Assembly (NCBI RefSeq): GCF_035989285.1
Contig: NZ_CP108513.1
Location: 5,766,001-5,830,000 of the forward strand
Length of the DNA: 64,000 nucleotides
Direction: 5' to 3'
From: Streptomyces sp. NBC_01235
Lineage (GTDB): Bacteria; Actinomycetota; Actinomycetes; Streptomycetales; Streptomycetaceae
The notes below the pieces were generated by a model. That model searched no databases and was not told the DNA's origin. It worked only from the letters and a program-made list of their open reading frames with translations. The translations under genes were made by a program, and so were the position numbers. The stretch's first letter is position 1. Every line of letters begins with the position of its first letter. Positions 1 to 64,000 of this stretch are shown here, one piece after another.

Positions 1-128
1 GCCTCAACGAGGATCTGGGCCATGGCACGGTGCGGCTGATCAAGGTGCTCGGTCCCGGTGGCCCCCCGCGCCGCTACGGCCCCCTCAGGGCCCCTGGGAG
101 CACCGGTCCCGGCGACACCTACGGGTGA
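1..128 (+). CDS. dciA: DciA/DUF721 family replication protein, C-terminal tail (5' end outside window)
   Basis: An open frame enters from the left edge with its first full codon at base 3 and stops at TGA 126-128. The 41 visible residues include NEDLGHGTVRLIKVLGP and end GPLRAPGSTGPGDTYG, which I recognise as the usual C-terminus of the streptomycete DUF721 protein encoded just before gyrB. DciA proteins interact with the replicative helicase. No start is visible, so length and N-terminal domain cannot be judged. The identification rests on the tail sequence and its position. Confidence 0.75.
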   Translation, partial: LNEDLGHGTVRLIKVLGPGGPPRRYGPLRAPGSTGPGDTYG

Positions 129-2587
<2,459 letters not shown>

Positions 2588-2629
2588 GTCGGTCTCAGCT
2601 GACCGGGCCAGGAAGGATCATCACCAGCA

Positions 2630-5224
2630 ATGACCGACGAGAACACTCCCGTCACCCCTGAAGAGGGCGGCGACATCGCCATGCGCATCGAGCCCGTCGG
2701 GCTCGAGACGGAGATGCAGCGCTCGTACCTCGACTACGCGATGTCCGTCATCGTGTCCCGCGCGCTGCCCGACGTCCGCGACGGCCTCAAGCCCGTCCAC
2801 CGCCGCGTCCTGTACGCGATGTACGACGGCGGCTACCGTCCCGAGCGCGGCTTCTACAAGTGCGCCCGCGTCGTCGGCGACGTCATGGGCAACTACCACC
2901 CGCACGGCGACTCCTCGATCTACGACGCGCTGGTCCGCCTCGCGCAGCCGTGGTCGATGCGCATGCCGCTCGTCGACTCCAACGGCAACTTCGGCTCCCC
3001 GGGCAACGACCCGGCGGCCGCCATGCGCTACACCGAGTGCAAGATGGCGCCGCTGTCGATGGAGATGGTCCGTGACATCGACGAGGAGACCGTCGACTTC
3101 ACGGACAACTACGACGGCCGCTCCCAGGAACCGACCGTCCTGCCGGCCCGCTTCCCCAACCTGCTGATCAACGGCTCGGCCGGTATCGCGGTCGGCATGG
3201 CGACCAACATCCCCTCGCACAACCTGCGCGAGGTCGCGTCGGGCGCCCAGTGGTACCTGGAGAACCCGGAGGCCTCGCACGAGGAGCTCCTGGACGCGCT
3301 GATGGAGCGCATCAAGGGCCCCGACTTCCCGACCGGCGCGCTCGTCGTGGGCCGCAAGGGCATCGAGGAGGCGTACCGCACGGGCCGCGGCTCGATCACC
3401 ATGCGGGCGGTCGTCGAGGTCGAGGAGATCCAGAACCGCCAGTGCCTGGTGGTCACGGAGCTGCCGTACCAGGTGAACCCCGACAACCTCGCGCAGAAGA
3501 TCGCCGACCTGGTGAAGGACGGCAAGATCGGCGGCATCGCGGACGTCCGTGACGAGACGTCGTCGCGCACCGGCCAGCGCCTGGTCATCGTCCTCAAGCG
3601 GGACGCGGTCGCCAAGGTCGTGCTGAACAACCTCTACAAGCACACCGACCTGCAGACGAACTTCGGCGCCAACATGCTGGCCCTGGTCGACGGCGTCCCT
3701 CGCACGCTCTCGCTCGACGCGTTCATCCGCCACTGGGTGACGCACCAGATCGAGGTCGTCGTCCGCCGTACGAAGTTCCGGCTGCGCAAGGCCGAGGAGC
3801 GGGCGCACATCCTGCGCGGTCTGCTGAAGGCCCTGGACGCCATCGACGAGGTCATCGCGCTGATCCGGCGCAGCGACACCGTCGACATCGCGCGTACCGG
3901 CCTGATGCAGCTCCTGGAGATCGACGAGATCCAGGCCAACGCCATCCTCGAGATGCAGCTGCGCCGACTGGCCGCCCTGGAGCGCCAGAAGATCATCCAG
4001 GAGCACGACGAACTCCAGGCGAAGATCACCGAGTACAACGAGATCCTCGCCTCGCCGGTCCGCCAGCGCGGCATCGTCAGCGCCGAACTCGCCGCGATCG
4101 TCGAGAAGTACGGCGACGACCGCAAGACGATGCTGGTGCCCTACGACGGTGACATGTCCATCGAGGACCTGATCGCCGAGGAGGACATCGTCGTCACCGT
4201 CACGCGCGGTGGCTACGTCAAGCGCACCAAGGCGGACGACTACCGCGCGCAGAAGCGCGGCGGCAAGGGCGTACGTGGCGCGAAGCTGAAGGAAGACGAC
4301 ATCGTCGACCACTTCTTCGTCTCCACCACGCACCACTGGCTGCTGTTCTTCACCAACAAGGGCCGCGTCTACCGGGCGAAGGCCTACGAGCTGCCCGACG
4401 CCGGGCGTGACGCGCGTGGACAGCACGTCGCGAACCTGCTGGCCTTCCAGCCGGACGAGGCGATCGCCGAGATCCTCGCGATCCGCGACTACGAGGCGGC
4501 GCCGTACCTGGTCCTGGCCACCAAGGGCGGCCTGGTCAAGAAGACGCCTCTGAAGGATTACGATTCGCCGCGTGCCGGTGGTGTCATCGCGATCAACCTC
4601 CGTGAGACGGAGGACGGTTCAGACGACGAACTGATCGGAGCCGAACTTGTCTCGGCGGACGACGATCTGCTTCTGATCAGCAAGAAGGCTCAGTCGATCA
4701 GGTTCACCGCCACGGACGAGGCACTGCGGCCCATGGGCCGTGCCACCTCGGGCGTCAAGGGCATGAGCTTCCGCGAGGGAGACCAGCTGCTCTCGATGAA
4801 TGTTGTTCGACCCGGTACGTTCGTGTTCACTGCCACAGACGGCGGGTACGCGAAGCGGACCGCCGTCGACGAGTACCGCGTCCAGGGTCGCGGTGGCCTG
4901 GGTATCAAGGCCGCCAAGATCGTCGAGGACCGCGGCTCGCTCGTCGGCGCGCTGGTGGTCGAGGAGACCGACGAGATCCTCGCCATCACGCTGGGCGGCG
5001 GTGTGATTCGTACGCGGGTCAACGAGATCAGGGAGACGGGCCGTGACACCATGGGCGTCCAACTGATCAACCTGGGCAAGCGCGATGCCGTCGTCGGCAT
5101 CGCACGTAACGCCGAAGCGGGGCGCGAGGCGGAGGAGGTCGACGGCGAGGACGCCGTGGACGAGACCGCCGAGGCAGCCACGACCACCGGCACGGACGAG
5201 GGTGAGTCGCCCTCGTCCGAGTAG
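2630..5224 (+). CDS. gyrA: DNA gyrase subunit A
   Basis: Breakage-reunion subunit of DNA gyrase, 864 residues. The N-terminal domain has the conserved [20 protein letters not shown] and the catalytic tyrosine at about residue 134 (AAAMRYTE). The quinolone-determining stretch reads [10 protein letters not shown], with serine at the position equivalent to E. coli Ser83, so no obvious resistance substitution is present. The C-terminal half contains repeated beta-pinwheel blades and a GyrA-box-like sequence ([10 protein letters not shown]). The protein ends in a long acidic tail rich in E, D and T, common in actinobacterial GyrA. AAGGA at 2611-2615 precedes ATG 2630 at a slightly long distance. 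Confidence 0.97.
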
Positions 5225-5242
5225 CACGAGGAGTGAGTCATC

Positions 5243-6043
5243 GTGAGCGGAGCCACGGGCGCCGGTACGTCTGCCGGTACGGACAAGAACGGCGGCGGCC
5301 GTGGCTCCGCCGCGCCGGCGGGGGACGCGCGTACGACCGACGCGCGGGGCGCCGTGGGTGGTGACGGGCGTCCGGCGGACACCCACACGACCCAGCTGAA
5401 GGCCATCAAGGCGCCTGCGGCAGACTCGCCCTCCGCCTCGTCCTCGCCCGACACGCAAGGATCAAAGGGATCCCAGGGGGGAACCGTGACGGACACCCGA
5501 GGCACGCAGGCCAAACAGCCTGCCGAAGGCTCGCCGCTTCCCGGGGAACGGCAGCCGCAGCAGCCCGCCGGGCCCTACCACCCGCCGCAGGCCTACCCGA
5601 CGCAGGCGCCCCCGGCGGCGGCGTCGGCCGGTGCCGTACGGCGGCCGCGGACCGGCGCCCGCACCACGCCCCGCGTGCGCAAGGCCCGGCTGCGCGTGGC
5701 CAAGGCCGACCCGTGGTCGGTGATGAAGGTCAGCTTCCTGCTCTCCATCGCGCTGGGCATCTGCACGATCGTCGCGGCCGCCGTGCTGTGGATGGTCATG
5801 GACGCGATGGGTGTCTTCTCGACGGTCGGCGGCACGATCTCGGAGGCGACCGGCTCTAACGAGTCGAACGGCTTCGACCTCCAGGCGTTCCTGTCGCTCC
5901 CCCACGTCCTGATGTTCACGTCGATCATCGCGGTCATCGACGTCGTCCTCGCGACGGCCCTCGCGACGCTCGGCGCGTTCATCTACAACCTCTCCGCCGG
6001 CTTCGTCGGCGGCGTCGAGCTGACGCTCGCCGAGGACGAGTGA
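5243..6043 (+). CDS. DUF3566 domain membrane protein
   Basis: Conserved actinobacterial protein found immediately after gyrA. The first 150 residues are low-complexity and rich in Ala, Gly, Pro and Gln. The conserved part starts near residue 145 (VRKARLRVAKADPWSVMKVS). It has two membrane segments, FLLSIALGICTIVAAAVLWM and a second around VLMFTSIIAVIDVVLATALA, and ends in the typical GVELTLAEDE. Its function is unknown; the position suggests cotranscription with gyrA, whose stop lies 18 bases before. GTG 5243 follows GAGGAGTGAG. A second in-frame GTG at 5486 after AGGGGGGAA would give a shorter protein of about 185 residues and cannot be excluded. Confidence 0.85.
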   Translation: MSGATGAGTSAGTDKNGGGRGSAAPAGDARTTDARGAVGGDGRPADTHTTQLKAIKAPAADSPSASSSPDTQGSKGSQGGTVTDTRGTQAKQPAEGSPLPGERQPQQPAGPYHPPQAYPTQAPPAAASAGAVRRPRTGARTTPRVRKARLRVAKADPWSVMKVSFLLSIALGICTIVAAAVLWMVMDAMGVFSTVGGTISEATGSNESNGFDLQAFLSLPHVLMFTSIIAVIDVVLATALATLGAFIYNLSAGFVGGVELTLAEDE

Positions 6044-6098
6044 GCTTTGCCGTCGTAGCGGTCTCAAACCTCCACCGCGGGTCCCGCGACTATCGATT

Positions 6099-6127
6099 TT
6101 GGGACTGCCCGCGTCGTGCGCTAATCT
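6099..6127 (+). promoter_or_regulatory. Putative tRNA-Ile promoter
   Basis: TTGGGA (6099-6104) and TAATCT (6122-6127) are separated by 17 bases and sit about 40 bases upstream of the tRNA. The -10 fits the loose actinobacterial TANNNT pattern. Confidence 0.45.
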
Positions 6128-6167
6128 TCAGGAGTCAGCGCGCGGGACACACACCGCAAAGCGCGGC

Positions 6168-6244
6168 GGGGCTATAGCTCAGTTGGTTAGAGCGCATCCC
6201 TGATAAGGATGAGGCCACAGGTTCAAATCCTGTTAGCCCCACCA
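6168..6244 (+). tRNA. tRNA-Ile (GAT anticodon)
   Basis: A full cloverleaf can be drawn: acceptor GGGGCTA paired with TAGCCCC, D-arm GCTCAGTTGGTTAGAGC, anticodon loop CTGATAA, T-arm ACAGG-TTCAAAT-CCTGT, discriminator A and an encoded CCA. The 3' half, from 6199 to two bases past CCA, is repeated exactly at 8458-8505, so the gene served as an integration site and was restored by the incoming element. Confidence 0.97.
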
Positions 6245-6246
6245 GC
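6199..6246. repeat. attL: 48-bp direct repeat, copy 1 (tRNA-Ile 3' half)
   Basis: Bases 6199-6246 are identical to 8458-8505. The repeat starts CCTGATAAGGATGAGG in the anticodon arm and ends two bases after CCA. Flanking bases diverge at once on both sides, as expected for a site-specific recombination core. Confidence 0.92.
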
Positions 6247-6247
6247 C

Positions 6248-6282
6248 AAAAGACCCCCGGACCATCGGTCCGGGGGTCTTTT
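6248..6282 (+). terminator. Terminator after tRNA-Ile
   Basis: A 16-bp perfect stem (6248-6263 with 6267-6282) and a 3-base loop, with A and T runs at the two ends. It could work in both directions. It lies inside the inserted element. Confidence 0.85.
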
Positions 6283-6304
6283 GACACCCATGGTTGACAC
6301 CAAC
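6282..6304 (+). repeat. Left-end arm-type repeats (TGACACCAAC)
   Basis: TGACACCAAC occurs at 6295-6304, and TGACACCCA, with one mismatch, at 6282-6290. The same decamer occurs twice at the other end of the element (8341-8350 and 8354-8363). Paired repeats just inside both core sites are typical of tyrosine-integrase arm sites; this role is inferred. Confidence 0.55.
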
Positions 6305-6322
6305 GGCGGCGGACGGCTGCGG

Positions 6323-6650
6323 TCAGCCGATCAGCGGGTCCTCCAGCAGCTCTGCGAGCATCGTCACAGCCTCCCTCTCACTGTCCCCCACGACGTGCGT
6401 GTAGACGTCCATGGTCATGCCTGATCTGACTGTGGCGGAGGATCGCTTGAGCGACCTTGGGATGCACCTTCAGGAAGGCCAGGAGGGTCCCGCAGGTGTG
6501 GCGGGCGAGACGGACCGTGATGCGCCGCACGCGGGCCCGCTTCACGAGGCGATCGAAGGTGCGGGAGAAGCCCGTGGGGTCGATCATGCCGCCGTGCTCC
6601 GAGGAGAAGATCAGGTCGTGGCCGTCCTGCTGGGCCAGTGGGCACCGGCG
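6323..6650 (-). pseudogene. Tyrosine recombinase (integrase) C-terminal remnant, frameshifted
   Basis: Reading the minus strand gives QQDGHDLIFSSEHGGMIDP, then VRRITVRLARHTCGTLLAF and VHPKVAQAILRHSQI, the C-terminal catalytic region of a phage-type integrase. The reading frame breaks after HSQI near 6415. The rest, MTMDVYTHVVGDSERE with the catalytic tyrosine, is in another frame and stops at 6323. The arm box reads LARHTCG rather than the usual LRHT. Upstream of about 6650 the homology is lost, so the N-terminal two thirds are missing. This is the expected position for the integrase of an element inserted in the adjacent tRNA. Confidence 0.78.
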
Positions 6651-6988
6651 ATCTTCTGTTCCAGCTCCTGGAGCTCCCGCCGCTCCTCCTGGAGTACCGC
6701 CTGAGCAGCTGAGCTGTTACAGGAATCTCTACCTCATCAAGCCCCGGCTGCGCTCCGCTCCGCCGGGCGCGCTTCCCGGCTCCGCTGCGGGCGACGCTCC
6801 TGCCTCCGGCCCGCTCCGCCCGCGCTGCGCCGACGCGCGCCCACTGGTGGATAGGGCCGGTGGACATGAGTCGAGCACCGCATAGCGGGGCCGCGGTCAA
6901 GGCAATGCCTCCGGCGGGGGATCGGCCGGCACCGGGATGGAGGGGGCGCCGTCGCCGACCGCGGGCACGTAGTGGCGTGCGCGGGTGC

Positions 6989-7136
6989 TCCCATCCCATC
7001 CACCGTCGACCCAGGCAGAGCCGAGCAGACGCGGCCCAGGGGCGTCAAGGTCGTTCGTACAGTGGCGCGCTCCACCTTGACGCCCCTGAACCACGCCCGC
7101 TCCACGGTGTGTGGGTCGACGGCGGACGGGATGGGA
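6989..7136. repeat. 148-bp near-palindrome inside the tRNA-Ile element
   Basis: Outer arms 6989-7013 and 7112-7136 match at 23 of 25 positions as inverted repeats. Inner arms 7038-7051 and 7074-7087 are a perfect 14-bp inverted repeat (AGGGGCGTCAAGGT). Both pairs share the same centre (7062/7063), so this is one continuous imperfect palindrome with no net indels. Read outward from the centre, the arms encode related peptides (TLTPLGRVCSALPGS and TLTPLNHARSTVCGS), suggesting inverted duplication of a coding piece. No function is assigned. Confidence 0.7.
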
Positions 7137-7489
7137 GCTGTTGGCGGGGGACGTTGAGGTGTCCTTCGCGGGCGTGGTACTGGTGGGCGGCGGTGAGGTT
7201 GAGCTGCGTCGGCGTGGATGATCCACCGGCTCTCGGCCGGTTCGAACCGGGCGTCTTCCACCACCGTCTGAAGTCCGTCCGCAGGCGCCACTCGCAGCTG
7301 CGGGCTGACGGTGAGGTAGCGGCGCAGCACCTCCATCTCGGCTCGGCGCAGGTCGATCCAATGCTGATGCGCGGGCTGCGCGGGCTGAGCCTCGCGCGGT
7401 GGCGGCGCTGCGGTGTGCGTGTGGGCGTAGGCGAGAGTGTCCCAGCCGTCGGCGGCGAGCAGGAACACGATTGCCTCGAGCGCGTTCAT
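7137..7489 (-). pseudogene. Frameshifted hypothetical gene with helicase-associated-domain-like segment
   Basis: From ATG 7489 the minus strand reads MNALEAIVFLLAADGWDTLA, then RRAEMEVLRRYLTVSPQLRV and ARFEPAESRWIIHADA. Near 7220 the frame must shift to continue sensibly as TQLNLTAAHQYHAREGHLNV PRQQ. That second piece looks like the helicase-associated (HA) domain repeat, which typically has Y-A-x-x-G-H-L-N-V-P. Past 7137 the sequence enters the palindrome and coding potential is lost. The HA assignment rests on this one short motif. It is probably a decayed cargo or replication gene of the element. Confidence 0.4.
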
Positions 7490-7753
7490 TAGGGCTCTCC
7501 ACCGCCTGCCGCAGGCATCGAGGTCACCACGGCGGGCCCCCGACCAGCGCTGCGGGGACGCGCCCCCGCCCCTGCGGTTCCTGGACACCGTTTCCCGCTG
7601 CTCTGGCTGCCGAACGTTGCCTCCCGTACGCGGCCTGCGCGCAGCGGCATCAACGCAGGCATGGGCGCCCGGTGGCGCGGGACCTCACGATGGTCTACCT
7701 GCTATAAACCCACAGGAGCATGATTCATTCATGCGCATGGCATAAGGAGATCT

Positions 7754-8221
7754 GTGCGAATACGACGTGTCCTTGCTGCCCTGGGTGCGGGCGCTGCAAC
7801 GCTCATGCTCGTTGCAACCAACGCATCCGCAGCCACCGCTGAGATCGACCTCGCCACCGCCTCGCCCATGCCCGAGGGCAACAGCGAGGTATGTGCCGAA
7901 GGCGGCTGGTACACCGGCGATGGCAGCCACCGCACCACCGCCTGCTTCATGAAGACGGGCGACTGGTGGGTGATCACCGACACGCAGTCCGACGGCTACT
8001 CGGCAGTTGCTCTGTGGCAGGTCACCGACGCTCACGGGGACGTCGTACGGCAAGGGCGCGTGTACAACACCGCCGGCTGGGGCGAGACCCGCTACAAGAA
8101 CAAGAACTACCCCGAGAGCTACACCCTTTCGATCAGGGCATGCGTCGGGCACTGGAACGGTGGGGACAGCCCCACCGTCTTCACGGAGGGATGCAGCGCC
8201 CCGGTGTACACCACCACCTGA
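7754..8221 (+). CDS. Small secreted protein of unknown function
   Basis: A 155-residue protein starting at GTG 7754, with AAGGAG at 7743-7748. Residues 1 to about 26 form a clear Sec signal peptide: basic MRIRR, a hydrophobic core (VLAALGAGAATLMLVATN) and ASA before the likely cleavage site. The mature part is rich in Trp, Tyr, Gly and Thr and has four cysteines (CAEGG, TACF, IRACVG, EGCSA) that could form two disulfides. I do not recognise the family. It is the only gene in the tRNA-Ile element that looks intact, and a strong terminator follows at 8239. Confidence 0.75.
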   Translation: MRIRRVLAALGAGAATLMLVATNASAATAEIDLATASPMPEGNSEVCAEGGWYTGDGSHRTTACFMKTGDWWVITDTQSDGYSAVALWQVTDAHGDVVRQGRVYNTAGWGETRYKNKNYPESYTLSIRACVGHWNGGDSPTVFTEGCSAPVYTTT

Positions 8222-8238
8222 CCGGCTTAGTCAGTAGA

Positions 8239-8277
8239 GCAGCCCCGGCAGGGCATTCGAAACCCTGCCGGGGCTGC
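8239..8277 (+). terminator. Terminator after the secreted-protein gene
   Basis: A 15-bp perfect GC-rich stem (8239-8253 with 8263-8277) around a 9-base loop, 18 bases after the stop codon. Confidence 0.8.
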
Positions 8278-8340
8278 GGCGTACCCATAGCCGTCCACGT
8301 CCGCACCCCCGGCGAACCTGTCAAGCCCGCCCACGATGGC

Positions 8341-8390
8341 TGACACCAACGCCTGACACCAACAGCCCCGAACAGCAGCGGTTGGCGTCG
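8341..8390. repeat. Right-end arm-type repeats (TGACACCAAC)
   Basis: TGACACCAAC occurs at 8341-8350 and 8354-8363. An inverted copy matching 8 of 10 bases lies at 8381-8390. These mirror the copies at 6282-6304 and sit about 70-120 bases inside attR. Confidence 0.55.
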
Positions 8391-8457
8391 GATCCCAGCG
8401 GATGGTCAGCCTAGGAGCACGGCCTATTGACCATCCTCACCGAGGCCCCATGATCGA

Positions 8458-8505
8458 CCTGATAAGGATGAGGCCACAGGTTCAAATCCTGTTAGCCCCA
8501 CCAGC
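8458..8505. repeat. attR: 48-bp direct repeat, copy 2
   Basis: Exact copy of 6199-6246. It contains only the tRNA-Ile 3' half, so it is not a functional tRNA. The original chromosomal sequence downstream of tRNA-Ile should resume at 8506. Confidence 0.92.
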
Positions 8506-8506
8506 A

Positions 8507-8541
8507 CGAAGGCCCCCAACCGGTCAGGTTGGGGGCCTTCG
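8507..8541. terminator. Terminator, probably the original tRNA-Ile terminator
   Basis: A 15-bp perfect stem (8507-8521 with 8527-8541) around a 5-base loop, directly after attR. Before the insertion it would have followed tRNA-Ile. It may now also end the minus-strand gene at 8698. Confidence 0.75.
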
Positions 8542-8697
8542 GCGTCTGTGCGTGCGGGTGGTGCCGAGTCCGAGTCCGAGTCCGAGTCGGGTTCGGTGGC
8601 GGTGCACGGCGAAGGCCCGGTGGCTCCTGGGGGAGCTGCCGGGCCTGCTTCGTGCGGGCTGTACGCAAGTTCGCCGTCACGTCGGGGGCGGGGGCCC

Positions 8698-9063
8698 TCA
8701 GCGCTGGAGGGGGATGGCCGGTTCGGCCGGGTCCGCGGGCTCGCAGGTGATCGTGGTGTGCTCGGCAGGGTCGGTGTCCGGGAGGCCGCGGTGGCGGCAG
8801 CTGGGGGACTTCCCGTGTGCCTCGGCGCGGATGCGCTGCTTCATCGTGGGGGGCAGGGAGCGGGCTTGGGACCAGAGCCAGGGGGCCGAGATCGTCGGCC
8901 ATGCCGTCGCGTGCGCGGTGGTGCCGCTCTCGCTGCCGCGCGTCGGCTCGGTGCGGGCAGCCGCCGTCGCGGCGGTCGTCGTGATGAGTCCGAGCGCCGT
9001 GCACAGCGCGAGGAAGGCGGTGACGATGGCGGTCCACAGCTTCATGACCCGGTTCTCGGTCAT
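8698..9063 (-). CDS. Small secreted or membrane-anchored protein (DUF6344-like)
   Basis: A 121-residue minus-strand protein from ATG 9063, with AGGGG five bases upstream. It begins MTENRVMKLWTAIVTAFLAL and continues CTALGLITTTAATAAA, a signal peptide or N-terminal anchor. The rest is Thr/Pro/Ala-rich, with SWxPTMKQRIRAEAHGKSPS-like text around residues 65-95. I associate this N-terminus with a streptomycete family of short exported proteins (DUF6344), which remains to be confirmed. Function is unknown. Confidence 0.6.
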   Translation of the reverse strand: MTENRVMKLWTAIVTAFLALCTALGLITTTAATAAARTEPTRGSESGTTAHATAWPTISAPWLWSQARSLPPTMKQRIRAEAHGKSPSCRHRGLPDTDPAEHTTITCEPADPAEPAIPLQR

Positions 9064-9412
9064 GGCCCCTCACTTTCGGGTTGGGCGATTTGCGTACTTT
9101 CCTCATGATGTGTATGGAGGGCGCGAAGTGGTGGACCGACGCTCGCGGCGTGGCGTTGTTCCGATGAACACCACCCGTATGGGCGCAAGAGGCAATGGAA
9201 GGGGAGGATGGTGGAGCAAAGGGGACGAGTACGGGCGAAACTCACCCTCCGTAGAGATGTGATCACCCTCCGATCGGAGTGGTGCGATCCGCTTCTACTG
9301 GGCTGCCGAGGGCGGGAGTTGAGGGGCGGACGCAGGTCACCGATCGGTATCGGTCGGTGTGTATAGTCGGGCGCCAGAGGTCCCCTACGTCAAGGAAAGA
9401 CGAGGTCGCGCG

Positions 9413-9541
9413 GTGAAGAAGCTTCTCCTGGTCGCACTGGCCGCCATCGGCGGGCTCCTCGTGTACCGCCAGATCCAGGCGGATCGCGCCGAGCAGGATC
9501 TGTGGACGGAGGCGACTGACTCCGTGCCCACGGGTTCGTGA
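9413..9541 (+). CDS. DLW-39 family small protein
   Basis: A 42-residue protein from GTG 9413: one hydrophobic N-terminal segment (LLLVALAAIGGLLVY), then RQIQADRAEQ and the signature DLWTEATD. The DLW-39 family is a tiny conserved actinobacterial protein commonly found just downstream of gyrA. Its function is unknown and the single membrane segment suggests a membrane peptide. AAGGA at 9392-9396 is a little far, so the start is fairly but not fully secure. A terminator follows at 9564. Confidence 0.8.
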   Translation: MKKLLLVALAAIGGLLVYRQIQADRAEQDLWTEATDSVPTGS

Positions 9542-9563
9542 GTATCGATACCGAAGACTGAGC

Positions 9564-9595
9564 AAACCCCGGCCGCCGCTCGCGGTCGGGGTTTT
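9564..9595 (+). terminator. Terminator after the DLW-39 gene
   Basis: AAACCCCG (9564-9571) pairs with CGGGGTTT (9587-9594), extended inward by imperfect GC pairing and followed by a T run. Confidence 0.75.
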
Positions 9596-9963
9596 GTGTT
9601 GCGCGTTCCCCGGACTGCGATTAGAGGCGGGCTTTTCGGACGCTCGTGCCGGATGCGCGGGTGACACGCGCGCGGGCGGGGCAGGATGGCCCACGTTCGG
9701 TCGAAGGCGAGGGGGCGGAGTCGATGGCCCGGCGTGCGGGGCTTGCGGGGCGGGCGGCGGCCGTGTGGCGGGCCGTCGTGCGGATCACCGCCGTGGGAGC
9801 GGTGCTCTGTGCGGCGTCGGTGGCGCTGCCGGGACCGGTCGCCGTCGCCGCGCCGGACGTCCCGGCGTACGCCGTCGCCGACGACGTCCGCAGCGCCCCG
9901 GCGGCCACAGGCACCACCGACGCCGTGCGCCTGGAACCCGGCGCGACGTACCGAAGTTCCCTC

Positions 9964-10011
9964 CAGGGCCAGGGCCAGGGCCAGGGCCAGGGCCAGGACC
10001 AGGACCAGGAG
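9964..10011 (+). repeat. Hexanucleotide tandem repeat coding for Gln-Gly / Gln-Asp
   Basis: Five exact copies of CAGGGC (9964-9993), then CAGGAC twice and CAGGAG, all in frame, giving QG x5, QD x2 and QE. The copy number is likely to vary between strains. Confidence 0.85.
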
Positions 10012-11126
10012 AAGGCTGTGAAGGCCTACTACCGGCTCGAACTCGACGACGTGTCGAACGTGTACGTCTCCGTGACGGCGATCCCGCGCGCGGGAGCCGC
10101 GCTCTCCGTCGGTGACGGGATCAGCGTCTCCGTCCAGGACGCCGACAGCGCCCGGTGCTCCTCCGACACAGTGAGCGTGGGCGCGTCCAAGAGCCCGCAG
10201 CCGATCACGGCGTGGGGCGCGCGCGAGCTCGTGCCGGGCAAGGGGCTGTGCCAGGGGGCCGGCACGTACTACGTCGTCGTCGAGCGGACCGGCATCCGCA
10301 CCGGTGCCGGCACCGGCGGGCAGGAGACGGACTCCTCCGCCGCGGAACCCTGGGATCTGGAGCTCGCGCCTGTCTCCGAGCCGCCCCTGAAGAAGGCTGC
10401 CGCCACCAGCGTGCCCGAGCAATGGGACTCCGCGACACCGACGCCGCCCGTCTCCGAGCCGGTGGCGGTCCGGGGCGGGGCCGGCTTCGCCAGGGCGACC
10501 GCCGTGGAACAGGGCGTGTGGAGCGACGAGATCGTCCCCGGGCAGACCCTCTTCTACAAGGTGCCCGTCGACTGGGGCCGGCAGGTGTCCGCCGCCGTCG
10601 ACCTGGGCAGCGGGGACACGGACTCCGGGTATGTGGTCGACGCCCTGGACCTGACCCTCTACAACCCGGTGCGAGCCGACGTGAAGGAAACGAGCGTCGG
10701 CTTCGGCGGCACCCAGAAGTCGGCCTCGCTGCCACCCGTCCCGCCGGTCCGGTACGTCAACCGGTACGCGCCCACCGATCCGACGAACTCACTGCGGTTC
10801 GCCGGCTCGTACTACCTCGTGGTGCACCTCGCCGCGCAGGTGGCCGAACGTTTCGGCAAGGGGCCCTACGGGCTGACCCTGCGCGTCCGGCTCGGCGGCG
10901 GCACGCAGGCCGGTCCGGGGTACGCGGCGCAGTCGGCGCCGCGCGGGTTCTTCGACGTCGGCGCGCGCGACCCGGAGCCCTCGGCGGGCGGCGGTGCGTC
11001 GGGGGGCGGTGCGTCGGGCGGTGACCCGGTGATGAAGACGGTCGCCGTGGGCGGCATCGGCACCGGGAGCGCGCTGCTGACGGTGCTCGGGGTGTGGACG
11101 CTGACCGCGCGGCGCAGGGCCGCGGC

Positions 11127-12896
<1,770 letters not shown>

Positions 12897-13062
12897 GGCA
12901 GTGCGTCGCTCCTCCCCCTGGTCCCGCTGGTCCCCCTCGGGTCTCCCCCTTGTTACCCCCGCGACGAGTGATACGACCCCCGTGTGCCCCGCTGCGTTGT
13001 GCTGCCCCCCGCACTGCCGACCGCCCGGTTGCCGAACCCCCTTCGGCGACCGGGCCGAGGGC

Positions 13063-13611
13063 TCAGTTCTGGTGGGACTGGTAGTGCGTGACCGCGTCGG
13101 AGGTACGGCCGGCGCCGTACACCCGGAGGAACTCTGCCAGTTCCGGATGGGTCGGGGCGAGGGTGTCCGCGGCGTCGATGATGTCGCCGGCGGCCGCCAC
13201 CGAGCGCAGCAGGGACTGGATCTCGCGGACGACCCGCTTGACCGTGGGAGCCCCCGAACTGCTCGTCGTCTGAGTGTTGTTGCTGAGCACCGAGCCCCCC
13301 TGCGACCGCTTGATCTCGTCCATGCGCTCGGTCGCCTCGGCGGCGCTGACGCTGCCGTCCGCGACCTGCGCCGCCAACTCCTGGAGCAGCTGCACCCGCT
13401 GCACCACCGCCGGGTTGCCGATCTTCGCCCGCTGACCGCTCATCAGCTGCGACAGCATCGGCGCCGACAGTCCCAGTACCCCCGCGAGACGAGCCTGGTT
13501 GAGGCCAAGATCGTCGATGAGCTTACGGAAGAGCGCCCCCAGCGGCTCCCCGTACCAGTTCCGCTGCAGTTCCCGCGCTCTCGCGGTCGCTTCCTGCTGT
13601 GCGGCGTCCAT
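13063..13611 (-). CDS. Helix-turn-helix DNA-binding protein
   Basis: A 182-residue protein from ATG 13611 (GGGGAG upstream). An XRE-like HTH lies around residues 25-60: ALFRKLIDDLGLNQARLAGV, then LGLSAPMLSQLMSGQRAKIG. The C-terminal half is helical, with a SAAEATERMDEIKRSQGGS segment and TVKRVVREIQSLLRSVAAAG. It has the layout of a conserved streptomycete regulator next to the kinase and tRNA-Ala in this chromosomal region. Target genes are unknown. It is transcribed toward the kinase start with a gap of about 165 bases. Confidence 0.8.
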   Translation of the reverse strand: MDAAQQEATARARELQRNWYGEPLGALFRKLIDDLGLNQARLAGVLGLSAPMLSQLMSGQRAKIGNPAVVQRVQLLQELAAQVADGSVSAAEATERMDEIKRSQGGSVLSNNTQTTSSSGAPTVKRVVREIQSLLRSVAAAGDIIDAADTLAPTHPELAEFLRVYGAGRTSDAVTHYQSHQN

Positions 13612-13711
13612 TGCGTCTCCCCATCGCTTCCCCAGAAACCGCGGTTCGCTCCAGCGAACCACGTCCGAGCATCTTACGGAGAGTGGTCATCCGCGGGGAC
13701 CCCTAATCTTT

Positions 13712-13742
13712 TTGCGAGATACCCCGGGTGACCCGGTACTCT
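13712..13742 (+). promoter_or_regulatory. Possible tRNA-Ala promoter
   Basis: TTGCGA (13712-13717) and TACTCT (13737-13742), with a 19-base spacer, lie about 50 bases upstream of tRNA-Ala. The spacing is slightly long. Confidence 0.35.
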
Positions 13743-13792
13743 GGTCTGCGGCGCCCGCCGGTGCGAGGTTTCTCCGGCCGGACGTCCCTTCC

Positions 13793-13865
13793 GGGGCCTT
13801 AGCTCAGTTGGTAGAGCGCTGTCTTTGCATGGCAGATGTCAGGGGTTCGACTCCCCTAGGCTCCA
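13793..13865 (+). tRNA. tRNA-Ala (TGC anticodon)
   Basis: Cloverleaf: acceptor GGGGCCT with AGGCTCC (one G-U), D-arm GCTCAGTTGGTAGAGC, anticodon loop TTTGCAT, T-arm AGGGG-TTCGACT-CCCCT, discriminator A. CCA is not encoded. Confidence 0.96.
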
Positions 13866-13870
13866 CACAC

Positions 13871-13915
13871 AAGACCCCTCCCACCTGCAAAAACGCAGAG
13901 GGGAGGGGTCTTTTT
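13871..13915. terminator. Bidirectional terminator between tRNA-Ala and the DUF5324 gene
   Basis: A 12-bp stem (13871-13882 with 13901-13912), then five Ts. It lies between convergent genes and can serve both. Confidence 0.85.
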
Positions 13916-13923
13916 GATTGTTG

Positions 13924-14640
13924 TCAGCTGCGGTCGTCCCGGTTCGCCGCCTCGTTCTCCGCGTCCTTCTCGGCCTCCTTGGCCTGGACCTCGGGATCGA
14001 GGACCGACGGGTCGCCGGTGCCGTCCACCGACGTCAGGCCGCCCGCGGCGGGTACCTCCGTGGCCGCCGGCGGCTCGACCAGCCAGTCCGGGTTCGCCTG
14101 CTTGTCCCACCACTTCCAGGCCGCGTAGGCACCGCCGACGACGCCACCGAGCACGGCCAGCGCCTTGGCGAGCCTGCCCGCCTTGGCCCGCCGCCGGTGC
14201 TTGCGCGCCAGCTTCGCGATCTCCTTCGGCGTCACCTGACCGCGCAGGGCGGCCAGCGCGGCGACGCCACGGGCGGCGGCCTCGTCCTTCACGGGCCCGG
14301 CCGCGGCCACCGCCTGTTCGATCTTCGGCCGGGAGTAGTCGGCGGCCTGCCGCGCCGCCAGGCGGGTACGGGCGGCCGCTTCCTGCGCGGCCAGGTCGAC
14401 CTTCGGCGGGACATGTGTCTTCGCCTGTTCCAGACGTGGGACGACGAGGGCGTCGTACTGGACGCGGGCCTGTTCGGCGGCCTGAGACACCTTGGGCGCG
14501 AGCCGTACGCGGGCCTCATGCGCGTAGAGCGCGGCCCGTTCCTTGGCCGTGTCGGCGTAGGGCGCCACCACTTCCGCGGCGTGCAGCACGCTGTCCTTCG
14601 CCGAGCCGGTCGCGGCGCGCACGCTGTCGATGCGGGTCAC
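13924..14640 (-). CDS. DUF5324 family protein
   Basis: A 238-residue protein from GTG 14640, preceded by GAGGAGGAA. It is mostly Ala/Glu/Arg/Lys-rich helix, probably amphipathic or coiled coil, with repeated patterns such as SAKDSVLHAAEVVAPYADTA and AAARTRLAARQAADYSRPKI. One short membrane segment lies near residue 165 (ALAVLGGVVGGAYAAWKWW), followed by an acidic C-terminal tail. I recognise it as the streptomycete DUF5324 protein usually found beside the cyclophilin gene. Function is unknown; the layout suggests a membrane-associated helical protein. Confidence 0.75.
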   Translation of the reverse strand: MTRIDSVRAATGSAKDSVLHAAEVVAPYADTAKERAALYAHEARVRLAPKVSQAAEQARVQYDALVVPRLEQAKTHVPPKVDLAAQEAAARTRLAARQAADYSRPKIEQAVAAAGPVKDEAAARGVAALAALRGQVTPKEIAKLARKHRRRAKAGRLAKALAVLGGVVGGAYAAWKWWDKQANPDWLVEPPAATEVPAAGGLTSVDGTGDPSVLDPEVQAKEAEKDAENEAANRDDRS

Positions 14641-14921
14641 GGGTTCCTCCTCCTCGGTGGCGTACGGTATTTCGACTGTCCACCCTTTTGCGGATCATGC
14701 CTGTCGGCGGCCGTCGCGGCATCCGTGGACGGGCAAATGGTCGACAGGCCGACAAAGCCGACGATGCCACGGATCGGTGCCGCCCGCTCCCGTCCCGCGC
14801 GACTCAGGTGCATTTCCGTACCCGAACCGTCGGTTCCGGTGCAGGAACGAGCCGTCCGGCAACGCACCCCGCGGAGCGTGCGAGGATCGGGGGGTCACAG
14901 GAAGACAACGGAAGGCAGATC

Positions 14922-15455
14922 GTGGCCGAGCAGCTGTACGCCACCCTGAAGACCAACCACGGCGACATCGAGGTCCGGCTCTTCCCGGACCACGCCCCGA
15001 AGACGGTCAAGAACTTCGTCGACCTCGCCACGGGCGGGCGTGAGTGGGTCAACCCGGAGACGGGCGCGAAGTCCTCGGACAAGCTCTACGACGGCACGGT
15101 CTTCCACCGGGTGATCAGCGGATTCATGATCCAGGGCGGTGACCCGCTGGGCAACGGCACCGGCGGTCCCGGCTACCAGTTCGAGGACGAGTTCCACCCC
15201 GACCTGCGGTTCGACAAGCCCTACCTGCTGGCCATGGCCAACGCCGGTCCGGGCACCAACGGATCGCAGTTCTTCATCACCGTCTCCCCGACGGCCTGGC
15301 TGACCCGCAAGCACACCATCTTCGGCGAGGTCACCGACGCGGCCAGCCAGAAGATCGTGGACGCCATCGCGACCACCCAGACCAACCCGCGCACCGACCG
15401 TCCGCTGAAGGACGTCGTCATCGAGTCGGTCGTCGTCGAGACCCGCCAGGTCTGA
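14922..15455 (+). CDS. ppiA: Cyclophilin-type peptidyl-prolyl cis-trans isomerase
   Basis: A 177-residue single-domain cyclophilin from GTG 14922, with GGAAGG at 14910-14915. Conserved motifs are present: KTVKNFVDLA, the active-site FHRVISGFMIQGGDP, LLAMANAGPGTNGSQFFITV and HTIFGEV. It lacks a signal peptide, so a cytoplasmic role in protein folding is expected. The family is about 165-180 residues, so it is full length. The next gene, rhomboid, is separated by a terminator, so it is probably monocistronic. Confidence 0.95.
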   Translation: MAEQLYATLKTNHGDIEVRLFPDHAPKTVKNFVDLATGGREWVNPETGAKSSDKLYDGTVFHRVISGFMIQGGDPLGNGTGGPGYQFEDEFHPDLRFDKPYLLAMANAGPGTNGSQFFITVSPTAWLTRKHTIFGEVTDAASQKIVDAIATTQTNPRTDRPLKDVVIESVVVETRQV

Positions 15456-15538
15456 GGCGAAGAGACCCGCCCGGCCCGAGGCGAAAGACGCGCCGGGCCC
15501 GAGGCGCAAACGCCCCTGGCGAACCATGGGGAACCTAA

Positions 15539-15570
15539 CGCCCTGCTCGTCCGTCAGGATGAGCAGGGCG
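15539..15570 (+). terminator. Terminator after ppiA
   Basis: CGCCCTGCTC (15539-15548) pairs perfectly with GAGCAGGGCG (15561-15570). A T-rich tract follows about 5 bases later. Confidence 0.8.
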
Positions 15571-15605
15571 GTTCCTTTCCGACCACGACTTATTTAGGGG
15601 AGCCC

Positions 15606-16499
15606 ATGGACCAGGCGCCTGGCAGCCGGCAGGACGACGCGCACAGCGGCCTGCCCGTCTGCTACCGGCACCCCGACCGGGAGACCGGCATCCGCTGCAC
15701 CCGCTGCGAGCGCCCGATCTGCCCCGAGTGCATGGTCAGCGCCTCCGTCGGCTTCCAGTGCCCCACCTGCGTCCGTGAGGGCTCCGGTACGGGGCACGCG
15801 CCCAGCGCCTCGCAGCCCCGCACGATCGCGGGGGGCGCGATCGCCGCCGACCCCCAGCTGCTCACCAAGATCCTCATCGGCCTCAACCTGGCGATGTTCC
15901 TGGTCCAGCAGGCCGTCGGCGACAGCTTCACCGACCACTTGGAAATGCTCGGCAAGGCCTCCGCCAACGGCTTCCCGCCCTACGACGGAGTCGCCGAAGG
16001 GCAGTGGTACCGGCTGCTGACCTCGATGTTCCTGCACGGCAGCATCATCCACATCCTGTCCAACATGCTCAGCCTCTGGTGGATCGGCGGCCCTCTCGAA
16101 GCGGCCCTCGGCCGGGCCCGCTTCCTGGCGCTGTACATGGCCTCCGGTCTGGCCGGCAGTGCGCTGACGTACCTGATCGCCGAGCCCAACCAGGCCTCGC
16201 TCGGCGCCTCCGGGGCCATCTTCGGTCTCTTCGGCGCGCTCGCCGTGCTGGTGCGGCGCCAGCGCCTCGACATGCGGCCGATCATCGCCCTGCTGGTGAT
16301 CAACCTGGTCATCACGTTCGGGTGGAGCGGCATCGCCTGGCAGGCCCACATCGGCGGCCTGGTCGCCGGTGTCGTCATCGGTATCGCCATGGTCCACGCA
16401 CCCCGCGAGCGCCGAGCCCTCGTGCAGTACGGGACCTGCGCGCTGATGCTGGCCGTCGTCGTGGTCGTGACGCTCCTGAGGACCGCCCAGCTCACCTGA
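15606..16499 (+). CDS. Rhomboid family intramembrane serine protease with N-terminal zinc finger
   Basis: A 297-residue protein from ATG 15606 (AGGGGAGC upstream). Residues 18-55 form a B-box-like zinc finger (CYRHPDRETGIRCTRCER, then CPECM and CPTC). The rhomboid domain follows with six or more membrane helices. The catalytic serine is Ser202 in LGASGAIFG and the catalytic histidine is His248 in WQAHIGGL. The HGSIIHILSNM stretch in the second helix is also typical. Rhomboids cleave membrane-spanning substrates; the substrate here is unknown. The zinc-finger plus rhomboid layout is common in actinobacteria. Confidence 0.93.
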   Translation: MDQAPGSRQDDAHSGLPVCYRHPDRETGIRCTRCERPICPECMVSASVGFQCPTCVREGSGTGHAPSASQPRTIAGGAIAADPQLLTKILIGLNLAMFLVQQAVGDSFTDHLEMLGKASANGFPPYDGVAEGQWYRLLTSMFLHGSIIHILSNMLSLWWIGGPLEAALGRARFLALYMASGLAGSALTYLIAEPNQASLGASGAIFGLFGALAVLVRRQRLDMRPIIALLVINLVITFGWSGIAWQAHIGGLVAGVVIGIAMVHAPRERRALVQYGTCALMLAVVVVVTLLRTAQLT

Positions 16500-16507
16500 G
16501 CGCGCTG

Positions 16508-16720
16508 TTGTCCACAGTCTGTGCCGAATCTTGTGCACAACGTGCGGGAACAGCTGTGCCCCCTGTCACCGGCCTATGTTTTCGCAGGTCGGGCAGGGGG
16601 CGAACAGTTTTTCGAGTGAGGGTGAGAGCCGGTAGTTATGTCACACCGGCGTCAACCTCGGATGAGTTATCCACAGATCGTCTTTCTTTTCCCCATGTGG
16701 AAAACTGCTGTGGATAACTC
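16508..16720. promoter_or_regulatory. Cluster of DnaA-box-like sites between rhomboid and crgA
   Basis: Within about 215 bases there is TTGTCCACA (16508-16516), the palindrome TTGTGCACAA (16531-16540), TTATCCACA (16667-16675), an inverted TTTTCCACA (16696-16704) and an inverted TTATCCACA (16709-16717). The two TTATCCACA boxes lie in a perfect 13-bp inverted repeat (16664-16676 and 16708-16720). The first matches the streptomycete DnaA-box consensus and the others the E. coli consensus. DnaA binding is inferred from sequence only. Confidence 0.6.
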
Positions 16721-16755
16721 AGTGGATAGCCCTGGGCAGAGCTACGGGCGGGGCC

Positions 16756-17010
16756 CTACTTCCACTGTGTGGAGACACCGAACCCGGCCGCGATGAACCC
16801 GAAGCCCACGACGATGTTCCAGTTGTCCAGCTTGTCGATCGGCAGCGAACCGTCGGTGACGTAGAAGACAACGATCCAGGCCAGCCCGATGAGGAACATG
16901 GCCAGCATCACCGGAGCGACCCAGGCACGGCTGTTCAGCTTGATGGCGGTCGCCTGCTTCGCCGGGGGCGGCGTGTAGTCGGCCTTCTTGCGGATACGTG
17001 ACTTCGGCAC
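16756..17010 (-). CDS. crgA: Cell division protein CrgA
   Basis: An 84-residue membrane protein from ATG 17010. It starts [20 protein letters not shown] and has two membrane helices ([20 protein letters not shown] and [16 protein letters not shown]), ending STQWK. CrgA is a small actinobacterial divisome protein that interacts with FtsZ-ring and septal peptidoglycan enzymes and controls sporulation septation in Streptomyces. The gene is divergent from the DUF881/sortase block and sits beside a DnaA-box cluster. Confidence 0.95.
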
Positions 17011-17149
17011 GAGGGTCTCTCCTGTCGATGCGCTGCGTGGCCGCGCAGGTGCTGGTCGGGCTCGGGGGCTGCGTACTAGGGGACTGAGGGGCTCCCCCGG
17101 GCGTCCGTTAGCGTAGTGCTTCTACGGCGCCGAAGGAGATAAGGGTACG

Positions 17150-17965
17150 TTGAGCAATTCTGCCGACTCCCCCGGGACGGGTACAACGGGTTCCGCCCCC
17201 GCCTCCTCCCCCGATTCCGGCGATTCCGGGCGCCGGGGTGGCTTCCGGCCCGTGCGGGTGCTCACCGTGGGTGTCTTCGCCCTCGCCGGCCTCCTCTTCT
17301 TCACCAGTTTCAACACCGCCAAGGGCACCAACATCCGCACGGACGCCTCCTTGCTGAGGCTGTCCGACCTCATCGAGGAACGCAGCCAGAAGAACGGCGA
17401 GCTGGACGAGGCGAACGGCAGCCTGCGCGAGGACGTGGAGTCGCTGGCCGAGGCCGACGACGGCAGTACCAAGGCCCAGGACGACAAGCTCGCGGGACTG
17501 GAGAAGGACGCGGGCACCCAGAAGCTCAAGGGCAAGGCCATCACGGTCACCCTCAACGACGCTCCGCCGAACGCCACCGCCAAGCTCCCCGGCTACCCGG
17601 AACCGCAGCCCGACTACCTCGTCATCCACCAGCAGGACCTCCAGGCCGTGGTGAACGCGCTCTGGCAGGGCGGCGCCCAGGGCATCAAGGTCATGGACCA
17701 GCGGCTGATCTCCACCAGCGCCGTCCGCTGCGTCGGCAACACCCTGATCCTCCAGGGCCGCGTCTACTCTCCGCCGTACAAGATCCAGGCGGTCGGTGAC
17801 CCGGAGAAGCTCCAGCAGGCGCTCGCGGGCTCCCCGGCGATCCAGAACTACATGGTGTACGTGAACGTCTACGGCCTCGGCTGGAAAGTCACCGAGGACG
17901 GGACGGTGACTCTGCCGGGCTACTCGGGCACAGTGGATCTGCACTACGCCGAGCCTGTGAAGTAG
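17150..17965 (+). CDS. DUF881 family membrane protein (YlxW-like)
   Basis: A 271-residue protein that appears to start at TTG 17150 (AAGGAG lies 12 bases upstream, slightly far). It has a Ser/Pro/Gly-rich N-terminus and one membrane helix near residue 40 (VLTVGVFALAGLLFFTSF). A short coiled-coil follows (SDLIEERSQKNGELDEANGS). The extracellular DUF881 domain has the conserved LVIHQQDLQAVVNALWQGGA and ISTSAVRCVGNTL. DUF881 genes commonly accompany division and sortase genes in actinobacteria. The molecular function is unknown. The adjacent sortase gene starts 16 bases after its stop. Confidence 0.88.
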   Translation: MSNSADSPGTGTTGSAPASSPDSGDSGRRGGFRPVRVLTVGVFALAGLLFFTSFNTAKGTNIRTDASLLRLSDLIEERSQKNGELDEANGSLREDVESLAEADDGSTKAQDDKLAGLEKDAGTQKLKGKAITVTLNDAPPNATAKLPGYPEPQPDYLVIHQQDLQAVVNALWQGGAQGIKVMDQRLISTSAVRCVGNTLILQGRVYSPPYKIQAVGDPEKLQQALAGSPAIQNYMVYVNVYGLGWKVTEDGTVTLPGYSGTVDLHYAEPVK

Positions 17966-17981
17966 CCGCCGGGGGGCGCCT

Positions 17982-18671
17982 GTGTCGGTGCGGGTGATCG
18001 TCAGGACGTTCAGCGAGCTGTGCATCACCGTCGGCGCCGTCATCGTCCTCTTCGTCGTCTACGTGCTGTTCTGGACCGGGGTCCGGGCCGACCGGGCCAT
18101 GGACGACCAGATCGACGACCTGCACGACCAGTGGGCCCAGCAGACCGCGCGCCCCGCCCCGAGCGCGAGCCCCACCGCCACCGGGCGGCCGGCGCCGTAC
18201 CGGAGCGGCAGGCCCTTCGCCGTGATGTACATCCCGCGCCTCGGTTTCACGTGGAACAAACCGGTGCTCGAGGGCACGGCGACCGGCACCCTGAAGAAGG
18301 GACTGGGCCACTACACCGGGACGGCGGCGCTCGGCCAGACCGGGAACTTCTCCGTCGCGGGCCACCGCCGTACGTACGGCGACCCGTTCAAGGACTTTCC
18401 CGAGCTCAGGCGGGGGGACGCGGTGGTGCTGACGGACGGGACGACCTGGTTCACGTATCGGATCGACAAAGGCCCTGACAAAACCGTGCCCTCGGACGTC
18501 GAGGTGATCGACGCTGTGCCACGTAAGTCGGGGTACACGCGTCCGGGCCGGTATCTGACGTTGACCACGTGCGATCCCGAATGGGGGCACAGTCACCGGC
18601 TGATCGTCTGGGCGCACCTGGACTCCACACAGCCTGTGGAGGCAGGCGAACCGAAGGCTCTGCGCCGTTAG
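17982..18671 (+). CDS. Class E sortase (first of three)
   Basis: A 229-residue sortase from GTG 17982. One N-terminal membrane helix (ITVGAVIVLFVVYVLFW) is followed by the sortase barrel. The catalytic His is in VAGHRRTYGDPF, the Cys is Cys197 in TLTTCDPEWG, and the Arg is in HRLIVW. Class E sortases join surface proteins bearing LAXTG-like signals, including chaplins in Streptomyces, to the cell wall. It is shorter than the other two copies and lacks their long disordered N-terminus, and its active-site text (TCDPEWGHSHR) differs from theirs (TCTPEFTSKYR, TCTPVYTSRYR). Confidence 0.9.
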   Translation: MSVRVIVRTFSELCITVGAVIVLFVVYVLFWTGVRADRAMDDQIDDLHDQWAQQTARPAPSASPTATGRPAPYRSGRPFAVMYIPRLGFTWNKPVLEGTATGTLKKGLGHYTGTAALGQTGNFSVAGHRRTYGDPFKDFPELRRGDAVVLTDGTTWFTYRIDKGPDKTVPSDVEVIDAVPRKSGYTRPGRYLTLTTCDPEWGHSHRLIVWAHLDSTQPVEAGEPKALRR

Positions 18672-18723
18672 TCTGGTGGCGTACGGCGTGAGTCAGGTGC
18701 CGTGGTGCGACGGAAGGGACGGC

Positions 18724-18885
18724 ATGTACGGCTGGATCTGGCGGCATCTGCCGGGAAACGCGTGGGTGAAGGCGCTGATCTCGATCATGCTGGTCGTGGC
18801 CGTGGTGTACGCGCTCTTCCAGTACGTCTTCCCGTGGGCCGAACCGCTGCTTCCCTTCAACGATGTGACGGTGGACAACCAGTGA
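18724..18885 (+). CDS. Small conserved membrane protein upstream of pabA
   Basis: A 53-residue protein from ATG 18724, with GGAAGGGA just upstream. It has one membrane helix (VKALISIMLVVAVVYALFQYV) and the ends MYGWIWRHLPGNAW and PFNDVTVDNQ. Its stop overlaps the pabA start (GTGA), which supports translation. The same tiny protein precedes pabA in other Streptomyces as I recall. Function is unknown. Confidence 0.8.
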   Translation: MYGWIWRHLPGNAWVKALISIMLVVAVVYALFQYVFPWAEPLLPFNDVTVDNQ

Positions 18886-19520
18886 GCGCGCGCATTCTCG
18901 TCGTCGACAACTACGACAGCTTCGTCTTCAACCTGGTCCAGTACCTGTACCAGCTGGGTGCCGAGTGCGAGGTCCTGCGCAACGACGAGGTCTCCACGGC
19001 CCACGCCCAGGACGGCTTCGACGGCGTCCTGCTGTCCCCCGGCCCGGGCACGCCCGAGGAGGCCGGCGTCTGTATCGAGATGGTCCGGCACTGCGCGGCC
19101 ACCGGTGTCCCCGTCTTCGGCGTCTGCCTGGGCATGCAGTCGATGCAGGTGGCGTACGGCGGTGTCGTGGACCGGGCGCCGGAGCTGCTGCACGGCAAGA
19201 CCTCGCTGGTGGAGCACGGGGGCAAGGGCGTCTTCGCCGGCCTGCCGACCCCCTTCACCGCGACCCGCTACCACTCGCTGGCCGCCGAGCCGCAGACGGT
19301 CCCGGCCGAACTCGAGGTCACCGCCCGTACGCACGACGGGATCATCATGGGCCTGCGCCACCGTGAACTGCCTGTCGAGGGCGTCCAGTTCCACCCGGAG
19401 TCGGTGCTGACCGAGCACGGGCACCGGATGCTGGCCAACTGGCTGGTGGAGTGCGGCGATCAGGGCGCGGTGGCGAGGTCGGCGGGGCTCGCCCCGGTGG
19501 TGGGCAGGGCCACGGCGTGA
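18882..19520 (+). CDS. pabA: Aminodeoxychorismate/anthranilate synthase glutaminase component
   Basis: A 212-residue class I glutamine amidotransferase starting at GTG 18882, overlapping the preceding stop. The N-terminus ILVVDNYDSFVFNLVQYL is diagnostic. The nucleophile is Cys82 in FGVCLGMQSM, with His171 and Glu173 in GVQFHPESVLTEHG. It supplies ammonia to a PabB/TrpE-type partner for folate or tryptophan synthesis; the partner gene is not in this window. PabA and TrpG cannot be separated on sequence alone; the location points to the housekeeping pabA. Confidence 0.92.
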   Translation: MSARILVVDNYDSFVFNLVQYLYQLGAECEVLRNDEVSTAHAQDGFDGVLLSPGPGTPEEAGVCIEMVRHCAATGVPVFGVCLGMQSMQVAYGGVVDRAPELLHGKTSLVEHGGKGVFAGLPTPFTATRYHSLAAEPQTVPAELEVTARTHDGIIMGLRHRELPVEGVQFHPESVLTEHGHRMLANWLVECGDQGAVARSAGLAPVVGRATA

Positions 19521-20575
19521 CCGCGCTGCGTCCCGAGCGCGAGGACTCGTACGGCACGGCGCCGTACGAGTCCTTCGGCGGTGACCAGTACGGAGCCGGC
19601 CCCTACGCGGGGGAGCCGTACCAGGCGCCCGTCGACGAGGAGACGGTGGCGCTGCGCATGCCGCCGTCGGCGTCCGCGTTCGGCGGCGGGCCCAAATCGG
19701 CCTCTGGCGCCCCAGCGGCCTCTCCTGCCCCTGGATCCCCGGCCGGTGGCCGAGCGGCCCGCAGAAAGGCCGCCAAGGGCCGTCGTGGGCGCCATGGCGG
19801 CCCGGGCGAGGTGTCCGAGTCGTACAACGGGGCCGACGCGCCGACCCAGGACGAGCGGCCGCTCTCGCGCGTCGAGGCCCGCCGACAGCAGCGGGCCCGT
19901 AAGCCGAGCGCGGCCGTGGTCGCCAGCCGCGCGGTCGGGGAGGTGTTCATCACCACGGGCGTGCTGATGCTGCTGTTCGTCACCTACCAGCTGTGGTGGA
20001 CGAACGTGCGGGCCCACGCGCAGGCGGACAAGGAGGCGAGCAGCCTCCAGGACGACTGGGCGAACGGCAAGGGCGCCCCCGGCGTGTTCTCGCCGGGGCA
20101 GGGCTTCGCGATACTCCACATCCCGAAGCTGGACGTGGTGGTGCCGATCGCCGAGGGCGTCAGCAACAAGAAGGTGCTCGACAAGGGCATGGTCGGGCAC
20201 TACGGCGAGGGTGCGCTGACGACGGCGATGCCCGACGCGAAGACCGGCAACTTCGGGCTCGCGGGCCACCGCAACACGCACGGCGAGCCGTTCCGGTACA
20301 TCAACAGGTTGCAGGCGGGCGACGAGATCGTCGTCGAGACGCAGGACGAGTACTTCGTCTACAAGATGACGTCCTCGCTGCCGGTGACCGCGCCGAGCAA
20401 CACGAGTGTCCTCGACCCGGTCCCGCCGGACTCCGGGTTCACCGGGCCGGGCCGGTACATCACGCTCACCACCTGCACCCCGGAGTTCACCAGCAAGTAC
20501 CGCTTGATCGTCTGGGGCAAGATGGTCGAGGAACGGCCGCGCAGCAAGGGCAAGCCGGATGCGCTCGTCGAGTAG
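19517..20575 (+). CDS. Class E sortase (second of three)
   Basis: A 352-residue protein from GTG 19517, overlapping the pabA stop by four bases. Residues 1-135 are cytoplasmic and low-complexity (Gly, Tyr, Pro, Ala, then basic). The membrane helix near 150 is VFITTGVLMLLFVTYQLWW. The sortase domain has LAGHRNTHGEPF and the nucleophile Cys320 in TLTTCTPEF, with Arg in SKYRLIVWG. The long N-terminus and high similarity to the next gene match the tandem SrtE pair known in Streptomyces, which anchor chaplins and other LAXTG proteins. Confidence 0.92.
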   Translation: MTALRPEREDSYGTAPYESFGGDQYGAGPYAGEPYQAPVDEETVALRMPPSASAFGGGPKSASGAPAASPAPGSPAGGRAARRKAAKGRRGRHGGPGEVSESYNGADAPTQDERPLSRVEARRQQRARKPSAAVVASRAVGEVFITTGVLMLLFVTYQLWWTNVRAHAQADKEASSLQDDWANGKGAPGVFSPGQGFAILHIPKLDVVVPIAEGVSNKKVLDKGMVGHYGEGALTTAMPDAKTGNFGLAGHRNTHGEPFRYINRLQAGDEIVVETQDEYFVYKMTSSLPVTAPSNTSVLDPVPPDSGFTGPGRYITLTTCTPEFTSKYRLIVWGKMVEERPRSKGKPDALVE

Positions 20576-20607
20576 GCGTGCAGCAGTCGAGTAGGGGCAG
20601 ATTGAAC

Positions 20608-21363
20608 GTGGCAGCGACCACCGGCGACACCGAGCACGAAGAGCACGCGCGCGTGGACGCGCCCGAGCCCGCGCCCCGGCGGCGCGGCGGCGGCCGGATC
20701 GCGCTGGCCGTGAGTGTCTTCGGTGAGCTACTCATCACGGCCGGCCTGGTGCTCGGTCTGTTCGTCGTCTACTCGCTGTGGTGGACCAACGTCGTCGCCG
20801 ACCGGCACGCGGACCGGCAGGGCGACAAGGTGCGCGACAGCTGGGCCCAGGAGGACACCGGTCCCGGGGCGCTCGACACCAAGGACGGCATCGGCTTCCT
20901 CCATGTGCCCGCGATGAAGAACGGCGAGGTGCTGGTCGAGAAGGGCACCTCGTCGAAGGTCCTCAACGAGGGCGTCGCCGGCTACTACATCGATCCCCTG
21001 AAGGCCGTCCTGCCGACGACCGGCAAGGAGGGCAACTTCACGCTCGCCGCCCACCGCGACGGCCACGGTGCGAAGTTCCACAACATCGACAAGCTGGACA
21101 AGGGCGACCCGATCGTCTTCGAGACGAAGGACAACTGGTACGTCTACAAGGTGTTCGCGGTCCTTCCCGAGACCTCGAAGTACAACGTCGAGGTCCTCGG
21201 CCGGATCCCGAAGGAGTCCGGCAGGAAGAAGGCCGGCCACTACATCACGCTGACGACCTGCACGCCGGTGTACACCTCGCGCTACCGGTACGTGGTGTGG
21301 GGGGAGCTGGTCCGCGTCGACAAGGTGAACGCGGACCGGACACCACCGAAGGAACTGAGCTGA
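20608..21363 (+). CDS. Class E sortase (third of three)
   Basis: A 251-residue protein from GTG 20608; an in-frame TTG at 20602 sits nearer to the AGGGG at 20593 and is an alternative. The N-terminus is short and charged (EHEEHARVDAPEPAPRRRGG). The membrane helix is ELLITAGLVLGLFVVYSLWW. The sortase domain has LAAHRDGHGAKF, Cys218 in TLTTCTPVY and SRYRYVVWGE. It follows the second sortase by 32 bases, so the two are probably one transcript, ended by tandem terminators at 21363. Confidence 0.92.
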   Translation: MAATTGDTEHEEHARVDAPEPAPRRRGGGRIALAVSVFGELLITAGLVLGLFVVYSLWWTNVVADRHADRQGDKVRDSWAQEDTGPGALDTKDGIGFLHVPAMKNGEVLVEKGTSSKVLNEGVAGYYIDPLKAVLPTTGKEGNFTLAAHRDGHGAKFHNIDKLDKGDPIVFETKDNWYVYKVFAVLPETSKYNVEVLGRIPKESGRKKAGHYITLTTCTPVYTSRYRYVVWGELVRVDKVNADRTPPKELS

Positions 21364-21447
21364 GGTGACGGCCCTTCTTTCAGGAGGGCTGTCACCTAGC
21401 ATGATGAAGGCCCGAAGCCGCAACCTTCTTTTGCGGCTTCGGGCCTT
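21363..21447. terminator. Tandem terminators after the sortase genes
   Basis: The first hairpin is a 13-bp stem with one mismatch (21363-21375 with 21385-21397), starting at the last base of the sortase stop codon. The second is a 17-bp perfect stem (21407-21423 with 21431-21447) and a 7-base loop. They separate convergent genes. Confidence 0.88.
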
Positions 21448-21463
21448 CTGTCCGGTGTCCTGG

Positions 21464-22546
21464 TTACTCGAGAACCCTCAGGGCCGCCCCAGCGCTCCAC
21501 TCCTCCAACAGCCCACGGTGTACGGCGGTGATGCCGGTCTCGGCGGCGATGTTGAGGGCATCACGGGTAAAGGGACAGGTCGCCACGAACAGGGCCACCT
21601 CGGAGTCGTGCAGGACCTTGGCGGCCCCGACGAACTTCTGGAGCTCTGGGCTGGTGATGGAGGTGTGGGGCGCGAACCTCTTGCATTGGACGACGAGGCG
21701 TCGCCCGTGGGCCGTGAGGGCGGTGATGTCGACGCCGCGGTCCCTTCCGCCGCCTTGCACGACGACGTCGGTGCAGCCGTCGCGGCGCAGCAGTGTGGCG
21801 ATGTGCTCCTCGAACTCGCGCCCGTTCATGGCGTCCATGGAAGCCATGACTCCGGCGAGGGGCCGATCCTCGTGTGGGGCTTCCAGTCGCTGCAGCCGGG
21901 CGTGGTGCTGTCGGAGCCGCTTCTCGATCCGCTGGACGCCTGTTCGGAGGGCGATCAGCTCTCTTTGATGCTCGCCTGATGTTTCGATCAGGACGTTGAA
22001 CATGGGTACGACGGTCTTGCCGAGGATGTGGGTGATGCGCTGGTCGATGCGGTCGTCGAGGGACACGGAGTCCGAGGGGACTGGGTTGTCCACAGGCTGC
22101 GTCCGCGCCCGGTGCTCCATGTCGAGAAGGTATGTGCGCACCTGACGGGCGACTGCACTGTCACGGAGGAGCATCGCGACGTTGAGGACCGCGCGACGGG
22201 AGTAGAGAGTGAGGCTGGACCGAGGCTGTGGGTAACCTGCCGGATAGCGTGACAGGACGTCACGCTTAAATTCTGCGAGGTCAGGGCCCTGCAGGGTGAG
22301 CATTCCGTTGGCCGACAGCTCCTCGTGGTGCCGTGCTTTGAGCCGGCGGATGGCCTCGGTGGTGACGCCGAAGTACGCCGCCACCATGGCCGTGGTCACA
22401 TGCATTCCGTCCGGCAGCAGCGACAGAGCCTTCACCCGGTCGAGTGCGTCCGTCTGTTCGAGCACGCTGTCGCGCAGACTCTTGGATTCCAGTAACGCCG
22501 TTTCGTTGATCATGTCCTGTAAACGAATGGGCATAAATGAAGACAC
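21464..22546 (-). CDS. Mrr-like restriction endonuclease fused to a phage-antirepressor-like N-terminus
   Basis: A 360-residue protein, apparently from GTG 22546; no good ribosome binding site is visible and ATG 22534 or 22513 are alternatives. The C-terminal 120 residues are a PD-(D/E)XK nuclease of the Mrr type: GREFEEHIATLLRRDGCTDV, then GRDRGVDITA and VVQCKR. Residues 30-140 contain an HTH-like stretch (TTAMVAAYFGVTTEAIRRLK) and a segment (SRRAVLNVAMLLRDSAVARQ) of a kind seen in phage antirepressors. Such nucleases often act on modified or foreign DNA, so a defence role is plausible but not shown. It sits alone between the sortases and pknB, with its own terminators on both sides. Confidence 0.75.
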   Translation of the reverse strand: MSSFMPIRLQDMINETALLESKSLRDSVLEQTDALDRVKALSLLPDGMHVTTAMVAAYFGVTTEAIRRLKARHHEELSANGMLTLQGPDLAEFKRDVLSRYPAGYPQPRSSLTLYSRRAVLNVAMLLRDSAVARQVRTYLLDMEHRARTQPVDNPVPSDSVSLDDRIDQRITHILGKTVVPMFNVLIETSGEHQRELIALRTGVQRIEKRLRQHHARLQRLEAPHEDRPLAGVMASMDAMNGREFEEHIATLLRRDGCTDVVVQGGGRDRGVDITALTAHGRRLVVQCKRFAPHTSITSPELQKFVGAAKVLHDSEVALFVATCPFTRDALNIAAETGITAVHRGLLEEWSAGAALRVLE

Positions 22547-22587
22547 GATCGTTTGGTGAGCATGCGTTCGACCGGTGGGGCAAAGAG

Positions 22588-22623
22588 CGCGGGCCCCGCC
22601 GGATGCTTCCGGCGGGGCCCGCG
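22588..22623. terminator. Terminator downstream of pknB
   Basis: A 15-bp perfect GC stem (22588-22602 with 22609-22623) and a 6-base loop, between the end of pknB and the start of the nuclease gene. Confidence 0.8.
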
Positions 22624-22643
22624 TGTCTCGTTCCTACGCCCGG

Positions 22644-24623
22644 CTAACCGCTGGTACCGCCGAAGATGTTGGTACCGCCGTCGTTGCCGCCGTTGTTGTT
22701 GCCGTTTCCGCCGACTGTCACGAGGTTGACCGTCTGGCCCTTGTTGACCGTGCTGCCAGGGCTGGGATCGGAGCTGAAGACGATGGCGTTGTCGTCATTC
22801 ACGGTGACGTTGCCGACGTTCAGGCCCGCGTCCTGGAGCGCTTTCTTGGCGTCCTTCAGGGTCATGCCCTGGAGGTTGCCCGGGACCTGGGTCTGGCTGC
22901 TCTTGCCGATCTGGATCTGGACCGTGGAGCCCTTGTCGGCCTGGGAGCCGATGGACGGGACGGTCTGGATGACCTTGCCGACCTTGCTCTGGTCCTGGGT
23001 GTCGACCTCGACGCAGTTGCCCTGCAGGTTGTTCTGCTGCATCTGGGCCTTGGCCTCTTCACAGCTCTTGTTGGAGACGTCGGGGACGGTCGCCTTCTCC
23101 TCGGCCTTGGCGATGGTGAGGGTGATGGTGGTGCCCTTCTCCACCTCGTCGCCGAGCTTCTTGTCCTGCTCCAGGACGGTGCCCTCCGGCTCGGTGGACA
23201 CCTCCTGCTTCGTCTCCACCACGAACTGGTACTTGTCGCCCTCCAGGAGCGTCTTGGCCTCGTCCAGCGTCTTGCCGAGGACACTCGGCACGACCACCTT
23301 CGGCGCCCCCGTCGACACGACCAGGTTGACGGTGTCGCCCTTGTTGACGTCCTTGCCGGCCGCCGGGTCCTGCGAGCAGATGTTGCCCTTGGCGGTGCTC
23401 TCGCAGGCCTTCTGGGTGAAGACCGGCTTCAGCTCGACGTTCTTGGCCATCGTCACGGCCTCGGCCTGCGTCTTGTTCACGAAGTTCGGGGCCGCGAAGG
23501 GCTTGCTGTCCGCGGGGTCGCCGGTGAACACCCACTTGCCGATCAGGATCGCGCCGACGAGCACCAGCGCCGCGGCGAGGACCAGCAGGATCGTCGAGGT
23601 GTTGGACTTCTTCTGGCGGCGCCGGTCGGGACGGTCGTCGTAGCCGAAGCCGCCGTCGTCCGGGTTCATGGGCGGCAGCATCGACGTGGCGCCGGCGTCC
23701 GCGGAGCGCATGGCCGTGGTCGCCTGGTCGTCGCCGTAACCGCCGTAGCCGACCGAGCCCATCGCCGCCGTCGCCGCGACCGGCTGGCCGTCGAGGCAGG
23801 CCTCGATGTCCAGGCGCATCTCGTCGGCCGACTGGTAGCGGTAGTTCGGGTCCTTGACCAGCGCCTTCAGGACGATGGCGTCCATCTCGGGGGTGATCTC
23901 GGGGTCGAAGACGCTCGGGGGCTGCGGTTCCTCCCGGACGTGCTGGTAGGCAACCGCGACCGGGGAATCCCCGACGAACGGCGGCCGTACCGTCAGCAGC
24001 TCGTAGAGCAGGCAGCCCGTCGAGTAGAGGTCGGAGCGCGCGTCGACCTGCTCGCCCTTCGCCTGCTCCGGCGAGAGGTACTGGGCGGTGCCGATGACCG
24101 CGGAGGTCTGCGTCATCGTCATCCCGGAGTCGCCCATGGCGCGGGCGATACCGAAGTCCATGACCTTGACCTGGCCGTTGCGCGTCAGCATGACGTTCGC
24201 GGGCTTGATGTCGCGGTGGACGATGCCGGCTCTGTGCGAGTACTCCAGGGCCTGGAGGATGCCGATGGTCATCTCCAGCGTCCGCTCCGGCAGCAGCTTG
24301 CGGCCGGAGTGGAGCAGCTCGCGGAGCGTGGAGCCGTCGACGTACTCCATGACGATGTACGGGATCGAGACCCCGTCGATGTAGTCCTCGCCCGTGTCGT
24401 AGACCGCAACGATCGCGGGGTGGTTGAGCGAGGCGGCAGACTGGGCCTCCCGGCGGAACCGGGCCTGGAAGGAAGGGTCGCGCGCGAGGTCCGCGCGCAG
24501 CGTCTTCACCGCCACGGTGCGGCCGAGGCGGGTGTCATGCGCGAGGTAGACCTCCGCCATGCCACCACGACCGAGCACGTGGCCCAGCTCGTACCGGCCG
24601 CCGAGGCGACGCGGCTCTTCCAT
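22644..24623 (-). CDS. pknB: PASTA-domain serine/threonine protein kinase PknB
   Basis: A 659-residue kinase from ATG 24623. The cytoplasmic kinase domain (1-270) has GRGGMAEVYLAHD, VAVKTLR, HRDIKPANVM, MDFGIARAM and GTAQYLSPEQAKG. One membrane helix lies near residue 350 (TSTILLVLAAALVLVGAILI). Four extracellular PASTA repeats follow, with the typical VPSVLGKTLDEAKTLL, VPDVSNKSCEEAKAQM and VPGNLQGMTLKDAKKAL, and a Gly/Asn-rich tail. PASTA domains sense muropeptides or lipid II, and the kinase coordinates cell-wall synthesis and division. It is the last gene of the fhaA-fhaB-pstP-ftsW-pbpA-pknB operon, 169 bases after pbpA. Confidence 0.96.
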   Translation of the reverse strand: MEEPRRLGGRYELGHVLGRGGMAEVYLAHDTRLGRTVAVKTLRADLARDPSFQARFRREAQSAASLNHPAIVAVYDTGEDYIDGVSIPYIVMEYVDGSTLRELLHSGRKLLPERTLEMTIGILQALEYSHRAGIVHRDIKPANVMLTRNGQVKVMDFGIARAMGDSGMTMTQTSAVIGTAQYLSPEQAKGEQVDARSDLYSTGCLLYELLTVRPPFVGDSPVAVAYQHVREEPQPPSVFDPEITPEMDAIVLKALVKDPNYRYQSADEMRLDIEACLDGQPVAATAAMGSVGYGGYGDDQATTAMRSADAGATSMLPPMNPDDGGFGYDDRPDRRRQKKSNTSTILLVLAAALVLVGAILIGKWVFTGDPADSKPFAAPNFVNKTQAEAVTMAKNVELKPVFTQKACESTAKGNICSQDPAAGKDVNKGDTVNLVVSTGAPKVVVPSVLGKTLDEAKTLLEGDKYQFVVETKQEVSTEPEGTVLEQDKKLGDEVEKGTTITLTIAKAEEKATVPDVSNKSCEEAKAQMQQNNLQGNCVEVDTQDQSKVGKVIQTVPSIGSQADKGSTVQIQIGKSSQTQVPGNLQGMTLKDAKKALQDAGLNVGNVTVNDDNAIVFSSDPSPGSTVNKGQTVNLVTVGGNGNNNGGNDGGTNIFGGTSG

Positions 24624-24792
24624 AGCTACCTACCAGCCCTCTCCGTCGGTCCCGACCGGCACACGTGTGCGGCCGGAGGCTGCCGTCCGGGCATACCGTA
24701 CCCGGACGGCGCTTCGTGACCTGGCCAAGCCCGTCACCCGATACAGGACCGGTATCGCAACGTGCACCGATGTGTAGGCGACGTGATGGGGG

Positions 24793-26262
24793 TCACTTCT
24801 TGCTGTCGATGACTGCCTTCATCACGTTCCTCGCGATCGGACCGGCCAGACCGCCACCGGTGATGTCGCCGCGGTTGGCGGCGCCGTCCTCGACGACGAC
24901 GGCGACGGCCACCGGCACGCTGCCGTCGGACAGCTTCGCGTACGAGATGAACCAGGCGTACGGCTTCTCGCTGTTGTTGAGGCCGTGCTGGGCGGTACCG
25001 GTCTTGCCGCCGACCTTGACGCCGTCGATCTTGGCCTTGCCACCGGTGCCCTGCGGGTCGTTGACGACCGTCTCCATCATCTCCTGCAGGGCCTGCGCGG
25101 TCTTGGAGGAGACGGCCTGGGACAGCTGCTGGGGCTCGGTCGTCTCCAGGGTGTCCAGGTTCGGGGCCTTGAGCTGGTCGACCATGTACGGCTTCATCAG
25201 CTTGCCGTCGTTGGCGACCGCCGAGGCGACCATGGCCATCTGGAGCGGGGTGGCGCGGTTGGAGCCCTGGCCGATGCCGTCCAGAGCGTTCTGCGGCTGG
25301 TTGTCCTCGGGGTAGACGCTCTCGGCGGCGCGCACCGGGGTGTCCAGTTCCGCCTCGTTGAAGCCGAACTTGTTCGCCTGTTCGATCATCTTCTTGTTGC
25401 CGACGTTGTCGGCCATCTTCGCGAAGACGGTGTTGCAGGACACCATGAGCCCGTAGCGCAGGGTGGCGTTCTCGCAGGCGCCGTGCTCGTTGCCGAGCTT
25501 TTGCGTGGACTGCGGCAGCGGGAACGGGTCCGGGGTGTCGGTCTTGGAGTCGATGTCGTCGACCTCGCCGTTCTCCAGCGCGGCCGCGGCCGTGACCACC
25601 TTGAACGTGGAACCGGGCGGGTAGGTCTCGCGCAGCGCCCGGTTGAGCATCGGGTTGTCGGGGTCCTTGTCCTTCTGGACCGCCTGCCACGCCGCCTGGT
25701 CGGAGTCGGAGGATCCTGCGAACTTCGACGGGTCGTAGGACGGCGTGGAGACCAGCGCGAGGATCTTGCCGGTGGACGGCTCGATCGCGGCGACGGCGCC
25801 CTTCTTGTCGCCCAGGCCGGTGTACGCGGCCTTCTGCGCGGCGGCGTTGAGGGTGGTGACGACGCTGCCGCCCTCCTTCTCCTTGCCCGTGATCATGTCC
25901 AGGGTGTTGCGGAAGAAGAGCTGGTCGTCGTTGCCGCTGAGGATGCCGTCCTCCAGCTTCTCCAGCTGGTTGGCGCCGAACGCCTGCGAGGAGTAGCCGG
26001 TGACCGGCGCCCACATGGCGCCGTTGGTCCAGGTGCGCTTGTACTTGTAGTCGCCGCTGGTCTCCACCGAGCCGGTGATGGCCTTGCCGTCGACGACGAT
26101 GTTGCCGCGCGGGGTGGAGTAGCGGGTGATGTTGACGCGGCGGTTCTTGGTGTCGCTGGCGAGGCTGTCCGCCTTGACGTACTGGAGGTAGTTGTCGCGC
26201 AGCAGCAGGGTCAGCACGAGGAGGCCGCAGAAGATCGCGATCCGGCGCAGGGGCTTGTTCAT
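24793..26262 (-). CDS. pbpA: Penicillin-binding protein A (transpeptidase)
   Basis: A 489-residue class B PBP from ATG 26262, overlapping the ftsW stop as ATGA. The N-terminal membrane anchor is IAIFCGLLVLTLLLRDNYLQ. The transpeptidase motifs are in order: STFK in PPGSTFKVV, SCN in GLMVSCNTVFA, and KTG in VGGKTGTAQHG. It cross-links peptidoglycan with its FtsW/RodA partner encoded directly upstream. Length and anchor match actinobacterial PbpA, a known substrate of PknB regulation in mycobacteria. Confidence 0.95.
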   Translation of the reverse strand: MNKPLRRIAIFCGLLVLTLLLRDNYLQYVKADSLASDTKNRRVNITRYSTPRGNIVVDGKAITGSVETSGDYKYKRTWTNGAMWAPVTGYSSQAFGANQLEKLEDGILSGNDDQLFFRNTLDMITGKEKEGGSVVTTLNAAAQKAAYTGLGDKKGAVAAIEPSTGKILALVSTPSYDPSKFAGSSDSDQAAWQAVQKDKDPDNPMLNRALRETYPPGSTFKVVTAAAALENGEVDDIDSKTDTPDPFPLPQSTQKLGNEHGACENATLRYGLMVSCNTVFAKMADNVGNKKMIEQANKFGFNEAELDTPVRAAESVYPEDNQPQNALDGIGQGSNRATPLQMAMVASAVANDGKLMKPYMVDQLKAPNLDTLETTEPQQLSQAVSSKTAQALQEMMETVVNDPQGTGGKAKIDGVKVGGKTGTAQHGLNNSEKPYAWFISYAKLSDGSVPVAVAVVVEDGAANRGDITGGGLAGPIARNVMKAVIDSKK

Positions 26263-27698
26263 GACGGGCGGACCACCTGGGTCATCTCGGCGTCGGGGTT
26301 GGAGGCGGGGGCGGGTGCCGGGCGGCGCGCCGTGTCGCTGATTCTGATCAGGATGCCGATCAACGCCCAGTTGGCGATGACGGAGGATCCGCCGTACGCC
26401 AGGAAGGGCATCGTCATACCGGTGAGCGGGATGAGGCCCATCACACCGCCGGCGACGACGAACACCTGGAGGGCGAAGGCGCCGGAGAGGCCGATGGCGA
26501 GCATCTTGCCGAACGGGTCGCGGGCGGCGAGGGCGGTGCGCACGCCGCGCTCCGCGATCAGGCCGTACAGCAGCAGCAGCGCCATGATGCCGGCCAGGCC
26601 CAGTTCCTCGCCGAAGGTGGCGAGGATGAAGTCGGAGTTGGCGGCGAACTTGATCAGCTCGGAGTGGCCCTGGCCCCAGCCGGTGCCGAGGGTGCCGCCC
26701 GAGCCGAACGCCCACAGGGCCTGCATGGCCTGCTCGGAGTGGCCGCCGACACCGGCCTGGGAGAGCTTGTACTCCTTCATCGGGTCGAGCCAGGCCTGGA
26801 CGCGCTGCTGGACGTGCGGCTCGACGCTGGCCACGCCGACCGCGCCGGCCGCGGACATCAGCAGACCGAAGACGATCCAGCTGGTCCGTTCGGTGGCCAC
26901 GTACAGCATGATCACGAACATGCCGAAGAACAGCAGCGAGGTGCCGAGGTCGGTCTCGAAGACCAGGATGAGGATCGAGATGAACCAGACGACCAGGATG
27001 GGGCCGAGGTCGCGGCCGCGCGGCAGGTAGAGGCCGAGGAAGCGGCGGCTGGCCAGGGCGAGGGCGTCGCGCTTCACCATCAGATAGCCGGCGAAGAAGA
27101 TCGCCAGCACGATCTTGGCGAACTCACCCGGCTGGATGGAGAAACCGGCCACCGAGATCCAGATCTTGGCGCCGTAGATGTTCTGTCCGAGGCCCGGCAC
27201 GAGCGGCAGCAGCAGCAGGAACAGCGCGCCGACCATCGAGATGTAGGTGTAGCGCTGAAGGACGCGGTGGTCCTTGAGGAAGATCAGCACCACGATGAAG
27301 AGGCCGATGCCCATCGCCGTGTAGAGCAGCTGTCGTGGCGCGGCCGTGCCGGCCTGCTGGGCCTGCTGGAGGTACTTCGACTGGTCGAGGCGCCAGATGG
27401 CGACCAGTCCCAGCCCGTTCAGCAGGGTGGCCAGCGGCAGCAGCAGCGGATCCGCGTACGGCGCGAACTTGCGGACGACGAGATGGGCGACGCCGGCCAG
27501 CAGTCCGAGGCCGAGCCCGTAGCTCAGGAGGCCGGACGGCACCTGCTCGTTGATGGCCAGACCCACGTTGGCGTAGGCGAAGACCGGGATGACGACGGCG
27601 AACACCAGCAGCGCGAGCTCGGTGTTGCGCCGGCTCGGCGTGCCGATCGAGCCGATCGTTGACGTGTGGTGCGTCGGCGAGTTGGTAGTACTGCTCAT
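26259..27698 (-). CDS. FtsW/RodA/SpoVE family peptidoglycan glycosyltransferase
   Basis: A 479-residue polytopic protein from ATG 27698 with about twelve membrane helices. SEDS-family signatures include GLGLVAIWRLDQSKY, WISVAGFSIQPGEFAKIVLA, VWFISILILVFETDLGTSLL and the conserved VVAGGVMGLIPLTGMTMPFL followed by AYGGSS. It polymerises lipid II into glycan strands, paired with the PbpA transpeptidase encoded next. In this actinobacterial operon the gene is called ftsW or rodA depending on annotation. The gap to pstP is 27 bases. Confidence 0.94.
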   Translation of the reverse strand: MSSTTNSPTHHTSTIGSIGTPSRRNTELALLVFAVVIPVFAYANVGLAINEQVPSGLLSYGLGLGLLAGVAHLVVRKFAPYADPLLLPLATLLNGLGLVAIWRLDQSKYLQQAQQAGTAAPRQLLYTAMGIGLFIVVLIFLKDHRVLQRYTYISMVGALFLLLLPLVPGLGQNIYGAKIWISVAGFSIQPGEFAKIVLAIFFAGYLMVKRDALALASRRFLGLYLPRGRDLGPILVVWFISILILVFETDLGTSLLFFGMFVIMLYVATERTSWIVFGLLMSAAGAVGVASVEPHVQQRVQAWLDPMKEYKLSQAGVGGHSEQAMQALWAFGSGGTLGTGWGQGHSELIKFAANSDFILATFGEELGLAGIMALLLLYGLIAERGVRTALAARDPFGKMLAIGLSGAFALQVFVVAGGVMGLIPLTGMTMPFLAYGGSSVIANWALIGILIRISDTARRPAPAPASNPDAEMTQVVRPS

Positions 27699-27725
27699 CG
27701 TGTGACGGGGCCTCTCACGGCTTGC

Positions 27726-29249
27726 CTACTGCTCACCGCACCGCGAGACGACCTTCTGCTCTTCCTCCGAAAGGCTGGGGCCGGGGGTGGGAGTGGCGGT
27801 CGCGGATACGGACGGGGACGCGGTTGCCGAGGGGCTCGGCGATGCCTTGGACGTGAGGGACGTGGGTGTGGTTCCCGTGGTGCCGCCGGCCTTGCCCGCG
27901 CCGGTCTTCGAGCTGGTTTTGCCCGCCGTGGCGGCGTCGGCCTGCTTCTTGCAGGCGGAGGCCTGCACGGCCAGCTCGTCGATCTTCTTCTGGGCGGCGG
28001 ACAGGTTGCCTTCGGCGATCGTCGCCTCGACCAGCTTCTGCTGGTACTCCGGGAGGTACTTGAGTTCGATCTCGGGGTGGTCCTTCTCCACCTTCGACAG
28101 CGACACCCAGGCCAGGTCCTGGCTGATACCCCGGTACAGGGCGACGTGCTCGTCCTTGGTGCCGACGTAGTACTGCGTCTGCGTCCAGCGCCAGCCGCCG
28201 TACAGGCCGCCGCCGATCACTGCGAGGGCGAGCACGCTGTAGAAGGATCTCTTCAGCCACTTACGGCCCTTGCGCGGCTTGACGAAGTCGTCGTCGGTGT
28301 AGTCGCCGAAGCCGTCTGTGGGGATGAAGCCGGTGATGTCGCCGCCGGAGCCGGGCGGGCCGAACTCGCCGCCCCCGTCGTGCCCGTGCTGCCTGCGGCC
28401 GAGGCCGGAGGCGCGGCCCGCGGGGGTCTGCATGATGCCGTTGTCGTGCAGCTGGAGTTGGTTCTCGGCGACCGCGCCGACCACGACCGGCACGTCCGAC
28501 AGCTGCCCGGCGAGCGTGTCCCCGGTGTCCAGGTCGAGGACGTCGGCGACGATGACGGTGATGTTGTCGGGGCCGCCGCCGCGCAGCGCGAGCTGGATCA
28601 GCTCCTGCACGGTCTCCTGCGGGCCCTGGTAGCTGGCGAGGGTGTCTTCCAGCGTCTGGTGGGAGACGACGCCCGACAGACCGTCCGAGCAGATCAGGTA
28701 GCGGTCGCCGGCCCGGACCTCACGGATCGACAGGTCCGGCTCGACATGCTCACCGCTGCCCAATGCCCGCATCAGCAGCGACCGCTGCGGGTGGGTGGTG
28801 GCCTCTTCCTCGGTGATACGGCCCTCGTCGACGAGGCGCTGCACCCAGGTGTGGTCCTGCGTGATCTGTGTCAGCACGCCGTCGCGCAGCAGATACGCGC
28901 GCGAGTCGCCGACGTGCACGAGACCCAGACGCTGGCCGGTCCACAGCAGGGCGGTCAGGGTGGTCCCCATGCCCTCGAGCTGCGGGTCCTCCTCGACCAG
29001 GGCGCGCAACTGGTCGTTGGCGCGCTGGACGGCGGTACCGAGCGAGGTGAGGACGTCCGAGCCGGGGACGTCGTCGTCGAGGGCGACGATGGTGGAGATG
29101 GCCTCGGAGGAGGCGACCTCACCGGCGGCGGCGCCGCCCATGCCGTCGGCGATGGCGAGCAGGCGCGGACCGGCGTAACCGGAGTCCTCGTTGCCCTCCC
29201 GGATCATGCCCTTGTGCGATCCGGCGGCGAAACGCAGTGACAGACTCAT
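27726..29249 (-). CDS. pstP: PP2C-family Ser/Thr protein phosphatase PstP
   Basis: A 507-residue membrane phosphatase from ATG 29249 (GAGGTG upstream). The PP2C domain (1-240) has the metal-binding GNEDSGYAGPRLLAIADGMGG, HVGDSRAYLLRDG, CSDGLSGVV and GGPDNITVI. A cytoplasmic linker leads to one membrane helix near residue 330 (SFYSVLALAVIGGGLYGGWR). The C-terminal extracellular part is helical, then Ser/Thr/Pro-rich. It reverses PknB-type phosphorylation. The C-terminal region is variable in the family and this one is on the long side. Confidence 0.95.
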   Translation of the reverse strand: MSLSLRFAAGSHKGMIREGNEDSGYAGPRLLAIADGMGGAAAGEVASSEAISTIVALDDDVPGSDVLTSLGTAVQRANDQLRALVEEDPQLEGMGTTLTALLWTGQRLGLVHVGDSRAYLLRDGVLTQITQDHTWVQRLVDEGRITEEEATTHPQRSLLMRALGSGEHVEPDLSIREVRAGDRYLICSDGLSGVVSHQTLEDTLASYQGPQETVQELIQLALRGGGPDNITVIVADVLDLDTGDTLAGQLSDVPVVVGAVAENQLQLHDNGIMQTPAGRASGLGRRQHGHDGGGEFGPPGSGGDITGFIPTDGFGDYTDDDFVKPRKGRKWLKRSFYSVLALAVIGGGLYGGWRWTQTQYYVGTKDEHVALYRGISQDLAWVSLSKVEKDHPEIELKYLPEYQQKLVEATIAEGNLSAAQKKIDELAVQASACKKQADAATAGKTSSKTGAGKAGGTTGTTPTSLTSKASPSPSATASPSVSATATPTPGPSLSEEEQKVVSRCGEQ

Positions 29250-29389
29250 GCGCACCTCGCCCGTCGGCCCCGGGTACAGCCGGTCGTGTCGAGCCACACT
29301 GCCCACCCTCCGGTCGGGAGCACACCGGGGCCCTGGGTTCCGGCCGCCGCCGCGTGCTCGCTCCGCTCGCGCTCACTCATGATGTAGCA

Positions 29390-29908
29390 CTACTTCCGAA
29401 GCTCGATGACGGTCTTGCCGATACGAATCGGCGCGCCCAGCGGGATCGGCGTGGGAGTCGTCAGCCGCGATCGGTCGAGGTACGTGCCGTTGGTGGAACC
29501 CAGGTCCTCGACGATCCACTGGCCGTCGCGGTCTGGGTAGATCCTGGCATGGCGGCTGGAGGCGTAGTCGTCGTCCAGCACGATCGTGCTGTCGTGCGCC
29601 CGGCCCAGAGTGATGGTCTGGCCCTGGAGCGCGACGGTCGTGCCGGTGAGGGTGCCCTCGGACACGACCAGCTTCGTCGGTGCGTTGCGGCGCGTGCGGC
29701 CGGCGGCGGCGGCGGGCTGCTGGCGCTGCTGCGGAGGCGCCTGTTGGCGCTGGGCCTGCTGCGCCCGCCCGGCCTCCCGGCGCGAACCGCGCTGGGTGAC
29801 CCGTGTACCGAACAGGTCGCTGCGGATGACCTGCACGGCCACGATCACGAACAGCCACAGTACGGCCAGGAAACCCAGCCGCATGACCGTGAGGGTCAGC
29901 TCTGACAT
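29390..29908 (-). CDS. fhaB: FHA-domain protein FhaB (FipA)
   Basis: A 172-residue protein from ATG 29908. An N-terminal membrane helix (LGFLAVLWLFVIVAVQVIR) is followed by a Gln/Ala/Arg linker and a C-terminal FHA domain with ITLGRAHDSTIVLDDDYASS RHARIY and DLGSTNGTYLD. FHA domains bind phosphothreonine, so FhaB can recruit kinase-phosphorylated division proteins. It sits 140 bases before pstP and 10 bases after fhaA, as in other actinobacteria. Confidence 0.95.
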   Translation of the reverse strand: MSELTLTVMRLGFLAVLWLFVIVAVQVIRSDLFGTRVTQRGSRREAGRAQQAQRQQAPPQQRQQPAAAAGRTRRNAPTKLVVSEGTLTGTTVALQGQTITLGRAHDSTIVLDDDYASSRHARIYPDRDGQWIVEDLGSTNGTYLDRSRLTTPTPIPLGAPIRIGKTVIELRK

Positions 29909-29918
29909 TGCCCCCGCT

Positions 29919-30812
29919 TCACCCTTCGGCTTGCCGGTAAATGATGGTGGTGCTGCCCACGACGATCCGCGAGCCGTCGCGGAGCGTAGCGCGGGTGGTG
30001 TGCTGCCCGTCCACCACGATGCCGTTGGTGGAACCGAGATCCTGGATCGTCGAGGGCGAACCGGTCCGGATCTCGCAGTGCCGGCGCGAGACGCCGGGGT
30101 CGTCGATCCGCACGTCGGCCTCGGTGCTGCGGCCCAGCACGAGCGTCGCGCGGGAGATCTGGTGGCGGGTGCCGTTGATCTCGATCCAGTGGCGGGTGCG
30201 GGACCCGGGCTGCGGAGCCCCGGCCAGGCCTCCGCCTGCCGCGCCGGGGCGCTGGGCGCCTGCGGCGGGCGGGTAGCCGTAGCCGCCGGGACGGGCGCCG
30301 GGGGCGCCGCCGGGCGGCGGAGCGGAGGGCATGGGCGGAGCGGCGGCCCCGCCTGCGCCGAGGTAAGAGGCGTTGCCCGGGCCGCCGGGGCGCTGCCGGC
30401 CGCCGGCGGCGGGCGCCTGCTCGGGCGCCTGGCTGCTGGAGGAGGCGAGCGTACGGCTGCGCACCCGGTACAGGCCGGTGTCGAGGTCCTCGGCCTTCTC
30501 CAGGTTGACCTTGATCGGTCCCATGAAGGTGTAGCGCTGCTGCTTGGCGTAGTCGCGCACCATACCGGCGAGCTCGTCGCCGAGCTGGCCGGAGTAGGGG
30601 CTGAGCCGCTCGTAGTCCGGCGTGCTCAGCTCCACGATGAAGTCGTTGGGGACGACGGTCCGGTCCCGGTTCCAGATGGTCGCGTTGTTGTCGCACTCGC
30701 GCTGGAGCGCGCCGGCGATCTCCACCGGCTGGACCTCGGACTTGAAGACCTTGGCGAAGGTGCCGTTGACCAGACCCTCGAGACGCTGCTCGAACTTCTT
30801 CAGAACTCCCAT
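29919..30812 (-). CDS. fhaA: FHA-domain protein FhaA (DUF3662 + FHA)
   Basis: A 297-residue protein from ATG 30812, with a strong GGAGGAGG upstream. Residues 1-125 are the DUF3662 domain (FEQRLEGLVNGTFAKVFKSE, then VQPVEIAGALQRE). A Pro/Gly/Ala-rich linker spans roughly 130-205, and the C-terminal FHA domain has LVLGRSTEADVRIDDPGVSR RHCEIR and DLGSTNGIVVDG. In mycobacteria FhaA binds phosphorylated MviN and regulates lipid II export. It is the first gene of the division and cell-wall operon here, so the operon promoter should lie in 30813-31247. Confidence 0.95.
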   Translation of the reverse strand: MGVLKKFEQRLEGLVNGTFAKVFKSEVQPVEIAGALQRECDNNATIWNRDRTVVPNDFIVELSTPDYERLSPYSGQLGDELAGMVRDYAKQQRYTFMGPIKVNLEKAEDLDTGLYRVRSRTLASSSSQAPEQAPAAGGRQRPGGPGNASYLGAGGAAAPPMPSAPPPGGAPGARPGGYGYPPAAGAQRPGAAGGGLAGAPQPGSRTRHWIEINGTRHQISRATLVLGRSTEADVRIDDPGVSRRHCEIRTGSPSTIQDLGSTNGIVVDGQHTTRATLRDGSRIVVGSTTIIYRQAEG

Positions 30813-30925
30813 GGGGCACCTCCTCCGTAGTGGCTGCTGTCCCGTGCCGTGCTGCTTGCCCTGCTGCTTACCTGGTACTGCTTACTGATCGTATCCACGC
30901 GCCGGTGAATCGGCTGGTTCCCCCT

Positions 30926-30951
30926 GTCGACACCCGTCGACGGGTGTCGAC
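30926..30951. repeat. 26-bp perfect palindrome upstream of fhaA
   Basis: Bases 30926-30951 are a perfect palindrome containing three GTCGAC sites (both ends and the centre). It lies 114 bases upstream of the fhaA start, in the 435-base gap to tRNA-Leu. The symmetry would suit a dimeric regulator. Nothing else in the gap looks like a gene. Confidence 0.7.
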
Positions 30952-31247
30952 GCCCTCTTGCGCACCTGCTTCGGACACTCGCTTCTGCCCAGGATCGTAG
31001 AGGTGGCCGTGGACCAGTGTCCCGCACCTGACTGTGCTCCTCGTCCGGCTCCTGGGGAGACGGCTGCCTTAGGTACGAGGTTGATACGTGAACCAGTCAC
31101 CGCCGAGACGTACGGGGTTGCCGTCGTCTCCCACCTGCTCCCTGCCCGCTAAAAAGGGATGTGAACGCACCCTGGACCGCGTGCTAATGTTCTGCATGTC
31201 GGAAGGCGGCAGGCCGAAAAGCCCACAAGCCCGAGGACACACCCAAT

Positions 31248-31331
31248 GCGCGGGTGGCGGAATAGGCAGACGCGCTGGATTCAGGTTCCAGTGCCCGCAA
31301 GGGCGTGGGGGTTCAACTCCCCCCTCGCGCA
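31248..31331 (+). tRNA. tRNA-Leu (CAG anticodon)
   Basis: Class II tRNA with a long variable arm: acceptor GCGCGGG with CTCGCGC (one G-U), D-arm GTGGCGGAATAGGCAGAC, anticodon loop TTCAGGT, variable arm TGCCCGCAAGGGCG, T-arm GGGGG-TTCAACT-CCCCC, discriminator A. CCA is not encoded. A TAATGT -10-like hexamer lies at 31185-31190, with only a weak -35. Confidence 0.96.
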
Positions 31332-31369
31332 CAAGGGAGCACCGACGAGAGTGCTCCAGTTGCACCGAC

Positions 31370-31407
31370 GGAACGGGCGGCATCGTGATCACGATGCCGC
31401 CCGTTCC
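31370..31407. terminator. tRNA-Leu terminator: 38-bp perfect palindrome
   Basis: Bases 31370-31407 are self-complementary without interruption (centre GTGATCAC), giving a 17-bp or longer hairpin followed by TCTGTG. It is the likely terminator for tRNA-Leu and marks the left limit of the accessory region. Confidence 0.75.
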
Positions 31408-31547
31408 TCTGTGTGTGGTGAGAAACACGTGGACCGCGGACGGCTTGGGCCGTCGGCGGTCCGATTTGTTTCAGGTGTGGATCTTCGGTTGCTCTGCGGC
31501 CGGCTGGTTGTCTTGCGGCGGGCTACCGGTGGCTTGTGAGGAAGGTC

Positions 31548-32461
31548 TCAGGGCTGGGTGACGTAGCCCTTGGGGGTCCAGGTGCCCAGTGGCTCGGTCT
31601 TGCGGCGGCGGGTAGGGCGGCGGTGGGGTCGATTGCCGTGGAGGGCGATGGAGTCCGCCCGGGCGGTGAGCTTGCGGCGGTTGGCGTGGGCCAGTTGGAA
31701 GCCGGCGGAAGGGTCTGGGCGGCGATGCCGCGGATGCGGCGGGTGCCGGCGACTTCGATGCGTTCGTAGAGGGGGTCCTTGGGCGTAGCCGCAGATGCCT
31801 TCGACGCTGTTGCGGAGCCGGAAGTACACGCGCTGCCAGGCTTCGGAGCCGTACTGGAGGGGCTGCCAGAGGTTGGCGCCGGCTTCCGGGGGGACCGTGA
31901 CGGTCTTCTGGCTGCAGCACGGGGGGCGAGCCCGCGGGGCTGGGGGCGGGGTCGACGAGGGCGAGGGGTCTTTGTGCTTGGCGGTGCGGACGTACCAGGC
32001 GGCGTCGGGGTCGGCGGAGGTGACGGGGCTGTCGGGGCTGTCGGGGCGAGGCCCTTGGCGTAGGTGCCGATGACGGTGGCGTCGACGCAGGACGAGCCGT
32101 CCCAGTTGTCCAGGAGGGGCAGGGCCTCACGCAGGGACATGGCGAGGATCATGTTGGCCACGCGGAGCATGAGCGTGCGCTTGCGGGCGAGCTCGGCGGG
32201 GTCGGCCTGGGCCAGGAGCTTCTGGGCGTGGCCGCGGGCCAGTCGGTGGTTCTTGGGCGGTGGGGACCGGCCGATCGCGTCGAGGACGCTGTGGATGCGA
32301 CGGCGGACGACGGCGTAGGCGGCCTCGAAGCCGCGGTCGTGATCGGGGTGGCGGCACAGGCCGGGGTGCCGGCGCACCTCGTTGGAGAGCGCGAAGTGCA
32401 GCAGGCCCGTGACAGCGGTGAAGAGGATGACGCCGCCGTTGCGTGCGGCGGTCAGGCACAT
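31548..32461 (-). pseudogene. Transposase-like gene remnant with several frameshifts
   Basis: The minus strand from 32461 reads RNGGVILFTAVTGLLHFALS, then RKRTLMLRVANMILAMSLRE and NWDGSSCVDATVIGTYAKGL. It must then change frame to continue with SADPDAAWYVRTAKHKDPS, SEAWQRVYFRLRNSVEGICG, KDPLYERIEVAGTRRIRGIA and finally TEPLGTWTPKGYVTQP before a stop at 31548. The VDAT..DPDA pattern resembles a DDE-type transposase-like protein widespread in Streptomyces. I count at least three frame changes, so it is dead. The family name is tentative. Confidence 0.6.
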
Positions 32462-33035
32462 GCCGGCCAGGAGGGCCTCGACCGGAAGGGTGCAAGGGCT
32501 GCCACGCGGGCGCGGGGTCCGCGGACGGCGACGGCCGCGGCGCCGTGGGGTGCCTCGCGGACGTCGTGGGTGCGCAGCGGGATGATCTCGGGTGAGTCCA
32601 GGGCGCAGCCGAGGGTGAGGGCGAGCAGGGTCAGGTAGCCGTAACGCGGTTCGTCGATGGGCTGGGCGAGGGAGGGCGGAGGCGTACAGCTGGGTTTGTT
32701 CCTGCTGTGTGTGGGGGCGGGAGGCGTCTGAGCCGGTGAGGCGGAGTACGCGCCGGGTTGCCGGTGATCAGGTCGGGGCCGAGCAGGGCGCGGCGGAGTC
32801 TGCTGAGGCGGCAGCGGCGGTTGGAGCAGAAGGACTCCTCCAGGTGCAGGCAGCCGGTGGCCAGGTACCACTCGATCGCCCCCAGACGCTTCGTCTCCTC
32901 GCAGTGAGCGATCAGCGCCTCGCATTTCTCGGTTTCCTCGCGCAGCGCTGCGTTCAGCCTTTCGATGGCTGACTTGGATTGCTTGACCAGGGTGTCGTAA
33001 TGACGGACTGCGTACTCAGCTTCGTCCCCGAAGTC
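32452..33035 (-). pseudogene. Tyrosine-recombinase-like gene remnant
   Basis: From about 33035 the minus strand reads EAEYAVRHYDTLVKQSKSAI, then ERLNAALREETEKCEALIAH, AIEWYLATG and RLSRLRRALLGPDLITGNP. After a frame change near 32690 it continues DEPRYGYLTLLALTLGCALD, SPEIIPLRTHDVRE and AVAVRGPRARVAALAPF. The second part resembles the catalytic-domain start of integrase-like proteins common in Streptomyces (L-x-L-G-x-G-L-x-x-x-E-I-x-x-L-R). The catalytic C-terminus is absent: the sequence runs directly into the transposase-like remnant. The coiled-coil first part might belong to a different gene. Confidence 0.45.
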
Positions 33036-33754
33036 AGCCGGGGGACTCGAGAAAGTCTCCTGGTGCGACGTGTGCGCCACGCTGGAGCCGCGGGGGCCGG
33101 CTGTCCGGCTTTTCGGTGGCCAGGTGGCTGTTCTGGTGGCTACAAGCCTTGCAGCGTCGCGGTGAGGGGAACTTCGTCCTGGCGGCACCCGCGGCAAGAG
33201 CCTGGCCGTGCGACGTCCGCGTCCTGCTCGCGCCGGGCGCGCGGTGGTGGACGACAGCCGCACTGCGGGATGGCGGCGTACGGGTAACCCCGAAGTACTG
33301 CTCGACGTCATGGACGGCTACTGGGAGGGATGGCTTCCCGACGGGGTGATCTCCCTTGAATGAGTCGCTGACCTCTGAATGGGCCGCTGACCTCCTCCGG
33401 CGTGAACGTGCGAAACAGCCCACTCAGGGCACCGGCCGGTTGCGCCCGTCACGTAGAGCGCCGGTGCGCGAGTGTCTGGGAGATCGCCTGCCGGTGCCCG
33501 CTCTCGCCGGCACTGGGCCGTCCCTGCCGGCAGCTCCAACGGCCGGAGCCGTGGAACCCGGCGCTCACCCGACGCGAGGGTCGGGCCCGCGGCCTGCCCA
33601 CCAGCAGCCCGACAAAGCGAAAACGGCCCGCCAGTTGAACTGATCACCTTCATGAAAAGCCTATGTTAAGGGGATCTTTAGCGTACCGGGATAGGTTGTT
33701 GTGAGCATGAGCTTGCCGATGAATGTTCGTTTTCAGTCAATGGGGAGGATTGAA
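33036..33754. other. Degraded stretch and leader before the biosynthetic cluster
   Basis: No intact gene. A plus-strand frame ending at TGA 33359-33361 looks coding at its end (NPEVLLDVMDGYWEGWLPDG VISLE) but has no recognisable start; I do not know the family. The 390 bases after it contain no gene. Bases 33640-33700 are relatively AT-rich and probably contain the promoter of the oxygenase gene; TTGAAC at 33635-33640 is a possible -35, without a well-spaced -10. Confidence 0.4.
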
Positions 33755-34642
33755 TTGGAAATCACTCGACAGGCCGGCGAAAAGATGGGGGCCGTGGTTG
33801 AGGGCTTCGATCTGGCCACTGCTTCGGAAGAGGATTTCGAGGAGCTCAAGACCCGGACCTACCGCGACAAGATCCTGGTGCTCAAGAACCAGGACCTCTC
33901 ACCCGAGAAATTCCTGGAACTCGGCCAGAGGCTCGGTACTCCCGAGACCTACTACGAGCCGATGTACCAGCACCCCGAGGTGAAGGAAGTCTTCGTCTCC
34001 TCCAATATGAGCGACGGGGAAAAGCAGATCGGGGTCCCGAAGACGGGCAAGTTCTGGCATGCCGACTACATGTTCATGCCGAAGCCCTTCGGGCTCACGC
34101 TGATCTACCCCCAGGTCATACCGAAGAAGAACCGCGGAACCTACTTCATCGACATGGGGAAGGCCTACGAGAACCTCTCCGGCGAGCTGAAGGCCACCCT
34201 CGCCGATGCGGTGGCGGTGCAGACCGTGCGCCGGTACTTCAAGATCCGCCCGACCGACGTGTACCGCCCGATCTCCGAGATCCTCGACGAGATCGAGACC
34301 AAGACACCGGCGTCGCCGCACCCGGCGGTCTTCAAACACCCAGGGACCGGCGAACAGGTCCTCTACATCAGCGAGGGGTTCACCGCCGAACTGCAGGACG
34401 CCGACGGCAACCGGCTCGACGACTCGGTTCTGAAGGACGCGCTGGAGGCCGTGGGCCAGCTGGACCTGACGTGCGAGCACGAGAACATCCACCTCCAGAC
34501 CTTCGAGCAGGGCGACCTTCTGCTCTGGGACAACCGCAGCCTCGTGCACCGCGCGTTGCACACCGCGACGCCGGAGCCCACCGTCTCGTACCGCGTCACC
34601 GTGCACGACCACTTTCCGTTCTACGAGGGCATCTCCGCCTGA
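33755..34642 (+). CDS. Isonitrile-forming Fe(II)/2-oxoglutarate oxygenase, TauD family (ScoE-like)
   Basis: A 295-residue TauD-fold protein. I choose TTG 33755 because GGGGAGG lies six bases upstream and the resulting N-terminus ([20 protein letters not shown]) matches the family; GTG 33701 and ATG 33740 lack a good site. The iron ligands are His102 and Asp104 in FWHADYMF and His265 in SLVHRA; Arg280 (SYRVTVHD) should bind 2-oxoglutarate. With a constant offset of 30 these equal the ScoE residues I recall (His132, Asp134, His295, Arg310). Tyr66, Tyr67, Tyr71, Lys163 and His269 match its substrate-binding residues likewise. ScoE oxidatively decarboxylates an N-carboxymethyl-3-amino acid to an isonitrile. 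It is the first gene of the cluster. Confidence 0.93.
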
Positions 34643-34682
34643 CCAGCCCGTTCCTGCACCTCACGACCGAGAAAGAGTCGTC

Positions 34683-35885
34683 ATGACCACAGCGCAGCCG
34701 GCCCCCAAGCACCCGAATCCGTTCGACGAGGCGTTCTTCAAGGACCCGTATCCGACCTACGCCGAGTTGCACACGACGGGCGCGCCCCTGCACCGCGTGT
34801 CCCTGTCGGACGGCAACGACGTCTGGCTCATCACCGGCTACGAGGAGGCCAGCGAGGCGCTCAAGGACCGCCGCCTGGTCCGTAACCGCCGGCATGCCGG
34901 CCCCGACTACCAGAGCGAGATCCTGCCGGAGATCGTCCGCTCCGGGAACCTGCACATGGAGGACGGGCAGATCCACACCCGCCTCCGCCGCTTCATGAAC
35001 TTCGCCTTCACCCCGAAGCGGGTCGCGGCCATGGTGCCCCGGATCGAGCAGGTCACCAAGGAACTGCTCGACGCCATGGAGGCCAACGGCGGCGGCGACA
35101 TCATGGACGGCCTGGCCGCGCCGCTCCCGATCGCGATGACCACCGGCATCCTCGGTGTGCCGGACGACCAGCGGGGCGACTTCCGCTACTGGAGCGACGA
35201 GCTCCTCGGCGGCGCGCCCGAGCGCGCCCGCCAGGCCGCCGAGCAGCTGCTCGTCTACGTTCAGGGGCTCATCGACCTCAAGCGCCGCGAGCCGGCCGAC
35301 GACCTGATCTCGTACTGGGTCTCGGTCAAGGACGACGAGGGCAACCCGCTGACCGATCAGGAAATGATCGGCATGACCTTCTTCCTGCTGCTCGGCGGCT
35401 ACGACACGACGGTCGGCCAGATCGGTGCCTCCGTGATCGCACTGCTCAAGCACCCGGAGAAGGCCGAGCAGATGCGAGCCAATCCGGAGATCATCCCGGA
35501 CGCGGTCGAGGAACTGATGCGCTGGGACGGCTCCACCCACAGCGGCATCCGGCGGTTCGCGGCCGAGGACGTGGTGATCGGTGACGAGACCATCGCCGCC
35601 GGCGACTGCGTGCTGATCTCACTCGGCGCGGCCAACCGCTGCCCGATGCGCTTCGCCGATCCCGACCAGCTGGACTTCGAGCGCGAGGAGAACTGGCAGC
35701 TCGGTTTCGGCCGGGGCCCGCACCACTGCCCGGGCAAGGAGCTCGCCCGGCACGAGCTGCGCATCGCGCTGGGTGAACTGGTCCGTCGTTTCCCGAAGAT
35801 GCAGCTGGCCGTGTCCGAGGAGGAGGTCGTCTGGCGCCCGTCGTACCTGATCCGGGTCCCGCACGAGCTGCCGGTGAGGTTCTGA
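34683..35885 (+). CDS. Cytochrome P450 (first of an adjacent pair)
   Basis: A 400-residue bacterial P450 from ATG 34683. The I-helix oxygen-activation motif is LLGGYDTT. The heme-binding loop is LGFGRGPHHCPG with Cys349 as thiolate ligand. The C-helix region has HTRLRRFMNFAFTPKRV. No membrane anchor is present, so a cytoplasmic, ferredoxin-dependent enzyme is expected; no ferredoxin gene is in the window. It lies 40 bases after the isonitrile oxygenase and two bases before the second P450. In context it probably hydroxylates, desaturates or epoxidises the isonitrile chain or its precursor. Confidence 0.95.
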   Translation: MTTAQPAPKHPNPFDEAFFKDPYPTYAELHTTGAPLHRVSLSDGNDVWLITGYEEASEALKDRRLVRNRRHAGPDYQSEILPEIVRSGNLHMEDGQIHTRLRRFMNFAFTPKRVAAMVPRIEQVTKELLDAMEANGGGDIMDGLAAPLPIAMTTGILGVPDDQRGDFRYWSDELLGGAPERARQAAEQLLVYVQGLIDLKRREPADDLISYWVSVKDDEGNPLTDQEMIGMTFFLLLGGYDTTVGQIGASVIALLKHPEKAEQMRANPEIIPDAVEELMRWDGSTHSGIRRFAAEDVVIGDETIAAGDCVLISLGAANRCPMRFADPDQLDFEREENWQLGFGRGPHHCPGKELARHELRIALGELVRRFPKMQLAVSEEEVVWRPSYLIRVPHELPVRF

Positions 35886-35887
35886 AC

Positions 35888-37108
35888 ATGACGACGACGC
35901 CGGATGCTCCGGGGGCGCCCCGCTGTCCGTACGGCGCAGTGAAGACCCCCTTCGACGCCGCCTACTTCGCGGACCCGTACGCCACGTACCGTCGTCTGCA
36001 GACCGAGGGGCCGGTCCACCGGATCAAGACGCCTGAGGGCTACGACGCCTGGCTGGTCACCCGCTACGCCGATGTGCACCAGTTGCTGGGCGACCACCGG
36101 CTGGTGCGCCATGTGCGGCATGCCAAGGGCGATTACTTCCGCTTCCCGCTGCCCGTCGAGTTCTCCAGGTCGCTGGTCCGTGAGGACCCGCCCGTGCACA
36201 CGCGGCTGCGCCGGTACATGAACCTGGCGTTCGCGCCGAAGCGGGTGCGGCCTCTGCGGCCCCGCATCGAGGCGGTGACCGACGAGCTCGTCACCGCGCT
36301 CGGTGACAGCGGCGAGACGGACCTGATGGCCAGTCTCGCCATGCCGCTGCCCATCACGATCATCGCCGAGATGCTGGACGTCTCGGCGGAGGAGCAAGCG
36401 GACTTCCGGCGCTGGGCCGACGCGCTCGTGGGCCTGGATCAGGAGGAGCTGCGCAAGGGCGGCATCAGCATGCTGCACTGCCTGTCCCGGCTGGTCGAGC
36501 TGAAGCGGAAGGAACCGAGCGACGACATCTGGAACGACTGGATCCGGGGACTCCAGGGGCAGGAAGAGCCACTGGAGACCGATGAACTGCTGGGCCTTGG
36601 CTTCATGGTCCTGCTGGGCGGTTACGACCCCACCGCCGGCGTCATCGGCTCGGCCGTCCTGCGGCTGCTGGAGGAGCCGGACCTGGCGCAGCGGCTGCGC
36701 GAGCAGCCGGAACTGATGCCGTCGGCCGTGGAGGAGTTCCTGCGGCTGCACGGCGCCAGCCACACCGGCGCACGGCGGTTCGCCGCCGAGGACATCGAGG
36801 TGGGCGGCGAGACCATTCCGGCCGGAGCTGCCGTGTTCCTGTCGCTCAGTGCGGCCAACCGCGATCCGGAGAAGTTCGAGCTCGCCGAGGTCTTCGATCC
36901 GGAGCGGTCGCCCAACCGCCACGTCTCCCTCGGGCAAGGGCCGCACTTCTGTGCCGGCGCCGAACTCGCCCGCATGGAGATCACGGCGGTGCTGGAGGCC
37001 GTGTTGCACCGCCTCCCGAACCTTCGGCTGGCGGTACCGGCGGAAACTCTCAGGCTGCGGCCCGGGTATTCCATCCGGTCCCTCGAAAAGCTGCCTGTCA
37101 TGTACTGA
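35888..37108 (+). CDS. Cytochrome P450 (second of the pair), atypical I-helix
   Basis: A 406-residue P450 from ATG 35888, clearly a paralogue of the preceding gene (same DAAYFADPYATYRRLQTEGP opening and same length). The heme loop reads SLGQGPHFCAG with Cys355; leucine replaces the usual phenylalanine. The I-helix reads LLGGYDPTAG: proline stands where most P450s have the first threonine of the DTT pair, though the second is kept. This may alter oxygen activation. The pair probably arose by duplication and may catalyse successive oxidations; the order of action is unknown. Confidence 0.94.
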   Translation: MTTTPDAPGAPRCPYGAVKTPFDAAYFADPYATYRRLQTEGPVHRIKTPEGYDAWLVTRYADVHQLLGDHRLVRHVRHAKGDYFRFPLPVEFSRSLVREDPPVHTRLRRYMNLAFAPKRVRPLRPRIEAVTDELVTALGDSGETDLMASLAMPLPITIIAEMLDVSAEEQADFRRWADALVGLDQEELRKGGISMLHCLSRLVELKRKEPSDDIWNDWIRGLQGQEEPLETDELLGLGFMVLLGGYDPTAGVIGSAVLRLLEEPDLAQRLREQPELMPSAVEEFLRLHGASHTGARRFAAEDIEVGGETIPAGAAVFLSLSAANRDPEKFELAEVFDPERSPNRHVSLGQGPHFCAGAELARMEITAVLEAVLHRLPNLRLAVPAETLRLRPGYSIRSLEKLPVMY

Positions 37109-37130
37109 GCTCATCCTGGGGGGTAATGAG

Positions 37131-37706
37131 ATGCTGGCCCTGTCCCAGCCGTCGGCGTGGGCAACCGAATTCGCCACCGACGAGGTACTGCTCGAGCAGG
37201 TGTTGAAGCCGTACCGGCTCAACTGTCAATACCTCAAGTCCGCGGTGGTGAAGCTGGCCGACCGCCCCGGAGAGGTGGGACGGGTGTCGGCGTCCTGCGA
37301 GTTCGAGATCCCGGAGTCGTGCTACATCGACGACACCGGACACTTCAACTCGGTCGAATTCAACATCTGTTACAACCAGATGATGTATTACGTGATCGCC
37401 AAGGTGGTGAAGGAGCGGCTCCTGGAGCCGCTCTCTTCCTGGAGCATGGCGGACTACTGGTCGCGTCAGCTTGCCGACTTCCTCATCACCGATTTCCGCA
37501 GCTCCTTCCGGCGTGCGATGCAGGGCGGGAAGTTCTCCGGTGAGATCGAGATCCTCGACCTCACCGAATGGGAGGGGGACGACCTCCACGAGGCACTGCT
37601 GGTCGCGCAGACCTCCTGCCGTTACTGGGACGAGAACGGCGGCAACTGCCATGGCGAAGTCCGCATAGCCATCACCAACCCGATCAGCAATCAGAATCGA
37701 TCCTGA
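37131..37706 (+). CDS. FcoT-type thioesterase/lyase (ScoD-like, isonitrile pathway)
   Basis: A 191-residue protein from ATG 37131, preceded by GGGGGG; the frame is open further upstream into the P450 gene. The sequence has the FcoT signature: VLKPYRLNCQYLKSAVVKLA, FEIPESCYIDDTGHFNSVEF, NICYNQMMYYVIAKVVKERL and LADFLITDFRSSFRRAM. FcoT (Rv0098) and ScoD share this single hot-dog fold of about 180-190 residues. In isonitrile lipopeptide pathways the ScoD enzyme adds glycine to the beta carbon of an alpha,beta-unsaturated acyl-ACP and releases the N-carboxymethyl-3-amino acid that ScoE uses. The same role is inferred here. Confidence 0.9.
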   Translation: MLALSQPSAWATEFATDEVLLEQVLKPYRLNCQYLKSAVVKLADRPGEVGRVSASCEFEIPESCYIDDTGHFNSVEFNICYNQMMYYVIAKVVKERLLEPLSSWSMADYWSRQLADFLITDFRSSFRRAMQGGKFSGEIEILDLTEWEGDDLHEALLVAQTSCRYWDENGGNCHGEVRIAITNPISNQNRS

Positions 37707-37713
37707 GGCATTC

Positions 37714-38115
37714 ATGACGAAGAACACGCCACTGGTTGAGCAGTTGCGCAGCCTTTCCCGGCCGGAGCGGCGTTCTCGGGTCGAGGAGCTGGCGCGCACA
37801 GAGTTCCGGACCGCGCTGCTCATGTCCGAGGGCGAAGACGTTCCGCTGGACCAGAACTACTTCGACCTGGGCCTGACCTCGCTCCGTGTCACCGAGATCA
37901 AGCAGCGTCTGGAGGCGCAACTCGGCTGTGCCATCGACACGGCCGTGCTGTTCGCGGTACCGACACTGGGTCGCCTCGTGGAATACCTGCAGAACGAGAT
38001 CCTCCCGAAGCTGATCGGGGAGTCAACGGCATCGGAGGGAAGGGCCGCCAGCTCCGTGCCGGCCGACCGCAGGGCACTGGTCACCGACCTGCTGAACGAC
38101 CTGTACAAAGGCTGA
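37714..38115 (+). CDS. Acyl carrier protein (ScoB-like)
   Basis: A 133-residue free-standing carrier protein from ATG 37714, seven bases after the FcoT gene. The phosphopantetheine site is Ser56 in FDLGLTSLRVTEIKQ. The four-helix ACP core spans about residues 22-95. A C-terminal extension of about 38 residues (STASEGRAASSVPADRRALV) ends in a short helix (TDLLNDLYKG) that could serve as a docking element. It is longer than a typical 80-residue ACP. In context it should carry the enoyl and then the isocyanoacyl group for the FcoT, ligase and PKS enzymes. Confidence 0.9.
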   Translation: MTKNTPLVEQLRSLSRPERRSRVEELARTEFRTALLMSEGEDVPLDQNYFDLGLTSLRVTEIKQRLEAQLGCAIDTAVLFAVPTLGRLVEYLQNEILPKLIGESTASEGRAASSVPADRRALVTDLLNDLYKG

Positions 38116-38185
38116 ACGCACACCTGGCCTGACCAACGACCTATTCCGGGGGGCGCTGCGCTGCCTCTGGAGCGGAGGAACCACC

Positions 38186-41100
38186 ATGTCCAACCGGCGC
38201 CCAGATGTGCAGGAAGAACTGGACGCTGCTCGCGAAGCACTTCGGGAGCAGCGGAAAGTGCTCAGGGAGTTGCTGCTCGAAAAGCACGAGCCCATTGCGA
38301 TCGTGGGCGTCGGAATGCGTTTCCCCGGTGGGAACTCCACACTTCCGGGCTTCGCCGAATTCCTCGAGCAGGGCCGGTCGGGTACGGGGCCGATCCCCGT
38401 GGACCGCTGGGACGTGGAGGGTTTCTCCTCGGGCGGTCAGGACGCGAAGGGAAAGATCCGCACGTTCGCCGGCGGATTCCTGGACCGGGTGGACCAGTTC
38501 GACCCGCAGTTCTTCAACATCTCGCCGAAGGAAGCGCAGTACATCGATCCGCAGCAGCGGCTCGCGCTGGAGACCGCGTGGGAAGCCCTGGAAGAGGCGG
38601 GAATCGACCCGAACAGCCTGCGGAACGGCAATGGCGGTGTCTACGTCGGCGTCTCCACCGTCGACTACACCATCGAGGCGGACGCCCTCGCGTACGAGGA
38701 GCTGGATGCCAACATAGGTACCGGGACGGCGCACTCCGCGGTGCCTGGCCGGATCTCGTACTTCCTCGGCTGGCGCGGACCGAGCATGGCCGTGGACACC
38801 GCCTGCTCCGCCTCCCTGGTGACCCTGCACCTGGCCGCCGAGGGCCTGCGCCGCGGCGAGTGCGACATCGCGCTGGCCGGCGGGGTGAACGTGATCCACC
38901 ACCCGCGCAACCACATCGTCTTCTCGCAGGCGAACATGCTCTCCGTCGACGGCGAGTGCAAGACCTTCGACTCCTCCGCCGACGGATACAGCCGCAGCGA
39001 GGGCTGCGGGATGGTGGTGCTCAAGCGGCTCACGGACGCCAAGCGCGACGGGGACCGCGTGCTGGCGCTGGTACGTGGTTCGGCAGTGCGCCAGGACGGC
39101 GAGAGCGGCGGCCTGACCGTGCCCAACGGCTCCGCCCAGGCCATGGTCATCCGCGCCGCGCTCGACAACGCGGTGCTGGACCCCGCGGACATCCAGTACG
39201 TCGAGGCGCACGGCACCGGCACCTCGCTGGGTGACCCCATCGAGGTCGGAGCCATCCAGTCCGTCTTCGCCGAGTCGCACTCGAAGGCGGCGCCGATCGT
39301 CGTCGGCTCGCTGAAGACCAACGTCGGCCACATGGAGGCTGCGGCCGGTATCGGCGGTGTGATCAAGGCGGTGCTGCAGCTGCACAGCGGGCAGATCTAC
39401 CCGCACCTGAACATGGCGACCCCCTCGGAGCACATCCCGTGGGACGACTACTGCGTCGAGGTGCCGGTCGGCGGACGGCCCTGGAAGGCGGACACCCGCC
39501 GCGCCATCGTCAACTCCTTCGGCTTCGCGGGCACCATCGCCTGCGCCGTACTGGAACAGGCCCCCGCATTCGCCCCCACCGAACCGTCGGTGACCGACGG
39601 GGGGCACATCTTCACCCTCTCGGCGAAGAACGACAAGGCCCTGGCACTCCAGAGGGAGCGCCACCGTGCGCACCTCGCCGAGCACCCGGACCTGAGCCTG
39701 GCCGACGTCTGCTACACCAGCAACGTCGCCCGGGCCCACTTCGGCAGCAGGCTGGTGGGCGTGGTACGCGACACCGAAGAACTGTCGGCGCTGCTCGATC
39801 GCACCCCCATCGCCCGCCCCGACCTGAGCAGGACCGCCTTCCTCTTCACCGGCCAGGGCTCTCAGTACGCGGGCATGGGCAGGCCGCTCTACGACGCCTA
39901 CCCGGTGTTCCGGGAGCACCTGGACGCCTGCGACCGGCTCTTCGAAGCGCGGATCGGCCGGTCCGTCAAGGCACTCGTCCTCGGTGACGCCGAGGACCCG
40001 GAGGCGATCGACCAGACCTGCTTCACCCAGCCCGCGCTGTTCTCCCTGGAGTACGCCACCGCACAGTTGTGGCTGAGCTGGGGCGTCCAGCCGAGCGTTC
40101 TGATCGGCCACAGCATCGGCGAGGTGGTCGCGGCGACCGTGGCCGGACTCTTCTCGCTTCAGGACGCGGTCCGGCTGGTCGCGGCGAGGGCCCGGCTGAT
40201 GCAGTCCGTCACCGCACCCGGCGCGATGGTCGCCGTGGAAGCCGCGGAGAACGAGGTCGCCCCTCTCCTCGAAGCGTACGAGGACGTCACCTTCGGCGCC
40301 TTCAACGCCCCCGGTCACTGCGTCGTCTCCGGCGGTGAGGCCTCCGTCGCGGCCATCACCGGCCGGCTCGAGGAGCGCGGTCTGCGCGCCAAGCGGCTCG
40401 CGGTCTCGCACGCCTTCCACTCGCCGCTGATGGCAGAGGTCTTCGACGCCTTCCGCGAGGAGATCCAGGACATCACCTTCCGCGAGCCCGAATTCTCCCT
40501 GATCTCCAACGTCTCCGGCCGGGTCGCCGAGGTCGCCGAGATGTCCACCCCCGAGTACTGGGTGCGGCACATCGCGGAGCCCGTCAACTTCCAGGCCGGC
40601 ATGGCCGCGATCGGCGCCCGCGGCCGCCACGTCTTCATCGAGGTGGGCCCCTCGGGAACCCTGCTGGGACTGGGCAAGCGGATCCTGGACGCCAAGGAGC
40701 ACGTCTGGCTCCGGAGTTCGGCGAAGGGTGACACGGACTCCTCGGTCGTCCGGGCCTCGGTGGCCGAGTGCTACGCCGCCGGCCTGCGGATCGACTGGGA
40801 GGGCTACCACCAGGGGCGCGGCGGGCGGCGGACCGTACTGCCGACGTACGCCTTCGACACCAAGCGGTACTGGCTGCCCATCACCGGCGACCGGCACTCC
40901 AAGGAGCGCGTGGTCGACGCCTCGCGGGCGCACCACTCGCTGCTCGGCGCCGAGGTGAGCACCGCCGCGCAGCTCCGGGACGGCGCGCGCGAGTTCGCCG
41001 CCGAGATCGGTCCCGACCAGCCGTCCTACCTGGTCGACCACGTCATCATGGGACAGACGGTGTTCCCCGGCGCCGGCTACGTCGAGATCCTGCTCGCCCT

Positions 41101-44100
41101 GCAGGACGCGGTGTACGGCGAGAGCGGCCGGATCCTGGAGGACGTGGCGATCCTGGAGCCGCTGATCCTCTCGGACGAGCAGCGCACCGAGATCCGTACG
41201 CGGCTGCGCCGGCTCCCCGGCGGCAGCGCGGAGGTCGAGATCCTCAGCCGGACACCGGGAGCCGACAACGCCATCGAGCGCTGCCACGTCACCGCCCGGA
41301 TCGGCACGGAGTACACCCTGCTTCCGGAGCTGCGGGCGGTCGCTGCGGAGCTGGAGACCAAGGCGGTGGCCGAGGGCCATCCGTCGCTGCCCCGCCGCCC
41401 CGACGACCTGTACGCGGAGTTCGCCGACCTCGGGCTCGAATACGGCCCGGAGTTCCAGCGCATCGAGCACATCGCACGTCAGGGCGACAGTGTCTCCGTC
41501 GCCCGGCTGCGCGGCCGGGTGGCCCACGTGCTGGAGCACCTGCCGCCGGTCGTGCTCGACAACGTCACCCAGTCGCTGGCCGGGGTGCTGGACAACGGCA
41601 ACACCTACCTCCCGGTCGGCTTCGGCCGCTTCCAGCTGCTGAAGAAGCCCAAGAGCGACGAGCTGCGCAGCTACGTGCGGCTCACCAGTGAGGAGAACGC
41701 CGACGGCGAGATGACCGCGGACATGCTCCTGACGGAGGACGGCCGGCCGGTGTTCGTCGTGCACGGCTTCCGGCTGAAGAAGGTCACCGCTGCCGCGGGC
41801 GCCCCGCGCCGGCAGCTGTTCCACGAGCCGCGCTGGCTGAAGCGCTCCCTGGTACGCCAGGGCGGCGGCGAACGCGAGCGGCGCATCCTGGTGGTCAACC
41901 AGGGCGCGGCGGACTTCGAGTCCGTACGCGAGCACCTCGACGCAGGCGGCGCCTCGCTGACGTTCGCGCCGGACGCCAAGGGGGCCGCCGGGCTGCTGGG
42001 CGAGCGGCCCACCGACGTCTGCTGGTTCTGGAAGAGCGCACCGGGCCCGGTCACGGCCGAGCGCCTGCGGGCGGAGTGCGAGGCCAACTACCGCGAGCTG
42101 CTGGACCTCCTGGCGGCGCTGGAGAAGGCGGCGTTCGGGCGCGACCAGCGGCTGTGGCTGGTCACCGAGGCGGCCCAGCGGCTGCCCGGTGACCTCCCCG
42201 GCCGGCCGGGCCGTGCCTCGGAGGTCTCGCCCGCCGCGACCCTGTGGGGCCTCGGCCTCACGCTGTGGAACGAGTACCCCACCTACCAGGCCACGCTGAT
42301 CGACCTCCCCGTCGGCGGCGACACCAAGGCCCTGGCCGACGAGCTGCTGACCGCCGAGCCGGACGAGTACCAGGTCGCCTTCCGGGACGGCAACCGGCAC
42401 GTGCGCCGGATCCACCGCGCCGACCCGGCCGGTACGAACGACGCCAACTTCGAGCTCGCCATCACCGAGTTCGGGGAGTTCTCCAACGTCCGGGCCGTGC
42501 CCATCGAGGACGTGGCACCCCAGGGCGACCAGATCCAGGTCCAGGTGCACGCGGCGGGCCTGAACTTCAAGGACGTCCTCAACGTGCTGGGGCTGCTCAA
42601 GGCCCACGCGGAGGACAGCGGCATCGAGTACCAGCCCCTCGACCTCGGCTTCGAGGGGGCCGGCACGGTGGTCGCGGCCGGCCCCGACGCGGAGTTCCGG
42701 CCCGGCGAGGAGGTGCTGCTCAGCCACCTCGGCTGCATGAAGCGGCGCGTCACCGTGCCGTCGGCGATGGCGGTGCGCAAGCCCGCCAACATCGGGTTCG
42801 CCGAGGCAGCCGGACTGGCCACCGCCTATGTCACCGCCCACTACGCCTTGCACGACCTGGCCGGCATCAAGCAGGGTGACAAGATCCTCATCCACGCGGC
42901 GGCCGGCGGTGTGGGTCAGGCCGCGGTGCAGCTGGCCAAGCTCGCGGGCGCCGAGATCATCGCCACCGCCAGCCCCCGCAAGCAGGAGCTGCTGCGCGCC
43001 CAGGGCATCGAGCACGTCTTCAACTCCCGCACCCTGGAGTTCGCCGACCAGGTACTGGAGGTCACCGGCGGCAAGGGCGTCGACATCGTCCTGAACAGCC
43101 TGAACAAGGACTACATCACGGCCGGCATGAAGGCGCTCGGCGAGGGTGGCCGGTTCGTGGAGCTCGGCAAGATCGGCATCTGGTCGGCCGAGCAGGCGCA
43201 TACGGCGCGGCCGGACGTGAAGTACGACAACTTCGACCTCAGCGAGTTCGCGGAGGAGGAGCTGCAGAAGGTCAACAAGGGCATCCTCCAGACGGTGGCG
43301 GGGCTGCTCTGCGAGGGTGCGGTGCAGCCGCTCCCGACGACCGCCTACACCCTGGACGAGATCGAGGAGGCATTCGCGGTCCTCAGCCGCGGAGCCAACG
43401 TCGGCAAGCTGGTGATCAGCTTTGAGCAGGAGGACGGCTTCCGCGAGCGCCCGGTCACCATCACGGCCGACCGCTCGTACGTGATCACCGGCGGCATGGG
43501 CGCCCTGGGGCTGGTGATGGCGCAGAAGCTCGTCGACCTCGGTGCCCGGGACCTCGTCCTGGTCGGCCGGCGGGCCGTCCCGGAGGCGGATGCCGCAGCG
43601 ATCGCCGCCGGGCTGGGCGAGGGGGTGCGGGTCAGCACGCTGCAGTGCGATGTGGCCTCGGCCGACGACGTCCAGCGGCTCGTCGACTTCGTGGCGGCCG
43701 GGCCGCACCCGCTGGGCGGCGTTCTGCACACAGCCGGTGTCCTCGCGGACATGCCGATCTCCTCCCTCTCCTGGGAAAGCATCGACAAGGTCTTCCAGCC
43801 CAAGGTGTACGGGACCTGGCATCTGCACGAGGCGCTGCGCGACCTCCCGGACGCGCCGTTCTTCGTCGGCTTCTCCTCGATCGCCTCGGTGGTCGGGTCG
43901 GCCGCGCAGGGCAACTACGCGGCGGGCAACGCGTTCATCGACGCGCTCATGCAGTGGCGCGGAGCGCAGAACCTGCCGGGCCTGAGCATCAGCTGGGGCC
44001 CCTGGGCCGAGGTGGGCATGGCCGCGGAGCTGAGCGAGCAGCTGGTCCGCAGCATCGAGTCCCAGGGCATGAGGTTTCTCAAGCCCGCCGACGGCACCCG

Positions 44101-44617
44101 CTCGATGTTCAAGGCGCTCGGGAAGCCCGCCGCGCACCTGATGATCGGCGAGTTCGACTGGGACCGCTTCGTCTCGGCCCGGCCGGCCGCCAACGCCTTC
44201 TACCGTGAGGTGGCCGGAGCCGGCGGCGCCGCTGTCCACACCGTCGACCTGGACGCGCTGCGCGCGCTGCCGAAGTCCGAGCGGCTCTCCTCCGTCAACG
44301 AGCTGGTCCGTGCCCGGATCGCGGGACTGCTCCACTTCGAGGGGCCCGACGACGTCGGCGTCAACGCGAAGTTCCTCGAACTGGGCCTGGACTCGCTCAG
44401 CGCGGTGGAACTGAAGAACAGCCTCGAAGCGGCCCTCCAGGTGCCGCTGTCCTCCGCGATCGTCTTCGACTACCCGTCGATCGGGGTGCTCACCGAGTAC
44501 CTGGAGCAGCAGCTCGTACCGCAGGCGGCAGCCGAGGACGAGCAGTCCGCTGACGACGTGGCGGTGCTCTCCGACGCCGAGGCCGACGCCGAGCTCGCCG
44601 CGATGATGGAGCTGTGA
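38186..44617 (+). CDS. Type I polyketide synthase, fully reducing (KS-AT-DH-ER-KR-ACP)
   Basis: A 2143-residue single-module PKS from ATG 38186 (GGAGG upstream). A short coiled-coil N-terminus (QEELDAAREALREQRKVLRE) precedes the KS (Cys207, His342 in HGTGT, KTNVGHMEAAAG). The AT has Ser643 in GHSIG and HAFH at 742-745, a malonyl-type signature. The DH has His952 in DHVIMGQTVFPG and DNVTQ. The ER is at roughly 1430-1730 (GLNFKDVLNVLG, AAAGGVGQAAVQLAKL). The KR has TGGMGALG near 1768 and Tyr1911. The ACP has Ser2070. All reductive domains look active, so each cycle gives a saturated C2 unit. There is no thioesterase. If used repeatedly it would build a fatty-acid-like chain; iteration is inferred. 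Confidence 0.95.
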   Translation: MSNRRPDVQEELDAAREALREQRKVLRELLLEKHEPIAIVGVGMRFPGGNSTLPGFAEFLEQGRSGTGPIPVDRWDVEGFSSGGQDAKGKIRTFAGGFLDRVDQFDPQFFNISPKEAQYIDPQQRLALETAWEALEEAGIDPNSLRNGNGGVYVGVSTVDYTIEADALAYEELDANIGTGTAHSAVPGRISYFLGWRGPSMAVDTACSASLVTLHLAAEGLRRGECDIALAGGVNVIHHPRNHIVFSQANMLSVDGECKTFDSSADGYSRSEGCGMVVLKRLTDAKRDGDRVLALVRGSAVRQDGESGGLTVPNGSAQAMVIRAALDNAVLDPADIQYVEAHGTGTSLGDPIEVGAIQSVFAESHSKAAPIVVGSLKTNVGHMEAAAGIGGVIKAVLQLHSGQIYPHLNMATPSEHIPWDDYCVEVPVGGRPWKADTRRAIVNSFGFAGTIACAVLEQAPAFAPTEPSVTDGGHIFTLSAKNDKALALQRERHRAHLAEHPDLSLADVCYTSNVARAHFGSRLVGVVRDTEELSALLDRTPIARPDLSRTAFLFTGQGSQYAGMGRPLYDAYPVFREHLDACDRLFEARIGRSVKALVLGDAEDPEAIDQTCFTQPALFSLEYATAQLWLSWGVQPSVLIGHSIGEVVAATVAGLFSLQDAVRLVAARARLMQSVTAPGAMVAVEAAENEVAPLLEAYEDVTFGAFNAPGHCVVSGGEASVAAITGRLEERGLRAKRLAVSHAFHSPLMAEVFDAFREEIQDITFREPEFSLISNVSGRVAEVAEMSTPEYWVRHIAEPVNFQAGMAAIGARGRHVFIEVGPSGTLLGLGKRILDAKEHVWLRSSAKGDTDSSVVRASVAECYAAGLRIDWEGYHQGRGGRRTVLPTYAFDTKRYWLPITGDRHSKERVVDASRAHHSLLGAEVSTAAQLRDGAREFAAEIGPDQPSYLVDHVIMGQTVFPGAGYVEILLALQDAVYGESGRILEDVAILEPLILSDEQRTEIRTRLRRLPGGSAEVEILSRTPGADNAIERCHVTARIGTEYTLLPELRAVAAELETKAVAEGHPSLPRRPDDLYAEFADLGLEYGPEFQRIEHIARQGDSVSVARLRGRVAHVLEHLPPVVLDNVTQSLAGVLDNGNTYLPVGFGRFQLLKKPKSDELRSYVRLTSEENADGEMTADMLLTEDGRPVFVVHGFRLKKVTAAAGAPRRQLFHEPRWLKRSLVRQGGGERERRILVVNQGAADFESVREHLDAGGASLTFAPDAKGAAGLLGERPTDVCWFWKSAPGPVTAERLRAECEANYRELLDLLAALEKAAFGRDQRLWLVTEAAQRLPGDLPGRPGRASEVSPAATLWGLGLTLWNEYPTYQATLIDLPVGGDTKALADELLTAEPDEYQVAFRDGNRHVRRIHRADPAGTNDANFELAITEFGEFSNVRAVPIEDVAPQGDQIQVQVHAAGLNFKDVLNVLGLLKAHAEDSGIEYQPLDLGFEGAGTVVAAGPDAEFRPGEEVLLSHLGCMKRRVTVPSAMAVRKPANIGFAEAAGLATAYVTAHYALHDLAGIKQGDKILIHAAAGGVGQAAVQLAKLAGAEIIATASPRKQELLRAQGIEHVFNSRTLEFADQVLEVTGGKGVDIVLNSLNKDYITAGMKALGEGGRFVELGKIGIWSAEQAHTARPDVKYDNFDLSEFAEEELQKVNKGILQTVAGLLCEGAVQPLPTTAYTLDEIEEAFAVLSRGANVGKLVISFEQEDGFRERPVTITADRSYVITGGMGALGLVMAQKLVDLGARDLVLVGRRAVPEADAAAIAAGLGEGVRVSTLQCDVASADDVQRLVDFVAAGPHPLGGVLHTAGVLADMPISSLSWESIDKVFQPKVYGTWHLHEALRDLPDAPFFVGFSSIASVVGSAAQGNYAAGNAFIDALMQWRGAQNLPGLSISWGPWAEVGMAAELSEQLVRSIESQGMRFLKPADGTRSMFKALGKPAAHLMIGEFDWDRFVSARPAANAFYREVAGAGGAAVHTVDLDALRALPKSERLSSVNELVRARIAGLLHFEGPDDVGVNAKFLELGLDSLSAVELKNSLEAALQVPLSSAIVFDYPSIGVLTEYLEQQLVPQAAAEDEQSADDVAVLSDAEADAELAAMMEL

Positions 44618-44621
44618 GCCG

Positions 44622-46079
44622 GTGAAGGAGTACATCGAGTCGTTGCAGGGGCTTTCCAAGTCCCAGCTGGTGCTCCTGCTGGCGCGACAGCGCCGGCAGG
44701 AGACCGAGCGGATCGCCGTGGTCGGCATGGCGTGCCGGTTCCCCGGTGGCATCGACAGCCCCCAGCAGTACTGGGACGCGCTGCGCACGGGCCGCAGCGT
44801 CCTGGCCGAACGGGGCGGGATCCCCAAGGACTCCACCGGGCGTCCCCGGTGGAACGTGTCGGCGCCGGACCTGGCGCCGTTGGCCGACCTGCTCGCCCAG
44901 GGCGCCTACCTGGACGCCGTCGACCTCTTCGATGCCGAGCGCTTCGGCATCCCGGACGAGGAGGCGCGGTACATGGACCCGCAGCAGCGGCTGCTGCTGA
45001 CCTGTGCCGCCGATGCGCTGGAGGACGTGGCGCCGTTCGACCGCGCAGAGGCCCGGGTGGGCGTCTTCGCCGGGGTCAGCACGGTGGAGTACAACTTCGC
45101 CGCGCTCCGCAACGGCCTGGGTGTCGAGGGCCTCTCCCCGTACATGGGCACCGGCGGAGCACTCAGTGCGACGGCCGCCCGGGTCGCCACCGGGCTCCGC
45201 CTGAACGGCCCTGTGCTGACCGTCGACACGGCGTGCTCCTCCGCCCTGACCGCGACCCACCTGGCCTCGTCGGCGCTGCGCCGCGGCGAGTGCGACGTGG
45301 CGATCGTCGGCGCCTGCCACCTGACGCTCGCGCCGTTCACGGCGGGCGTCTTCGAGCAGGCGGGGATGCTCTCGCCCACCGGACGCAGCCGCCCCTTCGA
45401 CAGCGAGGCGGACGGCCACGTGCGGGGCGAGGGCTGCGGAGTGCTCGTGCTCAAGCGCGAGCGTGACGCCCGGGCCGCCGGCGACCGGCCGTACGCGCTG
45501 ATCAAGGGCAGCAGCATCTACCAGCACGGCGACCGGCCGGCGATGGCGGCCGTCTCGTCCGTGGCGCAGCGCCGCGTGATGGCGCAGGCGCTGCGGGACG
45601 CCGCCGTCGATCCGCATCAGGTGCAGTACATCGAGGCCCAGGCCAACGGCTCCAAGCTGGGCGGGGTCATCGAGGCGGAGGCGATCGCGGACACGTACCG
45701 GCGTGCCACGAGCCAGGCGCCGCCGCTGTACCTGGGCTCGGCCAAGGCCAACCTCGGTTACCTGGAGACGGCCTCCGGGGCCGCCGGGCTGATCAAGACC
45801 GTGCTCGCCCTGGGGAACCGTGTCATCCCGCCACAGCCGGGGATCGACGTCCCTGACCCGGCGGTGCCGTGGGACCGTACCGGCCTTCGGCTGCCCCGCA
45901 CGGCCGTGCCGTGGCCCGAGGCCGAATCCCCGATGGCGGCGGTGAGTTCGTTCGGTTTCACCGGCACCAACGCACATGTGCTGATGGAAGGGGGCGAGGA
46001 CCTGGAGCCCCGGCCCGCGCCGCACAGCACGGCGGCCCAGGGACGCCGCCACTGGCCCGACGACAACATCTGGGGCTGA
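44622..46079 (+). CDS. Free-standing ketosynthase lacking both catalytic histidines (KS0-like)
   Basis: A 485-residue single KS domain from GTG 44622, four bases after the PKS stop. An N-terminal docking-type helix (KEYIESLQGLSKSQLVLLLA) precedes [14 protein letters not shown]. The nucleophile Cys205 is kept (DTACSSALTATH), but the HGTGT histidine is Gln340 (EAQANGS) and the second histidine is Tyr380 (KANLGYLETASG). Such a protein should accept an acyl group on cysteine but not decarboxylate a malonyl unit. The most likely role is acyl transfer, for example of the isocyanoacyl starter onto the reducing PKS. A chain-length-factor or structural role is an alternative. No AT or ACP domain is attached. 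Confidence 0.88.
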   Translation: MKEYIESLQGLSKSQLVLLLARQRRQETERIAVVGMACRFPGGIDSPQQYWDALRTGRSVLAERGGIPKDSTGRPRWNVSAPDLAPLADLLAQGAYLDAVDLFDAERFGIPDEEARYMDPQQRLLLTCAADALEDVAPFDRAEARVGVFAGVSTVEYNFAALRNGLGVEGLSPYMGTGGALSATAARVATGLRLNGPVLTVDTACSSALTATHLASSALRRGECDVAIVGACHLTLAPFTAGVFEQAGMLSPTGRSRPFDSEADGHVRGEGCGVLVLKRERDARAAGDRPYALIKGSSIYQHGDRPAMAAVSSVAQRRVMAQALRDAAVDPHQVQYIEAQANGSKLGGVIEAEAIADTYRRATSQAPPLYLGSAKANLGYLETASGAAGLIKTVLALGNRVIPPQPGIDVPDPAVPWDRTGLRLPRTAVPWPEAESPMAAVSSFGFTGTNAHVLMEGGEDLEPRPAPHSTAAQGRRHWPDDNIWG

Positions 46080-46124
46080 CACGGCTGTGCCGCGAGCCTT
46101 GGCACGAGGAACCGAGGAGCAGCG

Positions 46125-47696
46125 ATGTACTTTCCGAACCTGCGGACGCTCGACGCGAGCGTGGCGTTCCACGCCCGGCGCCGCCCGGACCACCCGGCCG
46201 TGCTGTGTGAGGGGTTGACCGTCACGTACGGCGAGTTGCACCGGCGCAGCAACCGTATGGCGCACGCGCTGCGTGCGGCCGGTGTGTCGGATCAGGCCAG
46301 GATCGGCTATCTCGGCAAGGAGTCGGAGCACTACTACGAGGTGCTCTTCGCCTGCGCCAAGACCGGAACGGTCCTGGTGCCCATCAACTGGCGGCTGACC
46401 GTCGGCGAGGTGGACCACATCCTGCGGGACTCCCGGACGGAACTCCTTTTCGTGGAGGAGGAGTTCCGCGCGCTCGCCGAAAAGGCGATCGCGGCACTGC
46501 CCCACCGGGTCCAGGTCGTCGTCGTGGACCACGGGGGCGACGCGGGCGAGGGCATCCTCGGCTGGGCCGCCGGTCACCCGGACACGGATCTGGCACGGTC
46601 CGTGCACGAGGACGACCCGGTCGCGCAGCTGTACACCAGCGGAACGACCGGTTTGCCCAAGGGAGTCGTGCTCGCCCACCGCAGCTTCTTCAAGGTCCGG
46701 GACGCGCTGGCGTCCGAGGGGCTGTCCTGGATCGACTGGCAGGAAGGCGACGTGAGCCTCATCGGCATCCCCGGCTTCCACGTCGGCGGGCTGTGGTGGG
46801 CCACCCAGGGTTTTCACGCCGGCATCACCAACGTCGCCATGCGGATGTTCATCAGCGGTGAAGCGGTACGGCAAATCCGTGAGCTGGGCGTCACCACGGC
46901 GTGCGTGGTGCCCTCGATGCTGCAGATGGTGCTCAGCGAACCGGAGGCGAGCGACGAGGACTTCGTGTCGCTGCGCAAGGTGGTCTATGGCGGTTCCCCG
47001 ATCTCCGAGCGGCTCCTGGAACAGGCCGTCGAGCGGATGGGCTGCGATTTCGCTCAGATCTACGGGCTCACCGAGACGGGTAACACCGCGGTGTGCCTGC
47101 CGCCCCACGAGCACGTGGTGGGCGGGGCGCGGATGCAGGCGGCGGGCCGGCCGTACCCCGGCTTCGAGATCAAGATCGTGGACCGTGACGGCACCCGCCT
47201 CGAAGGACGTTCGGTGGGCGAGGTGTGCCTCCGCACGCCCGCGCACATGGTCGAGTACTGGGGGCTGCCCGAGGCCACCGCGAGCACCCTGGTGGATGGC
47301 TGGATCATGACGGGGGATGCCGGCTATCTCGACGAGGATGGGTATCTGTTCGTCTGTGACCGGATCAAGGACACGATCATCGTCGCGGGGGAGAACGTCT
47401 ATCCGGCGGAGATCGAGAACGCGCTGACCAAGCACGAGGCGGTGCTGGAGGCCGCGGTGATAGGCGTGCCCGACGAGCGGTGGGGGGAGGCGGTCCGGGC
47501 GTTCGTGGTGTTGCGTCCGGGGACGGCCGCGACGCCGCGGGAACTGATGATGTCGCTGAAGGGAAGGATCGCGGACTTCAAGATCCCGACAGGGTACGAG
47601 TTCATCGGCACGCTTCCCAGGAACCCCAGCGGGAAGATCCTCCGCCGAGAGCTGCGCGACAGGTTCTGGCAGGGGCATCATCGTAAGGTCAACTAG
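46125..47696 (+). CDS. Acyl-CoA/acyl-ACP synthetase, AMP-forming (ScoC-like ligase)
   Basis: A 523-residue ANL-superfamily enzyme from ATG 46125 with GAGGAG upstream. Motifs: P-loop LYTSGTTGLPKGVVLAH, YGLTETGN, MTGDAGYLDEDGYLFVCDR, and the catalytic lysine in NPSGKILRREL. It activates a carboxylic acid as acyl-AMP and transfers it to a phosphopantetheine thiol. ScoC does this for the ScoB ACP in isonitrile lipopeptide synthesis. Here it may load the enoic acid, the isocyano acid or both; the sequence does not tell which. Confidence 0.93.
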   Translation: MYFPNLRTLDASVAFHARRRPDHPAVLCEGLTVTYGELHRRSNRMAHALRAAGVSDQARIGYLGKESEHYYEVLFACAKTGTVLVPINWRLTVGEVDHILRDSRTELLFVEEEFRALAEKAIAALPHRVQVVVVDHGGDAGEGILGWAAGHPDTDLARSVHEDDPVAQLYTSGTTGLPKGVVLAHRSFFKVRDALASEGLSWIDWQEGDVSLIGIPGFHVGGLWWATQGFHAGITNVAMRMFISGEAVRQIRELGVTTACVVPSMLQMVLSEPEASDEDFVSLRKVVYGGSPISERLLEQAVERMGCDFAQIYGLTETGNTAVCLPPHEHVVGGARMQAAGRPYPGFEIKIVDRDGTRLEGRSVGEVCLRTPAHMVEYWGLPEATASTLVDGWIMTGDAGYLDEDGYLFVCDRIKDTIIVAGENVYPAEIENALTKHEAVLEAAVIGVPDERWGEAVRAFVVLRPGTAATPRELMMSLKGRIADFKIPTGYEFIGTLPRNPSGKILRRELRDRFWQGHHRKVN

Positions 47697-47840
47697 GCGT
47701 GCATCGGGGGGAGTTCGTGGACCGGGGGGTTCGCGACGAACACCCGCCGGTACTGGTCCGGCCGCTCCCGCTCCCGGGGCCGGCTGCCCCCTCGACGCCG
47801 GCCGCCCGCTGGCCGCCGGCAGGAAATTCCAGGTGATTTG

Positions 47841-48704
47841 ATGAGTTCGTCCTTCACTGCCGTGCGCAGGGTGCTGAACGCCGCCTCGTACGTCTCCCCC
47901 CGGCTCCTCGGCGGTTACGTGTGGCGGCTGTTCTGCGAGCCGGTCACGCGTGACAAGGTGCGCGGCGCCCAACAGCCGGTCCACGACCAGGCCGTGGTGG
48001 AGAAGATCACCGTGAACGGCAAGGACGTGGTGACCTACCGCTGGGGCGAGGGCGGCAACCCGGTGCTGCTCATCCACGGCTTCGGTGGCCGGGCGGCCAA
48101 CTTCGCCGGGTTCGTCCACGGGCTCCAGCAGCTCGGCGTCACCGCGCTGGCATACGACGCCTTCGGCCACGGCGACTCCGGGGGCAAGGGCGTCACGATC
48201 CTGGACCACCTGGCCGTGCTGCGGCAGTTGCAGGACCGCCACGGGCCCTTCCGCGCCGTCATCGGGCACTCCTTCGGCGGCACCACGGGGTACCTCGCGC
48301 TGCGGCGCGGCATCAAGGCCGGCCGGCTGGTGTCCATCTCCTCCGTGGGCGAATTCGCCTCCCTGCCGAGCACGTTCTGCAAGCAGCTGGGCCTGCGGCC
48401 GGTGTACGCGCGGGAGCTGCGGCGCCGCACCGAGCTGCTCTTCGCGTCCGAGCCGGACCCGTGGAACGCCTTCTCGCCCGTGCACCGCCCGGAGGAGATC
48501 GAGCAGCCGGTTCTCGTGGTGCACGACCAGAACGACCGCGAAGTCGGCGTGGAGCAGGGCCGCCGCATCGCCGCCGCGTACGGCGACCGGGCCGAGTTCC
48601 TGCTGACGGAGGGGCTCGGACACCGCCGGATCCTCGGCGACACCACGGTGATCACCAAGGTGCTGGCGTTCGCCGTGGGCGACGAAGTGACACCTGACGA
48701 GTAA
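47841..48704 (+). CDS. Alpha/beta hydrolase, probable free-standing thioesterase
   Basis: A 287-residue alpha/beta-hydrolase from ATG 47841 (AGGTGA upstream; the TTG three bases earlier is less likely). The oxyanion region is LLIHGFGGRAANF, the nucleophile elbow IGHSFGGTTGYLAL, the acid in VVHDQNDREV and the histidine in EGLGHRRI. No signal peptide is seen. Because none of the PKS proteins here ends in a thioesterase domain, this enzyme is a good candidate to release a PKS product, either the C5 enoate or the final acid. It follows the ligase after a 144-base gap without a clear terminator. Confidence 0.88.
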   Translation: MSSSFTAVRRVLNAASYVSPRLLGGYVWRLFCEPVTRDKVRGAQQPVHDQAVVEKITVNGKDVVTYRWGEGGNPVLLIHGFGGRAANFAGFVHGLQQLGVTALAYDAFGHGDSGGKGVTILDHLAVLRQLQDRHGPFRAVIGHSFGGTTGYLALRRGIKAGRLVSISSVGEFASLPSTFCKQLGLRPVYARELRRRTELLFASEPDPWNAFSPVHRPEEIEQPVLVVHDQNDREVGVEQGRRIAAAYGDRAEFLLTEGLGHRRILGDTTVITKVLAFAVGDEVTPDE

Positions 48705-48750
48705 CGCCGGACGCGTCAGCAACCAGTAATCACGACCCTAGGTGAGAGCG

Positions 48751-51700
48751 ATGACCAGCACTGTGCCGAGCCCCCGGAGCGAACCGATCGCCGTCGTCGG
48801 CATGGCCTGCCGGCTGCCCGGGGCAGCAGGGCCGACGAGCTTCTGGGAGCTGCTCCGCGAGGGACGGGACGGCATCACCGAGGTGCCCTTCGACCGTTGG
48901 ACGGCGGGCGGGCCGTCCGCGCCGCAGCCCGGCAACACCGGCCGGGGCGGATTCGCGGACGGCATAGGCGAGTTCGACGCGCACTTCTTCGGCGTCTCGC
49001 CGCGGGAGGCCGCGTCGATGGACCCGCAGCAGCGGCTGATGCTGGAGCTGAGCTGGGAGGCCGTCGAGGATGCCGGCATACCCGCGCAGGACGTCGAGGG
49101 CAGCGCCGCCGGTGTCTTCTTCGGCGCCATCGCCGGTGACTACGACGCGCTGCTGAACCAGTACGGAGCGGGCAGCATCACGCAGCACTCCTTCACCGGG
49201 CTGCAGCGCGGCATGATCGCGAACCGGGTCTCGCACCTGTTCGGGCTGGAGGGCCCCAGCCTCACCCTCGACTCCGGGCAGTCCTCCTCACTGGTCGCCG
49301 TCCACATGGCCTGCGAGAGCCTGCGCTCCGGCGAGTTGGAACTCGCGCTCGCGGGTGGGGTGCATCTCAACCTCGTCCAGGAGTCGGCGTTGCGCGCCGA
49401 CCGGTTCGGGGTGCTCTCGCCCGACGGCCGGTGCTACGCGTTCGATTCCCGGGCCAATGGGTTCGTCCGCGGCGAGGGTGGCGCGGTGTTCGTCCTGAAG
49501 CCGCTGTCCCGGGCGGTCGCCGACGGCGACGACATCATCTGTCTGATCCTCGGCAGCGCGGTCAACAACGACGGCCGGGGCGAGGCCGTCGGCGTGCCCA
49601 ACCCGGCGGCCCAGAGCGCGGTCATCAGGGCGGCCCAGCGCCGCGCGCGGGTCCAGCCCGGCGACATCCAGTACGTCGAACTGCACGGCACCGGCACGGC
49701 ACGCGGCGACGAGCTGGAGGCGTCCGCCCTGGCCTCGGTGTTCGCCGGATCGCGGGAGCCCGGCTCCCCCCTGCTCGTGGGGTCGGCGAAGACCAACGTG
49801 GGGCACCTGGAAGGCGCCGCCGGCGCTGTCGGACTGCTGAAGGCCGCCCTGAGCATCAAGAACGGTGAGATACCCGGGAGCCTGAACTACGCGTCGCCCG
49901 GGCCCCGCCCGCTCCATGGCGAGGCGGACCTCGAGGTGCAGCGCGGCCGCGGACCCTGGCCGCGTCCCGACCAGCGGTCGCTGGCCGGCGTCAGTTCCTT
50001 CGGTATCGGCGGGACCAACTGCCACGTCGTCCTCGGCCCGGCCCCCGAGGCCGCCGGGCAGGACGCGCGGCGGACGGCGCCGGAGGCCATGGCCTGGCCG
50101 CTCAGCGCCAAGAGCCGGCCGGCGCTCGAGGCCAAGGCACGTGACCTCGCCGGGCAGCTGACCCGCTCCCCGGATCTGCGGCCCGAGGACGTGGGCCTCT
50201 CGCTGGCCACGACGCGCTCGGAGATGGACTTTCGGGCAGTGGTCGTCGCTGGCGGCCGCAGCGAGTTCGGCGCGGCGCTCGACGCGCTCGCGGCGGGTGA
50301 GGCGGGCACCACCACGGCGCGCGGCGTCGCGCGGCGCCCGGCCAAGGTCGTGTTCGTCTTCCCCGGCCAGGGCTCGCAGTGGGCCGGCATGGCCCTCGGC
50401 CTGCTGGAGAGCTCCCAGGTCTTCCGGGAGGAACTGCAGGCGTGTGGACGGGCGCTGGCCCCGTACGTCGACTGGTCCCCGGCCGACGTGCTGCGCGCCG
50501 CCCCCGGAGCGCCGGGCCTGGACGAGGTGGAGGTCGTCCAGCCCCTGCTGTTCTCGGTCATGGTCTCGCTGGCCGCCGTGTGGCGCGCGCACGGCGTCGA
50601 ACCCGACGCCGTGGTGGGCCACTCCCAGGGTGAACTGGCCGCCGCCTACGTCTGCGGTTCCCTGACCCTTCAGGAAGCCGCCCGCGCCGTCGCCCTGCGC
50701 AGCCGGGCCATCGCCAGGATCGCCGGGACCGGCGGGCTGCTGTCCATCGCCCTGCCGGCCGACCGCGTCATGCCCTATCTGGAACGCTCTGCGGGCGAAC
50801 TGTCCGTGGCGGTGGTCAACAGCCCCCGGTCGACAGCCGTCGGCGGATCTCCCGAAGCGCTGGCCGCGCTGGCCGCCGCCTGCGAGCGGGACGGGGTGCG
50901 CAGTCGCCTGATCCTGATCGACTACGCCTCGCACTCGCCTCAGGTGGAGGCCATCCGCGACGAGGTGCTCGACGCGCTGAAGGACGTCTCTCCCCGCCGT
51001 TCGGACATCCCGTTCTTTTCCAGCACCGACGGCGGGCCGCTGGACACGCTCGGCCTGGACGCCGGGTACTGGTTCAGGAACCTGCGCGAGGCCGTGCAGT
51101 TCGAGCGCGCGACCAGGGCGCTGCTGGACTCGGGACACAACGTCTTCATCGAGGTGAGCCCGCATCCCGTGCTGGTGGCCGGGATGCTGGACACCATCGA
51201 GGACGCGGCGCAGGCGTCCCCCGACGAGCCCGTCGAAGCCGCCGTCGTCGGCACCCTGCAGCGGGACGAGGGTGGCGTCGGGCGCTTCCTGCGGTCCGCC
51301 GCCGAGGCCTATGTGCACGGTGTCCCGGTCGACTGGGCGAAGGGGTACGCCGGGACCGGCGCCCGCCGGGTCAAGCTGCCCGGCTACCCCTTCGAGCGCC
51401 GCCGGCACTGGCTGGCAGCCCCCCGGACACCGGTCCCCGGCACATCCGCCCCCGCTGCTCTGCCCGCCGCGCCTGCCGAAGCAGTACCGGAGGAGCAGCG
51501 GGCGGCCGAGCGGCCGCAGTCGGGACCGATCGGCGAGCAGGAGGCGCTGGACCTCGTCCGTCGGCACGCCGCGCTGCTCCTCGGACACGACAGTGCCGAG
51601 GCGATCGACGGCCGGCTGGCCTTCCGCGACCTGGGATTCGACTCCGTCAGCTCCGTCCAGCTGCGCCAGCGGCTCGTCGAGGCCACCGGCCTGAAGCTGC

Positions 51701-54700
51701 CCGTCGGCACCGTCTACGACCATCCGACGCCGCTCGCACTGGCCCGCAGGATCCGGCATCTGCTGTCGTCGTCCGCCGGCGGTGAAGCCGCCCCGCCGGC
51801 GGACGCGGAGGACGAGGACGACCCGGTCGTCATCGTCGGCATGGCCTGCCGCTATCCCGGCGGGGTGGCCTCCCCCGAGGATCTGTGGCGTCTCGTGGCG
51901 GAGGGCGAGGACGCCGTCGGGGACTTCCCGGCCGACCGCGGCTGGGACCTGGAGGGCCTGTACCACCCCTCACCGGAGCACCGGGGAACCACGTACGCGC
52001 GCTTCGGCGGATTCCTGTACGACGCCGCCCGGTTCGACGCGGCGTTCTTCGGCGTCAGCCCGCGTGAGGCGCAGGGCATGGACCCGCAGCAGCGCATTCT
52101 GCTGGAGACCGGCTGGGAGGCGTTCGAGCGGGCCGGCATCGTCCCCGAGACGGTACGCGGCACGCGCACGGGCGTCTTCATCGGGGCGATGCCCTCCGGG
52201 TACGGACCGCCGCTCGGCGAGGCACCGCAGGACCTGGAGGGCTATCTGCTGACGGGTACGAGCCCGAGCGTGCTGTCCGGCCGGCTCTCCTACACCTTCG
52301 GGCTCAACGGGCCGGCGGTGACGGTCGACACCGCCTGCTCGTCCTCGCTGGTCGCGCTCCACCTGGCAGTTCACGCCCTGCGCCGCGGTGAGTGCTCGAT
52401 GGCGCTGGCCGGCGGGGTGGCCGTGATGGCGACGCCCGGCATGTTCCTGGAGTTCAGCCGCCAGCGCGGCCTGTCGCCCGACGGCCGGTGCAAGGCGTTC
52501 TCCGCCGATGCGGACGGCACGGGATGGGGCGAGGGCGCCGGCGTCCTGCTGCTGGAACGGCTCTCCGAGGCCCGCCGCCGCGGCCACCGCGTGCTCGCCG
52601 TGGTCCGTGGTACGGCGACGAACCAGGACGGCGCGAGCAACGGACTGACGGCACCGAACGGTCCCGCGCAGGAGCGGGTCATCCTGGACGCCCTGGCCGC
52701 GGCCCGGCTCACCCCCGGCCAGGTCGACGTCGTGGAGGCGCACGGCACGGGCACGGTCCTGGGTGATCCCATCGAAGCGGGCGCGCTGTTCGCCACGTAC
52801 GGGCAGGACCGCCCCGACGGCCGTCCGCTGTGGCTGGGCTCGCTGAAGTCCAACACCGGCCACTCCCAGGCCGCGGCCGGAGTGGGCGGCATCATCAAGA
52901 TGGTCATGGCGATGCAGCACGGCGTCATGCCGCGCTCGTTGCACAGCGACCGCCCCTCCTCCCACGTCGACTGGTCCGCGGGGAGCGTACGGCTGCTGCA
53001 GGAGGCGATGCCCTGGGAGCGGGCCGAGGGGCCCCGCCGGGCCGGCGTGTCGTCCTTCGGTATCAGCGGCACCAATGCCCACGTGGTGATCGAGGAGGCG
53101 CCGGGTCCCGGCCCCGAGACTCGTGCCCCGGCCCCGGCCCCGGCCCCGGCCCCGGCCCCGGCCCCGGAGTCGGTGACCGGGCCGGTACCGCTGCCGCTGA
53201 CGGCCAGGAGCGCGGCCGCCCTGGGCGCCCAGGCGAACGCGCTCCGCGCCCACGCGGCGGCCTCGGACGCCGGTCTGCTCGACCTCGGCCACAGCCTGGC
53301 CGCCACCCGCTCGACGTTCGAACACCGGGCCGTGGTGCTCGCATCGGACCGTACCGAGCTCTCCGGCGGCCTGGAAGCCCTGGCGAACGGTGCCCCCGCC
53401 GGGAACGTGACACAGGGAGCGGCGACGCCCGGCCGGGTCGCCTTCCTCTTCACCGGCCAGGGCAGCCAGTACCCGGGCATGGGCCGCGACCTGTACGCGG
53501 CTCACCCCGCTTTCGCCCGGGCCCTGGACGAGGTCTGCGCGCATCTGGACCCCCACCTCGGACGCCCGCTCCGCGATGTGATGTTCGCCGACGAGGCGGA
53601 CGGGGAAACGGCGCTCGTGAACCGTACGGAGTGGACCCAGCCGACCCTGTTCGCCTTCGAAGTGGCCCTGTTCCGACTGCTCGAACACTGGGGCGTCACC
53701 CCGGATCATCTGCTGGGCCATTCCGTCGGCGAGATCGCGGCCGCGCATGTGGCCGGAGTCCTGTCGCTGCCGGACGCCTGCCTCCTGGTGGCGAGCCGCG
53801 CCCGGCTGATGGGCGGGCTGCCGGACGGCGGGGCGATGGTGTCGCTGGAGGCGGCCGAGCACGAAGTCACCGAATGGATCGAGACGCACGGCGCCGAGTT
53901 GGACGTCGCGGCGGTCAACGGCCCGGACGCGACGGTCGTCGCGGGGGACGCGGACTGGGCGGTACGCATCATGGCGGAGTGGCAGCGGCGCGGCCGCCGG
54001 GCCAAGCGGCTGACCGTGAGCCACGCCTTCCACTCCGCGAAGGTGGAGCCGATGCTGGGCGAGTTCGCCCGGGTCGCCGAGACCCTCGACTACCGTCCGC
54101 CGACGCTGCCCGTCGTCTCCAACCTGACCGGCCGGCCGGTCGAGGAGGCGACGCTGTGCTCCGCCGAGTACTGGGTCCGGCACGTGCGCCGGCCCGTGCG
54201 GTTCCTGGACGGCATCAGGGCGCTGGAAGCGGCGGGAGTCACCAAGTTCCTCGAAGTCGGGCCCGACGGTGTGCTGTCGTCGATGGCGAGGAGCTGCCTG
54301 ACGGTGACCCCGTCGGCCGTGGTGACGGCCGCCGCCCGCCGCAACCGGCCCGCTGAGCGGACGTTCCTCACCGCGCTCGCCGCGCTGTACGTCCAGGGGG
54401 TCGAGGTCGACTGGGCGGCCGGGCTGTCCCGGGCAGGGGGGCGCACCGTCGCGTTGCCGACCTATGCCTTCGAGCGGCAGTCCTACTGGTTGACCGCACC
54501 GGCGCGCAGCGGCACCGACCTCGTCGGCGCGGGGCTCGAAGCGGCGGACCACCCGCTGCTCGGTGCGGCGGTCGAACTGCCCGCCACCGACGGCGTCGCG
54601 TACACCGCCAGGCTGTCCCTGGACAGCCACCCCTGGCTGGCCGACCACGTCGTGCTCGGCACGGTCCTGGTCCCGGGCGCGGCGTTCGTCGAGTGGGCCG

Positions 54701-57123
54701 TGCACGCCGCCGCGGGAACGGGCGGTGGCCGGGTCGGCGAGCTGGTGCTCGAGGCGCCCATGGCCCTGCACGAGGGGACCGCGCTCGACGTACGGGTGAG
54801 CGTCGGTGGTGCGCAGGCGGACGGCCGCCGCGAATTCACCGTGCACGCACGGCCACAGGACGCGTCCCGCGGGGAGTGGACCCGGCACGCGACCGGCCGG
54901 CTGGAATCGGCGGACGCCGGGCGCCCGGCCGCCGCCCCGGCAGCGGAGCAGAGCTGGCCGCCCGCCGGTGCCGTCGAGGTGGACCTCGACGGTGTCTACG
55001 AGCGGTTCGCCGAACGTGGGCTGCGGTACGGCAGCGAGTTCCGCGGGCTGCGGGCCCTGTGGCAGCTCGGGGACGAGCTCCTCGCCGAAGTGGAACTCCC
55101 TGGCGGCGAGGCCGAGGAGGCTCACGGTTTCCGCCTCCATCCGGTTCTCCTCGACGCGGCGCTGCACGCGGTCCTCGCGCCGGTACAGGAGCAGGACCCC
55201 GCCCTGCCCTTCGCCTGGCAGGGGATCGAGACGTACGCACCGAGCGGGCGGCGCCTGCGGGTCCGCGCGACCCCGTTGCGCCAGGGCGGCAGATCCGGCG
55301 AGCTGTCGGTCTCGCTCGCCCTCGCGGACGGCACGGGCCGCCCGGTGGCCTCGGTCGAGTCCCTGCGTCTGAAGCGAACCACGCCCGAACAGCTCGGCCG
55401 GGCGATCGGGCAGCGGCAGGGGGAGCTGTACCGGCTGGAGTGGCCGCTCGTCGCGGCCCCGGCGGTCCCGGGCGGGCCGGAGGGCCGGTGGGCGTTTCTG
55501 GGCAGCGACCACCTCGGCCTGACCGGGATGTTCAAGAGCGCCGGTGTACCGGTGGACGTCTGCCCGGACCTGCTGGCTCTCGACAGTCTGGTGGGGGCCC
55601 CGGAGCCGCCGCCCGCGGCCGTCGTCGTCACGTGCGTGGGGGAGAAGGACACCGTCGACGAGTCGGTCGCCGCGGCGAGCCGGCGGGCGCTCAGACTGGT
55701 CCAGGAGTGGCTGACCGACGAACGGCTGGCGGCGACCCGGCTGGTGCTCGTCACCGCGGGCGCGGTCGCCACCCGTGCGGACGAGGAGGTGTCCGACTCG
55801 GCGGGCGCGGCCATCTGGGGCCTGATCCGAAGTGCCCAGACGGAACACCCCGGACGATTCGTCCTGGTCGACATCGAACCGGGGGAACGCGGCGTGGACG
55901 GGCTGATCGGCGCGATCACGTCCGGCGGGCCGCAGACGGCCGTCCGCTCCGGTGCCGTCCGGGAACCCCGCCTGGCGGCGGTCCGCGGCAGGCGTCACCC
56001 GGCCGCGGTGGGCAGCGGACCGTGGACGCCGGACGGCACCGTGCTCATCACCGGCGGGACCGGCATGCTCGGCAGCCTGCTCGCCCGCCACCTGGTGCGG
56101 CGGCACGGCGTACGAAAGCTGGCGCTGCTGAGTCGCCGTGGCCCGGCGGCACCCGGTGCCAAGGTCCTGGTGGCCGAACTGACCGCACTCGGCGCCGAGG
56201 TGTCCGTCCTGGCCTGCGACGCGGCCGACCGACCGGCGCTGGCCGAGGCACTGGCGCGGCTGCGGAAGGACGCTCCGCTGAGCGCCGTCGTGCATACGGC
56301 GGGGATCCTCGACGACGGCATCGTCACGGGGCTGACACCCAAGCGGCTGCAGCGTGTCCTGAGGGCCAAGAGCACGGCAGCGCTCAATCTCCATGAACTC
56401 ACCACTCAGGACACGCTGTCGGCGTTCGTCCTGTTCTCCTCGGTCATCGGCATGCTCGGTGGCGCGGGACAGGCCAACTACGCCGCGGCGAACAGCGTCC
56501 TGGACGCGCTGGCACACCAGCGCAGGGCGCTCAAGCTGCCCGCCGTCTCGCTGGCCTGGGGCCTGTGGAACCCCGACGCGGGACTCGCGGCGAGCCTGTC
56601 GGACGTCGACATCGCCCGTATGGCCCGGTCCGGTCTGGCGCCGTTGTCCGTGCAGCGCGGGATCGAGCTGTTCGACGCCGCCCTCGCCTGTGACGAGCCC
56701 GTGCTCGTGCCCGTCGCGTTCAACGCCGAGGCGCTGCGCACCCGGTCCGGCGGCCTCGCAAAGGTGCTGACCGGGCTGGCACCGGCCGGGGCGGCGCGGC
56801 CCGGGACGGCGCTGCGGGTCTCGCTCCGGGACCGGATGGTGGCGCTGCCGGAGGCGGAACGGCCGTCCGCGCTCCGCACGTTCGTCCGGGAACAGATCGC
56901 CGCGGTGATGGGGTACGCCTCGGCGGACGCCGTCGAGCCCGAGCGGGAGATCTGGGACCTCGGCCTCGATTCGCTGACCGCGCTGGAACTCACCAGCCGG
57001 CTGACCGCCGCGGCCGGCCTGCGGCTGCCGGCCACCCTCACCTTCGACCACCCCTCCGCCGCCGCGCTGTCGCAGTACCTCCTCGAGGTGCTGACCAGGG
57101 AGGCCGTACCGAAGCAGCCGTGA
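48751..57123 (+). CDS. Type I PKS, KSQ-AT-ACP loading module plus KS-AT-DH-KR-ACP
   Basis: A 2790-residue PKS; ATG 48751 follows AGGTGAG, which is better placed than the GTG nine bases earlier. Loading module: KSQ with Gln177 replacing cysteine (DSGQSSS), AT with Ser625 in GHSQG and YASH at 725-728 (methylmalonyl-type), ACP Ser965. Together these imply a propionyl starter made by decarboxylation. Extension module: KS Cys1196, AT Ser1658 in GHSVG with HAFH at 1758-1761 (malonyl-type), DH His1966 and LLDAALH, KR with TGGTGMLG near 2434, an LDD motif (B type) and Tyr2577, and ACP Ser2741. There is no ER and no thioesterase. The expected product is ACP-bound trans-2-pentenoyl, assuming normal specificities. 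Confidence 0.93.
53125..53166 (+). repeat. Seven GCCCCG hexanucleotide repeats (Ala-Pro linker)
   Basis: Seven uninterrupted copies of GCCCCG encode (Ala-Pro)7 at residues 1459-1472 of the PKS, in the linker between KS and AT of the extension module. It is probably a flexible, variable-length linker. Confidence 0.9.
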
Positions 57124-57160
57124 CCCCCTCGCCCGCCGTCCTCCCACAGAAGCAGTGAGT

Positions 57161-58630
57161 ATGAACCAGACTCAAGACGCAGACACGCCGCCCCAGGAAC
57201 CCGGCGGCGGACAGATATTGCCGGCACTCGTGCTGTCCATGCTGGCCTTCAGCATGGTGCAGACCGCGGTGGTGCCGATCCTCCCCTCCCTCGCCATGGG
57301 CGTGCACGTCTCCAGCGGCACGGTCGCCTGGCTGATGACCGCCAACCTGCTCGCGGCCGCGGTGCTCACCCCGCTGCTGGGGCGCTTCGGTGACCTCTAC
57401 GGCCGCAAAACGATGTTGCTGGTCTCGCTCGGCGGCCTGGCGCTGGGGTCGGTGCTCGCGGTGAGCACCGAGTCGTTCGCCTGGCTTGTGGTGGCCCGCG
57501 TCCTGCAGGGCGCGGGTGGCGGTGTCTTCCCGCTGGCCATCAGCGTGGTGCGCAACCAGCTCCCGCCGCACAGGATCCCGGGCGGCATCGGGGCTGTCAG
57601 CGCCGCGATGGGCATCGGCAGCGCCCTCGGCCTGGTGGTCACCGGTCTGCTGATGGAGCAGTGGAGCTACAAGTCCGTCTTCTGGGCCGGACTGCTCATC
57701 GGCCTCGTCGCCATCGCCTGGTCCGTGGTGGGCATCCCCAAGGACGTGGTAACCGATCACACCGTCAAGGTGGACCCGCTGGGTGCCCTCACGCTGACCG
57801 GGTGGCTCTGCGCCCTGCTGCTCGCCGTCAGCCAGGGCAACAACTGGGGTTGGGGTTCCGGCCGGATCGTCGGCCTCTTCGTCGCGGCCGTGGTGATCGC
57901 GGCCGTGTGGGCCGTCATCGAACTGAAGGTGCAGCACCCCCTGGTGAGCATCCGGATGCTCGTGAGCCCCGTCGTGGCCATCACCAACGTGGCAGGTGCG
58001 GTGGTCGGGTTCGGCATGTACGGGTGCTTCATGGTGATCAGCAACTTCGCCCAGACACCGGAGAAGATCGCGCACTACGGATTCAGCGCCGACGTCCTGC
58101 ACGCCGGCGTGATGCTGCTGCCTTCCGCCATCGGCAGCATGACGGCTGCGCCGGTCGGCGCGAAGCTGATCGCCGCACGAGGCCCGCGGATCCCCCTCTC
58201 ACTGGGCGGACTGCTCGCAGCGGTGGCGATGGGCTTCCTCGCCGTGGTGAACGGGCACCCGGTCGACCTCTATCTCGCCGCCGCGGTGTTCGGTTTCGGC
58301 GTCGGCCTTGCTTACACGGCCATGCCGGCCGCCATCAATTCCGCTGTCCCGATCGAGCAGAGCGGCATCGCCAATGGCATGAACGCGGTGTTCCGTACGG
58401 TAGGAGGCGCTGTAGGAACGGCTGTCCTCGGCTCCACCCTGGCCAGTGACACCATCGAGGGCTTGCCGCTGCCCACCTTGGGTGCTTATCAAGAAGCGTT
58501 CTGGATCACCTCGATCGGCTGCTTCGTCGCCGCGGTGGCCTCTCTTGCGATCCGCACCTCCGTCAGCCCGGTGAACTCAGGGAAGTCCGCTGTGCAGCAA
58601 AGCGACCCGACCGAGGAAACCGTCGCCTGA
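57161..58630 (+). CDS. MFS drug:H+ antiporter (EmrB/QacA-like exporter)
   Basis: A 489-residue polytopic transporter from ATG 57161; a GTG two codons earlier is possible. The size and helix count (about 14 membrane segments) fit the DHA2 family. The loop motif GRFGDLYGRKTMLLVSLGGL (motif A) and VARVLQGAGGGVFPLAISVV (motif C-like region) are clear. It is the only transporter in the visible cluster and the likely exporter of the product, which also gives self-protection. It starts 37 bases after the PKS stop, so it is probably cotranscribed. Confidence 0.93.
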   Translation: MNQTQDADTPPQEPGGGQILPALVLSMLAFSMVQTAVVPILPSLAMGVHVSSGTVAWLMTANLLAAAVLTPLLGRFGDLYGRKTMLLVSLGGLALGSVLAVSTESFAWLVVARVLQGAGGGVFPLAISVVRNQLPPHRIPGGIGAVSAAMGIGSALGLVVTGLLMEQWSYKSVFWAGLLIGLVAIAWSVVGIPKDVVTDHTVKVDPLGALTLTGWLCALLLAVSQGNNWGWGSGRIVGLFVAAVVIAAVWAVIELKVQHPLVSIRMLVSPVVAITNVAGAVVGFGMYGCFMVISNFAQTPEKIAHYGFSADVLHAGVMLLPSAIGSMTAAPVGAKLIAARGPRIPLSLGGLLAAVAMGFLAVVNGHPVDLYLAAAVFGFGVGLAYTAMPAAINSAVPIEQSGIANGMNAVFRTVGGAVGTAVLGSTLASDTIEGLPLPTLGAYQEAFWITSIGCFVAAVASLAIRTSVSPVNSGKSAVQQSDPTEETVA

Positions 58631-58662
58631 CGTGTTCCGGTCCGAGCCGTCGGGCGCAGCGG

Positions 58663-59100
58663 ATGCACCCCGGGCAGATATTCCTCTTCGAGGGTGTTCA
58701 GAGCCTGAGTTCTACCGGCCCAGCCGAGGTTTTCGACACAGCGAATTCGATGATGGATTCTCAGCCCAGGTACGCCGTACGTACGGCCACCATCGATGGC
58801 GCACCGGTGCGAACGTCCAGCGGGCTGACCGTCGTGCCGGACAGCACCGGCAAGGACGTGGCTGATATCGGCACCTTGGTCGTCCCTGGTGGTGACGCCC
58901 CTCCGTCGCTGGAGCCAAGCGGCATCACCGAGATCGCCGCGATGGCGCATCGCTCCGAGCGGGTGGCGTCAATCTGCACCGGGGCTTTTGTCCTTGCCCG
59001 GGCCGGCCTTCTCGACGGCCTTTCCGGTGTCGATCCGGCACTCGTTCTCGGTGGCCGATCAACTCTCCCTCCCACACGGCCGGCATCCGAAAACGGCTAG
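58663..59100 (+). pseudogene. Truncated GlxA-type AraC regulator (DJ-1/PfpI domain only)
   Basis: The frame reads IFLFEGVQSLSSTGPAEVFD, then ATIDGAPVRTSSGLTVVPDS, TLVVPGGD and ASICTGAFVLARAGLLDG. This is the N-terminal DJ-1/PfpI-like domain of GlxA-family AraC regulators, including the usual SICTGAF elbow. Homology stops after about 119 residues. The rest of the domain and the two C-terminal AraC helix-turn-helix motifs are missing, replaced by unrelated sequence running up to the fabH ribosome binding site. It cannot bind DNA as an AraC protein, so it is a relic, probably created when the downstream genes were joined here. Confidence 0.8.
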
Positions 59101-59143
59101 TGTGACGGCAAGTCAATCACCAGTGCAGCAGGAGGACTTCACC

Positions 59144-60082
59144 ATGACCGGGTCTCGCCTCGTGGGCCTAGGCCACTACCAGCCACAGAAGGTGCTCACC
59201 AATGACGTCCTGGCGGAGATGGTCGACACCAGTGACGAGTGGATCCGCAGCCGCGTCGGCATCCGTACCAGGCATGTGGCGGAGGCAGAGGAATCGGTGG
59301 CGGACATGGCGGCGGAAGCCGCTCAGAAAGCCCTCGCCAATGCAGGCTTGACCAGTACGGAGATCGATCTCGTCATCGTCGCGACCTGCACGTCCCACGA
59401 TCGTTCTCCCAATGTGGCAGCGCGTGTTGCGAGCCGGCTCGGCATCGCGGCGCCTGCGGCGCTGGACGTCAACACGGCCTGCTCCGGTTTCCCGCACGCC
59501 CTGGCCATGGCTGACCTGGCCATCAAGGGCGGCTCCGCGAAGAAGGCCCTGGTGATCGGGGTCGAGAAGCTCACGGACTTCGTGGACTGGTCCGACCGCA
59601 GTACCTGCGTGCTGGTCGGCGACGGAGCGGGTGCCGTCGTCGTCGCCGAGGCCGAGACCGCCGAGATCAGTCCCGTGGTCTGGGGATCCGTCCCCGAGAT
59701 GGGCAGGGCTGTGCTCATCGAGGGCAAGTCGGGCACCTTCTCCCAGGAGGGCCAGTCCGTGTACCGCTGGGCGACGACCGCTCTGCCGGACATCGCCCGG
59801 ACAGTGTGCGAGCGCGCCGGCGTCAAGCCGGCGGAACTCGGTGGTGTCATCCTGCACCAGGCCAATCTCCGGATCGTCGAGCCGGTCGCCAGGAAGATCG
59901 GCGCGGTGAACGCGGTCATCGCGCGGGACGTCGTGGACTCCGGCAACACCTCGGCCGCGAGCATCCCGCTGGCGTTCTCCAAGCTGGTGGAACGGGGAGA
60001 ACTGACCCCGGGGTCACCCGTGCTGCTCTTCGGGTTCGGCGGCGGCCTGTCGTACGCCGGCCAGGTCGTCCGGTGCCCGTGA
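59144..60082 (+). CDS. Beta-ketoacyl-ACP synthase III (FabH-like), candidate self-resistance copy
   Basis: A 312-residue KAS III from ATG 59144 (AGGAGG nine bases upstream). The full catalytic triad is present: Cys113 in NTACSGFPHA, His238 in LHQANLRIVE and Asn268 in DSGNTSAASIP, close to the E. coli FabH numbering. Also typical are SDEWIRSRVGIRTRHVA and VLVGDGAGAVVV. FabH condenses a short acyl-CoA with malonyl-ACP to start fatty-acid synthesis. The primary fabH of Streptomyces is normally with fabD-acpP-fabF, so this copy is extra. It could be a drug-insensitive replacement if the product inhibits FabH, or a biosynthetic enzyme. It has its own leader after the GlxA relic. Confidence 0.92.
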   Translation: MTGSRLVGLGHYQPQKVLTNDVLAEMVDTSDEWIRSRVGIRTRHVAEAEESVADMAAEAAQKALANAGLTSTEIDLVIVATCTSHDRSPNVAARVASRLGIAAPAALDVNTACSGFPHALAMADLAIKGGSAKKALVIGVEKLTDFVDWSDRSTCVLVGDGAGAVVVAEAETAEISPVVWGSVPEMGRAVLIEGKSGTFSQEGQSVYRWATTALPDIARTVCERAGVKPAELGGVILHQANLRIVEPVARKIGAVNAVIARDVVDSGNTSAASIPLAFSKLVERGELTPGSPVLLFGFGGGLSYAGQVVRCP

Positions 60083-60093
60083 CGGGTGAACCC

Positions 60094-60925
60094 ATGACCC
60101 GGCCAGGGAGCGGGACCAGCCCGTACCCGTGGTTGCCCACCGTACGCCGGACGGGGGTGGTGCCTTTACGGACCCGGTTGGTGGTGGCACCCCACTCGGG
60201 CGCCGGGCCGAACTCGTCGCTCCCTCTTCCTCTTCTCGACGCCGTACCGGCGGAGGCCGTGGTCGTCGGGCTCTGCCTCCCCGGCCGCGAACGCGGGTTC
60301 GGCGAACCGCCCGGCTGTGGACGCGGCGATGTCCTTCGCGGTGTCCACGAGGAGCTGATGGACCGAGATCCGCTGCCGACCGCGTGCCTCGGACACCGCC
60401 TCGACGCACTGCCGGCCGCCCGGATCGCCGCGCTGCGGGGTGAGAGCCGCGTTGCAGTGATCGCGAGCGGTCGGCTGCCGGGGGCGGGAGAAACGCCCGG
60501 TGCACAGCGCGTCATCGGACACGGACACGGACCTGATCGAACTCCTGGTCAACGGCGGGGGCACGCCTGCGCATCCGCTGAACGATCCGCAGCTGCGAAG
60601 ACGGCTGCTTCAGGTGCTCCGGGCCGATCTGGAGCTCGCTCGGGAAGCTGTCCGGGACTTCGAAGAAGTCCACGTGAGAGTGCCGCTCTTCGTCCTGGGC
60701 GGGGATGCGGATGATCCGGCGCCGGCGCAGAGGTTGCCGTTGCGGGCCGCCCGCACCACGGACGTCTGCGAGCTCGAGCTGCTGCCCGGAGGGCATTTCA
60801 CACCCTTCATGAGCAAAACCGTGAACACGTCGGGCTCTCCTTACGCGCGCGCTGGAGAGGCATCGGACGGCGTGAGGACCCCGTGCGTCATGGTCGCGGC
60901 ACACCAGCGACGGACCGCCGGCTGA
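60094..60925 (+). pseudogene. Type II thioesterase remnant, frameshifted and lacking the catalytic serine
   Basis: The first part, from ATG 60094, reads LVVAPHSGAGPNSSLPLPLL, then VVVGLCLPGRERGFGEPPG, the start of a PKS-associated type II thioesterase. The nucleophile elbow GHSMG is replaced by GHRLD near 60400, in a stretch that also looks shortened. Near 60510 the frame shifts and continues SSDTDTDLIELLVNGGGTPA, LADLEL-like text, VPLFVLGGDADD and LLPGGHFTPF in another frame. Both the frame break and the serine loss argue that it is dead. It lies 11 bases after fabH and before the third P450. Confidence 0.85.
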
Positions 60926-60971
60926 ACAACCGAACCTTGTCTGACAAACCTGTGCGGAAAGGAAGACAACG

Positions 60972-62183
60972 ATGTCCACATTGACCCGCGTGGCGGATCT
61001 CCACCCCATCGACGGGGATGCCGCCGTTTGCACCGGCCCGGCGTGGCAGTGGCTCCCCGGGCTGACACGGGGGCACCGCGCCGTCCGGTGGGGCTCCGCC
61101 GTCGTCCTGACGACGTATGCCGACTGCCGGGCCGCCTTGTCGGACAAGAGATTCGGCAACGGCCTCCGGGCTGAGATCGGCGCCATGCAGGACATCGACC
61201 CGCAGTTCGTCGCGCGGCGCCGGCAGTCGCTGCTCCTCGAGGAGGGTGAGCGGCACACACGGCTGCGCCGACTGGCGATTCCCGCCCTGCGGCCCCGCAA
61301 CTTCGACCGTTTCCGGCCCGCGATGATCCAGGTCGTCGACGAGTTGGTGGACCGCGTCCAGGAGCGCGGACGATGCGACGCGGTCGTCGACATCTGCAAC
61401 CCGTTGCCCATTTCGGTGATTTGCTGGGTTCTGGGCATCCCGCGGGAGGAAGCGGCGTTCTTCGCCGAGGTGGCCGAGGCGTCGACCGCCGTGTTCTCCG
61501 GGGATCCGAGCACCGTACCGGCGGCCATGGCGGCCACCGAGAAGATCGACTCCTACATCGAGGACCTGATCGAGCGGCGGCGTTCGGATCCGGGCAGCGA
61601 CCTGATCACGGACCTCCTCGCGGCAACCGAGTCCGAGGACAGGAACGTGTCGAACACGGACGTGATGACGGTCATCACGTCGTTGATCGTCGGCGGCACC
61701 GACACCACGCGGAACCAGCTCGCCATCGCGCTCCACTGCTTCGCCGAGCGTCCTGATGACTGGGAGCGGCTCGGCAAGGAGCCAGAGCTGGTGCCGAACG
61801 CCGTCGAGGAAGTCGTCCGCTACGCCCCGACGGCGTACACGATGAAGCGCGTCACCAACGAGGATGTGGACCTCGACGGGTTGTGGCTCCCCCGCGGCAC
61901 CCCCGTCATGGTCATGTCCACCCTCGCCAACCGCGACCCCGGCGCCTTCACCGATCCCGAACGCTTCGACATCGGCCGGGAGTTCCGGCACCCTCACATG
62001 GGGTTCGGCTGGGGGCTGCGCAGCTGCGTCGGGTCGGTACTGGCGCGAGCCGAGCTCAGCGAGGCGCTGACCGTTCTCTCCCGGCGGCTGACCGGTCTGG
62101 CGCTCGACGGCGAGACCCTGTGGAGCCGACCCGACACCATTCAAGGCCCGGTGATCCTGCCCCTGCGCTTCGACGCGGCGTAG
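60972..62183 (+). CDS. Cytochrome P450 (third)
   Basis: A 403-residue P450 from ATG 60972 (GGAAAGGAAG upstream). The I-helix is IVGGTDTTRNQ, the K-helix region AVEEVVRYAPTAYTMKRV, and the heme loop MGFGWGLRSCVG with Cys352. It is only distantly similar to the adjacent pair at 34683-37108: it lacks their shared N-terminus and has the standard threonine pair. It probably performs a separate oxidation of the product, for example hydroxylation next to the isonitrile carbon or on the chain; the sequence does not decide this. Confidence 0.94.
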   Translation: MSTLTRVADLHPIDGDAAVCTGPAWQWLPGLTRGHRAVRWGSAVVLTTYADCRAALSDKRFGNGLRAEIGAMQDIDPQFVARRRQSLLLEEGERHTRLRRLAIPALRPRNFDRFRPAMIQVVDELVDRVQERGRCDAVVDICNPLPISVICWVLGIPREEAAFFAEVAEASTAVFSGDPSTVPAAMAATEKIDSYIEDLIERRRSDPGSDLITDLLAATESEDRNVSNTDVMTVITSLIVGGTDTTRNQLAIALHCFAERPDDWERLGKEPELVPNAVEEVVRYAPTAYTMKRVTNEDVDLDGLWLPRGTPVMVMSTLANRDPGAFTDPERFDIGREFRHPHMGFGWGLRSCVGSVLARAELSEALTVLSRRLTGLALDGETLWSRPDTIQGPVILPLRFDAA

Positions 62184-62230
62184 CGGCTTGCCGCGGCCGA
62201 CCCGAGCATGACCCTCGTCGGCCGGACTGC

Positions 62231-62680
62231 TCAGGCCCTCGGGACAGGCGCTGTCGCATGGTCGTGGGCACGCTCCTGTCCCGAGAGGCCCCCGATCGCC
62301 CCGATGATCTCGTCGGCGACGAACCGGCGGACCTGCGCGGGGCGCATACCGATGTCGAGGCCGGCGCAATGCAGCGGTCTGCCGAACTCCACGGTGATGC
62401 GGTGGTGACGGGGCAGTCGCCGGCCGACCGGCTGGAGTCGGTCAGTACCGGTCAGCGCCACGGGCACCACCGGGGCTCCCGTCGTGAGGGCGAGCCACGC
62501 GACACCGGTCCGCCCGCGGTGGAGCCGGCCGTCGAGAGAGCGGGTTCCCTCGGGATGGATACCGAAGGTTCGGCCCTCGCCCAGGACGCGTTCAGCCGCC
62601 TGAAGGTGATCGACCGGACGGACGCCCTGAACCATCCGCGGACAGGGCATCCGATCGGTCCCGGTACATCTCTGACCCAA
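62231..62680 (-). pseudogene. Truncated 1-acylglycerol-3-phosphate acyltransferase (PlsC-like)
   Basis: The minus strand reads VDHLQAAERVLGEGRTFGIH, PEGTRSLDGRLHRGRTGVAW, LALTTGAPVVPVALTGTDRL and RITVEFGRPLHCAG, the C-terminal two thirds of a PlsC acyltransferase, with the substrate-binding PEGTRS block and the later VPVAL block. The N-terminal part with the catalytic HX4D motif is missing, and the sequence upstream of 62680 has no resemblance. The remaining protein should be inactive. It separates the P450 gene from the convergent regulator gene. Confidence 0.8.
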
Positions 62681-62741
62681 AAGCCGGCGGCCTTCTGTCA
62701 GGGCCGGTCAGGGCCCTGACAGAAGGCCGCATGCGGCATGG

Positions 62742-63545
62742 TCATCGCAAGGAGAATTGGGCGTCGGCGACGCCGCGGTCAGCACCGGATTCAAGCCAGG
62801 AATCGCGAGCGAGAATGGACCGCTGAATGTGCTGCAGCTGCGGTCCCGGCTCGAGGCCCAGCTCCTCGACCAGAATCCCGCGAATTCGGTCGAAGGTTCG
62901 CAGTGCGTCCGCGGTGCGGCCACTGCGGTACAGGGAGATCATGAGATAGCCGTAGGTCGCCTCCCAGGCCGGATGCGCCTCGATCAGCGAGTAGAGCTCG
63001 CAGATCAGCTCGTGATGACGGCCCAGGTCCAGTTCCAGCTGGAGCCGGCGCTCGTGGGCGTAGACACGCTTCTCGTCGAGCAGCCGGCAGACACCCGCGA
63101 AAGCGGGCATGTCACGGAAGTCCGCCAATGCCGGGCCGCGCCAGAGGTCGACGGCAGAGCTCAGCGCGGCGGACGCCGCTTCGAGCTCACCGTGGCTTTG
63201 CAGGTTGCGGGCCTCTGCGAGGTGCGCCTCGAACAGGTTGAGGTCGAGGGAGGAGTGCGGGAGCCGCAGTTCGTAGCCGGTCGACTGGGTGGTGAGGACG
63301 GAGGCGTCGAGGCCCAGTTCACGAAAGCGGCTTCGCAGGTTGCAGACATAGACGTGGAGTGCGGTGTGAGCGCTCTGCGGCGGCGTGCCCGACCAGATCG
63401 CGTTGATGAGCCGTTCCGGGGAGACTGCTGTCATATTGTTGACGCAGAGATAGGCCAGTAAAGCGCGGTTTTTCGGCGCCCAAGGCCTGACACTTTCACC
63501 GTTGGATTTTTCTATTCCGAGCGGACCCAGAATGCGAAAAAGCAT
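62742..63545 (-). CDS. SARP-family transcriptional activator
   Basis: A 267-residue regulator from ATG 63545, preceded by GGGGGTG. The N-terminal OmpR-like winged helix reads MLFRILGPLGIEKSNGESVR, LLAYLCVNNMTAVSPERLIN, AIW and YVCNLRSRFRE. The bacterial transcriptional activation domain (BTAD) follows from about residue 100, with VDLWRGPALADF, LDEKRVYAHERRLQLELDLG and LMISLYRSGRTADALRTFDR. This is the small DnrI/ActII-4 type without an NB-ARC extension. It is probably the pathway-specific activator of the cluster. It is transcribed toward the biosynthetic genes from the right. Confidence 0.93.
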   Translation of the reverse strand: MLFRILGPLGIEKSNGESVRPWAPKNRALLAYLCVNNMTAVSPERLINAIWSGTPPQSAHTALHVYVCNLRSRFRELGLDASVLTTQSTGYELRLPHSSLDLNLFEAHLAEARNLQSHGELEAASAALSSAVDLWRGPALADFRDMPAFAGVCRLLDEKRVYAHERRLQLELDLGRHHELICELYSLIEAHPAWEATYGYLMISLYRSGRTADALRTFDRIRGILVEELGLEPGPQLQHIQRSILARDSWLESGADRGVADAQFSLR

Positions 63546-63795
63546 ACCCAAACACCCCCGTGTCTTGGACGAGGCAGGGGGAGGCCCCCGCCGCATGCGC
63601 TTCATCGTCAACGATTCTGCGGCGGCGGGCAAGCGCTTTGAGGTTCACCTGAGGTTACGGCCGGTGATGATGTGGCAGAAAGAGGGGATTAAAGCGGATT
63701 TATCCCCCCGGTGATGTTTCAATATTCAACCTGAGATGACCGTGTGGTGAGTGTATGGTAAATCTTCCGTCGTCACCTCGCTGGATGGGCGATAT
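63546..63795. promoter_or_regulatory. Leader region of the SARP gene
   Basis: A 250-base gap with no gene. Bases 63690-63770 are clearly AT-richer than the surroundings (for example TTTCAATATTCAACC), consistent with a promoter for the minus-strand SARP gene. I could not fix -35 and -10 hexamers. Confidence 0.4.
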
Positions 63796-64000
63796 TCACT
63801 GGGACCTCACAAGTGACTTCCAGAAACCGTCGAGCCAGACCAGGATGTCCCGCATGACGTAGTGGTCCGCGTCCGGGCGCAGCGCCGACAGCAGAAACGA
63901 GCGCGCCCCCTCCGCCGGCGCCCCCATGACCGTGATGCGGGTCTCCACGTCGCCGTCCGTGCGCAGGGGATGGAACTGCGGGGTGAGGTCCAGACCGCCG
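63796..64000 (-). CDS. Unidentified protein, C-terminal part (5' end beyond the window)
   Basis: An open frame runs from the right edge on the minus strand to TGA at 63796-63798, giving 67 residues with normal streptomycete third-position GC. It reads GGLDLTPQFHPLRTDGDVET, then AEGARSFLLSALRPDADHYV and ends MRDILVWLDGFWKSLVRSQ. I do not recognise the family. It is transcribed in the same direction as the SARP gene and could be part of the cluster or its flank. Confidence 0.55.
   Translation of the reverse strand, partial: GGLDLTPQFHPLRTDGDVETRITVMGAPAEGARSFLLSALRPDADHYVMRDILVWLDGFWKSLVRSQ

Follow-up and report, generated by a model that had tools for sequence, protein, structure and literature searches.

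We have identified in Streptomyces sp. NBC_01235 a gene cluster whose predicted product is, as the best explanation of its genes, probably an isonitrile-capped polyketide acid of the amycomicin and aerocyanidin kind. The window, i.e. the whole stretch of DNA analysed, comprises 64,000 nt (GCF_035989285.1, NZ_CP108513.1, 5,766,001-5,830,000), and positions refer to it. Judged by its genes, the cluster very probably builds an isonitrile acid with a dedicated polyketide synthase (PKS), lengthens it with a second PKS and then oxidizes it, which would make it a relative of amycomicin and not a wholly new kind of molecule. A preliminary description of this DNA had proposed the epoxy-isonitrile class. 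The assignment to the amycomicin/aerocyanidin kind is well supported by the ScoE cut-off and the gene set, but the exact product, with its epoxide and chain length, is a prediction.

Gene content and the isonitrile core

Every gene named in the preliminary description (ScoE, FcoT, ACP, ligase, two PKS proteins, a ketosynthase, three P450s, an exporter, a FabH and a SARP) was found (Table 1).

Table 1. Features of the cluster and its neighbours, with the basis of each reading
Feature	Position	Strand	Basis or remark
ScoE-type Fe(II)/2-oxoglutarate oxidase/decarboxylase (TauD protein)	33740..34642	+	6dch, NF049937, 14/14 residues
Cytochrome P450a, candidate warhead oxidase	34683..35885	+	lineage common to G158 and g331 clusters
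Cytochrome P450b	35888..37108	+	lineage of the single P450 at that place in G042 and G832
FcoT/ScoD/CmiS1-type dual thioesterase	37131..37706	+	Pfam FcoT, nearest structures 5wsx/5wsy
Stand-alone ACP, ScoB-like role	37714..38115	+	domain scan
PKS1: KS-AT(malonyl-type)-DH-ER-KR-ACP	38186..44617	+	domain scan, mycocerosic acid synthase match
Stand-alone ketosynthase homologue	44622..46079	+	Cys kept, both catalytic His replaced (Gln, Tyr)
AMP-forming acyl-CoA/acyl-ACP ligase, ScoC-like role	46125..47696	+	domain scan, NCBIfam profiles
Alpha/beta hydrolase, candidate chain-releasing thioesterase	47838..48704	+	domain scan
PKS2: KSQ-AT(methylmalonyl-type, YASH)-ACP-KS-AT(malonyl-type, HAFH)-DH-KR(LDD)-ACP	48742..57123	+	domain and motif reading
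MFS exporter	57155..58630	+	domain scan, S. capoamus
DJ-1-like ORF	58663..59100		looks truncated
Extra FabH (beta-ketoacyl-ACP synthase III), candidate self-resistance target copy	59144..60082	+	profiles, relatives, S. capoamus
Cytochrome P450c	60972..62183	+	about 30% identity to P450a and P450b
PlsC-like ORF	62231..62680		looks truncated
SARP-family pathway regulator	62742..63632	-	BTAD and Trans_reg_C domains, S. capoamus

The oxygenase ORF spans 33701-34642, with the ATG at 33740 as its likely start. Its product matches the PDB entry for ScoE, 6dch, at 445 bits (E=8e-133) and exceeds the cut-off of the NCBIfam ScoE equivalog NF049937 (497.7 vs 400 bits). All fourteen ScoE residues checked are identical in the window. 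Three of them, H132, D134 and H295, are the Fe ligands. The other eleven (Y96, Y97, Y101, R157, K193, R195, D198, R201, E209, H299 and R310) are named ScoE residues (PMC7949033). It had been suggested beforehand that a grouping with non-isonitrile families would speak against an isonitrile pathway; the oxygenase instead clusters with ScoE-type enzymes adjoining FcoT genes. It is predicted to convert an N-carboxymethyl-3-amino acid to a 3-isocyano acid.

The protein at 37131 carries a Pfam FcoT domain (206.9 bits vs a cut-off of 27, E=1.6e-61) and lies under the cut-off of the NCBIfam ScoD equivalog (216.9 vs 250 bits). By these scores it is a member of the FcoT family and is not filed as ScoD proper. 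The solved structures nearest to it we take to be SAV606. Enzymes of the SAV606 type are reported to add glycine to enoyl thioesters and to serve isonitrile pathways (PMC11284099). The predicted role in the window is Michael addition of glycine to an enoyl thioester, followed by hydrolysis.

Domain scans and the loci of relatives place ScoE, FcoT, ACP, ligase, PKS and P450 all together in the window cluster, a set that marks epoxy-isonitrile polyketide clusters. Isonitrile lipopeptide clusters (ScoA-E) likewise have the ScoE, FcoT/ScoD, ACP and ligase functions, and ScoE is 62-67% identical in 14 Streptomyces-type isonitrile lipopeptide-type loci (L043-L055, L057). In both such loci scanned (L044, L046) a condensation-domain NRPS adjoins the ligase, whereas the window has two PKS proteins and no NRPS: of 27 condensation-domain matches genome-wide, the nearest is about 3.1 Mb away. 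The gene set and the ScoE cut-off uphold the proposal that Sco-type chemistry feeds a type I PKS, with the NRPS absent as described.

That such wiring is a novelty in itself was considered and rejected. Zheng, Clardy and Liu are said to have described in JACS in 2024 that amycomicin and aerocyanidin use an FcoT-type dual thioesterase, a ScoE-type oxygenase, ACP loading, PKS elongation and P450 oxidation. In these features the window resembles the pathways of aerocyanidin and amycomicin (BGC0001504, from Amycolatopsis sp. AA4). Isonitrile-to-PKS wiring in both pathways is mentioned in PMC13273461, and the core architecture (ScoE, FcoT, ACP, PKS1, solo ketosynthase and ligase together) is common to 13 clusters, the window included.

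From ScoE to SARP the whole set recurs in Streptomyces capoamus with unchanged gene order, at 81-97% identity per gene or domain. On sequence comparison, chance is excluded by the ScoE and FcoT E-values, this synteny and the 13 core clusters. A decayed or silent relic, to which the truncated look of the PlsC-like and DJ-1-like neighbours might point, is very improbable: neither ORF has a counterpart in the S. capoamus stretch, all fourteen cluster genes are matched there, and the core motifs are intact. The two ORFs probably lie outside the cluster. Insertion of the cluster as an island at tRNA-Leu (31248) was considered and rejected, as neither a second copy of at least the last 12 bases of the tRNA nor a direct repeat of at least 14 bases of the 31.2-31.4 kb stretch was found in the window and the next 60 kb.

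Proposed starter synthase and elongase, and the solo ketosynthase

PKS2 is predicted to be a self-contained starter synthase, the logic of which would give (E)-2-pentenoyl-ACP for FcoT. The KSQ, YASH/HAFH, LDD, DH, ER and ketosynthase-histidine motifs were read by textbook rules; DH, KR (LDD) and ER motifs are present in the window PKS proteins. With eight YASH ATs and one FASH AT the loading AT of PKS2 shares 42-77% identity, and with 30 HAFH ATs 29-36%; for the two remaining ATs of the window the pattern is the opposite, and they are closer to HAFH ATs. The KSQ and methylmalonyl-type AT agree with the KSQ/propionate loading module described earlier and are consistent with a C5 starter. The KSQ and HAFH motifs are mentioned in PMC12843615, according to which the unit taken by a loading AT can differ from that expected of its clade, a point that counts against the C5 reading.

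In the PKS2 of four Streptomyces clusters (the window, S. capoamus, G158 and G042) the loading AT is of the methylmalonyl type, and the PKS2 of three related clusters from genus g331 contains one AT only, with none for loading. How chain parity is set can be tested on this contrast. PKS2 is missing from the flanks examined in 5 of the 13 core clusters and is therefore dispensable for the core chemistry.

The logic from PKS2 to FcoT is that of the cremimycin starter route (CmiP2-4, CmiS1, CmiS2), in which a TE-less PKS of the cluster makes an (E)-enoyl for CmiS1, and this FcoT-type thioesterase adds glycine and releases the acid that is the starter of a second PKS (PMC11284099). In the window, ScoE stands where cremimycin has the FAD oxidase CmiS2, and no FAD oxidase domain was found among the 18 ORFs scanned (33.7-63.6 kb). 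Because ScoE replaces CmiS2, an isonitrile and not a free amine would be made. With this cluster one could test if, in isonitrile pathways, FcoT naturally acts on an enoyl carried by a PKS.

Mycocerosic acid synthase is colinear with PKS1 end to end over the full KS-AT-DH-ER-KR-ACP length. PKS1 differs in its malonyl-type AT, so that no methyl branches are predicted, and it may act as an iterative elongase of the isocyanoacyl starter.

The stand-alone ketosynthase of the preliminary description is present, but is not a normal one, since it lacks both catalytic histidines. The second is Tyr in all 14 homologues and the first is Gln in 12 of them. Unlike a normal ketosynthase, it is predicted to be non-elongating. 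In G107, whose genome has no ScoE at E<=1e-30, the Cys of one homologue (L174) is gone as well, and a transacylase role is therefore not assured. The role of a ketosynthase without catalytic histidines is open to test in this cluster.

P450s, the extra FabH and related clusters

The tandem of P450a and P450b occurs in the window and S. capoamus, and each lineage is single in relatives. P450c has a counterpart at the same place in S. capoamus (82% identity), whereas 80 other relatives gave none at E<=1e-90. On the strength of the S. capoamus gene, P450c is counted as part of the cluster. The three P450s and the FabH listed earlier are parts of one conserved cluster.

It is unlikely that the product is amycomicin itself or a trivial congener, made by another copy of the published cluster. 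The gene families are identical, and BGC0001504 has been reported in some Streptomyces (PMC13273461). Between the window and the f6/g331 genomes, which we guess to be Amycolatopsis, the cluster genes are roughly 50-70% identical. The g331 clusters, however, have no loading AT in PKS2 and one P450 between ScoE and FcoT, vs the methylmalonyl-type loading AT of the window and the tandem two plus a third P450 in the window and S. capoamus; the comparison here is with the g331 clusters and not with the real amc genes. The listed formula of amycomicin, C19H29NO5, leaves 18 carbons besides the isonitrile carbon and hence an even chain, whereas a C5 starter with malonates would give an odd one.

A close FabH adjoins 8 of the 13 clusters and differs from the second genomic copy in the seven genomes examined. 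The f6 cluster FabHs (n=4 tested) group with Streptomyces FabHs, apart from their own second copies. Amycomicin is reported to inhibit FabH, and its MIC for S. aureus is given as 30 nM (PMC13273461); the extra cluster-linked copy fits target self-resistance by analogy. The case rests on position and analogy, because the catalytic residues (Cys-His-Asn) are kept, the cluster FabHs do not form one clade and a single column separates them from second copies; this diagnostic column, residue 180 (Val vs Leu), was not convincing as a resistance residue.

The intact triad would also suit a metal-binding isonitrile polyketide that is no epoxy-isonitrile antibiotic, with P450s for other oxidations and a FabH merely supplying fatty-acid starters, and in some microbes the isonitrile group is said to contribute to virulence and to metal acquisition (PMC7949033). 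We consider this quite unlikely: there is no NRPS scaffold displaying several isonitriles, 12 of the 13 clusters have a P450 between ScoE and FcoT, and the close FabH is cluster-linked in two families.

Proposed pathway

Enzyme families, active-site residues, domain order and conservation were read from sequence; substrate identities, hand-off order, iteration, the epoxide and resistance are what we infer from them. For the isonitrile-capped polyketide acid, the KSQ of PKS2 would decarboxylate methylmalonyl-ACP to propionyl-ACP, and a single round of malonyl extension, ketoreduction and dehydration would give (E)-2-pentenoyl-ACP. FcoT would add glycine to C3 and, by thioester hydrolysis, release 3-(carboxymethylamino)pentanoic acid, which ScoE would turn into 3-isocyanopentanoic acid for loading onto the free ACP by the ligase. 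The condensation-incapable solo ketosynthase may hand on the isocyanoacyl chain or assist, PKS1 would extend it iteratively with full reduction, and the alpha/beta hydrolase would release the acid. P450a, b and c would oxidize the chain, most likely to an epoxide at the isonitrile end. The MFS protein would export the product, the extra FabH would shield host fatty-acid initiation, and the SARP would turn the cluster on.

YM-47515 and aerocyanidin end in an epoxide with extra oxidation beside it. We tentatively suggest, as a possibility somewhat short of even, that the window and S. capoamus form a distinct propionate-started epoxy-isonitrile branch, a reading that the S. capoamus P450c makes slightly more probable. 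The C5 enoyl of PKS2 would lead to an odd-chain acid ending CH3-CH2-C(NC), the three P450s (two tandem, of two lineages) would introduce the epoxide together with a further oxidation next to it, and handover to iterative PKS1 would pass through the conserved condensation-dead ketosynthase by chain transfer or in the manner of a chain-length factor. Given the reported activity of amycomicin against FabH and S. aureus, this relative of its cluster, with more oxidases and another predicted starter, offers a starting point for new analogues.

Fusion of FcoT inside a modular PKS of other Streptomyces was also considered and rejected, FcoT being a free gene in both resolved cases (G107, G364) of five. 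Those loci, with half-size DH matches and without ScoE in the flanks examined, fit cremimycin-type clusters.

Isonitrile enzymes and extent of the cluster

The window cluster is a variant of the epoxy-isonitrile polyketide kind, for which a specific C5-starter model is proposed. All genes named in the preliminary description were recovered in Pfam scans. Its reading of ScoE/FcoT-type isonitrile genes combined with type I PKS, and no NRPS, as an epoxy-isonitrile fatty-acid antibiotic cluster was right in outline but does not describe a categorically new system. The aerocyanidin/amycomicin pathway has already been published (JACS 2024, 146, 21061), as cited in PMC13273461. Among the papers listed by a literature search on isonitrile and ketosynthase (11 of 12 matches), no title dealt with isonitrile polyketide clusters like this one; the search covered few subscription papers and so is a poor guide to the published record.

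The ScoE homologue of the window aligned without gaps to ScoE (6dch) over 295 residues (445 bits) and passed the curated ScoE cut-off (497.7 vs 400). Fourteen ScoE residues were checked, 11 as named in the ScoE structure paper (PMC7949033) and three as Fe ligands. All 14 are retained in the window protein, and three of them vary among 41 ScoE homologues, with R201 present in 39/41, E209 in 37/41 and H299 in 35/41. The window FcoT is a clear member of its family in the Pfam scan, but missed the ScoD cut-off (216.9 vs 250) and was therefore filed as FcoT/CmiS1-type. Trees were built from 41 ScoE and 44 FcoT rows. In them the window, S. capoamus, G158 and G042 make up a starred group of four that is separate from the Streptomyces loci taken to be of the isonitrile lipopeptide type; both such loci that were scanned (L044 and L046) carry NRPS C-A-PCP-reductase. 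The PKS-type rows do not form a single clade in either tree (3 and 4 label changes, respectively).

The window covers G000:C1:5766001-5830000 of a Streptomyces genome that consists of a single contig of 11.09 Mb. Condensation domains were matched 27 times in this genome, and none of these matches lies closer to the cluster than ~3.1 Mb. PP2C genes, FHA-domain genes and a tRNA-Leu lie on the cluster's left side. The closest named FcoT match was that of S. capoamus JCM 4253 (92%), whose contig carries ScoE, P450a, P450b, FcoT, ACP, PKS1, solo KS and ligase in the window's gene order and orientations, followed by hydrolase, PKS2, MFS, FabH, P450c and SARP, likewise ordered and oriented as in the window, at 81-97% identity per gene or domain. 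On the strength of this full gene set, the cluster is bounded at ~33.7-63.6 kb and includes P450c. Neither the DJ-1-like nor the PlsC-like ORF of the window had a match in the S. capoamus stretch; longer PlsC-type homologues occur in or near several related clusters.

Predicted starter supply, elongation and oxidation

PKS2, the predicted starter synthase, begins with a KS in which Gln replaces the active-site Cys (DSGQSSSL). Next come an AT bearing the YASH motif, one ACP and the module KS-AT(HAFH)-DH-KR-ACP, in which the KR carries LDD and the DH motif is present. Fifty non-overlapping AT domains from fetched loci were compared. The loading AT, scored against 48, shared 42-77% identity with eight YASH and one FASH domains, 29-36% with 30 HAFH domains and 27-34% with the other nine, whereas the PKS1 AT and second PKS2 AT displayed the opposite pattern (40-90% to HAFH, 30-39% to YASH/FASH). 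The expected PKS2 product is (E)-2-pentenoyl-ACP, a prediction to be read with the statement in PMC12843615 that loading ATs may accept units outside clade expectation. The YASH-type loading AT is common to PKS2 of the starred four; PKS2 of G1201, G1202 and G1228 has a KSQ (DSGQSASL or DSAQSASL) followed by an ACP, with one AT only.

The cremimycin starter route follows the same logic, in that a PKS lacking a TE builds the 2-enoyl chain, onto which the FcoT-type CmiS1 loads glycine before releasing it (PMC11284099). Amycomicin is listed as C19H29NO5 (PMC13273461), which leaves 18 carbons once the isonitrile carbon is set aside. Malonate extension of a C5 starter would give an odd chain, so the window product is expected not to be amycomicin, provided that the AT prediction is right. 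Elsewhere, five FcoT genes in modular PKS clusters (see table) share 59-62% identity with the window FcoT and adjoin half-size DH matches; no ScoE was found within the fetched flanks. These loci fit cremimycin-type beta-amino starter clusters.

PKS1 is colinear with mycocerosic acid synthase over its whole length and, as the sole other PKS of the cluster, is inferred to act iteratively. The solo KS was aligned in 14 rows (12 of 22 rows, those at ≥50% identity, plus G190 and G107). Its second His is Tyr in 14/14, its first His is Gln in 12/14 (retained in G1119 and G190) and its Cys is present in 13/14 (Ser in G107). The window PKS1 KS and both PKS2 KS domains retain both His in the same alignment, and elongation by the solo KS is thus not to be assumed; isocyanoacyl transfer and a chain-length-factor-like function are candidate roles.

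P450a and P450b (45% identity) are in tandem in the window and S. capoamus, and P450c is ~30% identical to either. A single P450 occupies the ScoE/FcoT position in G158, G042, G832 and four clusters of one genus (g331, perhaps Amycolatopsis). A tree of 15 P450s joined P450a to G158 and these g331 clusters (99/100), while P450b fell with its S. capoamus counterpart and with G042 and G832 (95/95).

FabH as a candidate self-resistance copy

A close FabH adjoins 8/13 core clusters, while S. bohaiensis and S. lonarensis have a distant FabH-like gene only (36%). All seven genomes examined have the cluster FabH plus at least one further copy. This linkage, together with FabH being the amycomicin target (PMC13273461), favours by analogy the cluster FabH as a candidate self-resistance copy; its intact catalytic residues, and the single alignment column that separates cluster from second-copy FabHs, count against this role. 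Cluster FabHs are not a single clade (2 label changes). Four from one family, f6 (G1201, G1202, G1228 and G832), join a Streptomyces group (99/97) that mixes cluster and second copies, and the f6 genomes' own second copies fall elsewhere, a tree pattern consistent with movement of these FabHs between genomes along with the cluster.

Distribution in relatives

Window genes were compared with fetched loci by tblastn. ScoE, FcoT, ACP, PKS1, solo KS and ligase co-occur in 13 clusters: the window, S. capoamus, G158, G042, G1201, G1202, G1228, G1197, G832, S. bohaiensis (G135), S. lonarensis (G113), G190 and G1119. PKS2 is present in the first seven; the G1197 contig stops earlier and the other five lack it within the flanks fetched. 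The ScoE/FcoT interval holds a P450 in 12/13, the exception being G1119, in which tblastn of the fetched locus also gave no ER match in PKS1. Among 392 Streptomyces genomes drawn, FcoT was matched in 37 and the solo KS in seven (E<=1e-125, four candidates scored per genome). Wide flanks covered 13 of the 37, the window among them, so the fraction of PKS-type clusters among the 37 is an incomplete count.

PKS1 was matched in part in G344, the G1165 stretch compared ends within the cluster, and G985 has ScoE, FcoT and ligase but differs in its PKS modules. In G107, a block without ScoE anywhere in the genome (E<=1e-30) shares 58-66% identity with the window in KS, AT, ER, KR, solo KS and ligase, 47% in DH and 39% in ACP. 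ScoE, FcoT, PKS1 and ligase are present in G154, G031 and L056, where no close solo KS was found (top KS matches 36-40%). L056, a gammaproteobacterial locus (Alteromonadaceae XY-R5) with a full PKS1, is possibly aerocyanidin-like. Cyanobacterial loci (L033-L040; Nostoc and relatives) have ligase at 45-46%, ScoE at 52-54% and FcoT at 57-60%, with additional AMP-ligase-type matches in most.

Locations of features in and beyond the window
Feature	Location	Strand
Short DJ-1/PfpI-type ORF, MFS/FabH interval, possibly truncated	window 58663-59100	+
Truncated PlsC-type acyltransferase, profile positions 81-131 of 132 only	window 62231-62680	-
PEP phosphomutase-like, fatty-acid hydroxylase-like, KS/CLF-like pair and SDR, right of window	L158 4347-12574 (G000:C1:5834347-5842574)	
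ACP-PKS1-KS-ligase block	L174 (G107:C1:5691000-5710999), about 3309-14100	
FcoT gene in modular PKS cluster	G107:C1:179351-179881	
FcoT gene in modular PKS cluster	G364:C11:4590-5111	
FcoT gene in modular PKS cluster	G113:C188:26269-26799	
FcoT gene in modular PKS cluster	G180:C2:9342800-9343324	
FcoT gene in modular PKS cluster	G338:C780:19979-20500
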